Below, piece after piece: positions 1 through 64,000 of a stretch of DNA of 64,000 nt. The DNA comes from Erythrobacter sp. 3-20A1M (GTDB taxonomy: Bacteria > Pseudomonadota > Alphaproteobacteria > Sphingomonadales > Sphingomonadaceae), in NCBI RefSeq assembly GCF_018636735.1, contig NZ_CP045200.1:2324001-2388000 (forward strand). Reading direction: 5' to 3'. A program made the position numbers and the translations under genes. Position 1 is the first letter of the stretch. Every line of letters starts with the position of its first letter. The notes beneath the pieces were generated by a model. It saw nothing but the letters and a program-made list of their open reading frames with translations. It had not been told where the DNA came from and did no database searches.

Positions 1-2
1 CC

Positions 3-2638
3 GCCGCCGACACGCCGGTGCTGATGATCAACGCCCCGCTGGTCGCGACCCGGCTGGGCTACCCCGATCTTTCCGGCCTCGACCTGCTGGAGCTGTTCGC
101 CTTCGTCCACCCGGCGCGCTTCTGCGTGCCGACCGCGCGCGGGCTCGCCCATGCGCTCGACCTGGCCGAGCCCGATGGCGATGCGGCGATTCCCGCTTTC
201 CTGCAAGCGGCGGCGGGCGCGCTGATCGCGCATTGCGAGAGCGACGCCTGGGCCGAGCGGGAGGGCGCGTGGAGCACGCTGCAATCGCTCATGCGGCTGC
301 GTTGGCCCTGGGCCCAGGTGCTCAGCCCGCATGTGCGCAAGCCCGAGAGGCCGGAGAAATGGCTCTTCTCGCGCCTGCCGGAATGGGAGGACGCGCCCGA
401 GCGCCCGCAGCCCGCGCAGGTCCTGATCGAGGAGAACGAGGCCGAGGCGCATCTCGCCCGCCTGACGGGCGAGGGGGCGGAGCGGCGCGAGGGGCAGCGC
501 GCCTATACCCGCAGCGCCAGTGGCGTGTTCGCCCCACGCGAAAACCGTGGCCGCCCCCATCTGCTGCTGGCGCAGGCGGGCACCGGGATCGGCAAGACGC
601 TGGGCTATCTCGCCCCCGCCGCGCTGTGGGCGCAAAAGGCGCACGGCACCGTCTGGGTCTCCACCTATACCAAGAACCTGCAACGCCAACTGCGCCGCGA
701 AAGCGCGCGCGCCTGGCCCGAACGGCGCGCCGACGGCACCCCGCCGGTGGTGGTGAGGAAGGGGCGCGAAAACTACCTCTGCCTCCTCAATCTGGAGGAT
801 GCGTTGCAGGGCGGGTTCGCGGGCCGCCCCGCGATCCTGGCGCAACTGGTCGCGCGCTGGGCCGCCTACAGCCGCGATGGCGACATGATCGGCGGCGACC
901 TGCCCGGCTGGCTCGGCACCCTGTTCCGCAAGCGCGGCATCGCGGCCCTGACCGACCAGCGCGGCGAGTGCATCTATGCCGGGTGCCCGCATTACCGGAA
1001 GTGCTTCATCGAACGCGCCGCGCGGGCCAGCGCGCAGGCCGATCTGGTGATCGCCAACCACGCGCTGGTGATGATCAACGCCGCGCGCGGGCGCCACCAC
1101 GGCCCCGCGCCGACCCGGATCGTGTTCGACGAAGGGCACCACGTCTTCGACGCCGCCGACACCACCTTTGCCGCCGCGCTGACCGGGCAGGAGGCGATCG
1201 AGCTGCGCCGCTGGATCGTCGGGCCGGAACGCAATACGCGCGGGCGCAGGCGCGGGCTCGCCGCGCGGCTCGCCGACGTTGCTTCCTACGACGAGGCGGG
1301 CGGCGAGGCGGTGGAGGCTGCGGTCGATGCGGCGGGGGTGTTGCCGTCCGAAGGCTGGCTCGGGCGGCTGGCCGAGGGGATGCCGCAGGGGCCGGTCGAG
1401 GAGCTGCTCGGCCAGGTCCGCGCGCTCACCTATGCCCGCGACGAAAGCGGCGGGCAGGAGGCAGGCTACGGCATAGAGACCGAGATCGCGCAGCTTCCCG
1501 GTCCGTTGATCGAAGCGGCGCAGAGCGCGCAGCAGGCACTGGCCGCGATCCGCAAGCCGCTGCTCACGCTCGGCGTGCGCCTTTCCGCCATCTTGGAAGA
1601 CCCGCCCGACTGGCTCGACGGGCAGGGCCGGGCCCGGATCGAGGGCGCGCGCCACTCGCTCGCCTGGCGCGTCGATCTGGTCGCCGCATGGGAAGCGCTG
1701 CTGGGCCGACTGGGCGGGCCGACCGATCCCGATTTCGTCGACTGGTTCGCGGTCGACCGCAACGATTCGCGCGAATTCGACATCGGCGTGCACCGCCGCT
1801 GGCTCGACCCGATGCAGCCTTTCGCCAAGGTGGTGCTGGAACCCGCGCACGGTGTCATGCTGACCAGTGCCACGCTGACCGATCGCGGCAAGCGGGCGAG
1901 GATTGGGAAGGGGCCATCGCGGCCAGCGGCGCGCCGCATATCGCGCTCCAGCCCAAGACCGGCAGCCATGCGAGCCCGTTCGACTATGCCGCACGGGCCG
2001 AGGTGCTTATCGTGACCGATATAAAGCGCGGCGATCTGCCCGCGCTGGCGGGTGCCTATGCCCGGTTGATAGAGGCGGCGGGCGGGGGCACGCTGGGCCT
2101 GTTCACCGCGATCCGCCGCCTGCGCGCGGTCTATGGGCGCATCGCCGATCGGCTGGCGCGGGCCGGGCTGCCGCTCTACGCCCAGCATGTCGACCCGATC
2201 GACACCGGAACGCTGACCGATATCTTCCGCGACGACCGCTCGGCCAGCCTGCTCGGCACCGACGCGCTGCGCGACGGGGTCGACGTGCCGGGGGAAAGCC
2301 TGCGCTGCGTCGTCATGGAATCGGTACCGTGGCCGCGCCCGACCATCCTCCACCGCGCGCGCCGCGCCGCGAATGGCGGCGGTGCCTATGACGACCGGCT
2401 GATCCGTGCGCGCATCGCGCAGGCGTTCGGACGGCTCATCCGCACGCGCGAGGACGCGGGCCATTTCGTCGTCCTTTCCGCCGCTTTCCCCAGCCGCTTG
2501 CTGACCGCTTTCCCGCCCGGCACGCCGATTACGCGGGTAACGCTGGACGAGGCGCTGGCGCGGGTTGCAGCCGGGCCGCCGGGCGTGCAAGACGCTACGG
2601 AAACCGGCACCCTCAACGGACACCTATCCCCGCCATGA
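3..2638 (+). pseudogene. DinG/Rad3-like ATP-dependent DNA helicase, 5'-truncated by the window and frameshifted
   Basis: Superfamily 2 helicase of the DinG/XPD type with an expected role in DNA repair or R-loop and G4 processing. The frame is open from the first bases, so the true start lies upstream of the window. Walker A (GTGIGKT) is at 579-599 and the DEGH box near 1128-1139. Four cysteines between them (YLCLL, then ECIYAGC and RKC) match the iron-sulfur domain of this family. The frame runs to about 1893 and then continues in another frame (GEDWEGAIAASG onward) through motif VI (QAFGRLIRT) to the stop at 2638. Adding one G to the GGG run at 1894-1896 restores one continuous protein. I therefore suspect a sequencing or assembly error rather than true decay, but cannot exclude a real mutation. 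Confidence 0.85.
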
Positions 2639-3162
2639 AGAAACTTGGCCTGCTGCGCCACGCGAAGTCCGACTGGGACGATTCGGACAAGCGCGACTTC
2701 GATCGCGGCCTCAACGACAGGGGGCGGCGCGGCGGGCGGCTGATGGGCCGCTATATCCGCGAAAACGGGCCGGAGTTCGACTTGCTTCTCGCCAGCCCGG
2801 CGGAACGGGTGAAGGCGACGCTGGCCGCCGCGCAGCTGGGGCTGGAGCCGGTATTCGACCAGCGGCTCTACCTCGCCAGCGCCGAGACGATAGTCGATGT
2901 CGTATCGGAAAAGGCGGGCGATGCGGACGCGGTGCTGGTCGCCGCCCACAATCCGGGTTTGCAGGACGTGCTGCTTTCGCTCGTCGCGCCGGATCGCGAG
3001 AATGCGCATTTCGACGAGGCGGTGGTGAAATATCCGACCGCCTCGTTCGCGTTGCTCGATCTGCCGATCGACGACTGGGGCGCGCTCGGCGGGCAGGACG
3101 GCGCGATCGCGGACTTCCGCCGCCCGCGCGATCTCGATCCGGAACTGGGCCCGGTGGACTAG
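2635..3162 (+). CDS. SixA-like histidine phosphatase family protein
   Basis: A 175-residue protein of the histidine phosphatase (phosphoglycerate-mutase-like) superfamily. The N-terminal LLRHAKSDW contains the RH signature whose His is phosphorylated during catalysis. A second catalytic His lies in VAAHNPGLQD. The short length and lack of extra domains match the SixA/YjgR branch of phosphohistidine phosphatases; the substrate is unknown. The ATG overlaps the stop of the helicase (ATGA), so the two are probably co-transcribed and translationally coupled. Confidence 0.85.
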   Translation: MKKLGLLRHAKSDWDDSDKRDFDRGLNDRGRRGGRLMGRYIRENGPEFDLLLASPAERVKATLAAAQLGLEPVFDQRLYLASAETIVDVVSEKAGDADAVLVAAHNPGLQDVLLSLVAPDRENAHFDEAVVKYPTASFALLDLPIDDWGALGGQDGAIADFRRPRDLDPELGPVD

Positions 3163-3287
3163 TCCAGTCGAAGAGGTGTTGCAGCGCTGAGTGTAGAGCC
3201 GCTGTCCTGCGCGGCCCGCCGGGGCTATTCCAACGCGCATGTTTCCTGCCGCCAGCCTGTCGCAACCACGGTCGAATACGCCCGCGT

Positions 3288-3343
3288 ACGGGGCCTTTTT
3301 CCCGCGCCAGGACACTGTTCCATGTGTTCCATCCTGTAGGATT
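3288..3343 (-). repeat. Intergenic 37-bp repeat, copy 1 (with extended flank)
   Basis: Read on the minus strand from 3343 down to 3307 this matches the copies at 9541-9577 and 54095-54131. The shared core includes TGGAACACATGGAACAGTG. It contains a short inverted repeat around the core, so it could fold as a hairpin. Similarity to copy 2 continues past the core into a CGGGAAAA-type flank (to about 3288). It lies between the phosphatase and lysyl-tRNA synthetase genes. Confidence 0.8.
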
Positions 3344-3408
3344 TCTACGCCGTCCCGAAGCGCCTTGCGCTCTTGCAACATCGGCGTCTTCGCGCGAAGG
3401 CGAGCGCC

Positions 3409-5034
3409 ATGAGCATGGACGAACTGATCGCCGCCGCGCGCACATCGAAGGCCTGGCCGTTTCAGGAGGCGCAGCGCCTGCTCAAGCGCTATCCCGACGG
3501 GGCGAAACCGGACGGCTCGCCGCTGCTGTTCGAAACCGGCTACGGCCCTAGCGGCCTGCCGCATATCGGCACGTTCCAGGAGGTGCTGCGCACCACGCTG
3601 GTCCGCCGCGCGTTCGAGGCGCTGATCGGTGCGAAGCCGGAGGACGGCAGGACGCGGCTGGTCGCCTTCAGCGACGACATGGATGGCCTGCGCAAGGTGC
3701 CCGACAACATCCCCAATCGCGATCTGGTGGCGCAGCATCTGGGCAAGCCGCTCAGCCGCATCCCGGATCCGTTCGAGGCGGGGTACGAGAGTTTCGCCGC
3801 ACACAACAATGCGAAGCTGCGCGCCTTCCTCGACCGGTTCGGCTTCGACTACGAATTCGTCGCGGCCAGCGATCGCTACAATGCCGGCGCGTTCGACGAC
3901 GCGCTGCGGCAGGTGCTGCGCAAGAACCAGGACATCCTCGACATCATGCTGCCCACGCTGCGCGAGGAGCGGCGGCAGACCTATTCGCCGATCCTGCCGG
4001 TTTCGCCCAGCAGCGGGCGCGTGCTGCAGGTGCCGGTCGAGGTGGTCGATGCCGATGCGGGCACTGTGCGCTTCACGGACGAGGATGGCTCGACGATCGA
4101 ACAGTCCGCGCTGGGCGGCATGGCCAAGCTGCAATGGAAGGTCGACTGGGCCATGCGCTGGTACGCGCTGGGCGTCGATTACGAGATGTACGGCAAGGAT
4201 CTGACCGACAGCGGCGTCCAGTCGGGCCGCATCGTGAAGGTGCTGGGCGGCAGGAAGCCGGAAGGGCTGATCTACGAGCTGTTCCTCGACGCCAATGGCG
4301 AGAAGATTTCCAAGTCGAAGGGCAACGGCCTGACGATCGAGGAATGGCTGACCTATGGCAGCGAAGAGAGCCTGGGCTTCTACATCTTCCCCAATCCGAA
4401 GAGCGCCAAGCAGCTCCATGCCGGGGTGATCCCGCGCGCGGTCGACGATTACTGGCAGTTCCGCGAGCGGCTGGCCGAGCAGGACCTCGACAAGCAGCTG
4501 GGCAATCCGGTGTGGCACCTCGCGCGCGCCAATGGCGGCTTCGAAGGGGCGGAGGCGCCGGGCGCGGGGGAGAGCCTGGCGGTGCCCTACAGCCTGCTGC
4601 TCAACCTCACGAGCGTGCTGGGCGCGGAAGCGACGCCGGAATCGGTCGCCGACTATCTGGCAAGCTATACCGGGGAGCCGGTGACGGACCCCAAGTTGCG
4701 CGAACTGATCGGCACCGCGGTCGCCTACAATCGCGATTTCGTGGCCCCGCATCTCGCCAAGCGGGCGCCGACCGAGACCGAGGCCGCGGCGCTGCGCGAG
4801 CTCGATGGCGTGCTGGCGGATGCCCCGGCGGACATGTCGGCGGAAGATCTGCAGACGCAGGTGTACGAGATCGGGAAGCGCGAGGAGTACGGTTTCGCTT
4901 CGCTGCGCGACTGGTTCCGCGCGCTCTACGAAACGCTGCTCGGCAGCGAGCAGGGGCCGCGCATGGGCAGCTTCATCGCGCTCTACGGGATCGCCAACAC
5001 CCGTCAGCTGATCGCGGAGGCGCTGGCGCGATGA
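3409..5034 (+). CDS. lysK: Lysine--tRNA ligase, class I
   Basis: Charges tRNA-Lys with lysine in the cytoplasm. This is the class I (Rossmann-fold) form typical of many alphaproteobacteria and archaea, not the class II LysS of E. coli. The HIGH motif is seen as HIG at residues 52-54 in the context PSGLPHIGTF. The KMSKS loop appears as KISKSKG from about residue 299. The protein has 541 residues, normal for the family. I chose the ATG at 3409 because a purine-rich site (GAAGGCGAG) precedes it; an in-frame upstream start near 3373 has no such support. The stop overlaps the start of the next gene (ATGA). Confidence 0.95.
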   Translation: MSMDELIAAARTSKAWPFQEAQRLLKRYPDGAKPDGSPLLFETGYGPSGLPHIGTFQEVLRTTLVRRAFEALIGAKPEDGRTRLVAFSDDMDGLRKVPDNIPNRDLVAQHLGKPLSRIPDPFEAGYESFAAHNNAKLRAFLDRFGFDYEFVAASDRYNAGAFDDALRQVLRKNQDILDIMLPTLREERRQTYSPILPVSPSSGRVLQVPVEVVDADAGTVRFTDEDGSTIEQSALGGMAKLQWKVDWAMRWYALGVDYEMYGKDLTDSGVQSGRIVKVLGGRKPEGLIYELFLDANGEKISKSKGNGLTIEEWLTYGSEESLGFYIFPNPKSAKQLHAGVIPRAVDDYWQFRERLAEQDLDKQLGNPVWHLARANGGFEGAEAPGAGESLAVPYSLLLNLTSVLGAEATPESVADYLASYTGEPVTDPKLRELIGTAVAYNRDFVAPHLAKRAPTETEAAALRELDGVLADAPADMSAEDLQTQVYEIGKREEYGFASLRDWFRALYETLLGSEQGPRMGSFIALYGIANTRQLIAEALAR

Positions 5035-5576
5035 ACGCGCGCACGGCGGAGGAGCTGGCGCAGGAGCTGCTCGGCCGCAAGCTGACCGAGCTGGGACCCG
5101 AAGAGCAGGCGGTGCTGGGCCGCGTCGCGGGCGGGACCTATATCGGGCCGGATGCCGACGAGGCGGCGCAGATGCGCATGACCTTCGGCGACCGGCTGGC
5201 CGACCGGGTCGCGGCGGTCGGCGGCAGCTGGGGCTTCATCATCTTCTTCGGCATCGTCCTGTTCGGCTGGATGCTGATCAACAGCGAGGTGCTGGTCGAT
5301 CTCGGCATCAAGCCGTTCGACGCCTATCCGTACATCTTCCTCAACCTGATGCTGTCGATGCTGGCGGCGATCCAGGCGCCGGTCATCATGATGAGCCAGA
5401 ACCGGCAGGCGTCGAAGGATCGCGTCGCCGCGCAACACGACTACGAGGTCAATCTGCGCACCCAGCTGGAGATTCTGCGCCTGTCGCGCCGGGTCGACCG
5501 GATGGGCCATGCGCTCCTCGACCGGCTGGAGGCGATCGAGCGGACGGTCGGCGGGGCGGAGAACCCTACGCGCTGA
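5031..5576 (+). CDS. DUF1003 domain-containing membrane protein
   Basis: A 181-residue protein of the DUF1003 family; no biochemical function is established for it. After a charged N-terminal region there are two membrane segments, one around GFIIFFGIVLFGWMLI and one around YIFLNLMLSMLAAIQAPVI. These are followed by a conserved SQNRQASKDR stretch and a charged helical C-terminus that may form a coiled coil. The ATG overlaps the lysK stop. The stop abuts the stop of the convergent hydroxylase gene with no gap. Confidence 0.85.
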   Translation: MNARTAEELAQELLGRKLTELGPEEQAVLGRVAGGTYIGPDADEAAQMRMTFGDRLADRVAAVGGSWGFIIFFGIVLFGWMLINSEVLVDLGIKPFDAYPYIFLNLMLSMLAAIQAPVIMMSQNRQASKDRVAAQHDYEVNLRTQLEILRLSRRVDRMGHALLDRLEAIERTVGGAENPTR

Positions 5577-6248
5577 TCACCCCCATTTGCGGGTGCGGTA
5601 CCACTTGGTGATGACGTATTTCGCGCCGTCGATCACCGGCGTCCCGGCGTGCAGCGTGCTGAGGTTCGGCACCCCGTCCGGCCCCGCATTGTTCCACATC
5701 AGCAGCACGCCTTCCTTAGGCGTGATGGCGAGCTCGAGCTTGGGAAATTCGGTTTCGCCGCCCGCCGGCACATCGTTCAGGAACAGCATAGCCGTCCAGC
5801 TGCGCTGCCCGCCGCGGCGCCGCTCGTCTTCCCAGTAGGACTGGCCGGGGAAGAAGAAATCGTGGTGCGGCTTGAACTGCTGGCCGGGCAGGTAGCGCTG
5901 CCCCTGGATGGTCTCGCCCAGCGCCGATTTGAGACCGAGCGTATCGTCCATCCGCCGCGAGATCGCCGCGACGAACGGGTCGCGCGAATCGAAATTGCCG
6001 GAATAGGAGGTGCGGAACCCTTCCTGCTCCGTGCCCGCGTACAGCGTGCTTGGCACCGCCACGACGTCAATCATGTGCATCAGGCGCTGGCATTCGTTCG
6101 GCGTCGCAAATTCGCCCAGCGCGAATATCTCCGCATCGTCGGTCGGGATCTTGTGCACCCGCCGATCCGCCTTCAGCCGCTTGCGCACCTCCCGACCCAC
6201 GCGGGCGAGTGCATCCTTGTCCGGAACCATGGTCTTCGTGTCAGACAT
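5577..6248 (-). CDS. 2OG-Fe(II) oxygenase, prolyl 4-hydroxylase-like
   Basis: A 223-residue 2-oxoglutarate and iron-dependent oxygenase of the prolyl-4-hydroxylase alpha-subunit type. The iron ligands are visible as H128-x-D130 (in KPHHDF) and the distal H200 (in STLHAGTPV). K210 ten residues later is the expected 2-oxoglutarate-binding basic residue. There is no signal peptide, so a cytoplasmic substrate is likely, though it is unknown. It stands alone, convergent with the DUF1003 gene and divergent from the cytochrome b561 gene. Confidence 0.85.
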   Translation of the reverse strand: MSDTKTMVPDKDALARVGREVRKRLKADRRVHKIPTDDAEIFALGEFATPNECQRLMHMIDVVAVPSTLYAGTEQEGFRTSYSGNFDSRDPFVAAISRRMDDTLGLKSALGETIQGQRYLPGQQFKPHHDFFFPGQSYWEDERRRGGQRSWTAMLFLNDVPAGGETEFPKLELAITPKEGVLLMWNNAGPDGVPNLSTLHAGTPVIDGAKYVITKWYRTRKWG

Positions 6249-6319
6249 GGCGCGACGGTAGCAGCGGTGTCCACACGCTGCTAGACCCCAGCGGACGACA
6301 ACAGGAGAGGATCACGCAC

Positions 6320-6871
6320 ATGGAAGTATCGAGCGTGAAGAAGCGTTATTCGGCAGGGGCGATGTTTTTCCACTGGCTGATCGCCGCGCTGGTGATCGCG
6401 AACTGGTATCTCGCCGAACGCGCGCACGATGTCGGCGGGGCGGCGGCGGGCGAGCTGTTCGGATATCACAAGGCGATCGGCATCTCGATCCTGGCGCTCA
6501 CGCTCGCCCGCCTCGCGCTGCGGCTAACCACGCCGCTTCCGCGCCTGCCGCAGAACTATGCGAGCTGGGAGCGCATCCTCGCCCGAACCACCCATGTGGT
6601 CTTCTACATCCTCCTGATCGCGTTGCCGCTGGGCGCGTGGATCGCGAATTCTCTGGGCGGCAAGGCGATCGACATGTTCGGCCTGTTCACCATTCCCGCG
6701 CTTCCCGTGGGAGCGAACAAGGAACTGGGCGGCCAGATCTTCGAGCTTCACGCCACCGGCGGCAGTTTCCTGATGATCCTGGTGATCCTGCATGTGCTGG
6801 GCGCGCTGAAGCACACCTTCTTCGACCGGGACGGCGGGATTTTCCGCATGCTGCCCTTCGGCCGGGTCTGA
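6320..6871 (+). CDS. Cytochrome b561 family protein
   Basis: An inner-membrane di-heme b-type cytochrome of the CybB type (183 residues), expected to pass electrons between quinol and periplasmic or membrane partners. Four hydrophobic helices carry histidines in the right places: FHWLIAALV near the N-terminus, FGYHKAIG, THVVFYILLIALPLG, and ELHATGGSFLMILVILHVLG. The ATG at 6320 is preceded by AGGAGAGG. A hairpin just after the stop probably terminates it. The natural electron partner cannot be told from the neighbours. Confidence 0.88.
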   Translation: MEVSSVKKRYSAGAMFFHWLIAALVIANWYLAERAHDVGGAAAGELFGYHKAIGISILALTLARLALRLTTPLPRLPQNYASWERILARTTHVVFYILLIALPLGAWIANSLGGKAIDMFGLFTIPALPVGANKELGGQIFELHATGGSFLMILVILHVLGALKHTFFDRDGGIFRMLPFGRV

Positions 6872-6885
6872 GCGGAGACGAAGAA

Positions 6886-6909
6886 CCCCGCCGGCGCGAA
6901 CCGGCGGGG
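6886..6909. terminator. GC-rich hairpin between convergent genes
   Basis: Perfect 9-bp stem (CCCCGCCGG and CCGGCGGGG) with the loop CGCGAA, placed 14 bases after the cytochrome b561 stop and 25 bases before the end of the opposing RcnB-like gene. It has no clear T-run, so it is a probable bidirectional terminator judged by position and stem strength. Confidence 0.65.
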
Positions 6910-6934
6910 TCTCGGGTGCCTTGTCGGCTGCGTC

Positions 6935-7951
6935 CTACCAGAAGAACGAGTAGATCACGTCCACCACCTGGCCGGTGTAGGTGTTTACCAGCAGGGCGTC
7001 GTCGTAATACCGCACCCAGCGATAGGGGCCGTAAACGGGCGGCAGGCGGTAATAGGCCGGATCGTTGATCCAGTAGCGGCTGCCGAAAAACAGGCTGCCG
7101 AGCCGGAACCCGATGTTCAACCGGCGATAGGAATAGCCGCGATAGGGCGCGTAATACCGGCCGAGCCGATACTGGTTGCGATGGGCGTTGCGATAATACT
7201 GCCAATTGTACCGCCGGTCGGAGCGCCAGCCCCGGTTCCAGCTGCGATGGTCGCGATCGTAACGTCCGTCGCGCCGATCGTTGCGCCAGTCATGGCGATT
7301 GTCGCGCCGGTCGTTACGCCAGTCCCGCCGATCGTCGCGCCGGTCGTAGCGGCCATCCCGGCGATCGTCACGACGGTCATAGCGTCCGTCCCGGCGATTG
7401 TCGCGGCGGTCCGCCCGGTCGTCCCGGCGGTCGTTACGTCGATCGTACCGGTTGTCGCGCCGGTCCTCGCGATTGCCGTATCGGGCGGTGCGCTGCTCGC
7501 GGAAACGCTGCTCGGCGGGCGTGACCTGGCGCTGGCGCGCCGCTTCTTCCCGATCGCGGCGGGCGTCGTAAGCGTCACGGCGAGCCTGGACCTGCCGGAC
7601 CGGGTTGTAATCTACGGAGCCGTTGCGGCGGGGGTCGACACCCACGGGGCGACCGCGATCGGCCGCACTGCTGCGCCGTACGTCCACGCGATCGACGGTC
7701 GAGCGCGAAGGGGTGCGGAAGGTGGGGCGCTCGGGCGCCTGCGAAGCCCGTGAGCTCGACCGTGCCGAACGATCCGGACGGGCCTGCGGCCGGTCCGGCG
7801 CAGCCCGGCGCTCCACTCTCTGTTCCAGGCGTTCGCTCGGGCGATCGGGCCGGTCCGCGGCATGGGCCGTCGAGGCCAGCCCGGTCAGGGACACGGCAAG
7901 GGCGAGGGCCGATGCGCCCACGGTATTGGTCAGGAATTTCAGGCTCATCAT
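6935..7951 (-). CDS. RcnB-like periplasmic protein with long Arg/Asp repeat tract
   Basis: A 338-residue secreted protein. An N-terminal signal peptide ends at about STAHAA. The middle is extremely charged, with repeated DRRD, DNRRDGRYDRR and DRRDWRND units. The C-terminus is Tyr/Arg-rich and ends with a domain resembling the RcnB (nickel/cobalt homeostasis) family, including PYRWVRYYDDALLVNTYTGQVVDVI. The ATG at 7951 is preceded by GAAGGGA at a good spacing. Assignment to RcnB rests on this C-terminal pattern, and metal binding is not shown. The repeat tract is likely disordered. Confidence 0.7.
   Translation of the reverse strand: MMSLKFLTNTVGASALALAVSLTGLASTAHAADRPDRPSERLEQRVERRAAPDRPQARPDRSARSSSRASQAPERPTFRTPSRSTVDRVDVRRSSAADRGRPVGVDPRRNGSVDYNPVRQVQARRDAYDARRDREEAARQRQVTPAEQRFREQRTARYGNREDRRDNRYDRRNDRRDDRADRRDNRRDGRYDRRDDRRDGRYDRRDDRRDWRNDRRDNRHDWRNDRRDGRYDRDHRSWNRGWRSDRRYNWQYYRNAHRNQYRLGRYYAPYRGYSYRRLNIGFRLGSLFFGSRYWINDPAYYRLPPVYGPYRWVRYYDDALLVNTYTGQVVDVIYSFFW
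7255..7465 (-). repeat. Imperfect in-frame tandem repeats coding Arg/Asp units
   Basis: Inside the RcnB-like gene, short units coding D-R-R-D/N-x-R are repeated many times with near-identical DNA. The copies keep frame, so the tract can grow or shrink without breaking the gene. On the other strand it creates a false Ala/Val/Pro-rich open frame. Confidence 0.75.
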
Positions 7952-7994
7952 ACGTATCCCTTCGCTCTGCCAGCCCACCCTGCGCCGTCTTCGA

Positions 7995-8018
7995 TGGTTA
8001 TCAAACTATGGATAACCA
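7995..8018. promoter_or_regulatory. Inverted repeat, candidate operator
   Basis: Perfect 8-bp arms, TGGTTATC at 7995-8002 and GATAACCA at 8011-8018, separated by 8 bases. It sits in the 257-bp gap between the divergent RcnB-like and ClC genes, 44 bp upstream of the former's start, in a locally AT-rich patch. The shape suits a dimeric repressor. No regulator gene is adjacent, so the binding protein is unknown. Confidence 0.4.
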
Positions 8019-8208
8019 AGTGACCCGAAACTGAACCGTCTCAAAGGGCATCGTTCAGGTTTAGATGGCAAAAGATGAACGCTTGTGCAGTTTCGTCCCC
8101 GTTTGCTTGATGTTTCCGAACCGACCGTACCGTCCATTCGATCGCGGGCGATATGGAACGGTTCTCACGGGTGGACGACCGCCCTGCCGGGGCATAAGGG
8201 GGGCGCGC

Positions 8209-9522
8209 ATGAAACTCCCCCGGCCCTTCGATACCGAATTCAACGCGAAGGTGCCGAGCGAGCTGATCCGGCCCGAAGACTGGAGCCGTAGGGCCGCCAC
8301 GCTCGTCAGCGCGGTGCTGATCGCACTGGTCGCGATGGGCTTCGCATGGGCGGGCGACTGGGCCAATCGCCTGTTCACCGAGGTTACAAACCATTCGCGC
8401 TGGGTCCATCTGGTGCTGACCCCGGCGATGTTCGTGGGGATCGCGGCGCTGACCTTCCGCTACGCCCCGCAGGCGCGGGGATCGGGCATCCCGCAGGTGA
8501 TCGCCGCCAGTCGCAAGCCGCTGCGCCGCACCTCCCGCCGGCTGGTCTCCCTGCGCACCGCACTGGCCAAGGTGGTGCTGACTTTGGGCGCGCTGCTGGC
8601 TGGCGGCTCGGTCGGGCGCGAAGGCCCCACGGTGCAGCTGGGGGCGGCGATCATGGTGCAGGTGCATCGCTTCTTCCGCGTTCCTTCCACCTCCGGCGTC
8701 TATATCGCGGGCGGCGCGGCGGGCGTCGCCGCCGCGTTCAACACGCCGCTGGCGGGAATCGCCTTCGCGATCGAGGAACTGGCGGTGGCTTACGAGCAAC
8801 GCGTGGCGATCCTGGTCATGGGTGCGGTCATGATCTCGGGCCTGACGAGCCAGGGGCTGGCGGGCAATTACGTATATTTCGGGCAGATCACCGGCGGGCT
8901 GCCGCTCACATCGGTGCTGATAGCGGCGCCGGTGGCCGGGGTGATCGGCGGGATGCTGGGCGGGGCGTTCTCGCGTTCGCTGCTTGCCCTGCGCGGGCCG
9001 GGCGGGCGCTTCACCGCGCGGTTCGGCAAGAAGCCGCTGACCACCGCACTGGTCTGCGGCGTGATCGTGGGCGTGCTGGGTTTCGTTACCGACGGCGTCA
9101 CGTCGGGCACGGGGTACGAACCGACGCGCATGCTGCTGGAAGGCGGCGCGGGCGAATACTGGTTCGGTCCGGCGAAGTTCATCGCGGCACTCGCGACCAG
9201 CGCCAGCGGCATTCCGGGCGGCATCTTCGCCCCCTCGTTGGCGGTGGGGGCGGGCTTCGGAGAGCTGCTGACGCCGTTGTTCCCGGCCGACAAGGCCGGG
9301 ATCATCGTGCTGATCGGCATGGGCGGGTACTTCACCGGCGTCGTGCGCGCGCCACTGACCGCGGTCATCATTCTCAGCGAGGCGACGGGGACCAGCTCCG
9401 CCATCCTGCCGCTGTTCGCCACCGCCCTGATCGGCGACTGGGCGGGCGGCATGGTCTGCCGCGAACGCCTGTACCACGCGCTGGCGAAGGGATTCGCGCC
9501 GGTTTCCGCGCCCGCGCGATAA
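8209..9522 (+). CDS. ClC-type voltage-gated chloride channel / H+-Cl- antiporter
   Basis: A 437-residue integral membrane ClC protein. The three chloride-coordinating signatures are present: GSGIPQ, GREGP and GIPGGIFAP. The gating glutamate in GREGP is kept, as in exchangers and gated channels. The frame extends upstream to 8065, but the ATG at 8209 is preceded by AAGGGGGGCG and begins the conserved part. There is no C-terminal CBS pair, as in short bacterial members. Its likely role is chloride or acid stress homeostasis at the inner membrane. Confidence 0.92.
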   Translation: MKLPRPFDTEFNAKVPSELIRPEDWSRRAATLVSAVLIALVAMGFAWAGDWANRLFTEVTNHSRWVHLVLTPAMFVGIAALTFRYAPQARGSGIPQVIAASRKPLRRTSRRLVSLRTALAKVVLTLGALLAGGSVGREGPTVQLGAAIMVQVHRFFRVPSTSGVYIAGGAAGVAAAFNTPLAGIAFAIEELAVAYEQRVAILVMGAVMISGLTSQGLAGNYVYFGQITGGLPLTSVLIAAPVAGVIGGMLGGAFSRSLLALRGPGGRFTARFGKKPLTTALVCGVIVGVLGFVTDGVTSGTGYEPTRMLLEGGAGEYWFGPAKFIAALATSASGIPGGIFAPSLAVGAGFGELLTPLFPADKAGIIVLIGMGGYFTGVVRAPLTAVIILSEATGTSSAILPLFATALIGDWAGGMVCRERLYHALAKGFAPVSAPAR

Positions 9523-9540
9523 GCGCTCGCCATCCCGCCA

Positions 9541-9597
9541 AACCCTACAGGATGGAACACTTGGAACAGTGTCCTGGGGCGGGAAAACAGCCCTCGG
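9541..9597 (+). repeat. Intergenic 37-bp repeat, copy 2 (with extended flank)
   Basis: The core is 9541-9577, starting 18 bases after the ClC stop. It differs from copy 1 at only two core positions. The following CGGGAAAA stretch is also shared with copy 1. It lies between the convergent ClC and acylphosphatase genes. Confidence 0.8.
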
Positions 9598-9718
9598 ATG
9601 CGCGCCTTCCAATAGGGTTCGGGACGCGCTCGAAAATTCCGCTAGGCTGAAGGGTAACGGGGCCATCCGGTGAGACTAGCCCGTGGCGGCGTAGTAGGAA
9701 AACGTGCGGAGATCGGGC

Positions 9719-9985
9719 TTAGCGTCGTTCGAACGTCGCCAGCCCCTCCTCGTCTGCCGCGCTCTCCTCTATCCGGTCGACGTTCGCGCGGGGCGGGCCG
9801 GCATGCATCGCCTCGATCATCCGACGGATCGCGTCGCGCTCGCCCTCCAGATGCGCCTCGACCGTCCCGTCTGAGCGGTTGCGGACCCAACCCACGAGGT
9901 CCAGCCCGCGCGCCGTCTCCACCGTCCAGTCGCGGTAGAACACCCCTTGCACCCTGCCATGCAGAATCACGCGCCGCGCGGTCAC
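9719..9985 (-). CDS. acyP: Acylphosphatase
   Basis: An 88-residue acylphosphatase, which hydrolyses acyl phosphates such as acetyl or 1,3-bisphosphoglycerate-type anhydrides. The family signature GRVQGVFYRDW near residue 10 holds the catalytic Arg. The second signature is GWVRNRSDGTVEAHLEG, with the catalytic Asn. The start is GTG and overlaps the stop of the upstream membrane-protein gene (GTGA), so the pair is translationally coupled. Confidence 0.92.
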   Translation of the reverse strand: MTARRVILHGRVQGVFYRDWTVETARGLDLVGWVRNRSDGTVEAHLEGERDAIRRMIEAMHAGPPRANVDRIEESAADEEGLATFERR

Positions 9986-10488
9986 AGATTGTCACCCGGT
10001 GTTACGCCGCGGATCACGTGCTCAAGCGTCATGTAGACCACCAGCACGGTCGCCGCGAGCAGCGCCACGGTCAGCACGGTGGCGGCGAACAGCCCCTCGT
10101 ACAGAAGGCCGTACCAGTCGGTGGGGAGGGCATCGAACTCGCCAACGGGGAAGACGAAGGCGAGCAGCATGATCAAGCTGCTCATCAGCGTGATCGTGGA
10201 CATGCGCGCGATCAGGATGACGCGGGTGTAGGCCTCGGTATCGAACTCGGTCTCCGCCCGCCGGATCATCCCGACCAGCGTCAGCATCAGCGCCAGCGTG
10301 GTGGCAGAAGCCGTCGCCACCGCTGAGCCGAGATAGAGCCCGGCACGCGACAGCGCCTCCAACAGCTGCGCCGCGTCGGCTCCGCCATAGACGGTGCCGA
10401 TAGCCTGGCGCGCCCCGAAGCCAAGGCCGCAGATGAACAGAAAGGCCACGATCGGCCAGATGCGATACTTTGAGAAGAAATGCCCCAT
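9982..10488 (-). CDS. Four-helix membrane protein of unknown function
   Basis: I do not recognise a named family. From the ATG at 10488 it has 168 residues with four hydrophobic segments: IWPIVAFLFICGLGFGA, YLGSAVATASATTLALML, STITLMSSLIMLLAFVF and GLFAATVLTVALLAATVLVV. A charged loop (RRAETEFDTEAYTR) lies between helices 2 and 3. The frame extends upstream to 10641, but that part is low-complexity and overlaps hairpin DNA, so I prefer the internal ATG. It is coupled to the acylphosphatase gene. Confidence 0.65.
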   Translation of the reverse strand: MGHFFSKYRIWPIVAFLFICGLGFGARQAIGTVYGGADAAQLLEALSRAGLYLGSAVATASATTLALMLTLVGMIRRAETEFDTEAYTRVILIARMSTITLMSSLIMLLAFVFPVGEFDALPTDWYGLLYEGLFAATVLTVALLAATVLVVYMTLEHVIRGVTPGDNL

Positions 10489-10573
10489 GCCCGAGAGAGG
10501 CGGCGGAGAGGGGGATGGTTCCGAGGCTAACTTCCGTTGGGTCGAGCTGGAGGGACAACCTCTCCCCTTCGTG

Positions 10574-10595
10574 ATCCCGGCCAACGAGCCGGGAT
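10574..10595. repeat. Perfect hairpin in intergenic DNA
   Basis: ATCCCGGC and GCCGGGAT form a perfect 8-bp stem with a 6-base loop. A second, weaker hairpin (CCCGGA, TCAAG, TCCGGG) follows at 10632-10648. Both lie in the 238-bp gap between the four-helix membrane protein gene and the end of ettA. The second resembles dispersed palindromic sequences common in alphaproteobacteria; only one copy is in this window. Confidence 0.5.
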
Positions 10596-10726
10596 GAGGT
10601 TCGCTTCCGGCATCGGGAGGAAGAAGCTGGACCCGGATCAAGTCCGGGGTGACGGGAGGGAAACAAGTTAACCCGGATTTCTCTCGACAGTAATGGGGCG
10701 CGCGCCGGGCACGCGCCCGTCGAGCC

Positions 10727-12406
10727 TTACCGCGTCAGCTTCTTGTACTGCAACCGCGTCGGGCGATCCGCCGCGTCGCCCAGGCGGCGGCGCTTGTCTT
10801 CTTCGTAGGCTTCGAAATTGCCCTCGAACCACTCGACATGGCTGTCGCCTTCGAAGGCGAGGATGTGGGTGGCGAGGCGGTCGAGGAAGAAGCGGTCGTG
10901 GCTTATGACCACGGCGCAGCCGGCGAAGTTTTCGATCGCTTCCTCCAGCGCGCCCAGCGTTTCCACGTCGAGGTCGTTGGTCGGCTCGTCCAGCAGCAGG
11001 ACGTTGCCGCCGTTCTTCAGCATCTTGGCCATGTGCACGCGGTTGCGCTCGCCGCCCGACAGCTTGCCGACGTTCTTCTGCTGGTCCTGCCCCTTGAAGT
11101 TGAACGCACCGACATAGGCCCTGGTCGACACGTCGTGGCCGTTGACCTTCATGTAGTCGAGACCGTCGGAGACCTCCTCCCACACGTTGTTCGACGCGGT
11201 CAGATCGTCGCGGCTCTGGTCGACATAGCCCAGATGCACGGTGTCGCCGATTTCCAGCTTGCCGCTGTCCGGCTCCTCCTGCCCGGTGATGATGCGGAAC
11301 AGGGTGGACTTGCCCGCGCCGTTGGGACCGATCACGCCCACGATGCCGCCCGGCGGCAGCATGAAGGACAGGTCCTCGAACAATAGCTTGTCGCCATAGG
11401 CCTTGGTGATGTTCTTCGCCTCGATCACCTTGCCGCCAAGCCGTTCGGGCACCTGGATCACGATCTGCGCCTTGCCCGGCTTGCGATCGTTGGCACTGTC
11501 CTGCAACTGTTCGAACTTCCGGATACGCGCCTTGGACTTCGTCTGGCGGGCGCTGGGCGTCTGCCGGATCCATTCCAGCTCGCGCGCGAGCGACTTCTGC
11601 CGCCCGCTTTCCTCGCGGCTTTCCTGCTCCAGCCGCTTCGCTTTCTTCTCCAGATAGGTCGAATAATTGCCTTCATAGGGATAGTAAGAGCCGCGATCGA
11701 GCTCCAGAATCCAGCCCACGACATTGTCCAGGAAGTAGCGATCGTGGGTGATCATCAGCACGGCGCCGGCATATTCGGCGAGGTGCGTTTCGAGCCACTG
11801 GACGCTTTCGGCGTCGAGGTGGTTGGTCGGTTCGTCCAGCAACAGGATCGACGGCTTCTGGATCAGCAGGCGGGTCAGGGCCACGCGGCGCTTCTCACCG
11901 CCCGACAGGTCGTTCACCGGCCAGTCGCCGGGCGGGCAGCGCAGCGCCTCCATGGCGATTTCGAGCTGGTTGTCGAGCGTCCAGCCGTCGACCGCGTCGA
12001 TCTTCTCCTGCAGCGTGCCCATCTCTTCCATCAGGGCATCGAAATCGGTGTCGTCCTGCGGGTCGCCCATCTCCGCGCTGATCGCGTTGAAGCGGTCGAC
12101 CATGTCGGCGACGTCGCGCGCGCCGTCCTTCACGTTTTCGAGCACGGTCTTGCTCTCGTCGAGCTCTGGCTCCTGCGGCAGATAGCCGACGGTGATGTTT
12201 TCGCCCGGCCATGCCTCACCCGCGAAATCGGTGTCGATCCCGGCCATGATCTTCATCAGCGTCGATTTACCCGCGCCGTTGGGCCCGACGATGCCGATCT
12301 TCGCGCCCTGGTAGAATTGCAGGTTGATGTTCGCCAGCACCGGCTTGGGGGCACCGGGGAAGGTCTTGGTCATGTCCTTCATGACATAGGCGTATTGCGC
12401 GGCCAT
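10727..12406 (-). CDS. ettA: Energy-dependent translational throttle protein EttA (ABC-F)
   Basis: A soluble ABC-F ATPase that binds the ribosomal E site and tunes the first elongation step to cellular ATP level. It has 559 residues, the usual EttA length. Two ATP-binding cassettes are clear, each with Walker A GPNGAGKST. The signature motifs are LSGGEKRR and LSGGERNR, and Walker B runs into DEPTNHLD and DEPTNDLD. The P-site tRNA interaction linker between the cassettes is present (charged helices around LEQESREESGRQKSLARELEW, shortened here). The ATG at 12406 has AAGGA upstream. Confidence 0.95.
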   Translation of the reverse strand: MAAQYAYVMKDMTKTFPGAPKPVLANINLQFYQGAKIGIVGPNGAGKSTLMKIMAGIDTDFAGEAWPGENITVGYLPQEPELDESKTVLENVKDGARDVADMVDRFNAISAEMGDPQDDTDFDALMEEMGTLQEKIDAVDGWTLDNQLEIAMEALRCPPGDWPVNDLSGGEKRRVALTRLLIQKPSILLLDEPTNHLDAESVQWLETHLAEYAGAVLMITHDRYFLDNVVGWILELDRGSYYPYEGNYSTYLEKKAKRLEQESREESGRQKSLARELEWIRQTPSARQTKSKARIRKFEQLQDSANDRKPGKAQIVIQVPERLGGKVIEAKNITKAYGDKLLFEDLSFMLPPGGIVGVIGPNGAGKSTLFRIITGQEEPDSGKLEIGDTVHLGYVDQSRDDLTASNNVWEEVSDGLDYMKVNGHDVSTRAYVGAFNFKGQDQQKNVGKLSGGERNRVHMAKMLKNGGNVLLLDEPTNDLDVETLGALEEAIENFAGCAVVISHDRFFLDRLATHILAFEGDSHVEWFEGNFEAYEEDKRRRLGDAADRPTRLQYKKLTR

Positions 12407-12577
12407 CGCAGGGGTCCTTCGGATTGGTTTGTCGCTGGAGAGGTTTGCCGCGCCAGATAGGGGGCGAGAGGCGCGGGGGCAAGCATGCGTGCACTGCCAG
12501 GGAGAATGCGACGGTGCGGAACGAAGCGCGATGATGCTCATTGCGGATTCCGGGGCGGAGGAACCGGAGACCTCGCG

Positions 12578-13183
12578 ATGAAACAGTCACTTGCACTCTA
12601 TCTGATGACCGGCGCTGCGGCGCTTTCCCTTGCCGCCTGCGGCGATAACGCGGCCACGGATACGCCCGTTGCGGATACGACGGCGACCACCGGTGCGATG
12701 ATGGATAATGCGGCCGCGCCCGCCACCACTGCCGAAACCGCCGGCATGACGGCCGATGCGCACACGACCCAGTTCCTGACCGACGCGATGAAAGGCGACA
12801 ATTCGGAAGTCCGCGTCGGCAAGCTGGCCGCCGAAAAGGGCGCGACGCAGGGCGTGAAGGATTTCGGCACGATGCTGGTCAACGATCACGGCGCGCACAT
12901 GGACAAGGTGGCGACGCTGGCGAAATCGATGAACGTGCCCGTGACGCAGGAAACGAAGGCCGAGGCAGACGAGGTGTACAAGCGCCTGCAGGGCCTGTCC
13001 GGCGCGGAGTTCGACAAGGCGTTCGTCGATGCCATGGTGAAGGATCACAAAAAGGACATTGCCGCCTATCAGGAAGAGGCGAAGAGCAGCGATCCCGCCC
13101 CGGTGACCGGCCTGGCCGAGCAGACGGTGCCGACGCTGCAGAAGCACCTCGATACGGCTGAGAAGCTGCAGAAGAGCAGCTAG
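12578..13183 (+). CDS. DUF4142 domain lipoprotein
   Basis: A 201-residue predicted lipoprotein. The lipobox LSLAAC ends the signal peptide, followed by an Ala/Thr-rich linker. The DUF4142 domain follows: a ferritin-like four-helix bundle with FLTDAMKGDNSEVRVGKLA, FGTMLVNDHGAHM and MVKDHKKDIAAY. The function of this family is not established. A strong hairpin follows the stop, so it is probably a single-gene transcript. GGAG-type bases precede the ATG. Confidence 0.85.
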   Translation: MKQSLALYLMTGAAALSLAACGDNAATDTPVADTTATTGAMMDNAAAPATTAETAGMTADAHTTQFLTDAMKGDNSEVRVGKLAAEKGATQGVKDFGTMLVNDHGAHMDKVATLAKSMNVPVTQETKAEADEVYKRLQGLSGAEFDKAFVDAMVKDHKKDIAAYQEEAKSSDPAPVTGLAEQTVPTLQKHLDTAEKLQKSS

Positions 13184-13189
13184 GAACTT

Positions 13190-13228
13190 GGCAAGGCGCG
13201 CGGTGGATTACCGCACCGCGCGCTTGCC
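13190..13228 (+). terminator. Long hairpin after the DUF4142 gene
   Basis: A roughly 15-bp stem (GGCAAGGCGCGCGGTG pairing with CACCGCGCGCTTGCC, one bulged base) with a loop of about 6 bases, starting 7 bases after the stop. There is no T-run, but its strength and position suit transcription termination. Confidence 0.65.
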
Positions 13229-13378
13229 GATACCCTCCCGCCCGCCGCTGGCCTGCCGAACGTGGCGGTGTGGCCGCAGGTGATCTGCATTCTCGCCGTC
13301 TGGCTGGGACCCATTCCCGACGATGCGGATTGATCCCCGGGAAAGACAGGGAGAAACAATATCTTCGTATCCGATACA

Positions 13379-13885
13379 ATGTGGGACCTGATCCTGCGCT
13401 CTCTGGTGCTTGCATCCGTCGCGCTGGTCTGGGTCGTGGTGCTGGTCCGGCTGAACGGGCTGCGTTCGCTGTCGAAGATGACGAATTTCGATTTCGTGAT
13501 GACGGTCGCCCTCGGCTCGCTGCTGGCGGGCGCGGCGCAGGCGACCGAGTGGAAGGGCTTCGCCCAGGCATGCCTGGCGATGGTCGGGCTGTTCATAACG
13601 CAGGCCACCGCGGCATATCTGCGGCGGTCGCACGAGAAGGTCGAAAGCCTGATGCAGAACGCCCCCACGCTTGTGATGCGGGACGGCAAGATTCTCCACG
13701 ACGCACTGGCGAAGACTCGCATGGCGGAAAGCGATCTGATTGCGAAATTGCGCGAGGCGAATGTGCTCGATTTCGGCAAGGTGCGTGCGGTCGTGCTGGA
13801 AACGACCGGCGATGTGTCGGTCCTGCACGGCGATACGCTGGACGAGACGCTGATCGAGAACGTGACCCGCGTCGATCGCGGCTAG
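13379..13885 (+). CDS. DUF421 (YetF-like) membrane protein
   Basis: A 168-residue protein of the DUF421/YetF family, known for an N-terminal bundle of membrane helices and a small cytoplasmic domain. Hydrophobic segments include SLVLASVALVWVVVLVRL and a second around VALGSLLAGAA. The family motif GSLLAG and the conserved stretch TLVMRDGKILHDALAKTRM are visible. The cellular role is unknown. Its stop overlaps the stop of the convergent MATE gene by four bases. Confidence 0.85.
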   Translation: MWDLILRSLVLASVALVWVVVLVRLNGLRSLSKMTNFDFVMTVALGSLLAGAAQATEWKGFAQACLAMVGLFITQATAAYLRRSHEKVESLMQNAPTLVMRDGKILHDALAKTRMAESDLIAKLREANVLDFGKVRAVVLETTGDVSVLHGDTLDETLIENVTRVDRG

Positions 13886-15213
13886 CGCGCGAACCCCCGG
13901 CGCAGCAGTCGGGGAAGCAGCGCTGCCTGCAGCGCCGCCCGCAGCGCCAGGAACAGGCAGAAGCTCAGCCACAGTCCGTTATTACCCAGCGGCCAGCTCA
14001 GCCATAGCGCCAGCGCGTATCCGGCAGTGGCACCGACCATCGACAGGAGCAACGCGCGGGTCCAGCTCGCGCCGACGAACGCCCCGTCGAATACGAAGCT
14101 GGCGACCCCGGCGAAGGGGATGACGATCAGCCACGGTGCGAGGGCCTGCGCGGCTACGGTGACCTCATCTGTGGCGGCGAAGCTGGCCAGGATCGGGTCG
14201 GCGAGAATAACAAAGCCGAGCGCGACCAGTGCCGCCGTGCCGAAACCGCGGATCAGGATCGCCCGCAGCGCGGCGGCGAACCCATCCCGGTCGTCGTCGC
14301 CCGCCCGCTCTCCGTTCAGCACCTGCGCCGCGTTCTCGAACCCGTCGAGCAGCAGCGCGGTCACCACGAAGAGCTGGTACATGATGCCGTTCGCGGCGAG
14401 CGTCACCACGCCGCGCTCCGCGGACAGCCGGGTGAGGGCGGCAAGCGCCACCATCAACACCACCGTGCGCAGGAACAGATCGCGATTGACCGAGAGGAAC
14501 CGGCGCATCGCGTCCCATTGCAAGACCGACCTGTCGCGCGCCTGCGCCACCAGTACCGGGCCGCCCATCCGCGCGAAGACGAACCCGCCGACCGCCACCA
14601 GCTTTACATATTCGGCAATCAGGCTGGACCAAGCGATCCCTTCGATCCCCCAGCCGAGCGAGAGCACGAACCACAGGCCCAGCGCCACGTTGACGAGATT
14701 GTAGCCGACTTCGAACAGCAGGACTGCGGTCATCCGCCGCCGACCGACGAGAAAGCCGACCAGCGCGAGGTTCAGCATGACGCCGGGTGCCGCCCAGTAT
14801 CGGATCGACGAATAGCTGCGCGCCGCGACAAGCACCTCTCCCCGAGCGCCGAGCACGTCGAGTAGTGCGGGCAGCAGCATCGGTTTCGCCAGCAGCAGCA
14901 GCAACGCGATGATGAGGCCGATGGTCAGCCCGCGCAACAGGACGGCGGCCTGCTCGCGCTCGCCGACCCGCGTTCCGGCCTGCGCGACCAGACCGGTGGT
15001 CCCGGTCTTCAGGAAATTCATCACCGTGAACAGCATCGCGAACAGCCGCGCGCCGATGTCGACCGCCCCTTGCGTCGGTGCATCGCCCAACCGCCCGACG
15101 ATCCACATGTCGCCCACGCCGATCAGCGCGGTGGCCACATTGGTGACCATCGCGGGCAGCGTGATCGCCCAGATGGTGCCGGCTCGAAACGAGGGGGAGG
15201 ATGCGCCGGTCAT
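13882..15213 (-). CDS. MATE family efflux transporter (DinF-like)
   Basis: A 443-residue inner-membrane exporter of the multidrug and toxin extrusion family with about twelve hydrophobic segments. The N-terminal WAITLPAMVTNVATALIGVGD and DMWIVGRLGDAPTQGAVDIG match the DinF subgroup. Substrates are usually cationic drugs or metabolites, driven by sodium or proton gradients, and cannot be predicted here. It is divergent from the sucrose-phosphate-synthase-like gene. Confidence 0.9.
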   Translation of the reverse strand: MTGASSPSFRAGTIWAITLPAMVTNVATALIGVGDMWIVGRLGDAPTQGAVDIGARLFAMLFTVMNFLKTGTTGLVAQAGTRVGEREQAAVLLRGLTIGLIIALLLLLAKPMLLPALLDVLGARGEVLVAARSYSSIRYWAAPGVMLNLALVGFLVGRRRMTAVLLFEVGYNLVNVALGLWFVLSLGWGIEGIAWSSLIAEYVKLVAVGGFVFARMGGPVLVAQARDRSVLQWDAMRRFLSVNRDLFLRTVVLMVALAALTRLSAERGVVTLAANGIMYQLFVVTALLLDGFENAAQVLNGERAGDDDRDGFAAALRAILIRGFGTAALVALGFVILADPILASFAATDEVTVAAQALAPWLIVIPFAGVASFVFDGAFVGASWTRALLLSMVGATAGYALALWLSWPLGNNGLWLSFCLFLALRAALQAALLPRLLRRGFAR

Positions 15214-15243
15214 CGCCGGCCAATATGATCATCCGCGAGGCTA

Positions 15244-15257
15244 AACAAATATTTGTT
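15244..15257. promoter_or_regulatory. 14-bp perfect AT-rich palindrome in a divergent promoter region
   Basis: AACAAATATTTGTT is perfectly self-complementary. It lies between the start of the MATE gene (minus strand) and the glycosyltransferase/phosphatase gene (plus strand). Such an A/T-only core is unusual in this GC-rich sequence. It is a candidate operator for one or both genes. Confidence 0.45.
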
Positions 15258-15314
15258 CGGGAGAGATCGCCGGGGCCACCCGTTTCTAACCGGCATTTTA
15301 CCGGGGGACACCGT

Positions 15315-17393
15315 TTGCACATCGTATCGCTGGCATTGGGCGGTTGCCTCAAAGGGGAGCCGGTTCGTTACGGAATTACCGAAGATACCGGGGGCCATAT
15401 CACCTATATTCTGGGCGAGATGTCGGCTCTTGCCCGCCGCGCGGACGTGGATTTGGCCGAGATCGTCACGCGAAGGTTCGATGCACCCGAACTCGGCGGC
15501 ATACATGCGAGCGGCGAGGAATGGCTGGGGCCCAATCTGGTCGTCCGGCGGATCGACAGCGGCAACCCGCGCTATCTCGCGAAGGAAGCGCTGGGCGCGG
15601 ATCGGGCCGCCTTTACCCGCGCTTTCATAGCCGACCTGCGCGGGCGCGAGCGGCTGCCCGATCTGATCCACGCCCATTTCGCCGACGCCGCCGATGTCGC
15701 GATACAGGTGGAGAAGGAACTGGGCATCCCCTTCGTCTATACGGCGCACTCGCTCGGCATGGACAAGCTCAAGGCCACCGGTGAGCCGTCGTCCGCCCTG
15801 CAGGGCCGGATCGTGGAGGAGGACCGCGCGATCGCGGCGGCGAGGGCGGTCATCGGATCGTCGTGCGACGAATGCGAGCGGCAGCTGACGGTCTATCCCG
15901 GTGCGCGCGTGGGCCGGATTCACCGGCTGATCCCCGGCATCGATCGACCGAGCCCGAGCGATGAGGTATCCGCCGCGCTCGATCTCGTATCCCGGCAATT
16001 GCGCGATTTGGCCAAACCGATGGTGCTGGCGATCGCCCGGCCGGTGCGCAAGAAGAACCTGGTCCGGCTGGTGGAGGCTTTCGGGCGGTCGCCGTATCTG
16101 CGCGAGAATTGCAACCTCGTGATCCTGGCCGGGCTCAGGTCGCACTTGCGCTGTGGCGAACCGGAACAGGCAGGCGTGCTGGGCGACATCGTCAACGCGG
16201 TCGACGCGCACGACCTTTACGGCAGCGTAGCCTACCCGAAAACGCATACCCGCCAGCAGGTGGAGCAATTGTACCGGCTCGCCGCCCGGACCGGGGGCGT
16301 GTTCGTCAATCCTGCCCTGACCGAGCCTTACGGCCTGACGCTGGTCGAGGCGGCGTCGCACGGCCTGCCTGTGGTGGCGACGCGGAACGGCGGACCGCAG
16401 GACATACTCGCCGAACTCGATCACGGCATTCTGGTCGATCCGCGCTCGACGGAGGACATCGGTGCCGCGATCGAGCGACTGGTTTCGGACCACGCGCTGT
16501 GGGCGCGTTATTCGCACAACGGTCGCACCAATTCGCTGGCGATGAACTGGGATGCTTATGCCGCGCGGTTCGTGGACCTCGCCCGTGACGTCCTGCGCCG
16601 GGGTGAACCGCGCAGATCGCGGGTGCGGACACGGCTGGTGGTGAGCGATCTCGACAATACGCTGACGGGCTGCGGCGAGGGGGCGGGGCGCTTCTCACGC
16701 TTTCTCCATCGGCGCAGCGATTTCGGTTTCGTCGTCGCGACCGGGCGGTCGATCGTCGAAGCGCGGCGACTGGTGCGGGACTGGGCGCTTCCCCGCCCGG
16801 ACGCGTGGATTACCTCGGTCGGGACCGAGATATATTTCGAGCGAGCCGACGGCGATCTCGTGCGCGACGAAAGCTTCTCGCGCGAGATAGAGGCGGGCTG
16901 GGAACCGGCGGCGATCAGCTCCGCGCTGCGGGATATCGAGGGTCTTGCCCCCCAGGCCATGCACGAACAACGCGATTTCAAGCGCAGCTATTACGCCGCG
17001 GGTGCGGACCTGGTGCAGAAGGTTCGCGCCCGGCTCGACGAGGTCGGCCTATCGGCCCGTGTGGTCTTCAGCCACGAGCGGCTGCTGGATATATTGCCCG
17101 CGCGCGCTGGAAAGGCGGCGGCGATGCACCATGTCGCCAATCGCCTTTCCATCGACCCGCTGCAGGTCTTCGCAGCCGGGGATAGCGGCAACGACGCCGA
17201 CATGCTGACGGCTTGCGCGAACGCGATCCTGGTCGGCAATTACGCCCCCGAAATCGCCGAGCTGGCGGACCGGGCCAATGTCTATCTCGCACGCCGTCGG
17301 CATGGTGGTGGCGCACTGGAAGGCGTGCTGATGCAATATCGCGCGAGAAGGCGTGGCGAGCGCGAACGCGAAAGCGCGAGGGAAGTGGCATGA
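15315..17393 (+). CDS. Bidomain sucrose-phosphate-synthase-type glycosyltransferase / HAD-IIB phosphatase
   Basis: A 692-residue fusion. The first roughly 430 residues are a GT-B glycosyltransferase of the sucrose-phosphate synthase type: TEDTGGHITYILGEM near the start matches the SPS N-terminal glycine loop. A later E-x7-E type region is TEPYGLTLVEAASHGLPVVAT. The C-terminal part is a HAD-IIB phosphatase like sucrose-phosphate phosphatase, with DLDNTLTG from D445 and GDSGND at 622-627. It would make and dephosphorylate a disaccharide phosphate, most simply UDP-glucose plus fructose-6-P to sucrose; the substrates are inferred. The start is TTG at 15315, preceded by GGGGGA. Its stop overlaps the next gene. 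Confidence 0.82.
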   Translation: MHIVSLALGGCLKGEPVRYGITEDTGGHITYILGEMSALARRADVDLAEIVTRRFDAPELGGIHASGEEWLGPNLVVRRIDSGNPRYLAKEALGADRAAFTRAFIADLRGRERLPDLIHAHFADAADVAIQVEKELGIPFVYTAHSLGMDKLKATGEPSSALQGRIVEEDRAIAAARAVIGSSCDECERQLTVYPGARVGRIHRLIPGIDRPSPSDEVSAALDLVSRQLRDLAKPMVLAIARPVRKKNLVRLVEAFGRSPYLRENCNLVILAGLRSHLRCGEPEQAGVLGDIVNAVDAHDLYGSVAYPKTHTRQQVEQLYRLAARTGGVFVNPALTEPYGLTLVEAASHGLPVVATRNGGPQDILAELDHGILVDPRSTEDIGAAIERLVSDHALWARYSHNGRTNSLAMNWDAYAARFVDLARDVLRRGEPRRSRVRTRLVVSDLDNTLTGCGEGAGRFSRFLHRRSDFGFVVATGRSIVEARRLVRDWALPRPDAWITSVGTEIYFERADGDLVRDESFSREIEAGWEPAAISSALRDIEGLAPQAMHEQRDFKRSYYAAGADLVQKVRARLDEVGLSARVVFSHERLLDILPARAGKAAAMHHVANRLSIDPLQVFAAGDSGNDADMLTACANAILVGNYAPEIAELADRANVYLARRRHGGGALEGVLMQYRARRRGERERESAREVA

Positions 17394-18529
17394 AGGGTGC
17401 ACGGCCGGTTGGCTATTTCGTCCACCACCAAGGGCGCGGCCATGCGGAGCGGGCGGCGGCGATCGCCAACCGGCTTATCGACCTGCGTCCCGTCACCCTG
17501 TTCTGTGCCCGCGACGACATCTTCCCCGAATTGAAGAGCGGTATCCGGATAGAGCGCATTCCTTCGCTGTTCGAACCATCGGGCCGCGAAGCGCCCGCGA
17601 TGGCCTCGCTACCGATGCCCGAAACGGTGCATTGCGCGCCGGTCGGTTGGCCGAACATCACGCAAGCCTTCGCGCATATCGCCCGGTGGTTTGCAGAAGA
17701 ACGGCCTGCCCTGTTCGTGACGGACGTGTCCGCCGAGCTGGGGCACTTCGCCCGGCTGTGCTCCGTGCCCCATGTCGCGGTGCTGCAGCATGGCGAGCGT
17801 GGCGATCCGGGCCACATGGCGGCATATGAAAGCGCGGTCGGTCTGCTGGCCCCCTATGCCGCCAGCCTGGAGCAGCGGGATCGCCCCCAGCGGCTGCGCG
17901 ACAAGAGCCATTATGCGTCCGGTGTGGGGGTCGATTGCCGACCCTTCCCGACCCGTGAGGACGCGCGCCAGCGGCTGGGTATCGACCCGGACCGGGAGTT
18001 GGTTCTGGTCGTCGCCGGCGGTGGTGGGGAAGGCACGCCGACCGCGCCGTTGACGCTGGGTGCACGGGCCGAACCCGATACGCTGTGGGTGACGATCGGC
18101 CAGGTGCGGAGCGAATGGCACGAGACGCCGCCGGGCAATCTCGACCATCGCGGCTGGGTCGACAATCCGCGCGACTGGATCGCCGCTGCCGACCGTGTGG
18201 TTTCGTCCTGCGGCAATACCACCGTTCACATGATCCTGGCCGCAGGCAAGCCCTGGATCGCCGTGCCCGAATGGCGCTATTTCGACGAACAGGTCTGCAA
18301 GGCTGAAGTGCTCGACCGAGAAGGCTTGGCGGCGGTCGCGCGCCATTGGCCCGCGCACGCGGCGGGGTGGGAGAAACTGTGGGCGGCGGCCCGCCTGATC
18401 GATCCCGAGCGCCAGCGCGCGGTCATCGCCGACGATCCGGCGGCCGACGCAGCCGCATGGCTCGACGAGACGGCGCAGCGCCTGTGGCGCGGCGCGCCAC
18501 CGCATCCGCCGCTGGAGGTGGTGGCGTGA
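17390..18529 (+). CDS. MurG-like (GT28-type) glycosyltransferase
   Basis: A 379-residue GT-B protein. The N-terminal YFVHHQGRGHAERAAAIA is the GxGH-type acceptor loop of MurG/MGD-synthase relatives. The C-terminal half has VVSSCGNTTVHMILAAGKPWIAVP and a following E-W-R-Y-F-D-E-Q stretch, like the nucleotide-sugar site of GT28 enzymes. Acceptor and donor are unknown. The ATG overlaps the stop of the upstream fusion and its own stop overlaps the next GTG, so the three genes form a tightly coupled operon. Confidence 0.75.
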   Translation: MKGARPVGYFVHHQGRGHAERAAAIANRLIDLRPVTLFCARDDIFPELKSGIRIERIPSLFEPSGREAPAMASLPMPETVHCAPVGWPNITQAFAHIARWFAEERPALFVTDVSAELGHFARLCSVPHVAVLQHGERGDPGHMAAYESAVGLLAPYAASLEQRDRPQRLRDKSHYASGVGVDCRPFPTREDARQRLGIDPDRELVLVVAGGGGEGTPTAPLTLGARAEPDTLWVTIGQVRSEWHETPPGNLDHRGWVDNPRDWIAAADRVVSSCGNTTVHMILAAGKPWIAVPEWRYFDEQVCKAEVLDREGLAAVARHWPAHAAGWEKLWAAARLIDPERQRAVIADDPAADAAAWLDETAQRLWRGAPPHPPLEVVA

Positions 18530-19467
18530 CGATATCGGTTTGTACCCTGGCCCATGGACGGGCGGCGCATCTGCGCAATCTCGTGCAGGGGCTTTCGCGG
18601 TCGCGGCGCGCGCCGTGCGAACTGGTCGTCGCGGTCATGCAGGGCCAAGCCTACGACCTCCCGCCGACCGATTTTCCGGTGCGGCAGATCATGCTGGGCG
18701 AAGGCGGCATCTGCCTGGCCGAAGCGCGCAATGCGGCGGCGCGAGAGGCACGGGGCGAATTGCTCGTCTTCCTCGATGTGGATTGCATCCCCGATCCCGA
18801 ACTGGTGGCGGACTATGCCGCGGCGGCGGAACTGCGCGAGGGCGTGCTGATGGGGGAAGTCGGCTATCTGCCCAAGGGTGCCACCGACGGCGGGATCGAC
18901 TTCGAGCGGTTCCAGCGGGTGGCGGTGAAGCATTCCGAAAGGGCCGGCCCGCCGATCGCTCAGCTGGGCGAATGCCGGGATTACCGCTGTTTCTGGTCGC
19001 TTAATTTCGCGCTGTGCGCCGCTACGTTTGCGCAAGAGGGAGGGTTCGATCCGCGCTATGTCGGGTACGGGGGGGAGGACACCGATTTCGGGCGCACGCT
19101 ATCGTCGCGCGGGATACCGATATGGTGGGCGCGCGGGGCCAAGGCCTATCACCAGTATCACCCCCATCACATGCCGCCGGTTCACCATCTCGACAGCGTG
19201 CTCGCCAATGCGGCGGTCTTTGCGGACAAATGGGGCGAACCGACGATGCAGCACTGGCTGCGCGCATTTCGCTTGATGGGCCTGATCGAGCCGGATGGGC
19301 GGGGCGGCTGGGTCAAGCTGCGCGAGCCGAGCGCGCATCATCTGGCGCTCACCCGGCAGCAGGAGGATCAACCCTATGCGAGCAGCGCGTTGGTCCTCGG
19401 CCAGTTGGAGGACCAGGCCAGCCGGGGCAGCGATACGCGCCGCGCCCCCTCGATGGCGGCGGTGTAA
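18526..19467 (+). CDS. Family 2 glycosyltransferase
   Basis: A 313-residue GT-A enzyme. ISVCTLAHGRAAHLRNL begins the nucleotide-binding fold. LAEARNAAAREARGELLVFLDVDC carries the DxD metal site (DVDC). GYGGEDTDFGRTL is the ED motif common in galactosyltransferase-type C-terminal regions. The GTG start overlaps the stop of the preceding gene (GTGA). The last 94 bases overlap the end of the opposing glycosyltransferase gene. The product sugar is not predictable. Confidence 0.78.
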   Translation: MTISVCTLAHGRAAHLRNLVQGLSRSRRAPCELVVAVMQGQAYDLPPTDFPVRQIMLGEGGICLAEARNAAAREARGELLVFLDVDCIPDPELVADYAAAAELREGVLMGEVGYLPKGATDGGIDFERFQRVAVKHSERAGPPIAQLGECRDYRCFWSLNFALCAATFAQEGGFDPRYVGYGGEDTDFGRTLSSRGIPIWWARGAKAYHQYHPHHMPPVHHLDSVLANAAVFADKWGEPTMQHWLRAFRLMGLIEPDGRGGWVKLREPSAHHLALTRQQEDQPYASSALVLGQLEDQASRGSDTRRAPSMAAV

Positions 19468-20495
19468 CACTCTTCGTAGCCGGCGATCATCGCGGCGATG
19501 GAAAATCGCTCGAGCACCCGTTGCCGACACGCGTCGCGGTCGATCGACTGCAGTTGCGTCATGGCATGGGCCAATGCTGCTGTGTCGCCACTGGCAACCA
19601 GCACGCCGCAATCCCCCACTACCTCGCCCAGCGCACCCCGGTCGAACCCGGCGACCGGTGTGCCGCATGCCAGCGCCTCCGCCGCGACCAGGCCGAACGG
19701 TTCATCCCAGAGCGGGGTGACGAGCGCCCCCTGCGCGCGACCGACCTCGGCTCGCAGGTCCTGCATCGAACCGTGTCCGTGATATTCGATTCCGTCGGAC
19801 AGGAACGGCTGGACCCGGTCGGCGAAATAACCGGCATCCTCGATCGGGCCGAAGATGCGCAGCTTCGCCCCGGCGATCCGCGCCGCCGCCACCGCTTCCG
19901 CAAGCCCCTTGTTGGGCACGATGCGTCCCACCCAGATAAAGTGATCCTCGCGCGCCGGGCCGGGCTGCCAGTGGTCGACGTCCACCCCGTTCGAGACGAC
20001 GTGCAGGCCCGCACACCCGCGCGATTCCCACAGGGCGCGCTGGTGATCGGACGTTACGGTGATCCGGGTATTGGGGTAGCGCACCACTTTCTGCACGGTA
20101 TCGAACATCGCGCCGAAGGGGGGGACATGCTGCGACGTGACGCAGGCGATCCCGGCATTGGTGCACCAGGTCATGATGTCGGGAAACAGCGAGTTGTTGT
20201 GCACCACGTCGAACTCGCCCGCCATGATGGCGAGCAGCGCACGCTCGAACGCGGTGCGCTGATACGCGGCCAGCTCGCTCGTTCCGCGATAGCGTGCCCA
20301 GGGGAGGACCCGGTCGTAGGGAGCGGCGCAGATCTCGAACAGCCCCTCGTCCTGCGATCCGCGCGCGCCGAACAGCACAACCTCGTGGCCTGCATCGCGC
20401 AGGCCGCGACACAGCAGGTGACAATGCGCCTCCATCCCCCCATTGAACGGCTCGGCGATGGCATTACGAATATGAGCTAGGACGGCGATCTTCAC
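19374..20495 (-). CDS. Family 4 glycosyltransferase
   Basis: A 373-residue GT-B enzyme of the GT4 type. The N-terminal KIAVLAHIRNAIAEPFNGGME has the glycine-rich acceptor loop. The centre has FIWVGRIVPNKGLAEAVAAA. The donor site EPFGLVAAEALACGTPVAG holds the E-x7-E pair. It is transcribed toward the GT2 gene and overlaps it by 94 bases at the 3' ends. It faces away from the Crp/Fnr gene that follows. Confidence 0.85.
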   Translation of the reverse strand: MKIAVLAHIRNAIAEPFNGGMEAHCHLLCRGLRDAGHEVVLFGARGSQDEGLFEICAAPYDRVLPWARYRGTSELAAYQRTAFERALLAIMAGEFDVVHNNSLFPDIMTWCTNAGIACVTSQHVPPFGAMFDTVQKVVRYPNTRITVTSDHQRALWESRGCAGLHVVSNGVDVDHWQPGPAREDHFIWVGRIVPNKGLAEAVAAARIAGAKLRIFGPIEDAGYFADRVQPFLSDGIEYHGHGSMQDLRAEVGRAQGALVTPLWDEPFGLVAAEALACGTPVAGFDRGALGEVVGDCGVLVASGDTAALAHAMTQLQSIDRDACRQRVLERFSIAAMIAGYEECYTAAIEGARRVSLPRLAWSSNWPRTNALLA

Positions 20496-20537
20496 GGGTA
20501 GCCATGGTTATCGAACTGCATATGTATGGAACGGGCG

Positions 20538-20566
20538 GTGACGCTGGCCGGCGACCAAGCTAACAT
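20538..20566 (+). promoter_or_regulatory. Candidate promoter of the first Crp/Fnr gene
   Basis: GTGACG (20538-20543) and TAACAT (20561-20566) are separated by 17 bases, a plausible sigma-70 layout about 50 bases before the gene. The surrounding AAGCTAACATTC recurs as AAGCTAACATCC at 22206-22217 before the second Crp/Fnr gene, which raises the chance that it is functional. Confidence 0.35.
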
Positions 20567-20614
20567 TCATGTTCCGCGATAGGCATGGGCGCGGGTTTGC
20601 AGGAGAAGCGCGAG

Positions 20615-21376
20615 ATGGATTTGCAGGGGGAATTGGCGCGATACCCCAATACCGGGCGGTTTCTTGCCGGCCGATTGCGCCACGATATGTCCGAGGAGGA
20701 AAAGCAGCAGCTGGAAAGCCTCGTCGGCGATACGCGGCAGGCGGAAGATGGCGAACGGATCATCGCGCGCGGCGGCCAGTGCGAACACTCTACGATCCTG
20801 ATAGAAGGCTTCATGCTGCGCACGCTCGAAACCGAGGGGCGTCGCTATGCGGTCAGCTTCCATGTGCCCGGCGATTTCGTGGATTTGCATTGCTTCGCGC
20901 TGAAGCGGCTCGATCATAACATCGACTGCATCGGGCCGGCCAAGATCGGGCGGGTGCCGCATGAGAAGATTACGCAGGTGATGCAGGAAAACGCGCATCT
21001 GGCGCGGCTATTCTGGTTTTCCACCCTTCTCGATGCGGCGATGCATCGCGAATGGATCATGAAGCTGGAACAGCTCACCGCGCCCAAACGGATCGCGCAT
21101 GTCTTTGCGGAGGTCTGGCGCAGGCTGGAGATGGTGGGGTTGGGGCTGGCGGACGGCTTCAGCACGCCCCTGCGCCAGACGGACCTCGCCGACATGTGCG
21201 GCGCCACGCCGATCCATACCAATCGCGCGATTTCGGAATTGCGCAAGCACGAGCTGGCGAATTTCCAGCGGGGCGAGGTGCGTATTCCGGATCGCGCGCG
21301 GCTGGAGGAATATGCGCGCTTCACGCCAGACTACCTCTACGGCGAAGGCGAGCTGTCTCTCAGGGACGGGATGTAG
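20615..21376 (+). CDS. Crp/Fnr family transcriptional regulator, paralog 1
   Basis: A 253-residue regulator. The N-terminal cyclic-nucleotide-binding-like fold includes STILIEGFMLRTLE and HVPGDFVDLHCFALKRLDHN. The C-terminal winged helix-turn-helix is LRQTDLADMCGATPIHTNR. It has no Fnr-type N-terminal cysteine cluster, so an oxygen-sensing cluster is unlikely; the ligand is unknown. I chose the ATG at 20615 because AGGAG precedes it; an in-frame ATG at 20585 has no ribosome site. It is a close paralog of the gene at 22259. Confidence 0.88.
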   Translation: MDLQGELARYPNTGRFLAGRLRHDMSEEEKQQLESLVGDTRQAEDGERIIARGGQCEHSTILIEGFMLRTLETEGRRYAVSFHVPGDFVDLHCFALKRLDHNIDCIGPAKIGRVPHEKITQVMQENAHLARLFWFSTLLDAAMHREWIMKLEQLTAPKRIAHVFAEVWRRLEMVGLGLADGFSTPLRQTDLADMCGATPIHTNRAISELRKHELANFQRGEVRIPDRARLEEYARFTPDYLYGEGELSLRDGM

Positions 21377-21382
21377 GACCGG

Positions 21383-22225
21383 GTGCGCTCGCGCTTCGTC
21401 TTCGTCGCCGGGCTTCATCGCACGGGAACGAGCCTGATCGCGCGGGCGATCGCATCCCATCCGCAGGTCAGTGCGATAGAGGGTTCGCCCGCTCCAGAAA
21501 ACGAAGGCTGCTATCTGCAGGGTGCGATCCCGCACACGGCCTTGGATGGCATTCCCGGTCGCTTCGCCACCGATCCCCGGGAGCGGCACGTGGAGGGCTC
21601 GCGCTACGACCGGCTCGAGACGCGTGAGCGCCTGCTCGCGGACTGGGCGCCGTGGTTCGATCCGGCGAAGCCGTGGTGGCTGGAAAAATCGCCGGTCAAC
21701 CTCACCCGGATGCGGCTGTATCAGCAGCTCTTTCCCACCTGCCAGTTCGTGATCGTCCTGCGTCATCCGCAGGTCATGGCGGCGGCGCTGGCCAAATGGA
21801 CCGATACGCCGACCGATGAACTCGTGCGCTACGGGGTGGAGGCATACGAACGGCTGTACGACGATCTGCCCTTCCTCCATTCCGCGCTCGTCCTGCGGTA
21901 CGAGGATTTCGTTCGTAGCCCCGACCGGTGGATGCGCGCTTTCCTCGCCTTTCTGTCGCTGCCGGGCAAATCGGATCGGCTGGATGTCAGGGACGGCAAC
22001 CGCGATTACGCGGTGCCGGTCGCGCTCGATGCGGACCTCGACCACAGGATGCGCCGCTGGGGTTACCGCGCCGGAGGAGGGGTCGAGAACTTCCTCCCCC
22101 ACATCGCCCATCCGCTGCGGCAGGTGCGCGAGGAGGTCTTCGCCGTTCTGGAGAAGCCGGACGAAGCGAGGGACGACAATCCGGCGGAAACCGGAAAAGA
22201 ACAGAAAGCTAACATCCGTCTATAG
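21383..22225 (+). CDS. Sulfotransferase family protein
   Basis: A 280-residue PAPS-dependent sulfotransferase. The 5'-phosphosulfate loop is GLHRTGTSLIARA near residue 10. The 3'-phosphate-binding segment is VIVLRHPQVMAAALAKW. It would add a sulfate to a carbohydrate, lipid or small molecule. The three glycosyltransferases nearby make a glycan or glycolipid acceptor plausible, but this is inference. The start is GTG at 21383 with AGGA just upstream, seven bases after the first regulator. It lies between two Crp/Fnr paralogs, all on one strand. Confidence 0.8.
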   Translation: MRSRFVFVAGLHRTGTSLIARAIASHPQVSAIEGSPAPENEGCYLQGAIPHTALDGIPGRFATDPRERHVEGSRYDRLETRERLLADWAPWFDPAKPWWLEKSPVNLTRMRLYQQLFPTCQFVIVLRHPQVMAAALAKWTDTPTDELVRYGVEAYERLYDDLPFLHSALVLRYEDFVRSPDRWMRAFLAFLSLPGKSDRLDVRDGNRDYAVPVALDADLDHRMRRWGYRAGGGVENFLPHIAHPLRQVREEVFAVLEKPDEARDDNPAETGKEQKANIRL

Positions 22226-22258
22226 ACCGAAATTGCTCCTCCCGCTTATCGCGCCCGC

Positions 22259-23032
22259 ATGGAGTTAGTGAGCGGTAACAGGCCAGATATGGAATTTCCG
22301 CGAACGGGCGATTTTCTCAAGGGGCGTCTTCGCGACAATCTTAGCCTCGACGACCTTCGCTATATCGAGGATTTGGTCGAGACGGTCGAACAGCATGGGG
22401 ACGGGGCCCGTATCCTGGAACGCGGTGCGCCGACCGAACGCAGCACCATCCTGATCGACGGCTATATCTTCCGATCGATCGACAGCGAGGACGGTCGCTT
22501 CATCGTCGGGCTGCATGTCCCGGGCGATTTCGTCGATCTGCATGGCTTCGCGCTAAAGCGACTGGATCACAACGTGGTGACAGCCGGCCCGGTAAGGGTA
22601 GGCTGCGTCAGCCACGACAGTTTGCGCACCGTCATGCGGGACCGGCCCGGTGTGGCGCGCGCCATGTGGTTCGCGACGCTGCTCGACGCGGCGATCCATC
22701 GTAAATGGATCCAGGTGCTGGAACAGCTCGACGCGCCGCAGCGGATCGCGCATCTCTATGCGGAGCTTCAGGCGCGCCTCGCGCTGATCGGCCGCCCGGT
22801 GACGCGCGCGCTGAGGACCCCGTTCACGCAATTCGACATGGCCGACATGTGCGGGGTCAGCGCGATCCATGCCAATCGCGCGGTGGGCAAATTGCGGGAA
22901 CTGGGCATCGGGGAAATCCGGCGCGGCGATCTCTATACCGACGACTGGGACCGGCTGAAGGCCTATGCCAAGTTCGATCCCGATTACCTGTACGGCGAAG
23001 GTCCGCTGAAGGTGAAAGAGGACTGGAGCTGA
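22259..23032 (+). CDS. Crp/Fnr family transcriptional regulator, paralog 2
   Basis: A 257-residue regulator clearly related to the one at 20615: STILIDGYIFRSID, HVPGDFVDLHGFALKRLDHN, LLDAAIHRKWI and the helix-turn-helix FTQFDMADMCGVSAIHANR align throughout. The C-terminal FDPDYLYGEGPL also matches the paralog's FTPDYLYGEGEL. No cysteine cluster is present. The start is uncertain: 22259 is the longest, and ATG 22289 would align better with the paralog but neither has a strong ribosome site. Confidence 0.87.
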   Translation: MELVSGNRPDMEFPRTGDFLKGRLRDNLSLDDLRYIEDLVETVEQHGDGARILERGAPTERSTILIDGYIFRSIDSEDGRFIVGLHVPGDFVDLHGFALKRLDHNVVTAGPVRVGCVSHDSLRTVMRDRPGVARAMWFATLLDAAIHRKWIQVLEQLDAPQRIAHLYAELQARLALIGRPVTRALRTPFTQFDMADMCGVSAIHANRAVGKLRELGIGEIRRGDLYTDDWDRLKAYAKFDPDYLYGEGPLKVKEDWS

Positions 23033-23059
23033 CGCAGGCGGCAGGCTGCGGCCGCTGCG

Positions 23060-24301
23060 CTAACCCTCTTCGGTCTTTGGCGTTCCGCCCCTGTCCCATC
23101 TTGCGACCGACGCCGTCACGGTCAGGTTGGCGCTTGCGCTGGCTACCGTGCGCGTCATGTCGAGCAGGCGGTCGAACGGCAGGACGAAGCCGATCACGAG
23201 CGCGGTCTGTGCGGTCGAGACGCCGACCGAGGCAAGCACCGCCGCCAGCATGAAAAGCGAGGCCGAGGGTATCGGGGCCGTCCCGAAAGCGGCGAGCGAT
23301 CCGGTCAGCAGCACGATGCCCAGCATGGGGAGATCGGGTGTCACGCCCAGCGCCTGAAGGCTGAAGACGCTGAGCAGCCCGACATACATCGCCGTCCCGT
23401 CCTTGCCGATGCTCGCACCGATCGGAAGCACGGTCGAAGCGACGCCGCGATCGATGTGCATCTTGTCGATCGCGATCCGCAGGGCGACGGGCAAGGTCGC
23501 CGCTGAGGATGCGGTGGCGAAGGCCACGGCGAGCGCGTCCACCGCGGCGCGGTAGAACCGGCCCATATGCCGCCTGGCGACCAAGGCGAGCAAGGGCATG
23601 TGAACGAGCGCCATCTGCGCGATCACGCCGATGACCACGCACAGGGCCAGCCAGCCGATATTGGCAAACACCGCCACGCCGTTCTGCGCCACCGCCACCG
23701 CGATCAGGGAGAAGACCCCGTACGGCGTGAATTCCATCACCAGCGCGACGAGGCGGAACAGGATTCGTGCGGCCGATTGCAGCAGCACGGCGACCGGCCG
23801 TCCTTCCTCGCCCGCCAGCACGGTGGCGAAACCGAAGGCGATGGAGAAGAAGATGATCGCGAGCATGTCGCCAGAGACCAGCGCCTCGACCACGTTGACC
23901 GGCACGATCCCCATCAGCTGGTCGTAAACCGGCACGGGTTCGCCCAATTGGTATGCCTCGCCATTACCGATCGCTGCGCCCGCGCCCGGCTCGATCAGCA
24001 GGCCCATGGCCATCCCGATCATGACCGCGCAGGCGGTGGTGAAGGCGAACAGGGCGACCGTGCGGCCGCCGACCGCGCCCAGTCTGCGCGGATCGGCGAG
24101 CGCGGTGACGCCCGACGCGATGCTGATGAAGACGATCGGCACCACCAGCATGCGGATCAGCCGCACGAACAGATCGCCGAGAAAGGCGGTATAGGCGGTC
24201 GCCGAGGGAGCGAGCAGGCCGAAGGCGATCCCGGCGATCAGGCCGACCAGCACGCGGCGCCACAGCGCCATCGCCTGCCATCGCCGCAACCATCCCCCCA
24301 T
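23060..24301 (-). CDS. Dicarboxylate/amino acid:cation symporter (DAACS, GltP/DctA-like)
   Basis: A 413-residue inner-membrane symporter that would take up glutamate, aspartate or C4-dicarboxylates with sodium or protons. Family features are visible: RMLVVPIVFISIASGV near the N-terminus, the serine-rich ATASSAATLPVALR, LPIGASIGKDGTAMY, and GTAPIPSASLFML. The ATG at 24301 is preceded by GGAGGG at good spacing; another ATG lies six bases upstream. It follows the DgcA/DgcN genes on the same strand, which suggests that it imports their substrate or a related amino acid. Confidence 0.85.
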   Translation of the reverse strand: MGGWLRRWQAMALWRRVLVGLIAGIAFGLLAPSATAYTAFLGDLFVRLIRMLVVPIVFISIASGVTALADPRRLGAVGGRTVALFAFTTACAVMIGMAMGLLIEPGAGAAIGNGEAYQLGEPVPVYDQLMGIVPVNVVEALVSGDMLAIIFFSIAFGFATVLAGEEGRPVAVLLQSAARILFRLVALVMEFTPYGVFSLIAVAVAQNGVAVFANIGWLALCVVIGVIAQMALVHMPLLALVARRHMGRFYRAAVDALAVAFATASSAATLPVALRIAIDKMHIDRGVASTVLPIGASIGKDGTAMYVGLLSVFSLQALGVTPDLPMLGIVLLTGSLAAFGTAPIPSASLFMLAAVLASVGVSTAQTALVIGFVLPFDRLLDMTRTVASASANLTVTASVARWDRGGTPKTEEG

Positions 24302-24312
24302 GCTCATCCCTC

Positions 24313-25317
24313 CTACCCTGACGCGCCCCAGAATCCGGCACGAGGCGCACGCAGCATGCCGTCTGCCAGCGAGACACCGTCCGGGCGATCTTCGGCCAGC
24401 CAGAGCGGGCCGTCCAGATCGACGAACGCGCTATCCGCAGCCAGCGCCAGGGCAGGGGCGATCGAGAGCGACGAGCTGACCATGCACCCGGTCATGAGGC
24501 CGAGCCCGCGTTCGCGCGCTCCGTGCGCCAGCTCCAGCGCCGCGGTGAGCCCGCCCGACTTGTCGAGCTTCACATTGGCGACGGCGTACCCGCTCGGCAA
24601 ACCGTCGAGATCGGCAGCGGTGTGGATTGATTCGTCGGCGGCGATCGGAATGCGCGAGCGGAAACCATCGAGACCCCTGTCCTCTCCCGCAGGAAGCGGT
24701 TGTTCGAGCAGGTCGACACGCAATTCGACCATCAGGTCCTGCAATTTCTCCATCTCCCGCATCGACCAGCTTTCGTTGGGATCGACGATCAGGCGCGGAT
24801 GCGGGGCCGCTTCGCGCACGGCGCGCAATTGTGCGGCGGGATCGCTGGCATCGACCTTGACCTTTATCAGCACCGCATCGGCCAGATCGCGCGCTGCCGC
24901 GCCCATCGCGTCGGGCGTGTCGAGGCCGACCGTGAGGGCGGTGGGGATCGGTGGGAGCGGTTCGGCGAGGCCGAGCTCCGCGAAAACGCTCTTTCCCGCC
25001 AACTGCGCTTCGAGATCCCAGAGCGCGCAGTCCACCGAATTGCGCGCGGCGCCGGCGGGCATGAGGTCCAGCAGCTCCTCCCGACCGACCCCGGCCTCGA
25101 TCGCAGAACGCTGCGCTTCGATCGCCGCGAGCGCGCTCGCCACGCTTTCGCCGTAACGCGGATAGGGCACGCCCTCGCCGCGCCCCACGGCACCGTCCTG
25201 CGCGATGGCGACCGTCACCACGTCCGCCGCGGTTTTGACCCCGCGCGAGATGCGGAATGGCCGGGCGAGCGGGAGGCTCTCGTGGCGAGCGGAAAGGGTG
25301 CGCGGCGGTGTCGCCAT
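24313..25317 (-). CDS. dgcA: Dipeptide epimerase / N-acetyl-D-glutamate racemase (DgcA-like)
   Basis: A 334-residue enolase-superfamily enzyme of the L-Ala-D/L-Glu epimerase subgroup. Catalytic K-x-K is K152/K154, metal ligands are D179, E205 and D228, and the second-face lysine is K250. This family includes murein-peptide epimerases (YcjG) and DgcA, which racemises N-acetyl-D-Glu. The gene overlaps the DUF1611 gene upstream (ATGA) with a LysR gene behind it. That arrangement is known from the DgcN-DgcA-DgcR D-glutamate pathway, so I favour DgcA. The Ala-Glu epimerase role would equally suit the surrounding murein genes. Confidence 0.8.
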   Translation of the reverse strand: MATPPRTLSARHESLPLARPFRISRGVKTAADVVTVAIAQDGAVGRGEGVPYPRYGESVASALAAIEAQRSAIEAGVGREELLDLMPAGAARNSVDCALWDLEAQLAGKSVFAELGLAEPLPPIPTALTVGLDTPDAMGAAARDLADAVLIKVKVDASDPAAQLRAVREAAPHPRLIVDPNESWSMREMEKLQDLMVELRVDLLEQPLPAGEDRGLDGFRSRIPIAADESIHTAADLDGLPSGYAVANVKLDKSGGLTAALELAHGARERGLGLMTGCMVSSSLSIAPALALAADSAFVDLDGPLWLAEDRPDGVSLADGMLRAPRAGFWGASG

Positions 25318-26339
25318 CAGGCCCGCTCGGCCCCTTCCATCGGCCCGAGCAGCGCGTCGAGGATCGGCTCCACGCCCATGCGATGCGGATCGATGCACGG
25401 CAGGTCGTGTTCGTCCTGCAAGCGCAGGCACAGCGCCAGCGCTTCGTTGGCATCGAGGCTGGAGGTGTTGAGCGCGATGCCGATCATTCGCACGTCGGGG
25501 CTGGTCAGCCGCGCGGTCGCCAGGTTGGCCGCGATACATTCGCCGAGAGCGGGCGGGGCGCGGCGGGTCAGCCCGCGCATCACCCGCCGCGTGGGATCGT
25601 GGCACATCACCAATGCGGCCGGTTGGGCACCGTGCAGCAACCCCGTCGAAACCCCTGCGAAGGAAGGATGGAACAGCGATCCCTGGCCCTCGATCAGATC
25701 CCAGCCATCGTCGTGCCGGGCAGGTGCAAGTTGTTCGATCGCGCCCGAGATGAAGTCCGCCACCACGGCGTCCAGCGGGACGCCCGCGCCCGCCACCAGT
25801 ATACCCGTCTGCCCGGTCGCACGAAAATCGCAGGCGACGCCGCGCGCCTCCATCCCGCGTTGCAGCGCCAGGGTCGTGTACATCTTGCCGGACGAGCAAT
25901 CGGTGCCGACCGTCAGCAGCCGGTTGCCCACCCTCGGCTCGCCCGATCCCACCACGAGGTCCGCAGGCGGGTGGCGCACGTCGTGGAGCTGGCGTCCGGT
26001 GCGCTCCGCCGCCTCCACCAGTCGCGGCTCGTCCTTCAATCGCCGGTGCAGGCCGGATGCGATGTCGAGGCCGGCCTCCATCGCCGCGATCGCATCCTCG
26101 ACTATATCCCGGTCGAGCGTGCCCCCCGCATTGACCATGCCAAGCACCATGGTCCGCGCACCGGCCGCTGCGGCTTCTGCGAAGCCCATGCGCGGCAGGT
26201 CGAGCGTCAACGTGCAGCGATCGGTACGGAATTCGCCGACGCAGCTTTCCGGTCGGAAGATCGCCAGGCCGCGCGCGGTCTTGATGGCGTAGGGATCGGT
26301 CGCATTGCCGAGATACAGAAGATAGGGTGTCGCGATCAT
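25317..26339 (-). CDS. dgcN: DUF1611 protein, D-glutamate N-acetyltransferase (DgcN-like)
   Basis: A 340-residue DUF1611 protein. The P-loop-like GTDCSSGKMYTTLALQRGM and the downstream GQGSLFHPSFAGVSTGLLHG are hallmark stretches of the family. Members called DgcN acetylate D-glutamate with acetyl-CoA so that DgcA can racemise it. The stop overlaps the dgcA start by four bases and the LysR gene lies 90 bases upstream. Function is assigned by family plus gene order. Confidence 0.8.
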   Translation of the reverse strand: MIATPYLLYLGNATDPYAIKTARGLAIFRPESCVGEFRTDRCTLTLDLPRMGFAEAAAAGARTMVLGMVNAGGTLDRDIVEDAIAAMEAGLDIASGLHRRLKDEPRLVEAAERTGRQLHDVRHPPADLVVGSGEPRVGNRLLTVGTDCSSGKMYTTLALQRGMEARGVACDFRATGQTGILVAGAGVPLDAVVADFISGAIEQLAPARHDDGWDLIEGQGSLFHPSFAGVSTGLLHGAQPAALVMCHDPTRRVMRGLTRRAPPALGECIAANLATARLTSPDVRMIGIALNTSSLDANEALALCLRLQDEHDLPCIDPHRMGVEPILDALLGPMEGAERA

Positions 26340-26429
26340 AAGTTGCTCGAAAGCCTAAGGGAACGTGATCCTAACCGTCCGGAGGCGGCTTACCCAGCTT
26401 GTGCATGACACCGCAGGCATAGCGTCCGG

Positions 26430-27314
26430 CTATACCGCGTCGATCACGTCCGCGAGCAGATCGAGGAAGTCCGCGCCCGCGCGCGACGGAGGTCGGGTTT
26501 GCAGATAGACCGCATTGATGTTGAAGGTGAGCGCGGGTTGCAGGGGGCGGCTGGCAAGCCCCGCTGCGAGCGACGATTCAGCCGTGAAATTGTCCACGAT
26601 CGCCATGCCGAGGCCCGCCCGCACCAGCGCCGCCGCGATGTAATAGGTCCGGGAGGAGGCACTCTCGGTCAGGGTCACGTCGAGCCGTTCGAGCTCGCTG
26701 CGTAGCGATTCCCCGATCGGGCCGTTCTGGATCGGGCTGATGAAATCCCGGCCCACCAGATCGGCGAGGTGCAGGCGCGATGGGGCATCGGGCAGGTCCT
26801 CGGGCCGGAACAGCACCACCAGCTCGCCCTCCCCAATCACCTGGTGGGCGACCGGGGCGGCCGGGGGAACCTCGAAACTGATCGCGATATCGGTCTCGCG
26901 CTCGTAGAGTTTGCGCACGATCTCGTCGTGATGGAGCGTCTGGAGGTCGAAGCGGATTTCGCCGCGCTTCGCCGTGAACTGCGCTACCGCTTCGGGCAGC
27001 GCGCCGAGGCCGAGCGAGGGTAGGGCGGAAATGCGCAGCAGGCTGCCTTCGCCCTGGCGCAGGTTCTGGCAGGCCTGGCGCAGCGAGCGCACGCGGTCCT
27101 GGATATCCGATACCTCGCCGAACAGGGTGCGGGCATCCTCGGTGGGGATCAACCGGCCCTTGGTGCGCTCGAACAGGTCCAGCCCGAGCGACTTTTCCGC
27201 GTGCCGCAGCACCTTGGTTACGCTGGGCTGCGAGACGTTGAGCGCGCGCGCCGCGGCGCTGACCGTGCCGTGAAGAAACACGGCGTGGAAGACTTCGATC
27301 TGGCGCAGATTCAT
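26430..27314 (-). CDS. LysR family transcriptional regulator (DgcR-like)
   Basis: A 294-residue LysR-type regulator. The N-terminal helix-turn-helix is LRQIEVFHAVFLHGTVSAAA followed by LNVSQPSVTKVLRHAEKSLG. A periplasmic-binding-protein-like effector domain follows. It precedes dgcN-dgcA on the same strand, as DgcR does in known D-glutamate loci, and is divergent from the D-aminoacylase gene. Its target and inducer (perhaps D-Glu) are inferred. GATAC-CCC-GTATC at 27430-27442 in the divergent gap is a weak candidate site. Confidence 0.85.
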   Translation of the reverse strand: MNLRQIEVFHAVFLHGTVSAAARALNVSQPSVTKVLRHAEKSLGLDLFERTKGRLIPTEDARTLFGEVSDIQDRVRSLRQACQNLRQGEGSLLRISALPSLGLGALPEAVAQFTAKRGEIRFDLQTLHHDEIVRKLYERETDIAISFEVPPAAPVAHQVIGEGELVVLFRPEDLPDAPSRLHLADLVGRDFISPIQNGPIGESLRSELERLDVTLTESASSRTYYIAAALVRAGLGMAIVDNFTAESSLAAGLASRPLQPALTFNINAVYLQTRPPSRAGADFLDLLADVIDAV

Positions 27315-27487
27315 CGGCTGGACGACCTCCTTGGGCGGACACGCATTCGCCGGGGTTATACGCCCGGCAGGCGCGGGATGGCAAAGGGGTGGACGGATCG
27401 GCGGCGATCGTAAATGCCTGTCGTGCGCGGATACCCCGTATCATTCCGATGCGGGCCGCATGCCGCGCGCGAGGAGGAGCTTTGCCC

Positions 27488-29095
27488 ATGTCCCCACCCA
27501 ACAACCGGAGCCTGACTTCGCTCATGGCGCTCGCATGTTCGCTGGCGCTGGGGGCCTGTGCCACCACCGCTCCTCCACCGGTCGATGTCGTGATCAAGGG
27601 CGGCACGGTTTACGACGGTAGCGAGGATGCGCCCTTCACCGGCGACGTCGCGATCGCGGGCGATCGGATTGCCTATGTGGGGCCGCCTAGGTCCTTCGCG
27701 GCGACACGGGTGATCGAAGCGGGCGGCATGATCGTCGCGCCCGGCTTCATCGATCCCCACACCCATGCGGACATCTTTCTGCGCTCCGACGATCCGGCCG
27801 AGCGCGTGAACGCGGCGTGGCTGGCCCAGGGGGCGAGCACGGTCGTGATCGGCGTCGATGGCGGCGGCACGCCCGATGTCGCCGAGGACGCGCGCAAGCT
27901 CGCCGCCTCGGGGATAGGCACCAACGTCGTGCCCTTCGTCGGGTTCGGTGCCGTGCGCAGCCGCGTATTGGGCGATGCCGCGCGCGCGCCGGACGAGGCC
28001 GAACTCGCCCGGATGAAGGACATGGTGGTAGGCGCGATGTGCGCGGGCGCGACGGGATTCTCGACCGGCCTGTTCTACGCCCCGCAAAGTTTCGCGAGCA
28101 CGGAAGAGGTGATTGCCCTTGCGCGCGAGGCGGGGAGCCGCGGCGGGCTCTACGACACGCACCAGCGCGACGAATCCTCGTACACGATCGGATTGATGGA
28201 CTCGAGCCGCGAGGCGATCCGGATCGGCGAGGAAGCAGGCGCGCCGGTCCATTTCGCGCATATCAAGGCGCTGGGCGTGGATGTGCAGGGCAAGGCGCCG
28301 GAGCTGATCGCGCTGATCGACGCCGCGCGCGCGCGCGGCGTCGACGTGACCGCCGACCAGTATCCCTGGCTCGCTTCGGGATCGAGTCTCGATGCGTCGC
28401 TCCTGCCGCGCTGGGCGGTCGATGGCGGCGGCAGCGCGCTTCTGGCGCGACTCGCCGAGCCGGAGACGGCGGCACGGATCCGCAACGAAATGGAGGAGAA
28501 CCTGCGGCGCAGGGGCGGGGCGAAATCCCTGTTGCTGACCGCGCCCGCGCGCCCCTGGACCGGTCGCACCCTGGCCCAATACGCGGCGGTGCAGGGCTCC
28601 GACCCGGTCGACACCGCGCTGGCGATCATCGCGCAGGTCGTGCGCGAGGGGGGCAGTGGGACCGAGGTCGCATCGTTCAACATGGCACCGGAGGATGTCG
28701 AGCTGCTGATGCAGCAACCCTGGGTCGTCACATCGTCCGACGGGTCGCTCGGCCACCCGCGCATGTTCGCCACCTATCCGGAGAAATACCGGACCTATGT
28801 GCGCGAGCGGGGGACGATCGACCTCGCGCGGTTCATCCGCCAGTCGACCGGCCAGGTCGCGGATATCTACCGCATCGCGGAGCGGGGCTATCTGAAGCAG
28901 GGGTATTTCGCCGATGTCCTGGTGTTCGATCCCGCGAAGTTCGCGCCGCGTGCGACCTATCTCGATCCGCGCGAGCTGAGCGTCGGGGTCGAGGCGCTGT
29001 TCGTGAACGGCCGGTCGGCGGTAGAGCACAGCCAAATTACCGGCGAGGCGGCGGGACGGGTGCTGCTGCGGCCCCAACCGGAAAACTGCCCCTAA
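27488..29095 (+). CDS. N-acyl-D-amino-acid deacylase family amidohydrolase, lipoprotein
   Basis: A 535-residue amidohydrolase-superfamily protein of the D-aminoacylase type. A signal peptide ends in the lipobox ALGAC, so it is probably anchored in the periplasm. Metal site motifs are APGFIDPHTHAD and the later HFAHIKALG. DTHQRDES and VTSSDGSLGHPR are typical of D-aminoacylases. It would release free D-amino acids from N-acyl or peptide forms. The ATG at 27488 is preceded by AGGAGGAGC. The position beside the DgcN/DgcA genes fits supply of D-Glu. Confidence 0.82.
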   Translation: MSPPNNRSLTSLMALACSLALGACATTAPPPVDVVIKGGTVYDGSEDAPFTGDVAIAGDRIAYVGPPRSFAATRVIEAGGMIVAPGFIDPHTHADIFLRSDDPAERVNAAWLAQGASTVVIGVDGGGTPDVAEDARKLAASGIGTNVVPFVGFGAVRSRVLGDAARAPDEAELARMKDMVVGAMCAGATGFSTGLFYAPQSFASTEEVIALAREAGSRGGLYDTHQRDESSYTIGLMDSSREAIRIGEEAGAPVHFAHIKALGVDVQGKAPELIALIDAARARGVDVTADQYPWLASGSSLDASLLPRWAVDGGGSALLARLAEPETAARIRNEMEENLRRRGGAKSLLLTAPARPWTGRTLAQYAAVQGSDPVDTALAIIAQVVREGGSGTEVASFNMAPEDVELLMQQPWVVTSSDGSLGHPRMFATYPEKYRTYVRERGTIDLARFIRQSTGQVADIYRIAERGYLKQGYFADVLVFDPAKFAPRATYLDPRELSVGVEALFVNGRSAVEHSQITGEAAGRVLLRPQPENCP

Positions 29096-29100
29096 AGCAA

Positions 29101-29136
29101 AAGGCTCGCCCGCGGCGCGAACCGCGAGCGAGCCTT
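29101..29136. terminator. Bidirectional rho-independent terminator
   Basis: The stem AAGGCTCGC / GCGAGCCTT, with inner GCGG / CCGC and loop CGCGAA, is followed by TTTTCTT on the plus strand. On the minus strand the AAAGCAAA flank reads as TTTGCTTT. It lies between the convergent D-aminoacylase and TonB-receptor genes and can serve both. Confidence 0.88.
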
Positions 29137-29158
29137 TTCTTCACCCTTTACGCCGACC

Positions 29159-32068
29159 TTAGAATTCGAGCCGGACGCCGACACGGAACGAGCGGCCCAG
29201 CAGGTCGCTATACGTGCTGTTCGCAGCCAGCCCGGTTTCGGGCAGGATGATCGGATCGGCATCGAACAGGTTGGTGATGTGGATGAACACCTCCGCATCC
29301 CCGCCCATCGTTTCCGCGATCTTGGCCGTGGCGTTGAGGTCCACGTAGAACACCCCGTCGATGCTGTTGTCGCTGGTGGTGCGCGCCGTCGGGGTCGTTG
29401 CCGGGCACGAAGCGGTGCATCCGAAGCGGGTGGCCGAATAGCGCCCGCTGCTCACGCCCCGACCGACCGCGGTCAGGCCGAAATCCGGTGTCTGCAGCGA
29501 GATCGAGCCACGGTAGAGCCAGTCGGGCGGCCCGCTGCCCGACAGGGTGCCGAGCGAGCTGATCGGTTCGCTGATCCCGTCGTCGGTGATGCTTTCGAGA
29601 TAGTGCGTCGCGACCGCGCGGAACGACAGCGAGCTGTCCGGCATGCTCAGCAGATCGTACAGCGGCACGCGGTACGACACGTCGAAATCGATGCCTTCGT
29701 TCTTCACGACGTTGAAGTTGAAGAAGCTGGCGCGGAAGAACAGGTCGCGCACCCCATCGGGATCCGGGCCGTAGGCGTTGCAGAACTGCTGCACCCCTTC
29801 CTGACAGCGGTCGAAGACCGCCTGCGCGCCGTAGGCCCCGATCGCGCCGTCGATCTTGACCTTGTAATAGTCGATCGACGCCATCAGCCCGGGGATGAAC
29901 CGCGGGGTGAGCACCACGCCGCCGGTCAGCGACTTGCTGATTTCCGGCTCCAGATCGAGGTTGCCCGACAGCACAGCGCGGTAGCTTTGGCCGTTCTCCA
30001 ACGTGCTGGTGTTGGAGCTGCCCGCCTGGAACAGCTCGTTGAGGTTGGGCGCACGGATGTCGCGCGAATAGGTGCCGCGCAGCCTGATGTCGTCGATCGG
30101 CTGCCACGTCGCGCCGACCTTGTAGGTCGTGACATAGCCGGACGTCGAGTAATCGGTCGCGCGTACGGCACCGTTGAAGGTAATGCCGAGACCCAGCGGT
30201 ACGACCGTTTCGAGATAGGCTTCCTTGACGTTGTAGTCGCCGAAGGTGGGCACATAGTTGCCGACCTGGAACCCGCCCTGGAATTCTTCGGGGACGGAGC
30301 CGGACACTTCCTCCTTGCGGTACTCGCCGCCGACCGCGAGGCTGACGTCGCCCGCCCACAGGGTGAACGGGGTGAACGATAGGTTCACGCCCGCCACCGT
30401 CTGCTGGAGCTTCTGGTCGCGATAGGGATCGCCGAGGAAGTAGTCGAACGAAGCGGGGTTCGCGACGCCCTGGCCGAACACGTTGAGCGGAATGCATCCG
30501 TTGCCGGGGTTGGTCAGCGTGCTGCGGCAGACGATCGTACCCGCGGCCACGCCCGCCGCGTTACCGGCGGGCGCGAACACCGCATCCACCGCATTGGCGA
30601 ACTCGGTATTCTTGATGATGTCGCGCAGCTGTTCGTGCGAGTTCGTCTCGCCGTACTGAACGTAGGCGTCCCAGATCGCGGGCTTGCCGGCGATGTCGAA
30701 CGAACCCTCGAACCCGCCGACATAGCGCTGCACGTCGCGCGTGTTGTTGAGCTTGCGGAAGGGTACGTCGGACAGCGTTGTGCCGATGGCGACCGAGGTC
30801 ACGTCGGCAGGCAGAAGCGAGCCGAGCGCCTGCTGCAGATACGCGTTGTCCCGCGGAATGTTCGCCAGCGGCCCCGACGACGTGCTCGTGAAAAACTGCG
30901 GACCCGCGTTGAAGAGGGTTTCCTGCCAGTTGTACGACGCCTCTACGAAAGCGGTCGCCCATGGCGTCACATCGAAGCTGAGGCGACCGAAGACGTTGCG
31001 GCGGTCTTCCTCCGCGCCCAGGCCGATGCGGCGGTTGGTGTCGTCCACCAGGTAATCGCCGCCGATCGTGATGGTGCCGGCGTTGGGATAGGTGCCGTAG
31101 TCGTAGCGATTGATCGACCCGCCCGGACCGAAATAGATCCCTCTCAGGCTGTTGGGCGTGCCGCCGCGCGAGGCGTTGATGATGCCGCCCGGTGCCGAAT
31201 TGTTGCGGTTGCCGGGGCCGACCACGAGGAACTGCGGCTGGCCGTTCGTCGCGGTGTAATCGGGGTTGCCGATGATCTGCGGCACGCCGAAGTTCCAGTC
31301 GCGGTCGACCGAGAAGATGCCGTCCTGGTGCGACAGCTGTCCGCTGAGGAGCAGGTGTCCGCGTCCTTCGGCGAAGGAGGTGCCGCCCGCAGCGCTGACC
31401 TGCCAGGTGAAGCCGTCGCCCTCGTCGGTGATGCCGGTGTTGGCGCTCAGTTTCAGGCCCTGGTAGCGCTTGTCGAGGATGAAGTTGACCACGCCCGCAT
31501 CCGCATCGGAGCCGTAGGCGGCCGAGGCACCGCCGGTCACGACCTCGACCCGGCTTATCAGCTGCTGGGGGAAGGTGTTGACGTCGACGTACCCCTGTAC
31601 GGTCGAGGGCACCGTGCGCCGCCCGTCGAGCAGGACGAGCGTACGCTCCAGCCCCAAGTTGCGCAGGTTGATCGTGTTGATGCCCGAAATGCCCGAGCTG
31701 ATGTTCAAGCGCGAGTTCGACAGCTGCGAACTGCCCGCGACCGAGGGAAGCTGGTTCACGAGGTCGAACAGATTGTTGGTCGGCGCTTCCGACTGGATCT
31801 GTTCGGTGCTGATGACCGTCAGCGGCGTCGGGCTGTCGAAGCCGAGGCGCGCGACGCGCGACCCGGTGACGATGATCTCTGTCGAAGGCCGCTCGACCGA
31901 ATCGACGGTACGCGTGACCGGGTCCTCGTCGTCATCGGTAGCGACGGTCTGTGCCGCAGCCGGAGATGCCAGAAGGCCGATCGCCGCCACACTGGCGAGC
32001 GCGTTGCGCCGCGCGAAACAGGAGCGCGAAAAGGCGGAAAGCGTACGAGTCCGCAAAGAAGAGTTCAT
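29159..32068 (-). CDS. TonB-dependent outer-membrane receptor
   Basis: A 969-residue receptor. A signal peptide (ASVAAIGLLASPAAAQ) is followed by a TonB-box-like STEIIVTGSRV and the plug domain with NLRNLGLERTLVLLDGRR and VEVVTGGASAAYGSDADAGVVNFI. The 22-strand barrel ends in the expected aromatic (VGVRLEF). It takes up a large ligand using TonB energy. The ligand is not readable from sequence; the murein-catabolism neighbours on both sides suggest a peptidoglycan fragment or peptide. The ATG at 32068 has GAGGG upstream. Confidence 0.93.
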   Translation of the reverse strand: MNSSLRTRTLSAFSRSCFARRNALASVAAIGLLASPAAAQTVATDDDEDPVTRTVDSVERPSTEIIVTGSRVARLGFDSPTPLTVISTEQIQSEAPTNNLFDLVNQLPSVAGSSQLSNSRLNISSGISGINTINLRNLGLERTLVLLDGRRTVPSTVQGYVDVNTFPQQLISRVEVVTGGASAAYGSDADAGVVNFILDKRYQGLKLSANTGITDEGDGFTWQVSAAGGTSFAEGRGHLLLSGQLSHQDGIFSVDRDWNFGVPQIIGNPDYTATNGQPQFLVVGPGNRNNSAPGGIINASRGGTPNSLRGIYFGPGGSINRYDYGTYPNAGTITIGGDYLVDDTNRRIGLGAEEDRRNVFGRLSFDVTPWATAFVEASYNWQETLFNAGPQFFTSTSSGPLANIPRDNAYLQQALGSLLPADVTSVAIGTTLSDVPFRKLNNTRDVQRYVGGFEGSFDIAGKPAIWDAYVQYGETNSHEQLRDIIKNTEFANAVDAVFAPAGNAAGVAAGTIVCRSTLTNPGNGCIPLNVFGQGVANPASFDYFLGDPYRDQKLQQTVAGVNLSFTPFTLWAGDVSLAVGGEYRKEEVSGSVPEEFQGGFQVGNYVPTFGDYNVKEAYLETVVPLGLGITFNGAVRATDYSTSGYVTTYKVGATWQPIDDIRLRGTYSRDIRAPNLNELFQAGSSNTSTLENGQSYRAVLSGNLDLEPEISKSLTGGVVLTPRFIPGLMASIDYYKVKIDGAIGAYGAQAVFDRCQEGVQQFCNAYGPDPDGVRDLFFRASFFNFNVVKNEGIDFDVSYRVPLYDLLSMPDSSLSFRAVATHYLESITDDGISEPISSLGTLSGSGPPDWLYRGSISLQTPDFGLTAVGRGVSSGRYSATRFGCTASCPATTPTARTTSDNSIDGVFYVDLNATAKIAETMGGDAEVFIHITNLFDADPIILPETGLAANSTYSDLLGRSFRVGVRLEF

Positions 32069-32545
32069 CGGTAAAGCCCTCATAATTCATCGGGCCGATC
32101 GATGCTGCCGCGTGGACCAACCGTTAGGGTTGCGACGCTACGAAGCAGGACCGGCCCTCTTCCCTCGAATGCCAAGGCCGGTTCGCCCGGACCTGGTTTC
32201 ACGATCGTTCATAATCGGCGGATCGATCTCCGTCCGTGTTATGAACTTGCGCGCCTCTTGCGTGAAAACGGCTAATTATTTTTGGTTTGTGCCTTTCCCC
32301 GCAGGATCGAAACTACCGGCAGCCGCGTTCGCGTCAATATGATGACGTGATTGACCTGTGTAGTAGTGTATAAACGCAGGGTATAGGCTGGAAGGAGCCA
32401 GGGCGAGCCACCCGGTGCGAGATAGCCCCAGGTTATGGCAGGCGGGCACAACGATATGCATGTCGTCCCGCTCCCCTTCTAGGATCGGGCCTAGTCCTTT
32501 TGCAGGCGGAGCAGCTCGATTGACAATTCACTTGCGTCTTCCCGA
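32069..32545. other. 477-bp divergent intergenic region
   Basis: No gene is seen. It separates the TonB receptor (minus) from the penicillin-acylase gene (plus) and is the most AT-rich long gap in the window, especially 32260-32400, so promoters for both genes probably lie here. An inverted repeat, GTCAAT (32333-32338) and ATTGAC (32350-32355), is a possible operator. Confidence 0.5.
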
Positions 32546-34932
32546 GTGACGCGGCGGGCGATCCTCCTCGCCTCTGCGGCCCTCGGCATTTTCACGAACC
32601 TGCCGGGTGCGGTTGCAGCGAAGTTCAAACCGGGTTCCCGGCGTCCGGGCAAGGGGCTGCGGGACGGGATCGAGATTCTCGAAGATCGCTTCGGCATCCC
32701 GCACGTCCGCGCGAATTCGATCCACGATGCCTATTGGGCGCAGGGCTATCTGGTGGCACGCGATCGCCTGTTCCAGCTCGATCTCGACCTGCGGCGGGAC
32801 ATGGGGCGGATGGCGGAGGCGTTTGGCCCATCCTTCGTGCCCGCCGATCGCGCCGCGCGCCTCTTCCATTTTCGCGGCGACCTCGATGCCGAACTGGCCT
32901 CCATCCCGCCTGATGTGGTGGATTGCGTGCGCGGGTATTGCGCCGGGATCAATGCGCGGATCGACGAGATCGCGGCGCGGCCCGAACTGGCGCCGCGCGA
33001 ATACGCGATCCTCGGCATCGCGCCGCTGCGCTGGTCGCTAGCCGACTGCGTGCTGCGCCGCGGTGCGGGCAGCGACGATGCCGACGAGGAAATTCGCCGC
33101 GCCATGCTGGCCGCGCGCGGACTGATCGATTTGGAACACTGGCGCGAACCGCTGCGCTTCGACTGGGATTTTACCGTTCCCGAAGGCCTCGACTGCGCGG
33201 CGGTGAGCCGCGACGATCTGGGCATCCTGGGCGATCACGATCGCCCGCCCGCCATCGAACCGGCGCTTGTCGCCCGGATCGACAGCGCGCTCGATCGCGA
33301 AGGGCGGCGGATCGACCTCGCCGCGCAGGGCAGCAATGCGTGGACCGTCTCGGGATCGCACACGCCCACCGGACGCCCGATCCTGGCCAACGATCCCCAT
33401 CTGGCGATCGGCGGCTTCAGTCCCCGCCATATCGTCCACCTGACCGCGCCGGGCCTCGACATCATCGGCGCGGGCTATCCGGGCCTGCCCGGCATCATGC
33501 AGGGCCATACCGACCGGTTCGCCTTCGGGCGCACGAACTTCCACATCGACCAGACCGACCTGTTCGTGCTGGAAACCCATCCCGACGATCCGGACCTTTA
33601 TCGCCATAACGGCGAATGGACGCCCTTCGACGTGGTCGAGAACACGGTCGAGGTCGAGGGCCAGGCGGCAGAGCAGGTCACTCTGCGTTATGCCGATGGT
33701 CGCCCCGTGATCGCGCAGGACCGGGAGCGGAACCGCGCGATCGCCTTCGCCACGACGAGCATGCTGCCCGGCGCCAATATGCGCTTCGCCATCGTGGCAA
33801 TCAATCTGGCGAAGGGGTGGGACGGTCTGCGCGAGGCGTTCCGCCTGCACGTATCCCCCACCAATCTGCATTACGCCGATATCGAGGGAAATACCGGCTG
33901 GCACGCGATCGGGTTCGCGCCGGTGCGGCAGCGCCATGACGGTCTGTTTCCCGCGCCCGGCGACGGATCCTTCGACTGGACCGGGATACTGAGCGTGGAC
34001 GACATGCCCAGCCTGTTCAATCCGGCATCCGGCCTGATCGCATCCGCCAATGCCATGAACCTGCCGGCGGATTATCCTTTCGCCGAACGGATCTTGAGCT
34101 TCACCTGGTCCGACCCGTTCCGGCAGGACCGGATCTATCAGGTGCTGGGCGAACAGGACATCCATTCGCTCGACGACAGCGAGGCGCTGCTCCACGACAC
34201 GCTCGCCATTCCCGCCACCGAGCTGATCGCCCTCCTGCCGGAAAATCCTTCGCCGGAAGCACGCGAAGCGGCGGCGATGCTCTCGGGGTGGGACGGCCAT
34301 CTCGGCGCGGACAGCGGGGCGGCCCTGCTTTACGAAATGGTGATCGCGGCGCTGTCGGAGCGGTTCCACGCAGCGATCATTCCTCCCGAGGCGCAGGATC
34401 TGATCTCGCGCGTCAATCTGGACGCGATGCTGACCGCACTCACCACGCTCGATCCGCGACTGGGCAGCGATCCGGCCGAAACGAGAAGAACGCTGATCGA
34501 GGGCGCGCTGGTCGATGGGTGGGCAAAGGCGGTCGAACTGGTCGGGCCCGATCCCTCGCAATGGTGCTGGGGTGATCTGCATCGTGTGAACATCGCGCAT
34601 CCCTTGTCGGACATCGCCGCCATCGCTTCGGACTTCCCGCCGATCGAAGTGGTCGTTCGGGCGGAGACGGCACCACGGTCATGGCGCGCGGGATGCGTGC
34701 GGGCGGGGGCTATTCCGTGCGGCACGGCGCCAGCTTCCTCTTCGCCGCCGATGTCGGGAATTGGGACCGGACGCGCTTCCTGCTGCTGCCCGGCCAATCG
34801 GCCGATCCCGCCTCGCCCCATTACCGCGATTTCTATGCGCCCTGGCTCGCGGGCGAGATGGTCGAATGGTCCTTCAGCCGCGCCGCGGTGGACGAGGCGG
34901 CGGTGAAGCGCTTCACGCTTTCACCGCACTGA
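32546..34932 (+). pseudogene. Penicillin acylase family (Ntn) amidohydrolase, frameshifted near the C-terminus
   Basis: An Ntn-hydrolase of the penicillin/acyl-homoserine-lactone acylase family, normally self-cleaved in the periplasm. The twin-arginine N-terminus MTRRAILLASAALG looks like an export signal. The nucleophile is Ser263 in AQGSNAWTVSG. Around 34650 the frame shifts: the expected family sequence GRSGGDGTTVMARG continues in another frame to a stop at 34932, while the original frame runs on as nonsense to 34906. Adding one G at 34651-34652 repairs it. The start is GTG at 32546, and no good ribosome site is seen. In this locus it may cleave N-acyl or amide bonds of murein-derived compounds. 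Confidence 0.85.
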
Positions 34933-34934
34933 GA

Positions 34935-36428
34935 TCAGTTCGCGGCGGCGACCGCCAGAAGCGCGGCATCCATGGCGCCTATGGCCGCGCCTTCGCCGCC
35001 GGGCGGGATGTCGTTGGCAAAGGCGGAGAAGACCAGTAATTCGCCGCTTGCCGCCACCATATATCCCGAAAGCGCGCGCGATGCGTTGAGCGAGCCGGTC
35101 TTGGCGAAGATGCGCCCGTCGAGCGGGGTTCCGGCGAAGCGCCGTGCAAGAGTCCCGTCCACGCCGCCGACAGGAAGCGTCGCGCGCCAGTTCTTCCCCC
35201 AATCCTCGCCAGCCGCCCAGGCGAGCAGGCGTGCGGTGACGCGCGGGCTGACCCGGTTGTAGCTGGACATGCCCGACCCGTCGGCCAGCACGAAGCCATC
35301 GCGAGGCTGGCCCGCGGCGGTCATCATATCCGCCAGCGCCAGCTGGGCGTCCGCGATCGACCCGCTGCCCTGCAGCTTCGCGACCCGGCGCAGCATCAAT
35401 TCGGCATGCAGGTTCTGACTCTGCTTGTTGATCGTGACCATGTCCGCAGCCAGCGCCTCGGGCGGCAATTGCGAGAACATCGTTTCGGGCGGTGCGTGGG
35501 TAGCGGGCATTCCCCCGCGGTTTTCGGGATCGTCGTCCGGCGATAGCGGGCGATAGCGCCCGGCGATTTCTCCCGAAACAACGACGCCGCGTGCTTCCAG
35601 CAGGCGAGCGAACCGCCAGGCGGCGCGGCGCGCGGGATCGTCCACGCCGAGGCGGTACTGTTCGGGTTCTGCATCCTGGCCGAGCGTTCCGTCCACCACC
35701 AGCGTGTCGCTGCCGGGCAGGCGGCGGATATCGAGCGCGTTATCCGACCCCGCGACCGTCCGCGTCCGGTTGTCGATGCGGTAATAGCCATCGCTCTCGA
35801 TCCTGGCCGGAGCGCCGACACTGCCGGGCATTACCGAGAGAGCGAATTCGTTATCGTCCACCAGCAGCGCGGCGGTGGCGGTGCCATAGCGAAACGGAAT
35901 GTTGTTCCAGCTCATCCCCGCGCTCCAGCGCTCGTCGGGATACCAGGTCGCATCGCCGATGACGTCGTGGACCCGCCGCGTGCGCGCTGCCACCGCGTCG
36001 GCGAGCGTGGCGAGGCACTGGACCTGGCAATCGGGTGCGCTCGACAGGGTCGCCTCGCCGCGCCCTTCCAGTACGATATCGAAGCTTCCGCGCTTCGCGG
36101 GTTCGAGACGCACGCCGGTTCCCTCCGCCGCTTGTTGCAGGGCAAGCAGGTTCCGGTAGGCGGCGAGAGTGGTGTAGATCTTGGTATTGGACGCGGGCAT
36201 GAACCGCGCATCCGGCGCGATGGCCAGGATCTCGGTTCCATCGGGCCGTTGGACAACCAGGCCATAGCGTGTCCCCGCGGGCGCTTCGGACAGGATCGCC
36301 TGTATCGAACCCGCAAGCGAGTCGGGTACCGCAGTCGACGCAGTGGCTGGGGGCGAGGGCGAGGTCTGCTGCGCCATGGCCGGCATGGGCAGGGACAGGG
36401 CGAGCGTGCAGGCGAGGATGAAACGCAT
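34935..36428 (-). CDS. dacB: D-alanyl-D-alanine carboxypeptidase/endopeptidase (PBP4, DacB family)
   Basis: A 497-residue periplasmic class C penicillin-binding protein that trims pentapeptides and cuts peptide cross-links in murein. The signal peptide ends near PMPAMAQ. The active-site motifs are S80-N-T-K83, SYN in GSGMSSYNRVSP, and KTG in FAKTGSLNAS. Length and the extra domain between motifs 1 and 2 match DacB. It is convergent with the acylase gene (two bases apart) and divergent from the GlcNAc kinase gene. Confidence 0.93.
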   Translation of the reverse strand: MRFILACTLALSLPMPAMAQQTSPSPPATASTAVPDSLAGSIQAILSEAPAGTRYGLVVQRPDGTEILAIAPDARFMPASNTKIYTTLAAYRNLLALQQAAEGTGVRLEPAKRGSFDIVLEGRGEATLSSAPDCQVQCLATLADAVAARTRRVHDVIGDATWYPDERWSAGMSWNNIPFRYGTATAALLVDDNEFALSVMPGSVGAPARIESDGYYRIDNRTRTVAGSDNALDIRRLPGSDTLVVDGTLGQDAEPEQYRLGVDDPARRAAWRFARLLEARGVVVSGEIAGRYRPLSPDDDPENRGGMPATHAPPETMFSQLPPEALAADMVTINKQSQNLHAELMLRRVAKLQGSGSIADAQLALADMMTAAGQPRDGFVLADGSGMSSYNRVSPRVTARLLAWAAGEDWGKNWRATLPVGGVDGTLARRFAGTPLDGRIFAKTGSLNASRALSGYMVAASGELLVFSAFANDIPPGGEGAAIGAMDAALLAVAAAN

Positions 36429-36568
36429 CAGCGATGCTTAGCGCGTGAACGCCGCCGCAACAGCATCTTCCTGCGGCCTTGCGCGCTAGTCCATAACCTG
36501 TGGTAATGGCCGCCCTATCGTCATTCCGCGCATCGTCATGGTCATGCGGCTAGGGGAGGGTAACTGCG

Positions 36569-37456
36569 ATGCGAACTGGAGGGCAGGCGATGGTGCGATA
36601 TTATCTCGGCTTCGATGTCGGCGGCAGCCGCACCCGCGCCCGCTTGATCGACACGGATGGAACGGTGCTCGGCTCGGGTGCCGCCGGGCCGGGCAATACG
36701 CGGATGGGTCTCGACAGCGTTCGCGGCGTGCTCGACGAAGCGGGACAGGAAGCAATCGCCACGGCCGGGCTCGACGCGGACGAGATCGGCCATGTGGCGA
36801 TGGGCGCAGGAATCGCCGGGTTTTCGCGCACCGGTGCGCGCGCCGCGCTCGAGGCGATGGAATTTCCCTACGCGACCACCGCGTTCGCCTCCGACGGGGT
36901 GATCGCCAATCTCGGCGCGCATGGTGGAGCCGATGGGGCGATCCTGATCATCGGCACCGGCAGTTCGGCCCATCTCCTCCATGACGGCAAGAGCTTCACG
37001 ATCGGCGGGTACGGGTTTCCGATATCCGACGAAGGCAGCGGCGCCGCGCTGGGCCTCAGCGCGATGCGGCATGCCCTGCGCGCGCTCGACGGGCGGACCA
37101 AGCCCACGCCGCTCAGCAGCGCGGTGACGAAGCGCTTCGGGCACGAGACGCCCCGCGCCATCGCCTGGATGGATGCGGCGCAGCCCGCGGACTACGCCAG
37201 CTTCGCGCCCTTGGTGATGGACTTTGCGGAGGCAGGGGACGAGATCGCCTGCTCGATCGTCGAAGATGCCGCGCAGCATATCGAACGCTTCATCGAAACG
37301 ATTTTCGAACGCGGTGCGCCGCGCTGCTCGCTGGCGGGCGGCCTCGCGCCGCGCATCCAGCCGTGGCTGAAGGCGCGAACCGTGGCGCGGCTGGTTCCGG
37401 CCGAAGGCGATCCGGTCGACGGCGCCCTGTATCTGGCGGGCTATCGCCGGCTGTAG
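36569..37456 (+). CDS. N-acetylglucosamine kinase, BadF/BadG family
   Basis: An ASKHA-fold sugar kinase that would phosphorylate GlcNAc (or GlcN) for recycling. The phosphate-1 loop is LGFDVGGSRTRARL and phosphate-2 is LIIGTGSSAHLL, followed by GYGFPISDEGSGAALG, typical of NAGK. The protein has 295 residues from ATG 36569. An in-frame ATG at 36590 (288 residues) has its own GGAGGG site, so the start is ambiguous. It converges on nagA with a 16-base overlap. Confidence 0.85.
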   Translation: MRTGGQAMVRYYLGFDVGGSRTRARLIDTDGTVLGSGAAGPGNTRMGLDSVRGVLDEAGQEAIATAGLDADEIGHVAMGAGIAGFSRTGARAALEAMEFPYATTAFASDGVIANLGAHGGADGAILIIGTGSSAHLLHDGKSFTIGGYGFPISDEGSGAALGLSAMRHALRALDGRTKPTPLSSAVTKRFGHETPRAIAWMDAAQPADYASFAPLVMDFAEAGDEIACSIVEDAAQHIERFIETIFERGAPRCSLAGGLAPRIQPWLKARTVARLVPAEGDPVDGALYLAGYRRL

Positions 37457-38589
37457 TCGAACAGCCGCCCGCCGATCCAGACGCGGCGAACCCGTAGCGT
37501 GTCGTCGAGATGGACGAGGTCGGCGGCCATGCCGGGCGCTATCGTACCGCGCAGGGCGTCCATCCGCAGGAAGCCTGCGGGATTGGCGCTGGCGAGGCGG
37601 GATGCGTCGGACAGCGACAGGCCGAGCATGTCGATGGCGTTTCGAAACGCCACATCCATGGTCAGCGCGCTGCCCGCTAGCGTCCCGTCGGCACCGCGCA
37701 AGCTACCTTTGTCGACCGCGATCGCACGCCCCTGAAGATCGAACCGCGACATGTCGGTTCCCGCAGGCGGCATCGCGTCTGTTACCAGCATGGCCCCTTC
37801 CAGGCCGCGCGCGGCGAGCGCGACGCGCAGGCTGGCGGGATGGACGTGATGCCCGTCCACGATGATCCCGAACCGGCTCGTCCGGTCTTCCAGCGCCGCC
37901 CCGACCATGCCCGGCTCGCGCGATCCGAACGGGGTCATAGCGTTGAACAGATGCGTGAACCCGTCGAGCCCTTCTTCCAGCGCACGGCGCGTCGCGGCGT
38001 AATCGGCGGTCGAGTGGCCCGCCGCGACCAGCAGCCCGGCCTCGTGCAGCCGCGCGATGGTTCTTGCGGGCACCATTTCCGGGGCCAGCGTGACGAGCCG
38101 GACGGCGTTCGACTTTCGCGTTAGAAGTTCGAGCTCGTCGTCGGTTGGCGCACGCACGAAGCGTTCGGCGTGGATGCCGCGGCGTTCGGAATGGATGAAC
38201 GGCCCTTCGATATGGATGCCCAGAATGCCCGGCACACCCGCTGCGATCGCCGCATCCACCGCTCCGATCGCGCACTGCATCTTCGCCAGATCGTCGCTGA
38301 TCAATGTCGGCAGCAGGCCGGTGGTCCCGAAACGGCGATGCGCATCGGCGATGGCGGCGATGGTTTCGACAGTGGGTGCGTCGTTGAACAGCACGCCACC
38401 GCCGCCGTTGACCTGCGTGTCGATGAAGCCGGGCAAGAGATAGCCGCCTTCGAGATCCAGCGAGCCCAAGGAGCCCGCGCCATCGGTAGAGATTTCGTGG
38501 ATGAAGCCACCGTCGATCGTCAGGACCGCGTTTTCGTGCACGCGGTCCGACGCGACGATTCGGGCACCGGAAAGGCGGGTTCCGCTCAT
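37441..38589 (-). CDS. nagA: N-acetylglucosamine-6-phosphate deacetylase
   Basis: A 382-residue amidohydrolase that removes acetate from GlcNAc-6-P. Motifs are LLPGFIDTQVNGGGG, GIHIEGPFIHSERRGIH with the metal-binding Glu, AAGHSTAD, THLFNAMTPF, VDGHHVHP and VTDAMPPAGT. The start overlaps the stop of the SIS-domain gene (ATGA), so the two are co-translated; the next step, deamination, is the likely job of that partner. Confidence 0.95.
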   Translation of the reverse strand: MSGTRLSGARIVASDRVHENAVLTIDGGFIHEISTDGAGSLGSLDLEGGYLLPGFIDTQVNGGGGVLFNDAPTVETIAAIADAHRRFGTTGLLPTLISDDLAKMQCAIGAVDAAIAAGVPGILGIHIEGPFIHSERRGIHAERFVRAPTDDELELLTRKSNAVRLVTLAPEMVPARTIARLHEAGLLVAAGHSTADYAATRRALEEGLDGFTHLFNAMTPFGSREPGMVGAALEDRTSRFGIIVDGHHVHPASLRVALAARGLEGAMLVTDAMPPAGTDMSRFDLQGRAIAVDKGSLRGADGTLAGSALTMDVAFRNAIDMLGLSLSDASRLASANPAGFLRMDALRGTIAPGMAADLVHLDDTLRVRRVWIGGRLFDYSRR

Positions 38590-39605
38590 CGCGTGCGGGT
38601 CACTTTGGAAAGATGCGGGGGGTTGTCTGGATCGAGCCCGCGCGTGCGGGCAAGCGCTTCCACGAAACGATAGAAGCTCTGGATCATCGCGATCGCATCC
38701 ACCGCCGGATCGCCAGACCGGGCGACCGGCAGGGGCACCGCGCTCTCCTCGCTCCCGGTGCACAGGATGGTCGCGCCTCGATCCTTCAGAGCGGCAAGCC
38801 GATCGGCAAAGCCTTCCCGAGCCGCATCGCTCGGCGCGAAGGCGAAAACGGGGTCGCCGTCGCGTACCAGCGCCATCGGCCCGTGGGCGACTTCCGCACT
38901 GCTGAATGCCTCGCCCTGGATTTGCGCGACCTCCTTGAATTTGAGCGCCGCCTCGGCCGCGATCGGCAGGGTCGACCCGCGCCCGAGGACCAGCAGGCGC
39001 TCGATCCGGGCCAGCGGTTCCAGCGCGGCGCTCCAATCCGCGTCCCAGGCGCGTTGCAGGACCGGAGCAAGCTCGTCGAGCGCCCGCTCAAGCCGATCGT
39101 CGGACTGCAATTCGGCGACGAGGTCGGCGATCGCGACCAGCGAGGCGATGTAGCTCTTCGTCGCCGCAACGCTCTTCTCCTCGCCCGCATGCAGGGGCAG
39201 GAGGATATCGGCCTGCTGTGCCAGAGGCGAAGTCTCGTCGTTTACGAGCGCGACCACGAGAGCGCCTGCTGCGCTGGCGGCGGCAGCGGTCTCGATCAGA
39301 TCGGGGCTCCGTCCGGATTGCGAGATCGCGATCGCTAGCGTGCCGTTCAGTTTTGGCGAAGTCGCCTCGAAAAGCGTTGCGAGCGAAGGGGCCTGGCTGA
39401 GCACCGGTATGCGCAGACGCGTTTCGAACAGATATTTGGCGAAGCTGGCGGCATGGTCCGAGGATCCCCGTGCGATCGTGATTGCGAATGGCGGATCGAG
39501 CGTGCGAATGCGCTGTGCCGCCGCCCGCCGTACGTCCCGGTTTTTGTCTCGCTGGAGCGCGATCCGTTCGGGCGCTTCCGCCGCTTCGATAAGCATTTGC
39601 GACAT
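38586..39605 (-). CDS. SIS-domain sugar isomerase/deaminase (NagB-II-like)
   Basis: A 339-residue protein with two SIS domains and no glutaminase domain, similar to the isomerase half of GlmS. ITIARGSSDHAASFAKYLFE and AIAISQSGRSPDLIETAAAA start domain 1. Domain 2 has LVLGRGSTLPIAAEAALKFKE and AEVAHGPMALV. Such proteins act as glucosamine-6-P deaminase (NagB-II) beside nagA, turning GlcN-6-P into Fru-6-P and ammonia. I prefer ATG 39605, which has GAGGGA upstream, over 39626. It is divergent from murQ by 92 bases. Confidence 0.88.
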   Translation of the reverse strand: MSQMLIEAAEAPERIALQRDKNRDVRRAAAQRIRTLDPPFAITIARGSSDHAASFAKYLFETRLRIPVLSQAPSLATLFEATSPKLNGTLAIAISQSGRSPDLIETAAAASAAGALVVALVNDETSPLAQQADILLPLHAGEEKSVAATKSYIASLVAIADLVAELQSDDRLERALDELAPVLQRAWDADWSAALEPLARIERLLVLGRGSTLPIAAEAALKFKEVAQIQGEAFSSAEVAHGPMALVRDGDPVFAFAPSDAAREGFADRLAALKDRGATILCTGSEESAVPLPVARSGDPAVDAIAMIQSFYRFVEALARTRGLDPDNPPHLSKVTRTR

Positions 39606-39697
39606 TGAAAAATCCCTCAGGGTCATAGCCGCGTCCTATAGGGCAGCGGTGTCGATACAGCTTGGCAATGCGCAACGGTACGCGATACGCCGCCGGG

Positions 39698-40579
39698 ATG
39701 AGCACAGAGAGCATCGATCCCGAACTGCAGGAAATCGACCGCTGGCCGCTGGAGCGCGCGGTTGCCGCGATCCTTGCCGGGCAGGGCAGGGCCGTGGCCG
39801 CCGTCGCGCGGGTGGACGGGGCGATCGCAGATGCTGCATCGGCTGCGGCGGCGAGACTGGGGGCGAGCGGCCGGATCGCCTATGCGGGCGCGGGCACATC
39901 GGGCCGGATCGGCGTGCAGGACGGGGTGGAGCTGAGGCCCACATTCGGCTGGCCGGAGGATCGGCTCGCCTTCTTCCTCGCCGGTGGACCCGATGCGATG
40001 ATGCGCGCGGTGGAAGGGGCTGAAGACGACGAGGGTGCGGGACGTACCGCGGTAAGTGAGGCCGGATTGGGCGTGGCGGACGTCCTGATCGGCCTGGCGG
40101 CGAGCGGACGCACTCCCTTCACGATCGGTGCCGTGCGGGAAGCGCGCGAGCGCGGAGCGCTGACCATCGCCGTCGCAAACAATCCCGGCAGCGCCCTGCT
40201 GCAGGCAGGCGAGCACGCGATCCTGCTCGATACCGGAGCGGAAGCGGTCGCGGGATCGACCCGGTTGGGTGCGGGCACCGCTCAGAAAGCGGCGCTGAAC
40301 GCGCTCTCTACCGCGATCATGCTGAAGCTCGGCCTGGTGTATCGCGGACTGATGGTGAACATGCGCATCAGCAACGCCAAGCTGGAAGGCCGGGCGATCG
40401 CGATGATCGAACGGGTCGCGGGCGTCGATGCGGATCGCGCGAAGCATGCCCTGGCGATCGCCGAGGGCGATATTCGCGTCGCCGTGCTGGTGGCGCTCGG
40501 ACACGATCGCGAAGCGGCCCGGCGCTCGCTGGAAACGGGCGAACCGTTCGACGCCATGGTCGAGCGGCTGCGCGGCTAG
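39698..40579 (+). CDS. murQ: N-acetylmuramic acid 6-phosphate etherase
   Basis: A 293-residue SIS-fold etherase that cleaves the D-lactyl ether of MurNAc-6-P to give GlcNAc-6-P. The signature AYAGAGTSGRIGVQDGVELRP contains the catalytic Glu (shortened view: DGVELRPTFG). AVEGAEDD holds the second conserved Glu region and MRISNAKLEGRA the C-terminal family motif. Its product feeds NagA, encoded just across the divergent gap. The ATG at 39698 gives the family's normal N-terminus (STESIDPELQEID); upstream in-frame starts add only a short tail. Confidence 0.93.
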   Translation: MSTESIDPELQEIDRWPLERAVAAILAGQGRAVAAVARVDGAIADAASAAAARLGASGRIAYAGAGTSGRIGVQDGVELRPTFGWPEDRLAFFLAGGPDAMMRAVEGAEDDEGAGRTAVSEAGLGVADVLIGLAASGRTPFTIGAVREARERGALTIAVANNPGSALLQAGEHAILLDTGAEAVAGSTRLGAGTAQKAALNALSTAIMLKLGLVYRGLMVNMRISNAKLEGRAIAMIERVAGVDADRAKHALAIAEGDIRVAVLVALGHDREAARRSLETGEPFDAMVERLRG

Positions 40580-40583
40580 CCGC

Positions 40584-42440
40584 TCAGTAGAACCGCACAT
40601 CGCTCAGCTCCAGCCAGGCACGCCCGCCAGGCTCGCCGGTCAATTCGAAGCGGAGCGCCCGCAGGCGTTCGAGATCGAGTTGCGCCTCGCCGCTCGTGGC
40701 GAACGCAGCGAAGGGCAGGTGGATTGTCTGCTCCTCGGCCCCCGCAGTGAAATCGGTCCGGAACCAGTCCCGCCCGTTCAGGCCATAGCTTTCGAGGCGC
40801 AGGCGGTAGGTCCCGGCACCCCGCGCGGTGAACTCTATGCCCGTGAACCGGCTGGCATCGGCGGGCAGAACCGCGCCCTTCGTCAGAGGCAGAACGAGCT
40901 GTGCAAAAGGCTTCGCGCTGGCACCGAACGTCGCCAGGCTGAAGATCGGATGGTCGCCCGTGGGGCCGTGGCGATGGACGAACGCGATATCGCTGTGGTC
41001 GTTGCCCGCATCGGTCGAATCGACCGGCAGGGTGTCGAGATCGGTTCGCCCGTCCGCGCGCGCGCCGGTGAGGATCGGGCCGGGCATGCGGACCGTCGGC
41101 AGCGGCGTCATCGCCGGATCGTCGCGCCGGGCGCGCAGCTGCACCAACGGCACTTCGCGGCCCGCTTTCCACACCCGCGCCACTTTCCAGAGGTCGGTGA
41201 TGTCCTCGTCCGGTCGCCCGTCGACCAGCACGAGATCGGCGCGCTTGCCGACCTCGATTGTGCCGTGATCGTCACCCTGTCCCATGATCTGCGCGCTGGT
41301 GCGGGTGGCCGCGATCAGCGCCTCGGCGGGGGTGAAGCCGAGCTGGACCAGCCAGCCGATCTCACGGATCGTGGAACTGCCGTGATAGACGCCGCTGATC
41401 CCCGCATCGGTTCCGACGCCTATCGGAATGCCGGCGTCGTGCATCGTCCGCAGATTGGCTTTCAGAACGCCCCATCGGCTGGACACTTCGGCATCGACGA
41501 CGCGATTGCCGCGCGCGGCCCGCGCCGCTTCGCGCGCGCGTTCCGGAGAGGAGAGCACCGCTTCTTCCGCGTCCGAAATGGTGCGGACATCGCTTGGCTC
41601 GTAGACGACCAGCGTCGAAACATAGGCCGTGCCCTGTTTGCGCATCAGGTCGATCACTTCCCGGTCGGCCGGCCTATCCCCGATCCCGTGCACGACCGCG
41701 TCGACGCCCGCCGCAGCGGCAACCTTCGCGCCCTCCAGCGTCACCGTATGCGTCACCACCGGCGTGCCGCGCGCATGGGCATCGGAAACGATCGCGGCGA
41801 GGGTTTCGGTGTTCATGGAATTGAGGTCGGGCCCGCGATTGTAGCGCCAGCCATCGGCGAAAACCTTCACCACGTCGGGCCGATAGGGCAGGGCGCGATC
41901 CATGATCAAATGCGCGGCGCGTGGGCTTGCAGCCTTCATCGTGAAGAAGTCGCCCCAGCCGTATTCGGTGCCGTGTCCGCCCGGCACGCCCGCGCGGACC
42001 GCAAGGTTGAGATGCGGTGCCCAGATCGCGTCCGGTCCGCTCGTCATCGCGCGGATCGGCTCGAGCATTTCGGCGGACAGCGAATAATCGTTCACCGTGG
42101 TGACGCCGTTGACGAGGTAGGCCGCCCAGGCCTTCGCCATGTCCTCCGGCGCGGAATAGGCGGGCGAGCGTAGATGGGTGTGGAGATCGTGCAGGCCGGG
42201 TATCAGCGTCCGGCCCTTCGCATCGACCACACGCGCGCCGCGCGGACGCCGAATGTGCGGGGCGACCTGCGCGATCGTGCCGCCGCGGATCAGGACGTCG
42301 CCGCGAAACGCGGGTGTGCCCGTGGCATCGAAGATACGCGCGTCGCGGATCAGCGTCACGTCGTCCTGCCGCGCGTCGGCGGGCAACACGGTGACGCCGA
42401 TTACCAGCGCCGCGATCAGGGCGAACAGGGCGCGGATCAT
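40584..42440 (-). CDS. Secreted amidohydrolase with C-terminal beta-sandwich-like domain
   Basis: A 618-residue amidohydrolase-superfamily enzyme, exported by a signal peptide ending near LPADARQ. Metal motifs are LIPGLHDLHTHLRS, THTVTLEGAKVAA, VVHGIGD and IGVGTDAGISG. The last roughly 150 residues look like an extra all-beta domain (PFAQLVLPLTKGAVLPADAS, IEFTARGAGTYRLRL), perhaps a galactose-binding-like fold. The substrate is probably a peptide or N-acyl compound. The start overlaps the stop of the S9 peptidase gene (ATGA). It ends four bases from the murQ stop. Confidence 0.82.
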   Translation of the reverse strand: MIRALFALIAALVIGVTVLPADARQDDVTLIRDARIFDATGTPAFRGDVLIRGGTIAQVAPHIRRPRGARVVDAKGRTLIPGLHDLHTHLRSPAYSAPEDMAKAWAAYLVNGVTTVNDYSLSAEMLEPIRAMTSGPDAIWAPHLNLAVRAGVPGGHGTEYGWGDFFTMKAASPRAAHLIMDRALPYRPDVVKVFADGWRYNRGPDLNSMNTETLAAIVSDAHARGTPVVTHTVTLEGAKVAAAAGVDAVVHGIGDRPADREVIDLMRKQGTAYVSTLVVYEPSDVRTISDAEEAVLSSPERAREAARAARGNRVVDAEVSSRWGVLKANLRTMHDAGIPIGVGTDAGISGVYHGSSTIREIGWLVQLGFTPAEALIAATRTSAQIMGQGDDHGTIEVGKRADLVLVDGRPDEDITDLWKVARVWKAGREVPLVQLRARRDDPAMTPLPTVRMPGPILTGARADGRTDLDTLPVDSTDAGNDHSDIAFVHRHGPTGDHPIFSLATFGASAKPFAQLVLPLTKGAVLPADASRFTGIEFTARGAGTYRLRLESYGLNGRDWFRTDFTAGAEEQTIHLPFAAFATSGEAQLDLERLRALRFELTGEPGGRAWLELSDVRFY

Positions 42441-44494
42441 CGGGACGGTTCTAGCTTGCGCTCGAAGAAATCGCCCGACGCTTCGAGCGCGGTCAGCCAG
42501 CTGGCGTAACGGAAGAAATCGTGGCGTTCGTTCGGCAGCGCCAGTTCCTCGAAAGGGACGCCGCGCGCGGTGAGTTCGCGCGCCAGCAGCAGCGACTGGC
42601 GATAGTCGACATTGCGATCGTCGTCTCCATGGACGATCAGGACGGGGGAACGCCATTCATCGATCGCGCCCATCGGCGAGCTGTCCCATTGCAGGCGTTG
42701 AATGGCGAGCACCTCGTCCGGCGCATAGGAGTCGGGGACCGAGCGCACCATGGCATGCACCCCGTGCAGGTCGACGCCCGCGGCGAACAGGTCGCTGTCG
42801 CGCGCGAGGGCGAGGGCGGTGAGATAGCCGCCCCAGCTTCCGCCCCAGATGCCGATCCGCGCTGGATCGACGCCGGGCCGCGCCGCGAGCCACCGCGCGC
42901 CTGCCACGATGTCGCGATATTCCGACGCTCCATCGCGCCCGGTGCCGGGCGCTTCGCGGAAGGCGCGTCCGTAATTGGTGCCACTGCGGTAATTGACCGA
43001 CAGGACATCGTAGCCCGCCGCTGCGAATTCCTGATTCCGGATATAGGTATTGTGGTAATAGAAATACGGGTGGAAGGCGGCGACCATTTGCCGCCGCGGG
43101 CCCCCGTGGGCGAAGATCAGGGCCGGTCGCGCTCCGTTACCCACGCCCCGGAAATATTGGCCATGCACAACCGTACCGTCCTCCGCCGTGAAGGTGACGT
43201 TTTCCGGTGCGGGATAGCCCGCGATCGTCGGCTTGCGGCCGAGCGGCTCCATTCCCTCGACGAGAACCATGTGCGCAGGGGACCGGGCGTCGGTCACCGT
43301 CGCGGCCAGCCGCTCGCCACCATAGGTGGGGAAGAAGGCGTACTGCCCGTCGCCGGTAAGGCGCTTTGTCTGTCCGCTCGCGATATCGGCTTGCCACAGG
43401 GTGCGGCTGTCGAGATTGCCGGGGTTCGCGGAATAGATCACGCCGTGCCCATCCGGGGTGGGCACGAAATTCTCGACCTCGTTTGCATCCGGCGTCAGGT
43501 CGCGCGCTGGGCCGCCCGCCGCGGGCACCGCCAAGACATGGAGCCAGCCGCTGCCTTCGTACGGAAACAGGAGATGGCCGGACGCGGTCCAGAACAGGTT
43601 GCGCCCGCGTGTGCCGTAATATTGACCGCCGTCGCCTTCGGGCGCGGACCATGCAATGCGAACCGCTCCGGTCGCGATGTCGGCGACGCGCACCGACCAG
43701 AAGGATTTGCGGCTGTCGGCGAAGCGGGCGGGCGGATCGCGGAACTGGATGAAGGCGACCGAACCACCGTCGGGCGAAAATACCGGGTCGCTCGAATAGC
43801 CGAGCGTCGCGCCCAGATAGCGCAGGTTGCTTTGCGCCACGTCGATCACGCCGACGACGCTGTGGCCGGAGCGCGATTCGAGGAACAGGACCTTCGATCC
43901 GTCGGGCGACCAGCTGAAATCGCCTGCGTTGCCGCGCAGATCGGCGATCCGCCGCGCGTCTTCCTCGCCCGCCCGGACCATGATCGACCCGGCGCGGGTG
44001 AACAGCAACTTGCGCCCATCGGGGGAAAATACCGGATCGTGACCCTGCCCCATCGGGCTCGGCGGTGAAACGGAAGAGAGGTCCGCGAAGAACACGGTCT
44101 GGTTCGGTGCCTCGACGCGTTGGGCGGTGTTGGGCAGGCCGTCGTCGGGAAAGGATGCATCGCCGCCGCGCACGAAAGCGAGCCGCGTTCCGTCCGGCGA
44201 CAATGCCAGGCCGTAAATCTCGATCCCGTCGTCTTCGCGATAATCGGTCACCTGGCGCGGCGCTTCCCCTGCGCGCGCGACCATCACGTTGCGCACGCCG
44301 CGCGTATTTTCCACCCACGCGAAGACCGGTGCCAGCTCCGCGCCGACGAGCCCCGAGGCGAAGGGTATGGCAAGTCGTTCCGCCAGCAGATCGGCGCTCT
44401 GGGCGTTCGCTGCTCGATCCGGCACATCGACCTGCGCCAGTGCAGGGCCGGGCGACAGGAGTAGCGCCGTCAGGACAAGGAAAAGCGATCGCAT
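42437..44494 (-). CDS. S9 family prolyl oligopeptidase-like peptidase
   Basis: A 685-residue exported serine peptidase. The signal peptide ends at GPALAQ. A TolB-like beta-propeller fills the N-terminal half with repeated FSPDG and WSPDG units. The C-terminal alpha/beta-hydrolase holds the nucleophile in GIWGGSWGGYL, the Asp near IVHGDDDRNVDY and the His in NERHDFF. It would cut short peptides in the periplasm. It is coupled to the downstream amidohydrolase gene, and a gap of 109 bases separates it from the serine hydrolase gene. Confidence 0.9.
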   Translation of the reverse strand: MRSLFLVLTALLLSPGPALAQVDVPDRAANAQSADLLAERLAIPFASGLVGAELAPVFAWVENTRGVRNVMVARAGEAPRQVTDYREDDGIEIYGLALSPDGTRLAFVRGGDASFPDDGLPNTAQRVEAPNQTVFFADLSSVSPPSPMGQGHDPVFSPDGRKLLFTRAGSIMVRAGEEDARRIADLRGNAGDFSWSPDGSKVLFLESRSGHSVVGVIDVAQSNLRYLGATLGYSSDPVFSPDGGSVAFIQFRDPPARFADSRKSFWSVRVADIATGAVRIAWSAPEGDGGQYYGTRGRNLFWTASGHLLFPYEGSGWLHVLAVPAAGGPARDLTPDANEVENFVPTPDGHGVIYSANPGNLDSRTLWQADIASGQTKRLTGDGQYAFFPTYGGERLAATVTDARSPAHMVLVEGMEPLGRKPTIAGYPAPENVTFTAEDGTVVHGQYFRGVGNGARPALIFAHGGPRRQMVAAFHPYFYYHNTYIRNQEFAAAGYDVLSVNYRSGTNYGRAFREAPGTGRDGASEYRDIVAGARWLAARPGVDPARIGIWGGSWGGYLTALALARDSDLFAAGVDLHGVHAMVRSVPDSYAPDEVLAIQRLQWDSSPMGAIDEWRSPVLIVHGDDDRNVDYRQSLLLARELTARGVPFEELALPNERHDFFRYASWLTALEASGDFFERKLEPSR

Positions 44495-44603
44495 GACGGC
44501 TTGCCTAGGGCGCTCCATAGGTTCGTGACAAGCGCAGCGATCCCGCCGCATGCCAACGGGTTATAGGCGGGGGCAAAGGGCGCATGGAACGCCCGAAGCC
44601 CGG

Positions 44604-45617
44604 TTATTTCCGGCCATCCCATGCTTCCACCACCGCGCGCCCTACCGCCGGTCGCAATTCGTGGATGGCTCGGTCGCGATGGCGGGTGGGATGAACGCGA
44701 TTGGTCAGCAGCGTCCAGGTCATCTCCCGCTCGAAATCGATCCACAGGCCGGTGCCGGTGAAGCCGGTATGCCCGATCGTCGTGCGCGAGCACGCTTCCC
44801 CGCCCGACCAGCCGCCATAGGGCAATTCCCATCCATGCGTGCGGTGGTGGAATTGCGAGGTGCGGATGAGGCGTAGCGATTCAGGCGACAGCACCTCGCC
44901 CGCCATCAGCGCGCGCGCGAATTCCAGGACGCCGTCCACCGTACCGAACAGTCCCGCATGGCCGGGCGCGCCGCCCAGGGCCGCCGCGTTCTCGTCATGC
45001 ACCTCGCCCTTCAGGATGCGGTTGCGCCAGGTGCAGAATTCCGTCGCGACTGCCGGCCCCGGAGGCGGCCCGTAGGACAACCCGTCGCCGAGCGGCCAGT
45101 CCGACAGCGGTGCGCCCGTGATCCGTTCCACCGCGATCCCGAGCAGGATGAAATTGATGTCGGAATAGACCGGCGAGCCATGCTCCCACGCGCGTTGCAG
45201 GACGAAGGCGCGCATGCGCAAGGGGTCGTCGCCATAGGTGTAGATCGGGAAAACGGCGGGCAGGAAGGTCTGATGCGCGAGACATTGGCGAAAGGTGATC
45301 CGCCGTTCCGGCGCATGTTCGACATCGTATTGCCGCAGGTCGGGGATTGCGCTCGTCAGCGGCGCGTCGAGATCGAGGCGGCCTTGTTCGGCTAGGGTCA
45401 ACACCATCGTGGTGGTGGCGATGGTCTTGGAAACCGAGGCCAGATCGAACCAGTGGCCACGCGTGAGGGGCTCGGGTTCGGGCGTAGTCGCGGCATTACC
45501 GGCGAACGCGACCGCGCTCGTGCCGTCCGCACCGATGACCCCCAATGCGGCGCAGGGCATCCGCCCTTCCTCGACCATGCGGCGGGCGGGGGCGAAAGCG
45601 TGTTCTATATCCATCAT
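44604..45617 (-). CDS. Beta-lactamase-fold serine hydrolase (class C type)
   Basis: A 337-residue protein of the class C beta-lactamase/esterase family. The catalytic S61-V-S-K64 lies in FDLASVSKTIATT. The Tyr motif appears as VYSDIN, and the third motif is in IGHTGFTGTG rather than KTG. It has no signal peptide, so it probably works in the cytoplasm, perhaps on imported murein peptides. The start overlaps the stop of the AmpG gene. Two adjacent ATGs (45617 and 45614) are equally possible. Confidence 0.85.
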   Translation of the reverse strand: MMDIEHAFAPARRMVEEGRMPCAALGVIGADGTSAVAFAGNAATTPEPEPLTRGHWFDLASVSKTIATTTMVLTLAEQGRLDLDAPLTSAIPDLRQYDVEHAPERRITFRQCLAHQTFLPAVFPIYTYGDDPLRMRAFVLQRAWEHGSPVYSDINFILLGIAVERITGAPLSDWPLGDGLSYGPPPGPAVATEFCTWRNRILKGEVHDENAAALGGAPGHAGLFGTVDGVLEFARALMAGEVLSPESLRLIRTSQFHHRTHGWELPYGGWSGGEACSRTTIGHTGFTGTGLWIDFEREMTWTLLTNRVHPTRHRDRAIHELRPAVGRAVVEAWDGRK

Positions 45618-47116
45618 GCGGCCTCCACCGGCCCGGCGCTCGGCCCGCGCGAGCGAATTCGCGCGAGGAAGGGAAGGAAGACGATAGCGGCAATACTCGC
45701 CGCGCCCGTCAGAGCGAAGAACCCGTCATAGCCGATCACCTGCTGCATTTCGCCCGAAGTTCCTGCCAGCAGCCGCGCGAGCAGGAAGGCGAAGCCCGAC
45801 AGGAAGGCGTATTGCGCCGCCGGGAAGCGCGGGTTCACCAGCATCGAGAGATAGACCACGAAAACCGCCCCCGCGAGCCCGTTGCCGAGCTGGTCGACGG
45901 CGACGCTGGCGTACAGCACCCAACCTTCGGGCGGTTGCCACCACAACCAGACATAGACCCAATTGCCCAGCGCCGCGACCAGCGCGCCTGCCGCGAGAGC
46001 CCAGGACAAGCGCCATCTCGCGGCCATCCAACTGCCCAGAGCGACACCGATCATGCTCGCCGGCAAAGCGATTGCGCCATCGGCGATGCCGATCTGGTCC
46101 AGCGAATAGCCGCGCGCGTCCCACATCGGATGCGATAGCGTCAGCGCCAGCACGTCGCCGACGCGGTAGAGCGAAACGAATCCTAGCACGACCAGCGTGG
46201 CGAAGCCGTAGCGCCAGAAGATGTCGACGAAGGGCCCAAGGGTCGTCGAGCTTAGCAGCGGCGCATCGCTCGGCAGGCGCTTGATCCGCGGCAGGGCCGC
46301 CGCGAGCAGCGCGAAGGGCGCGAGAGCGATCGCGATCACGGCAGGGGTCAGATTGGTCTCCGGATCGATCCCCGCGCCCGCCAGCATGCGCAAGGCGAGC
46401 CAGCCGACCACGGCGACGATCGCGCAGGACGCGGCGAGGATCACCGCCCCGATCGCCACGCCCGTCCCGAGCGCATGCCAGCGCGCACCGTCGGTGCCGG
46501 GCTCGCGACCGGTCAGCGCCAGCACCGGAAAGGGAGCAAACGCGGCCAGCGCGATCGCGAGATAGGCGATCGTCCAGTCCGCGCGCGCCGCGATCAGCAC
46601 CGCGCCGCTGCCCGCCGCGACCATCGCGCTGCGATAGCCCCAGAGATTGGCCGCCACGATCGGGGCCTGCGCCTCCTGGGTCGGGGCCAGTTCGATACGC
46701 CAGCCGTCCGCCGCGACCTCCAGCGTGGTGGTCCAGAAGGCGAGCAGGATTGCGAACAGCGCGACCAGGGCGAGATCGGTGTCGTCGCTGGTGAAGGCCA
46801 TGCCCACCATCGCGGCGAAGATGCCGAGCTGTGATAGCATGATCCATCCGCGCCGCTTGCCCCAGAACCGCGAGAACCCGGGCACCGAGAACCGGTCGAG
46901 CAGCGGCGACCAGAGGAACTTGAAGGTCGGCAGCAGCGCCACCCACGCGAAATAGCCGATGGTCACGATGTCGATGTCGTGCCGCGCCAGCCTCAGCAGC
47001 AGCACCGCATTGAACATGAAGAAGGGCAGGCCGGCCGAAAAACCGAGCAGGAGATAGAGCGGCAGGATGCGGGTGCGAAGCTTCCGCCCGCCATCGTAAT
47101 CGGTGGTCACGTCCAA
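45614..47116 (-). CDS. ampG: AmpG-like MFS permease for muropeptides
   Basis: An MFS transporter of about 500 residues with twelve or more hydrophobic segments. The N-terminal [24 protein letters not shown] and the early [27 protein letters not shown] (read in parts) match AmpG, which imports GlcNAc-anhydroMurNAc peptides into the cytoplasm. [13 protein letters not shown] is another AmpG-like stretch. The start is uncertain: TTG at 47116 has GGGGAG at good spacing, and GTG at 47110 or 47164 are alternatives. It is the first gene of the four-gene minus-strand run. Confidence 0.85.
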
Positions 47117-47258
47117 ACGATTTGCTCCCCAGGCTCGATATCGCTGCTGGCCCTTACCCGGCACACGCTTATCGATTGCGGCGATCGATGGGGAGGGGGG
47201 AGCGATAGACCGAAGTTATAGGAGCCTTGCAGGCTCGATCGTTGGCGTAACGCTGAAT

Positions 47259-47335
<77 letters not shown>

Positions 47336-47766
47336 ACCGGGCGCTCGCCTTAGGTTCTCGTAGGGTTGGAGGCAAGGCCGAACCTGTCGGCTGCGGACCG
47401 CATTTGTCCAGCGAACGGGCCGCACGACAGGGAGTTGTTTCTCAACAGGATCTGCGGGGAATCCCGTAAAGACGACAGGGGATGGTGAAGGCATGCACGC
47501 CCCATGGAACTCCTGTCGGGATCGACGGCGATCGGCCGTATCGAGAGATTTCTCACCAAGGCTGCTGCCTCTGCCGGCGGTCTTGCCCAGCGGGGGCGTG
47601 CGAGCGCGGGCCATCGGTGCCCGGATTTCGAACCTTCTTGCAGCATGGAAGACCCATGCTCGAATTGCCGCGCCGACGAGCAGTGGTAGCCTGAACCCCT
47701 GCCGTTCTGCAGCTTTGCGGCGGGCGGCACCGTTTGCGATCGAAGGGGAATGCACGCGCAGCGCCG
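47336..47766. other. 431-bp region between two tRNA genes with no recognised gene
   Basis: Only short, unconvincing open frames are present. I see no strong hairpin with a T-run and no conserved RNA motif. Confidence 0.5.
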
Positions 47767-47842
47767 TGGTGGGCCCGGCAGGATTCGAACCCGCGACCTA
47801 GCCGTTATGAGCGGCCAGCTCTAACCGCTGAGCTACAGGCCC
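47767..47842 (-). tRNA. tRNA with CAT anticodon, probably tRNA-Ile2 (lysidine-modified)
   Basis: 76 bases with encoded CCA. The acceptor GGGCCTG pairs with CGGGCCC. The anticodon loop is CTCATAA and the T-arm GGTTCGAATCC. The acceptor stem and variable region resemble bacterial tRNA-Ile(CAU), read as Ile after TilS modification, rather than initiator or elongator Met. Confidence 0.85.
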
Positions 47843-48083
47843 ATGCCCGGCACGCGCGTGCCGCGCGCAGGTAGCTTGCCGGGTAGGGAAGGGCAAGCGT
47901 GGCGGAATTATCGGTCCATTTTCGCGGCGAGTTCCGCGACCGTCAAGATTCCTCTTCGGTATCGACCGTCAGAAGGGCGCGCGGCTTCGAACCGGCAGGA
48001 GAGCGGACGCAGGCTTCGCCTGGCGGCGGTTCGCGCATCGATCGCATTTTGGTGCCGCGCCCCCCTTTCGCCCCGGCGGAAGG

Positions 48084-49796
48084 TCACGCTCTCGCGACGC
48101 CCTCTCGCATCGGGTCCACCCCAGGTTCGCCCTGGGACCGGGTCGATAGCGGCAGTTCGAGCACCAGCTTGGACCCGGCCGCGCGCAATGCGCCGCTCGC
48201 CGCCTCGGCTTCCGCGCGTGCCAGCCGCAGCGTGAAACCAGCCCCAAAAATGCCCGCGCTGACAGGGCCGCCGGCGGTTTTCGCCTTGGCCTCGAATATC
48301 GTTTCCGCCGCATTCTTCCGTCCGGGAAGCGAGCATTTCAGTCGGGCCATATGCTTCTTGCGCTGTAGCGAAACCCGCGCGCGTTGCCCCGGTGCCAGCG
48401 ATCCCGCCAGGGTCGCCAGAATCCTCCACACCATCGCCTCGGCTTCCTCGCGCCCGATGGCGACGGAGATGTCGGGGGCTATGGTGATATCGAGCCCCGC
48501 ATCGCGCCGCGCCAGGATCGTGTCCAGCTGGCGGCCCTGCCCCTCCACGATGGACGAAAGGTCGGCTTCACCGCTTTCCAGGGCCTGCTCTCCGCCCTCG
48601 AGCTTCGCCAGTCGGTCGAGTTCGTCGAACCCGGCCAGAATGCGCGCGCCATCCCCGGCGATGCTCGCCGCATGCGCGCGGTATTCGTGCGGGACCGTGC
48701 CGAACATCTGCTGCTGGAGTATCTCGGCAAAGCCTTGAATCGCGTTTACGGGCGTGCGAAGTTCGTGAAGCAGCTGACGCAGTCGATCGCTCCTGCTGTC
48801 GCTCTCCGTCACTGGCGACACGCTGTGAATGGGGCGACGGAAACGCCCCGCATATCCTTCGAAGCTGCCGTCGTCCGGGGAGAAGCGCGGTCGGGCGTCC
48901 AGAATCCATTTTCCGGCCAAGGCCGGAGCTCCCGGCAGCTCCAGTTCGATCGTTTCCAAGGCTCGCCGCCGGCGCGCCAGATCCCGGGCCGCTATGGGTA
49001 GCAGGCGATCGAGAGTGGCGTACTGAATCATCGGCGCGGCGCGATCCTCGGCCCAGTCGATCGCCAACTGCGCATCGGTGGTAAAGGCGAAGCCGGGCAG
49101 CGCAGCGGTCTCGCGCCCCTCGTTGTTTTCGCCCAGAGGAAGCCGAGGAGTGTCCGCTCTTTCGTTATCGCCTGCGACATTGCGCGCGGCGCGCGATTGG
49201 CGGAACGTTTCGATCCGTTGCCGCAGGGCACCTATCTCGCTCGCATCGCGCAGCGGCGGATCGGCGTCGTTGGCGGCGATCGGCTTAATCCCCAATCCCG
49301 CAGCCGGTTCGCGAAGGTCGGGTTCCGCGCTGGCCGCCGCAGGTTCGGGAAGCGGGGGCTGGGGCAGCGCGCGGTCGTGGATGCCGAGCCGATCGAGCAG
49401 GATCATCGCCCGTTCCGGCAAGCCGCGCCGCAGACGCAGGAATCCACGCGCGCGCACCGGCAGGCGGGGGATCAAAGCCTCCCACCCGGACGAATCGAGC
49501 GCCGCTGCCTCTAGCGCGGCGGATGCGACCGCCGGCTCGTGCCCCGCCATGTGGCAAACGATGCGGGGATGGGCCAGCCGGGTCCCCGGCTCGCGCAGAA
49601 TCGCGGCGCGCTCCTCGGCAGGGATCGATTCGGCCAGCTGGTCGAGCCGGACCCAGGCCGCGTCCAGCTGCGACGGTTCCGGCGCGGCGTGCGGGCGCGA
49701 CAGCAGGTCGACAAGCTGGCGAAACTGGGTGCGCGCGACTGCCCCGGCCCCTGCGCTCTGGCGCAGTACGGTGGCGAGACGGTCGTCGAATTGCAT
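48084..49796 (-). CDS. Sensor histidine kinase with atypical ATPase domain
   Basis: A 570-residue protein without clear membrane helices. The phosphoacceptor region is LLHELRTPVNAIQGFAEIL (H-box). A PAS-like segment precedes it (EGYAGRFRRPIHSVSPVTES). The C-terminal ATPase-like part lacks a clear N-box: where Asn residues are expected it reads VWRILATLAGSLAPG. A G-box-like GIFGAGFTL remains. The long N-terminal part (about 300 residues) is Ala/Arg/Pro-rich and unassigned. No response regulator is adjacent, so it is an orphan. Confidence 0.75.
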   Translation of the reverse strand: MQFDDRLATVLRQSAGAGAVARTQFRQLVDLLSRPHAAPEPSQLDAAWVRLDQLAESIPAEERAAILREPGTRLAHPRIVCHMAGHEPAVASAALEAAALDSSGWEALIPRLPVRARGFLRLRRGLPERAMILLDRLGIHDRALPQPPLPEPAAASAEPDLREPAAGLGIKPIAANDADPPLRDASEIGALRQRIETFRQSRAARNVAGDNERADTPRLPLGENNEGRETAALPGFAFTTDAQLAIDWAEDRAAPMIQYATLDRLLPIAARDLARRRRALETIELELPGAPALAGKWILDARPRFSPDDGSFEGYAGRFRRPIHSVSPVTESDSRSDRLRQLLHELRTPVNAIQGFAEILQQQMFGTVPHEYRAHAASIAGDGARILAGFDELDRLAKLEGGEQALESGEADLSSIVEGQGRQLDTILARRDAGLDITIAPDISVAIGREEAEAMVWRILATLAGSLAPGQRARVSLQRKKHMARLKCSLPGRKNAAETIFEAKAKTAGGPVSAGIFGAGFTLRLARAEAEAASGALRAAGSKLVLELPLSTRSQGEPGVDPMREGVARA

Positions 49797-49936
49797 AACG
49801 GGGGCGCGGGTCCTGCGGCGATGGCGAAGCGCGCTGGCCTCGTCCGGTCAAGATTGAAGCTCTCTTTACCAACCAACGTTCCGCTATGGCAGCGCGTAAA
49901 CTCGCCGCGTTGCAAAGCGGGACAATTGCTTGCATG

Positions 49937-49950
49937 TATAATTATATTAT
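49937..49950 (+). promoter_or_regulatory. AT-rich promoter element upstream of the Lrp gene
   Basis: TATAAT at 49937-49942 and TATTAT at 49945-49950 lie in a very AT-rich patch about 80 bases before the Lrp start. The 10-bp palindrome TATAATTATA spans 49937-49946. No well-spaced -35 box is clear. Confidence 0.4.
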
Positions 49951-50025
49951 GCTGGGATGTTGAGATCGATTGGGATCATTTCCCAGTGTGGAAAGCAAGA
50001 TATCAACAGGGGAGGGGCGCTGGGC

Positions 50026-50487
50026 ATGGCAACGCTCGACGATATCGATCGCCGTTTGCTGGACGAGCTCCAGTCGGAAGGGCGCATCACGAATGTGGAA
50101 CTCGCACAGCGCGTCGGGCTGACCGCACCGCCGTGCCTGCGGCGGGTGCGGGCCCTGGAGGAGCAGGGGGTCATCCGCGGCTATCATGCCGAACTGGAGC
50201 CGTCCAAGCTGGGTTTCGCGATCACGGTGTTCGCTATGGTCAGCCTGAAGAGTCAGGCCGAAAGCGCGCTGCGGGAATTCGAGGAGCATATGCGCGAATT
50301 GCCAGAGGTGCGCGAGTGCCACATGCTCAACGGCGAGATCGATTTCATCCTCAAGATCGTCAGCCGCGACCTGCAAAGCTTCCAGGAATTCCTCACCAGC
50401 AAGCTCACCCCAGCGCCGAATGTGGGCAGCGTGAAGACCTCGCTCACCATCCGGACCAGCAAGCACGAACCCGGCGTTCCGCTCTAG
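50026..50487 (+). CDS. Lrp/AsnC family transcriptional regulator
   Basis: A 153-residue Lrp-type regulator of amino acid metabolism. The N-terminal helix-turn-helix is LDDIDRRLLDELQSEGRITN followed by VGLTAPPCLRRVRALEEQGV. The C-terminal RAM domain ends with VGSVKTSLTIRTSKHEPGVPL (in parts). The ATG at 50026 is preceded by GGGGAGGGG; the frame runs further up to 49957 without support. It stands alone, so its targets are unknown. Confidence 0.93.
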   Translation: MATLDDIDRRLLDELQSEGRITNVELAQRVGLTAPPCLRRVRALEEQGVIRGYHAELEPSKLGFAITVFAMVSLKSQAESALREFEEHMRELPEVRECHMLNGEIDFILKIVSRDLQSFQEFLTSKLTPAPNVGSVKTSLTIRTSKHEPGVPL

Positions 50488-50533
50488 GCCGGGCAGGGGC
50501 GGCGGTCGGCAGCGCGGTACGGCCCAGCCGACG

Positions 50534-51610
50534 TCACCTTTTCGTGTCGCGAGAACGCTCCGGTAGCGCGAACTTGACATCGACCGTGCAGCCGACGCGC
50601 GGCGCGTCGGACCGGTCGAGCCGTGCTCGCGGCAGGAAGCGCATGGCCGCTTCGCCGAACGCTTCGGCGGGCTGGCTCTCCACGACTTCGATATCGCCGA
50701 TCTCGCCCCACGGCGCGGCCGAGAAGCGCAGTCGCACGATGCCTTCGATCGAGCGCTGGGAGAACGTGCGGGGAAAATACGGCTTGAGTTCCGGCATGTA
50801 GGCGAAACGCACGTCCGGGCAATCGTTTTTCGGTGAGTCAGGATCGAGCGGTGGGGGCGGGAGGGGGTTCCGCGGCGCGCTCCAGTAGCCATAGGCACAT
50901 CCCGTGCGCGCCTCCCCCGGTTGGAAGCGCCATTGCGCCATGACGCGCTTGCCCACTTGCGTGAAAGCCGCATTGCCGCTGGTGAAGGGCGCTTCGATAT
51001 TGCGTGGGCGCCCAGCTGAATCGACCCAATAGGTCATGGCGACAAAGTCCAGCGCACCCGGCTCTACCGGCACCCGATCGAAATCGGGTTGTGCGCGAAC
51101 CAGCCATCTCGGCGGTCCTGCCTCGCAATTGCCGCCCGGGTTCGCGATCAGAGCATGCGTTTCGAGGCGAGGGCGATCGCGGGTCGGTATCGCCCAGTAC
51201 CGAGCGGCGAGCGCGCGCGGAATCTGATCGTGGGGATAGTACCGGGCAACGATCCGGGCCGTGCACGCCTGTCGGGACGTCCCGGCAGCGAACCGAGTGG
51301 CGGCAAGGGCGGGAGCGATGTCGTCGCCATAGGTGCCATCCGGCAGACGGATCGAAATCGTGCGACCCTGCGCATCGATGGCGAAGCCGACGGTCTGGAC
51401 CTGGCTGTCCCTCTCTAGCCAAGCTTCCGCACTCATCGCGAGCGGCAGGATCGCGGCCTGCCGAACCGGGTTCACCGCAGTGCCAGCGCAAGTGTAGCCT
51501 TCGAATTCGAAATTGATCAGTCCGCGGGTATCGACCCCTTCGCGGGCGACAGCCACCGGGGGCGGAGGCGGAACGGATCCCAGCAGGGCCGCAAATAGGG
51601 GAAGCAGCAT
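50534..51610 (-). CDS. TonB C-terminal-like energy transducer family protein
   Basis: A 358-residue protein with an N-terminal hydrophobic start (MLLPLFAALLGSVPPPPPVA). It has two regions resembling TonB C-terminal domains: one around DFVAMTYWVDSAGRPRNIEAP and one around SIEGIVRLRFSAAPWGEIGDIEVVES (given in parts). The usual TonB membrane anchor and long proline linker are absent, so it may be a periplasmic TonB-fold protein rather than a true transducer. Confidence 0.65.
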   Translation of the reverse strand: MLLPLFAALLGSVPPPPPVAVAREGVDTRGLINFEFEGYTCAGTAVNPVRQAAILPLAMSAEAWLERDSQVQTVGFAIDAQGRTISIRLPDGTYGDDIAPALAATRFAAGTSRQACTARIVARYYPHDQIPRALAARYWAIPTRDRPRLETHALIANPGGNCEAGPPRWLVRAQPDFDRVPVEPGALDFVAMTYWVDSAGRPRNIEAPFTSGNAAFTQVGKRVMAQWRFQPGEARTGCAYGYWSAPRNPLPPPPLDPDSPKNDCPDVRFAYMPELKPYFPRTFSQRSIEGIVRLRFSAAPWGEIGDIEVVESQPAEAFGEAAMRFLPRARLDRSDAPRVGCTVDVKFALPERSRDTKR

Positions 51611-51667
51611 GGCAATCCTCCTGTCGTGCCGGCGCGGGTCAGGTGACCGGCGCGCCGGTCAAGAAGA

Positions 51668-53011
51668 TTAGCGCTCCTTCAGCCATTCCTCCAGCCATTT
51701 GATCGAGTACGCTCCGTCGAGCACGTCAGGCTGGCGCAGCAGTTCCTCGTGCAGGGGGATGCTGGTCTTCACCCCCTCGACCACCATTTCCTCCAGCGCG
51801 CGCTTCAGCCGCATGATGCAGCGTTCGCGGGTGCGGCCATAGACGATCAGCTTGGCGATCATGCTGTCGTAATAGGGCGGGATCGAATAGCCGGCATAAA
51901 GCCCGCTATCGACGCGCACATGCATGCCGCCCGCGGCGTGATAGGCGCTGACCTTCCCCGGGCTCGGCGCGAAGGTGAACGGGTCCTCGGCGTTGATCCG
52001 GCATTCGATGGCGTGGCCCTCGAAGCGGATGTCTTCCTGCTTGCAGGACAGCTCCTTGCCATCGGCGATGCGGATCTGTTCGCGCACCAGGTCCATGCCG
52101 GTGATCATCTCGGTCACCGGATGTTCGACCTGCAGGCGCGTGTTCATTTCGATGAAGTAGAACTCGCCGTTTTCCCACAGGAACTCGATCGTGCCCGCAC
52201 CGCGATAGCCCATGTCGCGCATCGCGCTGGCGCAGACCTCGCCCATGCGCGCCCGTTCCTCGGCGGAGATGACGGGCGAGGGCGCCTCCTCCAGCACCTT
52301 CTGGTGGCGGCGCTGGAGCGAGCAGTCGCGCTCCCCCAGATGCACCGCGCCGCCGCGTCCGTCGCCGAACACCTGGAATTCGATGTGGCGCGGATTGCCG
52401 AGATATTTTTCGATATAGACGGTCGCATCGCCGAAGGCGGCCTTCGCTTCGCTGCCCGCCTGTTTCATCAGGGTTTCGAGCGTGTCCTCGCTCTCGCACA
52501 CCTTCATTCCGCGACCGCCGCCGCCGCTCGCCGCCTTGATGATGACGGGATAGCCGATCTCGGCCGCGATGGCGCGCGCTTCCTCGACCTCGGACACGGC
52601 GCCGTCGCTGCCGGGCACCAGCGGCAGGCCCAGCTTGCCGGCGGTGCGCTTCGCCTCGACCTTGTCGCCCATGGTCCGGATATGCTCGGGCTTCGGCCCG
52701 ATCCAGGTGATGTCGTGCGCCTCCACGATCTCCGCGAACTTCGCGTTTTCCGACAGGAAGCCGTAGCCGGGGTGGATCGCGTCGGCATGCGCGATCTCGG
52801 CGGCCGAGATGATATTGGCGATGTTGAGATAGCTGTCGGTCGCGGGCGGCGGGCCGATGCACACGGCATGGTCGGCCAGCCGGACATGCATCGCGTCGGC
52901 ATCGGCGGTGGAATGCACCGCCACCGTCTCGATGCCCATCTCCTTCGCCGCGCGATGGATGCGCAGCGCGATCTCGCCGCGATTGGCAATCAGGATGCGG
53001 GAAATGGCCAT
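51668..53011 (-). CDS. accC: Acetyl-CoA carboxylase, biotin carboxylase subunit
   Basis: The 447-residue biotin carboxylase that carboxylates biotin on AccB in the first step of fatty acid synthesis. The N-terminal [20 protein letters not shown] and the ATP-grasp glycine loop [13 protein letters not shown] are present. The bicarbonate/biotin site includes the [14 protein letters not shown] motif. It lies downstream of accB on the same strand with 13 bases between them. Confidence 0.97.
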
Positions 53012-53024
53012 GGGTCTTCCCGCG

Positions 53025-53528
53025 TCAGCCGATCACGACCAGCGGCTGGTCGAATTCGACCGGCTGGGCGTTCGCGACGAGGATCTGCTTCACCGTGCCG
53101 GAGCGGTCGGCGGTGATCGGGTTCATCACCTTCATCGCCTCGACGATGACGAGCGTGTCCCCTTCCTTCACCGACTGACCGACCGAGATGAAGTCGGCCG
53201 CACCCGGTTCGGCGGCGAGATAGACGGTCCCGACCATGGGCGACTTGACCGCGCCGGCGATGTCCGCCGCCGCAGCGTCGGCTCCACTTTCGGCAGCCTG
53301 AGGAGGCGCGGAAGCCGCCGGAGCGGCCTGCGGCGCGGGTGCCATCGGCGCAGGAGGCGCGTAGCTCTGTACGCTGCCGCCGCGCGCGACCCGCAGTTTG
53401 CGATCGCCGTCCTCGACCTCGATCTCGCTCAGCCCGGTTTCGGCGAGCAGCTCGGCCAGTTCGCGCACCAGGTCAACATCCACATCCATGCCGGGCTTGC
53501 GGCCGGAAGAGCGCTTGGTATCAGCCAT
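53025..53528 (-). CDS. accB: Acetyl-CoA carboxylase, biotin carboxyl carrier protein
   Basis: A 167-residue carrier. The N-terminal helical part includes [19 protein letters not shown]. An Ala/Pro-rich linker (residues about 60-90) precedes the biotinyl domain, in which the target lysine sits in EAMKVMNPI. The ATG at 53528 gives the family's usual start. It is in an operon with accC and behind aroQ, a common order. Confidence 0.97.
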
Positions 53529-53593
53529 GTACGTCCTTCGATTACTTGGAAGCGCCCGCGTATGCGCGGCACCGCTCTCGCTTGCAAGGGGGG

Positions 53594-54025
53594 TCAGAGC
53601 GTTGCGGCATGTTCCAGCGCCTCGATATAGCCATCGCCCCCGCGCCCCTGAATGGTTTGCACGGCCCCCATGCCCACATAGGACAGATGGCGGAATTCCT
53701 CGCGCTGGCGGGGGTCGGAAAGGTGAACCTCGATCACCGGGACGCCGATGGCCTTGATTGCATCGAGGAGGGCGATCGAGGTGTGGGTATAGGCTGCGGC
53801 GTTGAGGATTACGGCCCGTGCCTTCGCCGCGCGCGCCTCGTGCAGCCAGTCGACCAGCACGCCTTCGTGATTGGTCTGGCGAAAGTCCACGGCGAGGCCG
53901 AGCCGCTCGCCTGCCTCGTGACACCGCGCCTCCAGATCGGTGAGCGTCTCATGCCCGTAGATATCGGGCTCGCGCGTGCCGAGCAGGTTGAGATTGGGGC
54001 CGTTGAGGATGAAGACGGTGTCCAT
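53594..54025 (-). CDS. aroQ: 3-dehydroquinate dehydratase, type II
   Basis: A 143-residue type II dehydroquinase, third step of the shikimate pathway. Active-site stretches are [18 protein letters not shown] (with the catalytic Arg and Tyr on the flexible loop), [33 protein letters not shown] and [14 protein letters not shown]. It is followed on the same strand by accB and accC. Confidence 0.97.
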
Positions 54026-54094
54026 GGTGGGGGCTTACCCGGTCCGGCGCGGGGTGCAAGCGCCGGACCGGGAGGCCACCGCAGATTGGCAGCG

Positions 54095-54131
54095 AATCCT
54101 ACACGATGGAACACATGGAACAGTGTTCTGG
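54095..54131 (+). repeat. Intergenic 37-bp repeat, copy 3
   Basis: It matches the cores of copies 1 and 2 (TGGAACACATGGAACAGTG is identical to copy 1). The GAACAC / GTGTTC arms here make a perfect 6-bp inverted repeat. It ends three bases before the stop of the holin-like gene and lies 70 bases upstream of aroQ. Its flank beyond the core differs from the other two. Confidence 0.8.
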
Positions 54132-54133
54132 GG

Positions 54134-54547
54134 CTATTTCTCGACCCCCTTCACCTTACCCCACTGGCGCATGGCGGTGTAGCCGAGATAGCCGGTGCCG
54201 AAGAGGGCGTAGAGCGGTTCCGGCAGGCCGTTGAGATAGGCGTTCATGCCATCCGCAATGGCCCGCGCGGTGCCGGGCGTAAACGCCGCGAGTATCCCCA
54301 TCGGCATGGCGAAGAGCAGGAGCGCGTACATGACATAGAGGAAACTCGGCCGCGCCCGGCTGGTCCACGGATCGCGCGAGTTGGCTTCCGCGACGATTGC
54401 CGACAGCTGCGCCTCGAACACGCGCAACTCCTGCGTGCCCTGCAGCTGGAGGAGTTCAAGCTTGGCGCGTTCGCGCGCGTCCTTGTCGGGGATGATGCGA
54501 TCGATGATCGAGGCGACCGGACCGATGAGCGATTCGATGATCGGCAT
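54134..54547 (-). CDS. Holin-like (3TM holin family) membrane protein
   Basis: A 137-residue protein. The N-terminal amphipathic part is SLIGPVASIIDRIIPDKDARERAKLELLQLQ (given in parts), then AEANSRDPWTSRARP. Two hydrophobic segments follow: FLYVMYALLLFAMPMGILAAF and EPLYALFGTGYLGYTAMRQWG. This arrangement is typical of the Holin_3TMs family of phages and gene-transfer agents. No phage structural or lysis gene is nearby, so it is an orphan; a tRNA gene lies 163 bases away. Confidence 0.72.
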   Translation of the reverse strand: MPIIESLIGPVASIIDRIIPDKDARERAKLELLQLQGTQELRVFEAQLSAIVAEANSRDPWTSRARPSFLYVMYALLLFAMPMGILAAFTPGTARAIADGMNAYLNGLPEPLYALFGTGYLGYTAMRQWGKVKGVEK

Positions 54548-54710
54548 TGTTTCAACCTTTCTCTGGTTTCCAAGGGGTCACCGGAATAACCAAATAGGTT
54601 GGTGTAGGAAAACGGGGTGGGAAACGACGGGCAGGTTCGCCGCGCGCACGAAGTTCGGCCATCCCGCCGTGCGGTGGGTGGCTCTCGTGGTATCGTAAGG
54701 GGAAATCCAC

Positions 54711-54787
54711 TGGTCGGGACGACTGGATTCGAACCAGCGACCCCCACACCCCCAGTGTGATGCGCTACCAGGCTGCGCTACGTCCCG
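54711..54787 (-). tRNA. tRNA-Pro (anticodon GGG)
   Basis: 77 bases with encoded CCA. The acceptor CGGGACG pairs with CGTCCCG. The anticodon loop CTGGGGG gives anticodon GGG. The T-arm GGTTCGAATCC is present. Confidence 0.94.
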
Positions 54788-55029
54788 AGCAGTGGAGGCG
54801 CGCCTATAGGGGCGGGTTCGCAGCATGGCAAGCGCTGCCTCGCATTGGCGCGCGGTCCCCCCTTCACGCCCCCCACGCACGGACAGATTGCTACCGTGCG
54901 GCAATGTTGCTAGGCGCGCGGCGTCGAACGGCTTTCGTATCACGCGAGGGCCAGCGCGGGGCCCGCATCCGAGATAACGGCGTGCGGGGCTCGCGCCGTT
55001 TTGCATATCGTCACAGGCTGAACACGCGA

Positions 55030-55344
55030 ATGTCCTTTCTTCTCACTGCCGCAGCAGGCGCCCCGCCGGGGTGGATGCAGTTTCTCCCCCTCGTCGCGAT
55101 GGGCCTCATCTTCTGGTTCCTGATCATCCGTCCGCAGATGAAGCGGCAGAAGGAGCATCAGGCGAAGGTTCAGGGGCTGAAGAAGGGGGACCAGGTCGTG
55201 ACCGCGGGCGGGCTGCTGGGCCGGATCGTGAAAGTCGACGACGACTATGTCGAAGTCGAACTGGCGCAGGGCGTGCGGGTCAAGGCCGTGCGCGCGACCA
55301 TCGGCGATGTGATCCAGCCGGGCGGCAAGCCCGCGAACGACTGA
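55030..55344 (+). CDS. yajC: Preprotein translocase subunit YajC
   Basis: A 104-residue single-pass membrane protein that associates with SecDF. The hydrophobic helix is FLPLVAMGLIFWFLIIRPQ, followed by the family motif KRQKEHQAKVQGLKKGDQVVT and GGLLGRIVKV. ATG 55030 starts the normal-length protein; the frame extends upstream into the tRNA region without support. It is first in the yajC-secD-secF operon. Confidence 0.95.
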   Translation: MSFLLTAAAGAPPGWMQFLPLVAMGLIFWFLIIRPQMKRQKEHQAKVQGLKKGDQVVTAGGLLGRIVKVDDDYVEVELAQGVRVKAVRATIGDVIQPGGKPAND

Positions 55345-55360
55345 CGGACGGACCACGCCA

Positions 55361-56959
55361 ATGCTCGAATTTCCGCGCTGGAAGAAGATCTGGCTATGGG
55401 CGATCACCATCCTGGTGATGCTCGCCGCGGTGCCCTCGCTCGCGTCGCTCACCGGCACGCGCTGGCCCGCCTCGCTGCCCGACCCGACCGTCAATCTGGG
55501 CCTCGACCTCGCGGGCGGTAGCCACATCCTGCTGGAAGCGGATGCGAAGCAGGTCGCCCGCCAGCGGCTCCAGAACATGGAAGAGGCGGTGCGCACCGCG
55601 ATGCGCGATGCGGAGCCCGCGATCGGCATCGGCGACGTCTCGACCCAGGGCGGCCGGCTCAGCTTCATGCTGGAGAACAGCGCCGATATTGATCGCGCGC
55701 GCGAAGTCCTGACCCCGCTGATGAACGGGCAGGGCATGACCCGCGAATGGGACCTGAGCGTGGTCGACACCAGCCGCGTCGTCCTGACCCCCACGGAATC
55801 GGGCCTCGACAACGCGGTCAGCCAGGCGATGGACAGCGCGACCGAGGTGGTGCGTAAGCGTATCGACGAACTGGGCACGCGCGAGCCGACGATCATCCGG
55901 CAGGGCGATACCCGCATCGTGGTGCAGGTGCCGGGCCTGCAGGACCCGGCGCAGCTCAAGGCGCTGCTCGGCCAGACCGCGCGGCTCGAATTCAAGCTGG
56001 TCGACCAGAACGCGAAACCGTCCGACATCCAGCAGGGCATCGCCCCGGCAGGCAGCCAGATCGTGCCCTTCGCCGCCGGTAGCGCGCAGGAGGGGCAATC
56101 GCTCGCGGTGCGGCGCCTGGGCGGCATTCGCGGCGACAACCTGATCAACGCGCAGCAGACCTTCGACCCGCAGACCAACGAACCGGTCGTCAACATCCAG
56201 TTCGACCAGCAGGGCGGGGCGCGCTTCGCCCAGCTGACGCAGCAGAATGTGGGCAAGCCCTTCGCCATCATCCTCGACGGGCAGGTTCTGTCCGCGCCGA
56301 ACATCAACGAACCGATCCTCGGCGGTTCGGCGCGCATTTCCGGCAGCTTCTCGGTCGAAAGCGCGGCGGCGCTGGCCATTTCGCTGCGGTCCGGCGCGCT
56401 GCCGGTCGACCTGACAGTGGTGGAAGAGCGCACGGTCGGCCCCGATCTGGGCGCGGACTCGATCCGCCAAGGGCTGGTCGCGATGGGCATCGGCTCGTTC
56501 CTGGTCGTCGCGCTGATGATCGTGACCTATGGCCGCTTCGGCGTCTATGCGACGGCGGCGCTGGTCCTGAACGTCGTGATGATCCTGGGCATCATGGCGG
56601 TGCTCAACACCACGCTGACCCTGCCCGGCATCGCCGGTTTCGTGCTGACCATCGGCGCGGCGGTGGACGCCAACGTGCTGATCAACGAACGCATCCGGGA
56701 AGAGCGAAAGCGGGGGCGGCGCGTCGTCGCCGCGGTCGAGAACGGCTACAAGGAAGCGAGCCGCGCGATCTACGATGCGAACATCACCAACTTCATCGCC
56801 GGCGTGCTGCTGTTCATCTTCGGCTCCGGTCCGGTGCGTGGTTTCGCCGTGGTGCTGATCATCGGCCTGTTCACCAGCGTCTTCACCGCCGTCACGATGA
56901 CGCGCATGTGGGTCGCCGGCTACATCCGCAAGCGTCGCCCGACCGAGCTGTACGTCTGA
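55361..56959 (+). CDS. secD: Protein translocase subunit SecD
   Basis: A 532-residue membrane protein that uses the proton gradient to help pull exported proteins through SecYEG. There is an N-terminal helix, then GLDLAGGSHILLEAD and the large periplasmic domain. Five C-terminal helices include TIGAAVDANVLINERIREE, the conserved motif in the SecD/F superfamily. It begins 17 bases after yajC and ends 17 bases before secF. Confidence 0.97.
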   Translation: MLEFPRWKKIWLWAITILVMLAAVPSLASLTGTRWPASLPDPTVNLGLDLAGGSHILLEADAKQVARQRLQNMEEAVRTAMRDAEPAIGIGDVSTQGGRLSFMLENSADIDRAREVLTPLMNGQGMTREWDLSVVDTSRVVLTPTESGLDNAVSQAMDSATEVVRKRIDELGTREPTIIRQGDTRIVVQVPGLQDPAQLKALLGQTARLEFKLVDQNAKPSDIQQGIAPAGSQIVPFAAGSAQEGQSLAVRRLGGIRGDNLINAQQTFDPQTNEPVVNIQFDQQGGARFAQLTQQNVGKPFAIILDGQVLSAPNINEPILGGSARISGSFSVESAAALAISLRSGALPVDLTVVEERTVGPDLGADSIRQGLVAMGIGSFLVVALMIVTYGRFGVYATAALVLNVVMILGIMAVLNTTLTLPGIAGFVLTIGAAVDANVLINERIREERKRGRRVVAAVENGYKEASRAIYDANITNFIAGVLLFIFGSGPVRGFAVVLIIGLFTSVFTAVTMTRMWVAGYIRKRRPTELYV

Positions 56960-56975
56960 GGGCGGGAGAGAACCG

Positions 56976-57956
56976 ATGAAACTGCTGAAACTCGTCCCCG
57001 ACAACACCAACATCCATTTCCTGAAATGGCGCGTGCCGTTCTACGTCATCAGCCTGATCCTGATGGCGGCTAGCTGGGCGCTGGTGCTGACCAAGGGCCT
57101 CAATTACGGCGTCGACTTCGCGGGCGGTCAGGAAGTGACGCTGACCTTCGAGCAGCGCCAGCAGGCCCCGATCGGCGAGCTGCGCGATCTGGTCGGCGGG
57201 CTCGGCTACGGCGATCCGGTGATCCAGCGCTTCGGCGAACCTAACCAGGTGTCGATCCGCATCCGCCTGCCCGAATCGGTGGAAAACACCCCGGGCGGCG
57301 CGAACGCGGTGGGTGAGCAGGTGATTGCTGCGATCGGCAAGACCTATCCCGGTGTGCGCCGCGACGGCAACGACACCGTGTCGGGCAAGGTCGCGGGCGA
57401 GTTTCGCGAGAAGGCGGTCTATGCGCTGCTTGCCGCGATGCTGGCGATCGCGCTCTACATCTGGGTGCGGTTCGAATGGCAGTTCGGCGTGGGCGGCCTG
57501 TTCGCGCTGGCGCACGACGTGTCGCTGACGCTGGGCATGTTCGCGCTGTTCCAGCTGGAATTCAGCCTGCAGATCATCGCCGCGATCCTGGCCATCATCG
57601 GCTATTCGCTGAACGACACGATCGTCGTCTACGACCGTATCCGCGAGAACCTGAAGAAATACCGCAAGATGCCGCTGCCCGAGCTGCTCGACCTGTCGGT
57701 CAACGAGACGCTGGCCCGCACGGTGATGACCTCGCTGACGCTGCTGGTCGCACTGATCCCGCTGCTGATCTTCGGCCCCGCCAGCCTGTTCGGCCTGACC
57801 GCCGCGATCACGCTGGGTATCTTCGTGGGTACCTACAGCTCGATCTACATGGCCGCGCCGATCCTCATCTGGCTGGGCGTGAACAGCAACAGTTTCGTTC
57901 CGCAGGAGGGGACGGCGGACAAGCAGGAGCGGCTTGCCCGCGAACGCGGCGCCTGA
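56976..57956 (+). CDS. secF: Protein translocase subunit SecF
   Basis: A 326-residue partner of SecD with six membrane helices. GLNYGVDFAGGQEVTLTFE starts the periplasmic part. The RND-type signature GYSLNDTIVVYDRIREN is in helix 4. VNETLARTVMTSLTLLVAL is also typical. A GGGAGAG site precedes the ATG. A palindromic sequence follows the stop. Confidence 0.97.
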   Translation: MKLLKLVPDNTNIHFLKWRVPFYVISLILMAASWALVLTKGLNYGVDFAGGQEVTLTFEQRQQAPIGELRDLVGGLGYGDPVIQRFGEPNQVSIRIRLPESVENTPGGANAVGEQVIAAIGKTYPGVRRDGNDTVSGKVAGEFREKAVYALLAAMLAIALYIWVRFEWQFGVGGLFALAHDVSLTLGMFALFQLEFSLQIIAAILAIIGYSLNDTIVVYDRIRENLKKYRKMPLPELLDLSVNETLARTVMTSLTLLVALIPLLIFGPASLFGLTAAITLGIFVGTYSSIYMAAPILIWLGVNSNSFVPQEGTADKQERLARERGA

Positions 57957-58339
57957 TCTTCGATAGTGGGTTGCGGGGGATAGCTATCCCCTGATGATCC
58001 GTTCGTAATAGGCGGCGTGTGGAAGGGCCGGCGCAGCGATGCGACGGACGAGCGGCAGAGGACCGCGAGGGCCATCAGCACCGGGTTCCAGCGCCCGCCG
58101 ATGCCGGGCAGGGTGCGAAACTGGGGCGATGGATTCCACACCGCGCTGTACGCCATCGGTCGCGCCGCGTGCCAGCCCGCGAACCTTGCCGAACAGCACC
58201 GATGGCGCCGCCAGCGGTCTGACCACCGGGACCTCCCAGTCGCCGCGCGCCGTCAGCGCTTAGAGCGAGCGGGCGACGAAGGGGGCGAAGCGCGGTCGCG
58301 AACTTCTGGGATCGAGCGCGCAGAGCGACAGGACCCGCT
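57957..58339. other. 383-bp region without a convincing gene
   Basis: Minus-strand frames show short stretches with GC-rich third positions, such as VVRPLAAPSVLFGKVRGLARG (58226 downward) in one frame and WNPSPQFRTLPGIGGRW in another. No intact recognisable protein results. It may hold an eroded or frameshifted remnant. Confidence 0.4.
57976..57991 (+). terminator. 16-bp perfect palindrome after secF
   Basis: GGGGATAGCTATCCCC is perfectly self-complementary and starts 20 bases after the secF stop. It could fold as a GGGGAT/ATCCCC stem with an AGCT loop and end the sec operon, or be a protein site. There is no T-run. Confidence 0.45.
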
Positions 58340-58912
58340 TCACAGTTTGCGAACCAGCGTCTCCGCCACGGCGATCCACGGCGGATCGTTGACGACTTCC
58401 TGCTTCTCCCCCGCCCCCGGGGGCAGCAGGCCGACCAGTCCGCCCTGCCGGTCGATCAGCCGCCCGAAAGCGAAGCGGCCGCCCTTGCGCGGGACCAGCA
58501 CGTCGCGGTTGATCGCGCGGCTCGCGTCCTCCGGCGCCAGCTGGCGCAGCCAGATCTGGTCGCCGGGCAGATAGGGTCCGACTGCCGCGTGGACCGCCAG
58601 GACGGTGAGCGGGCCCTCGCCACCGAGCGTTCCCGCCTGCACGGCCTCCCTCGGCTGGGCCAGCGCCTCTGGCCCGCGCGGGCCGAGCTCGGCCACGATC
58701 ATCGGCGCGACGCTTCCCTCCGACCGGACGAGGGTTTCGGGATCGACTCCCAGCGCCCGCGCGATCCGTTCCATCCAGACGAGGGAAATGTTCCTGGTGC
58801 CGGTCTCCAGCCGACCGATCGTCTGCGCCGTCGTCGGCGGGTTGCACGCCGCCGCCAGTTCGGCGAGCGTCCAGCCCTTGTCCTTGCGAATGGCGCGAAT
58901 ACGGTTGATCAT
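58340..58912 (-). CDS. XRE family transcriptional regulator
   Basis: A 190-residue regulator. The N-terminal helix-turn-helix is INRIRAIRKDKGWTLAELAA and AQTIGRLETGTRNISLVWM. The C-terminal half (LPGDQIWLRQLAPEDAS, RDVLVPRKGGRFAFGRLI) looks like a small beta domain similar to the peptidase-like part of LexA/S24 repressors, but no Ser-Lys dyad is evident. The ATG at 58912 has AGGAG upstream. It is divergent from the DUF6456 gene by 98 bases. Confidence 0.82.
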   Translation of the reverse strand: MINRIRAIRKDKGWTLAELAAACNPPTTAQTIGRLETGTRNISLVWMERIARALGVDPETLVRSEGSVAPMIVAELGPRGPEALAQPREAVQAGTLGGEGPLTVLAVHAAVGPYLPGDQIWLRQLAPEDASRAINRDVLVPRKGGRFAFGRLIDRQGGLVGLLPPGAGEKQEVVNDPPWIAVAETLVRKL

Positions 58913-59010
58913 AGCGCTGTCTCCTAACCGTTTTGGTAAAATCGCTTTCCTACACGAGGATGGGTTTGGCAAGGGCGCGCCGGCTAGACCCCACAGGAGA
59001 ACGCTGCGCC

Positions 59011-59487
59011 ATGAAACGCCACATCGTCGAACGAGAACTCACGCCAGAGGGGCCGCGACGCGGCGGAGCGGCCCGCGCCGGTCGGCGCAGCGTCGCGGTC
59101 AACGCGGCGGAATCGCCGCTCGCCTGGCTGCACGCGCGCGGTCACCTCGACGATCGGCTGTTCGAAGCGGGCGAGCGGCTGCGCGCCGATTACGAGCGCG
59201 CCCAGCTTTCGCCCTCGGTAACGATGCGCTGGGGCCCGGTCCGCATCCGGGGGGGCTCCAACGCGGGCCTCTCGCCGAGCGAGCGCCAGCTGGCGGCAAA
59301 GATGCGGTTCGACGGTGCGATCGCGCGAGCGGGCAGCGGTTTGGAGGATATCCTGTGGCGGGTGGTATGCGCCTGCGAGAGCCTGCCCGATGCCGAACGG
59401 GCGCTCACATGGCCGGCGCGCAGCGGGAAACTGGTTCTGCGGCTCGCGCTGGAACGCGTCGCGGACTTCTACCGGATCAGCGGGTAA
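59011..59487 (+). CDS. DUF6456 domain-containing protein
   Basis: A 158-residue protein resembling the alphaproteobacterial DUF6456 family; function unknown. Recognisable stretches are AESPLAWLHARGHLDDRLFEAG, AGERLRADYERAQLSPSV, and a C-terminal helical part LEDILWRVVCACESLPDAER. The charged N-terminus (residues 1-50) looks disordered. The ATG at 59011 is preceded by AGGAGA. Its end overlaps the end of the convergent phosphatidyltransferase gene by 11 bases. Confidence 0.78.
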   Translation: MKRHIVERELTPEGPRRGGAARAGRRSVAVNAAESPLAWLHARGHLDDRLFEAGERLRADYERAQLSPSVTMRWGPVRIRGGSNAGLSPSERQLAAKMRFDGAIARAGSGLEDILWRVVCACESLPDAERALTWPARSGKLVLRLALERVADFYRISG

Positions 59488-60178
59488 TAGCGCCCACGCG
59501 CTCGCGGTGATCGCGGCGCGCAAGCTTGCGCGCGGTCACCGCGAGCTGGACGAGGAACACCGCCATCATCAATCCCGCCACGCCGATGGCGACAAGGTCG
59601 AACAGGCTGAGGGGCCCCAGGACGTTGGCCATCGGTCCGGCGAAATACATGCTGATCGTCAGCGCGACCAGGAACACGCGGATCTCCGTCGGCCCGACCC
59701 CGCCATGCGTAAGCTCGAACTCGCCCCCCGCCTTCGCCAACAGGAAGGTGTAGGCGGCGAGCAGCAGGTAACCGATCACCCCCAGCAGTGCGTAGTTCAT
59801 CGTTATGTAGGGGCTCAGGCCCAGCCCGCCGACCATCAGCAGCGAGCCCAGGCAATCGCAACTGTGGTCGATGAAATAGCCGTAGCGGGGCCGTTCGATC
59901 CCGCGCCATCGCGCGACGCTCCCATCCAGGGAATCGCCGAACCAGTGGACGAAATACCCGCCGACCGCGACCCACAGCCAGGCCGGGTCGAAGGTGCTAA
60001 GCGCATAGGACACGCCGATCACCAGCGCGGAAAAGAGCGCTAGCCAGGTCAGCACGTCAGGCGTTACCCATTGCGGCAGGCGGGGGCAGAGCCAGTTCAG
60101 CACCGCGCGTTCCGACCGGGTCAGGACGGATTGCTGGATGCGCGTGACACCCCCGCTTTCGGTTGTATGCCGTTTCAT
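59477..60178 (-). CDS. CDP-alcohol phosphatidyltransferase family protein
   Basis: A 233-residue integral membrane enzyme. The catalytic motif D-G-x2-A-R, then G-x3-D-x3-D, is visible as DSLDGSVARWRG and GYFIDHSCDCLG. Six hydrophobic segments surround it. It would join a CDP-activated lipid or alcohol to an acceptor hydroxyl in phospholipid-type synthesis; the exact alcohol is unknown. The frame extends far upstream, but ATG 60178 starts the conserved region. Confidence 0.85.
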   Translation of the reverse strand: MKRHTTESGGVTRIQQSVLTRSERAVLNWLCPRLPQWVTPDVLTWLALFSALVIGVSYALSTFDPAWLWVAVGGYFVHWFGDSLDGSVARWRGIERPRYGYFIDHSCDCLGSLLMVGGLGLSPYITMNYALLGVIGYLLLAAYTFLLAKAGGEFELTHGGVGPTEIRVFLVALTISMYFAGPMANVLGPLSLFDLVAIGVAGLMMAVFLVQLAVTARKLARRDHRERVGAITR

Positions 60179-60240
60179 GCGGTCGCTACATCGGCGCTGC
60201 GGGCGGTGGGGGCAAGGGGTTTGTGACGAAAGCGGGGCGG

Positions 60241-60837
60241 TCAGGTGGCCGTTTGGAGACACTCGGCGACCCGTTTCCGTAGTGCGGGGAGCACTTCGCC
60301 CTCGAACCAGGGATGCTGGCGCATGAACAGTGTGCTGCGCCATGCGGGGTGGGGCAGGGGAATGTAGCGGGGCAGGAATTCGCGGAACCGCTCCACCCGG
60401 TCCGCCATGCGCCAGCGCCTCGTTTCGGGGAGATACGCCGCCTGCGCGTGGGCGCCGGCAAGCACGGTCAGTTCGATGTTTTCGAGGGTACGCCACACGC
60501 GCTCATGCCAGGTCGGCGCGCATTCCGGGCGGGGCGGCTTGTCCCCGCCGCTGGCCTTGCCGGGGTAGCAGAAACCCATCGATACGATCGCGAACAGCTC
60601 CGGATCGTGCAGCGTCTCGAACGAGACGCCGAGCCATTCGGCGAGCCGAACGCCGGACTTGTCGTCGAAGGCGAGGCCCGTTTCGTGCGTGATCCGCCCC
60701 GGGGCCTGCCCGATCACCGCGATCCGGCTGGTGGCGGAAAACTGCACGATCGGCTTTGGCCCCAGCGGCAAATGCGGGGCGCACAGGGTGCAGGCGCGGA
60801 TTTCGCCCTTCAGCTGTTCGGCCGTGTCCCCGCTCAC
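60241..60837 (-). CDS. Uracil-DNA glycosylase family protein (iron-sulfur type)
   Basis: A 198-residue member of the UDG superfamily. Motif 1 is VIGQAPGRITHETG, and motif 2 is HPAWRSTLF. Cysteines in CTLC near the N-terminus plus GFCYPG and PECAPTW fit the four ligands of the 4Fe-4S family 4/5-like enzymes. It would remove uracil or related bases from DNA. The gene starts at the end of the ABC-F gene (four-base overlap), so they are co-transcribed. Confidence 0.85.
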   Translation of the reverse strand: MSGDTAEQLKGEIRACTLCAPHLPLGPKPIVQFSATSRIAVIGQAPGRITHETGLAFDDKSGVRLAEWLGVSFETLHDPELFAIVSMGFCYPGKASGGDKPPRPECAPTWHERVWRTLENIELTVLAGAHAQAAYLPETRRWRMADRVERFREFLPRYIPLPHPAWRSTLFMRQHPWFEGEVLPALRKRVAECLQTAT

Positions 60838-62645
60838 GCCTTCTCGACCTGCTCCGCCAGCATCAGCCAGCGTTCCTCGGCCGCGTCCTTCTCCTGCCGG
60901 GCGTTCTCCACGCCCTTGGAAATATTGGCGAAGCGCTGCGGATCGCTGGTGTAGAGATCGGGGTCGGACAGGATCGTCTCACCCTTGGCGATCGCAGCTT
61001 CCAGCTCCTCGATCCGCGCGGGCAGGATTTCGTAGTCGCGCTGGTCCTTGTAGGAGAGCTTGTTGGTGACCGGAGCCGGTGGTGGGGGCGGGGCGCTGTT
61101 CCCGGAGGTCGACGGTGCCGTTTTCCTGTTGGCGGTAACGCGCTCCTGTCGCTTGCGCTCCCAGTCCTCGTAGCCGCCCGCGACGACATCGACCTTGCCG
61201 CTGCCGTCGAGGCCCAGCGTCAGCGTGACCGTCCGGTCGAGGAAGTCGCGGTCGTGGCTGACGATCAGCACCGTGCCCTCGTAATCTGCAATCACCTCCT
61301 GCAGCAGGTCGAGCGTCTCGAGATCGAGATCGTTGGTCGGCTCGTCCAGCACCAGCAGATTGGATTTCCGGGCGAATTCGCGGGCCAGCAGCAGGCGGCT
61401 CTTCTCCCCGCCCGACAGGATGCCGACCTTGGTATCGACGATGCCGGGGTCGAACAGGAATTCCTTGAGATATCCTTGGACATGTTTGCGATTTCCTCGC
61501 ACATCTATCCAGTCGCTGCCCTCGGCCAGAACCTGGCGCACGGTGCGGTCGGGCTCCATCACGCTGCGCTGTTGGTCGATCATCACCCCGCTGAGTTTAT
61601 TGGAGATTTCGACCGTTCCGCCGTCGGGCGCGAGTTCGCCGGTCAACAGTTTGAGCAGTGTGGTCTTGCCCGCGCCGTTCGATCCGACGACACCGATCCG
61701 GTCGCCGCGCTGGATGCGCAGGTTGAACGGTTTGATGATCGTGCGATCGCCATACGACTTGGTGATATTCTCCGCGACGATGACGGATTTCGACTTGAAG
61801 TCCTCCTCCACCGCCAGCTTGAGCTTCGCCGCCCCTGCATCGGAGATCATCGCGGCCCGTGCCGCGCGCATCTTGTGCAGCGCCTCCAGCCGGCCCTGGT
61901 TGCGCTTGCGCCGCGCGGTGACCCCGCGTTCGAGCCAGTGCGCCTCGATCTTCAGCTTCGCGTCGAGCTTCTCAGCCGCGCGCGCTTCCTCGGCATAGAC
62001 CTGCTCCTCCCATGCCTCGTAGCCGCCGAAACCGACCTCCTTGCGCCGCATGGTGCCGCGGTCCATCCACAGCGTAGCGCGGGTCAGGCGCTTCAGGAAC
62101 GTGCGGTCGTGGCTGATGACGACGAACGCGCCCTTGTAGCGGTCCAGCCAGCTTTCCAGCCAGTCGATCGCCGCGAGGTCGAGATGGTTCGTCGGCTCGT
62201 CCATCAACAGCAGGTCGGGCTCCTGCGCCAGTGCCTTCGCGATCGCCGCGCGCCGCCGCTCCCCGCCGCTTGCACCGGCTGCCTTGCGGCTCATGTCGAT
62301 GCCGAGCTGGCCGGCGATTGCCTCCACCTCGTGCTCGGCCGGGGCATGTTCGCCATCCAGCGCGAAATCCATCAGGGTGTCGAAACGGGCGACGTCCGGG
62401 TCCTGCTCCAGCAGCACGATGCGCGTACCTGGCTTCACCTTGCGGATCCCCCGATCGGGCTCGATCCGGTCGTTGATCAGGCGGAACAGCGTGGTCTTCC
62501 CCGCTCCGTTGCGCCCGATCAGCGCGAGCCGGTCGCGCGGACCGACATGGAGCGACAACTGCTCCTGGCTCGGCCCGCCGAACAGCCAGCGACCGCCCTG
62601 CTGCAGGCCGATTTCTTCGAGCGAGAGAATGGGAGGCTGTGCCAT
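60834..62645 (-). CDS. ABC-F family ATPase, Uup-like
   Basis: A 603-residue soluble protein with two ATP-binding cassettes: Walker A GRNGAGKTT and GSNGAGKTT, signatures ASGGERRR and LSGGEKSR, Walker B ending DEPTNHLD and DEPTNDLD. The C-terminal tail (about 80 residues, IEELEAAIAKGETILSDP) is a predicted coiled coil as in Uup, which binds branched DNA or ribosomes. It differs from EttA at 10727 in that tail. ATG 62645 starts the conserved protein. Confidence 0.93.
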   Translation of the reverse strand: MAQPPILSLEEIGLQQGGRWLFGGPSQEQLSLHVGPRDRLALIGRNGAGKTTLFRLINDRIEPDRGIRKVKPGTRIVLLEQDPDVARFDTLMDFALDGEHAPAEHEVEAIAGQLGIDMSRKAAGASGGERRRAAIAKALAQEPDLLLMDEPTNHLDLAAIDWLESWLDRYKGAFVVISHDRTFLKRLTRATLWMDRGTMRRKEVGFGGYEAWEEQVYAEEARAAEKLDAKLKIEAHWLERGVTARRKRNQGRLEALHKMRAARAAMISDAGAAKLKLAVEEDFKSKSVIVAENITKSYGDRTIIKPFNLRIQRGDRIGVVGSNGAGKTTLLKLLTGELAPDGGTVEISNKLSGVMIDQQRSVMEPDRTVRQVLAEGSDWIDVRGNRKHVQGYLKEFLFDPGIVDTKVGILSGGEKSRLLLAREFARKSNLLVLDEPTNDLDLETLDLLQEVIADYEGTVLIVSHDRDFLDRTVTLTLGLDGSGKVDVVAGGYEDWERKRQERVTANRKTAPSTSGNSAPPPPPAPVTNKLSYKDQRDYEILPARIEELEAAIAKGETILSDPDLYTSDPQRFANISKGVENARQEKDAAEERWLMLAEQVEKA

Positions 62646-62754
62646 AGGTGGCGCGAGGTAGGCGCGCTGCCTTCGCGGAACAAGCCGGTTCAGCCGCGCG
62701 TAATCGCCGCGCGGCTCTTCTGGTCGCATCAGTTTTCCAAGGAGACGACCCGAT

Positions 62755-63480
62755 ATGCGCTATGTTCTGCCCCTCGCCGCCGCCGCGATGACGGTTGCCG
62801 CCGTCGCTCAACCCGCCGCCGCCGCGGACGTCACCATCCAGACGACGAACCCGGTGATAGAGCTGTCGGTATACGAGCAGGTCGAGGTCGAGCCCGATAT
62901 CGTCACCATCGGTGCTGGAGTCTCCACGATGGCTCCGACGGCGGTCGCCGCCCTGCGACAGAATTCGGCGGACATGAAGAAGGTCATCGACCGGATCAAG
63001 GGACTGGGCGTGGCCCAGCGCGACATCCAGACGACCGGCATCAATCTGAATGCGCAATACGATTACGATCAGCAGAACCAGCGGCAGGTGTTTCGCGGCT
63101 ATCAGGCGTCGAACCGCGTCAGTGTGAAGCTGCGCCAAATCCAGCGCGCGGGCGAAGTGCTGGACGCGCTGGTCGCGGCAGGGGCGACCGACCTTTCCGG
63201 ACCCGATTTCTCGGTTGATGACGACACGGCGGCGAAGGCCGCGGCGCGGAAAAGCGCGCTCGAACGGGCGCAGCGCCAGGCGCTCGAATACGCCCGCTTC
63301 GCCGGCTATTCCAACGTCCGCCTGCTGCAGGTGAGCGAATCCATTACCGGCAACGGACCGCAGCCGCCGCGTCCGGTAATGGCGCAGGCCCGGATGGCGA
63401 GCGCGGAAAAAGCTCCTGTTCAGCCCGGCGTCGTCGGTACGGGGGTGAATGTCAGCCTGACCTACGAAATGGTGAAGTGA
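62755..63480 (+). CDS. SIMPL domain-containing (DUF541) periplasmic protein
   Basis: A 241-residue exported protein. The signal peptide ends near VAQPAAAAD. The SIMPL domain follows with EVEPDIVTIGAGVSTMAPTA, GVAQRDIQTTGINLNAQYDY, GYQASNRVSVKLR and the final ALEYARFAGYSNVRLLQVSE. Members may act in oxidative stress or envelope signalling; the precise role is unclear. Confidence 0.9.
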   Translation: MRYVLPLAAAAMTVAAVAQPAAAADVTIQTTNPVIELSVYEQVEVEPDIVTIGAGVSTMAPTAVAALRQNSADMKKVIDRIKGLGVAQRDIQTTGINLNAQYDYDQQNQRQVFRGYQASNRVSVKLRQIQRAGEVLDALVAAGATDLSGPDFSVDDDTAAKAAARKSALERAQRQALEYARFAGYSNVRLLQVSESITGNGPQPPRPVMAQARMASAEKAPVQPGVVGTGVNVSLTYEMVK

Positions 63481-63562
63481 GTGGATCGGGCGCAAGTGTG
63501 AACGCTACCACTTGCGCCCATTCACAACGTATTCAATGCGTGTAAGCTAGCGCGGCAGAACG

Positions 63563-63907
63563 ATGAAGATTGTCCTCCCCCTCTCGCTGGTGGCCGCGCT
63601 CGCCCTCACGTCCGTGGCCCCGTCGTTCGGTGCCGAGCCGCCGAGTGCGCAGGACGAGGCGCGCAAGGAAATGCGCGCGGGCAATATCCTGCCACGCCGC
63701 ACGCTCGAAAACGCCGCCTTCGCCGCCATCGGCAAACCGATCTGCCGGCGGCGGGACGAGAGCAAGGCCGACAATTGCGTGGAGTATCTGGCGGGCGATT
63801 ACGATTCCAGCGCCATGGCCTATCGCTTCAAATTCATTCAGGACGGTCATGTCATCTTCGTGGATGTCGACGCGCGCACAGGCCGGGTATTGCGCCGATC
63901 GCGCTGA
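63563..63907 (+). CDS. Small PepSY-like exported protein
   Basis: A 114-residue protein with a signal peptide ending at SFGAEP. CRRRDESKADNCVEYL has two cysteines that could form a disulfide. The C-terminus FIQDGHVIFVDVDARTGRVLR is typical of the last strands of PepSY domains. It sits before what looks like a response-regulator start, an arrangement common for PepSY proteins with two-component systems. Confidence 0.7.
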   Translation: MKIVLPLSLVAALALTSVAPSFGAEPPSAQDEARKEMRAGNILPRRTLENAAFAAIGKPICRRRDESKADNCVEYLAGDYDSSAMAYRFKFIQDGHVIFVDVDARTGRVLRRSR

Positions 63908-63982
63908 AACCGGCCCGCGATTGACGCGTTGTCCGAAAAAGCGCCAAAGGGCGCGTCATCGTAACGGGGGACCTATCCGCAT

Positions 63983-64000
63983 ATGCGCATTCTGATCGTC
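63983..64000 (+). CDS. Start of a probable response regulator (truncated by window end)
   Basis: Only MRILIV is present. This is the usual first strand of a receiver domain, and GGGGGA lies upstream. The preceding PepSY-like gene supports a two-component system. This is an inference from six codons. Confidence 0.5.

Follow-up and report, generated by a model that had tools for sequence, protein, structure and literature searches.

Sixteen consecutive genes of Erythrobacter sp. 3-20A1M, at positions 23060-47116 of the 64,000-nucleotide stretch analysed here (the window), or to 47164 with an alternative AmpG2 start, probably serve the salvage of external peptidoglycan. Profile searches and the open reading frames confirm that genes of the families named in the original prediction lie in an unbroken row at this place (Table 1). 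Four genes (those for the lipoprotein amidohydrolase, acylase, kinase and MurQ) are on the plus strand and 12 on the minus strand, indicating several transcription units. With a GC content of 0.671 the block hardly differs from its flanks (0.666 and 0.662), so that base composition gives no sign of recent import. Export calls come from a hydropathy scan and mean "likely" only.

Table 1. The sixteen genes, with predicted products and the matches behind them
Predicted product	Position	Strand	Match
Dicarboxylate (Glu/Asp-type) symporter, candidate D-Glu importer	23060..24307	-	PF00375 1.2e-94; ligand inferred
DgcA, N-acetyl-D-Glu racemase	24313..25317	-	NF042940 421.7 bits, cut-off 400
DgcN, D-Glu N-acetyltransferase	25317..26339	-	NF041892 508.7 bits, cut-off 480
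LysR regulator linked to dgcNA	26430..27314	-	PF00126/PF03466
Lipoprotein D-aminoacylase-like amidohydrolase	27488..29095	+	1m7j D-aminoacylase 1.1e-61; 3gip N-acyl-D-glutamate deacylase 1.7e-44
TonB-dependent receptor	29159..32083	-	PF00593, PF07715
Ntn hydrolase, penicillin-acylase family, D-succinylase-like, predicted exported	32546..34906	+	PF01804 3.8e-144; 7ea4 D-succinylase 9.6e-116
PBP4-type DD-endopeptidase/carboxypeptidase, predicted exported	34935..36428	-	TIGR00666 183.6 bits, cut-off 107.8
BadF/BcrAD-type amino-sugar kinase	36569..37456, start 36569 or 36590	+	PF01869 1.2e-32; 1zc6 1.2e-35; 8zo3 2.5e-18
NagA, GlcNAc-6-P deacetylase	37441..38589	-	TIGR00221 281.8 bits, cut-off 225.65
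NagB-II-like SIS deaminase	38586..39626	-	NF046059 322.5 bits, cut-off 430 (below)
MurQ, MurNAc-6-P etherase	39698..40579	+	NF003915 321 bits, cut-off 168
Amidohydrolase, Xaa-Pro-dipeptidase-like, predicted exported	40584..42440	-	PF01979 2.9e-28; NF051886 137 bits, cut-off 500 (below)
S9 peptidase, predicted exported	42437..44494, ORF start possible at 44551	-	PF00326 8.6e-36
Class C serine hydrolase, signal peptide not evident	44604..45617	-	PF00144 4.1e-36
AmpG2, paralogous AmpG-like MFS permease	45614..47116, start possibly 47164	-	TIGR00901 319.5 bits, cut-off 350 (below)

By its gene families the cluster is modular, with a D-glutamate set, an import set (AmpG2, class C hydrolase, PBP4 and peptidases) and an optional sugar set (MurQ, kinase, NagA and NagB). 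DgcN and DgcA both pass their equivalog cut-offs and are encoded side by side, which places them in the DgcN/DgcA pathway. The dicarboxylate symporter is the likely D-Glu importer; its family recurs in the neighbourhoods of 9 of 22 relatives, which were selected on a match to MurQ, the class C gene or the receptor, and the LysR gene in 12 of them (G110, with two stretches ~340 kb apart, counts as one genome). The lipoprotein amidohydrolase has a lipobox-like motif at Cys24 and is a candidate N-acyl-D-Glu or L-Xaa-D-Glu hydrolase. The acylase does belong to the penicillin-acylase family (PF01804), as originally called, but its nearest solved relative is D-succinylase, far closer than the best penicillin G acylase (1e-52), so identity with penicillin G acylase is rejected and the enzyme looks D-specific. 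Its 3' stretch runs in another frame than in relative G064, with a break near 34633-34645, and the cluster's copy may be broken.

The grouping is conserved well beyond this genome. Across 149 genomes of the family, two genes being counted as co-located when within 30 kb, the class C gene lies near DgcN in 11 of the 13 genomes with both and near the TonB receptor in 11/12; the receptor lies near DgcN in 15/16, and MurQ near the class C gene in 6/8. Nominal binomial P values range from 1e-8 to 1e-23, assuming random placement and independent genomes, and one search feeding these counts scored only five candidates per genome. Relative G045 has murQ, ampG2, class C, S9, amidohydrolase, PBP4 and receptor genes in a one-strand row, the first three overlapping by 4 bp (the amidohydrolase was placed from a separate neighbourhood annotation rather than by the ORF picker), and the Sphingopyxis contig L078 has lysR, dgcN, dgcA, ampG2, class C and pbp4 all in the same direction. 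The expectation of co-conservation is thus borne out, in many genera and in shuffled order. The idea of a single sixteen-gene theme survives as a recurring grouping but not as a fixed unit: MurQ is absent from 8 of the 16 class C genomes (a count that leaves out G101, at 38%), and G010, G012 and G021 keep class C, PBP4 and receptor but have no AmpG2 in the neighbourhood. Full-length MurQ occurs in 14 of the 149 genomes and neither of 2 congeners, a count that leaves out 40 further genomes whose hits, all at E 4e-7 or worse, were to the SIS domain alone. No ORF family outside the cluster's own recurs in more than 6 of the 22 neighbourhoods, and of ten flanking proteins from the window none was matched at E 1e-15 in any of 24 neighbourhoods; conservation therefore does not extend to the surroundings, even in G064, which keeps the order of the cluster.

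A tie to murein peptides comes from lysA, for diaminopimelate decarboxylase. In four relatives (G010, G012, G073 and G081) two lysA genes score above the cut-off, and in each case one of the pair lies inside the cluster or next to it, which links the cluster to murein peptides. The window's genome, G064, G058 and G045 have a single lysA, and none lies within the window's own cluster.

Solved relatives of the TonB receptor match the plug region only (BtuB, 3.9e-16), and solved structures gave no ligand hint. Among the family genomes, 13 have the receptor at at least 53% and 5 at 48-49%; G046 (48%) and a second copy in G091 (48%) were left out, and no class C gene was found in the G046 neighbourhood. 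The receptor accompanies the class C gene in nearly all genomes with both, but in three relatives (G058, G064 and G073) it is replaced by an unrelated one: their receptors form a separate clade, and in G064, where gene order is otherwise the same, the receptor in the slot is only 37% alike. Five genomes combine a receptor (46-48%) with D-aminoacylase, DgcA and DgcN but show none of AmpG2, class C, PBP4 and MurQ in a 20-kb stretch, so the receptor may take up something smaller than muropeptides. These genomes speak for a rival reading, in which receptor and D-Glu set import and degrade D-amino-acid peptides or N-acyl-D-amino acids in general, and the sugar and AmpG2 sets are neighbours that share part of the substrates. 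The D-succinylase-like acylase and D-aminoacylase-like lipoprotein would fit such a role, and a TonB receptor beside a D-aminoacylase gene was earlier predicted, in the part of that account available, to import N-acyl-D-amino acids (PMC3400609). We nevertheless consider it unlikely, given the co-location of receptor and class C gene, the G045 receptor in one gene row with murQ and ampG2, and the extra lysA copies, which suggest use of diaminopimelate, an amino acid of murein; moreover, the five class C-less receptors form their own branch (100/99).

External salvage is further favoured over recycling by what lies outside the cluster. The genome has a separate housekeeping AmpG (C1:210430), as well as NagZ (NF003740, 233.5 bits, cut-off 207) and an AmpD-like amidase (119.3 bits, below the cut-off of 143); of the genes named missing in the original prediction, these two are encoded elsewhere, but AnmK is indeed absent, with no match genome-wide where the E. 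coli and Caulobacter controls were positive. Without AnmK, by which recycling of the E. coli or Caulobacter type handles anhydro-MurNAc, this sugar has no known route into MurQ. The cluster has no muramidase. AmpG2 itself is AmpG-like, with a strong match, but the plain call of an AmpG permease needs qualifying, since it scores below the AmpG cut-off, is 25-37% identical to the housekeeping copies compared, and falls with the other cluster copies (11 in all) in one deep group apart from housekeeping AmpG, in a tree that warns of long branches meeting; it may still work like AmpG. That the cluster recycles the cell's own murein is very improbable, even though an AmpG-like permease, MurQ, NagA, NagB and PBP4 are all recycling-type proteins. 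AmpG is present in 147/149 family genomes and the cluster is patchy among relatives, and periplasmic fragments should need no TonB receptor; on the grounds of separate AmpG, missing AnmK and receptor, we reject recycling as the main role. Scavenging rather than mere recycling, as first proposed, is also supported by the missing PTS EIIC (see below) and the second lysA of four relatives. Chance juxtaposition of unrelated catabolic genes is scarcely credible, for all the use of both strands and a GC content without sign of an imported unit, since the same genes regroup in many genera and the co-location counts speak against it.

How, then, would MurNAc reach MurQ? The etherase is assigned with both the NF003915 cut-off (scored on ORF 39662-40579) and two glutamates, the equivalents of E. 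coli Glu83 and Glu114, which we take to be catalytic and which are kept in 14/14 MurQ sequences; the narrower model TIGR00274 gives 238.6 bits, below its cut-off of 302. A minus-strand ORF overlapping MurQ had no family match. The NagB protein scores strongly but below the NagB_SO3506 equivalog cut-off. The kinase was first called a GlcNAc kinase, and an amino-sugar kinase it remains, but its score against NagK_SO3507 (233.8 bits) is strong without reaching the cut-off of 370, and we propose MurNAc as a substrate too. Its structural matches include a MurNAc/GlcNAc kinase (8zo3). Against a MurNAc role, it is closer to the NagBA-linked kinase of Microvirga (39-41%) than to the MurQ-adjacent one of Microvirga (27-29%), although it reaches 47-50% with MurQ-paired kinases of Rhizobiaceae and Alsobacter; its type is found in AnmK-bearing genomes too. 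In the MurK-type kinase, as the available part of PMC10465942 describes it, room for the lactyl group needs no bulky residue at MurK 133-135 and no Asn or His at the Thr94 position. All 11 kinases from MurQ neighbourhoods have GGYG, and all 11 Ser or Thr before the catalytic Asp (positions matched through human NAGK), but the pattern is shared by 1zc6 (GGWG, Thr), which is named a GlcNAc kinase, and 8zo3 has Asn, so the pattern does not discriminate; neither pocket residues nor the kinase tree split GlcNAc from MurNAc kinases. A BadF kinase adjoins MurQ or lies two genes off in 7/7 AnmK-less MurQ genomes, and none of the seven, the window's own included, has a PTS EIIC (controls positive in 7/14, E. 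coli, B. subtilis and Caulobacter among them), which rules out MurP-type PTS entry and leaves the cluster's kinase as the likely MurNAc kinase. Entry to the MurQ step had been assigned to genes elsewhere or another route; the likely entry is the cluster's own BadF-type kinase, phosphorylating MurNAc as well as GlcNAc.

The class C gene overlaps ampG2 by 4 bp, and a plain annotation of this AmpG-coupled hydrolase would read beta-lactamase. Its product shares YSD, VHDE, GHAGLF and GHTG motifs with E. coli PBP4B, while scoring 74.1 bits against the PBP4B model (NF002968, cut-off 385). Of 586 class C relatives the 80 best were taken; 51 of these loci belong to other groups, and 21 of the 51 have MurQ nearby (L080 and L097 are apparently the same genomes as G081 and G012, and L082 was taken as sphingomonad by isolate name). 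In one Agrobacterium and one Microvirga locus, class C, AnmK, MurQ and kinase genes form a row, with genes for an oligopeptide ABC transporter close to the class C gene. The hydrolase is a candidate cytosolic MurNAc-L-Ala amidase.

Under external salvage, the TonB receptor would take soluble murein fragments, oversized for porins, into the periplasm, where PBP4, the S9 peptidase, the exported amidohydrolase, the lipoprotein D-aminoacylase and the D-succinylase-like Ntn hydrolase would cut stem peptides and free D-Glu. D-Glu would enter via the dicarboxylate symporter, to be acetylated by DgcN and racemised by DgcA to N-acetyl-L-Glu. The sugar-bearing part would enter the cytosol via AmpG2, and there peptide would be cleaved from MurNAc by the class C hydrolase or by the AmpD-like enzyme, while NagZ would remove GlcNAc. 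The BadF-type kinase would phosphorylate GlcNAc and reducing-end MurNAc, MurQ would yield GlcNAc-6-P, and NagA and NagB-II would then feed glycolysis. Perhaps, and we offer this more tentatively, these steps make up an outer-membrane-to-cytosol route of murein use in Sphingomonadales: the receptor would import reducing-end muropeptides, a new AmpG clade (AmpG2) and a translationally coupled cytosolic class C amidase would bring the sugar part in, one kinase for both sugars would bypass AnmK, and D-Glu for DgcNA would come from two exported D-specific hydrolases, of which the Ntn relative of D-succinylase would break amide bonds to D-Glu. Passages of two accounts count murein and its D-amino acids as an important share of marine refractory dissolved organic matter (PMC10845958, PMC12363236). 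A locus that joins outer-membrane capture with D-Glu and MurNAc catabolism supplies concrete genes for asking who consumes murein, among them a named candidate TonB receptor for muropeptides, and function predictions follow for the paralogous AmpG clade and the AmpG-coupled class C hydrolase. Tannerella MurNAc scavenging, DgcNA and predicted peptidoglycan TonB receptors are known already; their combination is new.

MurNAc scavenging in Tannerella forsythia includes MurQ. By gene content the cluster is of the same type, with a kinase of the family that contains the MurNAc kinase (its substrate predicted) and MurQ but no AnmK. Available parts of the Tannerella accounts describe AmpG-type import of external GlcNAc-MurNAc, a dedicated MurNAc kinase (MurK) and no predicted AnmK, and so resemble the cluster in permease, kinase family and AnmK, but concern another phylum and name no D-Glu catabolic set, D-specific hydrolases or TonB receptor, all of which are predicted here (PMC7670621, PMC10465942). 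In the mur loci of B. subtilis (murQ-murR-murP-amiE-nagZ-ybbC) and E. coli (murQ-murP-PBP4B), MurQ stands beside a peptide-cutting hydrolase, like the MurQ/class C pairing of the cluster, but import is by a PTS instead of TonB receptor and MFS permease. E. coli PBP4B starts with a signal-like stretch, whereas no signal peptide is evident in the cluster's class C protein. B. subtilis AmiE has a class C fold. It is a MurNAc-L-Ala amidase, as given in part of PMC5061867. Caulobacter crescentus, as far as the available text of PMC13046382 goes, resembles the window's genome in a TonB receptor with nagA/nagB and in encoding an AmpD-like amidase and NagZ, but has no MurQ, handles anhydro-MurNAc via AnmK and MurU, and has a NagE-type PTS. 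The gene-context idea behind TonB transporters predicted for peptidoglycan or N-acyl-D-amino acids is the one used here, but the excerpted account names them in Pedobacter and a gammaproteobacterium and describes no linked sugar, AmpG or DgcNA pathway (PMC3400609). Finally, DgcN-DgcA is treated, in the portions available of PMC10845958 and PMC12363236, as a pathway for use of free D-Glu; the adjacent pair found here is like the known one but is joined to murein import and sugar genes.

The sixteen genes of the proposed salvage locus for external peptidoglycan follow one another with no further gene seen among them in the window, and family searches return names that match the identities first assigned, some with corrections. 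The original prediction also treated these genes as a group, and their distribution in relatives agrees. MurQ, the class C serine hydrolase, the TonB-dependent receptor and DgcN were searched in one set of 149 family genomes (own genome counted), and pairs are mostly co-located where both occur. Full-length MurQ is found in 14 of these genomes, the class C hydrolase (at least 59%) in 16, the receptor (at least 53%) in 13 and DgcN (at least 59%) in 20. Class C and DgcN lie no more than 30 kb apart in 11 of the 13 genomes with both, class C and receptor in 11/12, MurQ and class C in 6/8, and receptor and DgcN in 15/16, the last receptor set including five genomes at 48-49%; P values for co-location are nominal, since genomes are treated as independent. 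Two further genomes from the genus yielded no MurQ, class C gene or DgcN in the same searches.

Recurrence was also scored in 24 neighbourhoods from 22 relatives, chosen via a match to MurQ, class C or receptor, with presence set at 45% identity over half of the query; counts of those three proteins are biased by the selection, and those of the other cluster proteins are not (see table). The most frequent ORF family from outside the cluster, in 6 of the 22 relatives, is a GntR-like regulator, so labelled from its sequence alone.

Positions (in the window, or in the genome or fetched locus named), locations predicted by a simple hydropathy scan of the 16 cluster proteins, and number of relatives with each protein in their neighbourhoods
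Feature	Position	Predicted location	Relatives (of 22)
Cluster of 16 genes	23060-47164		
D-aminoacylase (lipoprotein)		exported	14
PBP4		exported	14
Class C hydrolase (selected on)		cytosolic	14
DgcA		cytosolic	13
MurQ (selected on)		cytosolic	13
DgcN		cytosolic	12
LysR		cytosolic	12
Receptor (selected on)		exported	12
AmpG2		inner membrane	10
Kinase		cytosolic	10
Symporter		inner membrane	9
Acylase (Ntn hydrolase)		exported	9
Frame break in acylase gene	34633-34645		
NagA		cytosolic	9
NagB		cytosolic	9
Second amidohydrolase		exported	7
S9 peptidase		exported	6
tRNA-Pro	47259-47335		
tRNA-Met	47767-47842		
Sucrose-phosphate synthase-like gene	15201-17393		
Second DgcN (L190)	G000:C1:501572-502555		
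Agrobacterium cavarae locus	L118, 2837-12111		
Microvirga splendida locus	L098, 6220-12954		

No shift in base composition was found at the cluster relative to its surroundings. The two tRNA genes lie directly outside the ampG2 end, possibly an integration edge. To the left is a gene resembling sucrose-phosphate synthase, its C-terminal part phosphatase-like (scores below cut-offs). The own genome also has a second DgcN (47% identical), and a second DgcA-like gene lies roughly 4.7 kb from it.

Gene order is shuffled among genera, and the separation of parts follows a pattern: the cluster consists of three modules that separate between genera. Module A (DgcN, DgcA, D-aminoacylase and receptor) occurs without B or C in 20-kb stretches of five family genomes (G098, G144, G102, G004 and G083), with LysR alongside in four and a symporter in three. 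Module B comprises AmpG2, class C and PBP4, with the S9 peptidase and amidohydrolase optional; no AmpG2 lies near the class C and PBP4 genes of G010, G012 and G021. Module C is MurQ, kinase, NagA and NagB. All three occur together in the window, G064, G058 and G112, and G073 has module C with A and part of B. MurQ and kinase are present with no NagA or NagB nearby in G045 and G081. In G045, 4-bp overlaps join murQ, ampG2 and the class C gene, and the S9, amidohydrolase, PBP4 and receptor genes continue this row on one strand. Of the best 80 of 586 relatives found with the class C protein, 29 come from Sphingomonadales loci. In 24 of these, AmpG2 sits directly upstream of class C in the same orientation; 21 contain PBP4, 19 the D-aminoacylase and 14 the receptor (45% identity over a quarter of the query; several of the contigs end early).

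Solved receptors match the window's receptor over the plug region only. In a tree, it falls together with the G045 and G112 receptors; the five from module-A-alone genomes form their own branch (support 100/99), and those of G064, G058 and G073 a separate, fully supported clade. The presence of another receptor where the window's type is missing supports the view that the locus would need a receptor, and such replacement warns against assuming a single ligand. The idea of TonB transporters for peptidoglycan and N-acyl-D-amino acids is already known, part of a 2012 study (PMC3400609) predicting them from gene context; among the open-licence papers searched, titles and abstract openings described no muropeptide locus with a TonB-dependent receptor in Sphingomonadales.

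The permease family model TIGR00901 matches 147/149 family genomes at E 1e-30 or better, with, by our count from the hit table, a single match in 120. Two AmpG-type copies, housekeeping (373 bits) and cluster (319.5 bits), are present in the own genome. Eleven cluster AmpG2 copies form one fully supported group distant from housekeeping AmpG, and the AmpG near MurQ in G073 groups with the housekeeping type, in a tree that carries a long-branch warning. Because the G073 copy falls there, AmpG seems to have been recruited to a locus of this kind on at least two occasions. A 4-bp overlap joins the class C gene to ampG2 in the window and recurs in 6 of 8 relatives compared; according to the ORF calls, the overlap is 1 bp in G081 and 34 bp in G039. 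The class C product has no evident signal peptide in the hydropathy scan and has motifs in common with E. coli PBP4B, whose gene sits behind murQ and murP. Among the best 80 of 586 class C relatives, 51 loci are from outside Sphingomonadales, and the stretches fetched include MurQ in 21 of these and a related kinase in 17. The Agrobacterium cavarae locus has, in order, kinase, MurQ, oligopeptide ABC transporter, class C and AnmK; that of Microvirga splendida has AnmK, class C, MurQ and kinase, with divergent ABC transporter genes. These are likely muropeptide ABC import loci in Hyphomicrobiales. Such gene contexts are consistent with the class C protein as a candidate amidase on MurNAc-peptides. 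In Thermus relatives (Thermaceae; L135, L136, L138, L140), MurQ directly follows the class C hydrolase.

Two diaminopimelate decarboxylases score above the lysA cut-off in each of G010, G012, G073 and G081, and in each case one of the two is within the cluster or next to it. These extra copies point to diaminopimelate as a product, an argument separate from those of the original prediction. The own genome, G064, G058 and G045 have one lysA above cut-off, with weaker matches in three of the four, and none lies in the window's own cluster. The L-Ala-D-Glu bond of murein is that of an acylated D-Glu. Relatives of the lipoprotein include D-aminoacylases and N-acyl-D-glutamate deacylase; the Ntn hydrolase is related to a D-succinylase, a type that one report (PMC7431475) describes as D-selective yet not strict. 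The lipoprotein and the Ntn hydrolase may liberate D-Glu. Aligned with the G064 protein, the Ntn gene falls into two frames, its last part being shifted, which reflects either a sequence error or a gene in decay.

As for entry to the MurQ step, which the original prediction considered missing from the cluster, the genome encodes NagZ and, scoring under the AmpD cut-off, an AmpD-like protein at other sites; AnmK is unmatched in the own genome by a search that did detect the E. coli and Caulobacter controls. AnmK occurs in 48/149 family genomes and in seven of the 14 with MurQ. The other seven (G000, our genome, with G064, G058, G045, G073, G081 and G075) had no PTS EIIC when searched, and in every one a BadF-type kinase adjoins MurQ or sits two genes off. 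Because AnmK and EIIC are absent and the kinase is near MurQ in all seven, this kinase should, by elimination among known entry routes, make MurNAc-6-P. Its pocket residues do not separate MurNAc- from GlcNAc-type use, and AnmK-bearing genomes too carry BadF-type kinases. The O-6 of anhydro-MurNAc is closed in a ring, so that an ordinary kinase cannot use this sugar; the kinase-MurQ branch should therefore serve reducing-end MurNAc, as from muramidases. Tannerella forsythia offers a likeness in both the lack of an AnmK match and the proposed use of reducing-end MurNAc: according to one paper (PMC7670621), its AmpG takes up GlcNAc-MurNAc besides the anhydro form, and AnmK is not predicted in its genome. 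A different MurQ locus in G028, G046 and G032 (L019-L020, L013-L014 and L023-L024), apparently for GlcNAc and anhydro-MurNAc, has AnmK, another TonB receptor and NagK/NagA/NagB; some of these also carry a gene resembling sodium/solute symporters, along with a GntR-like regulator.
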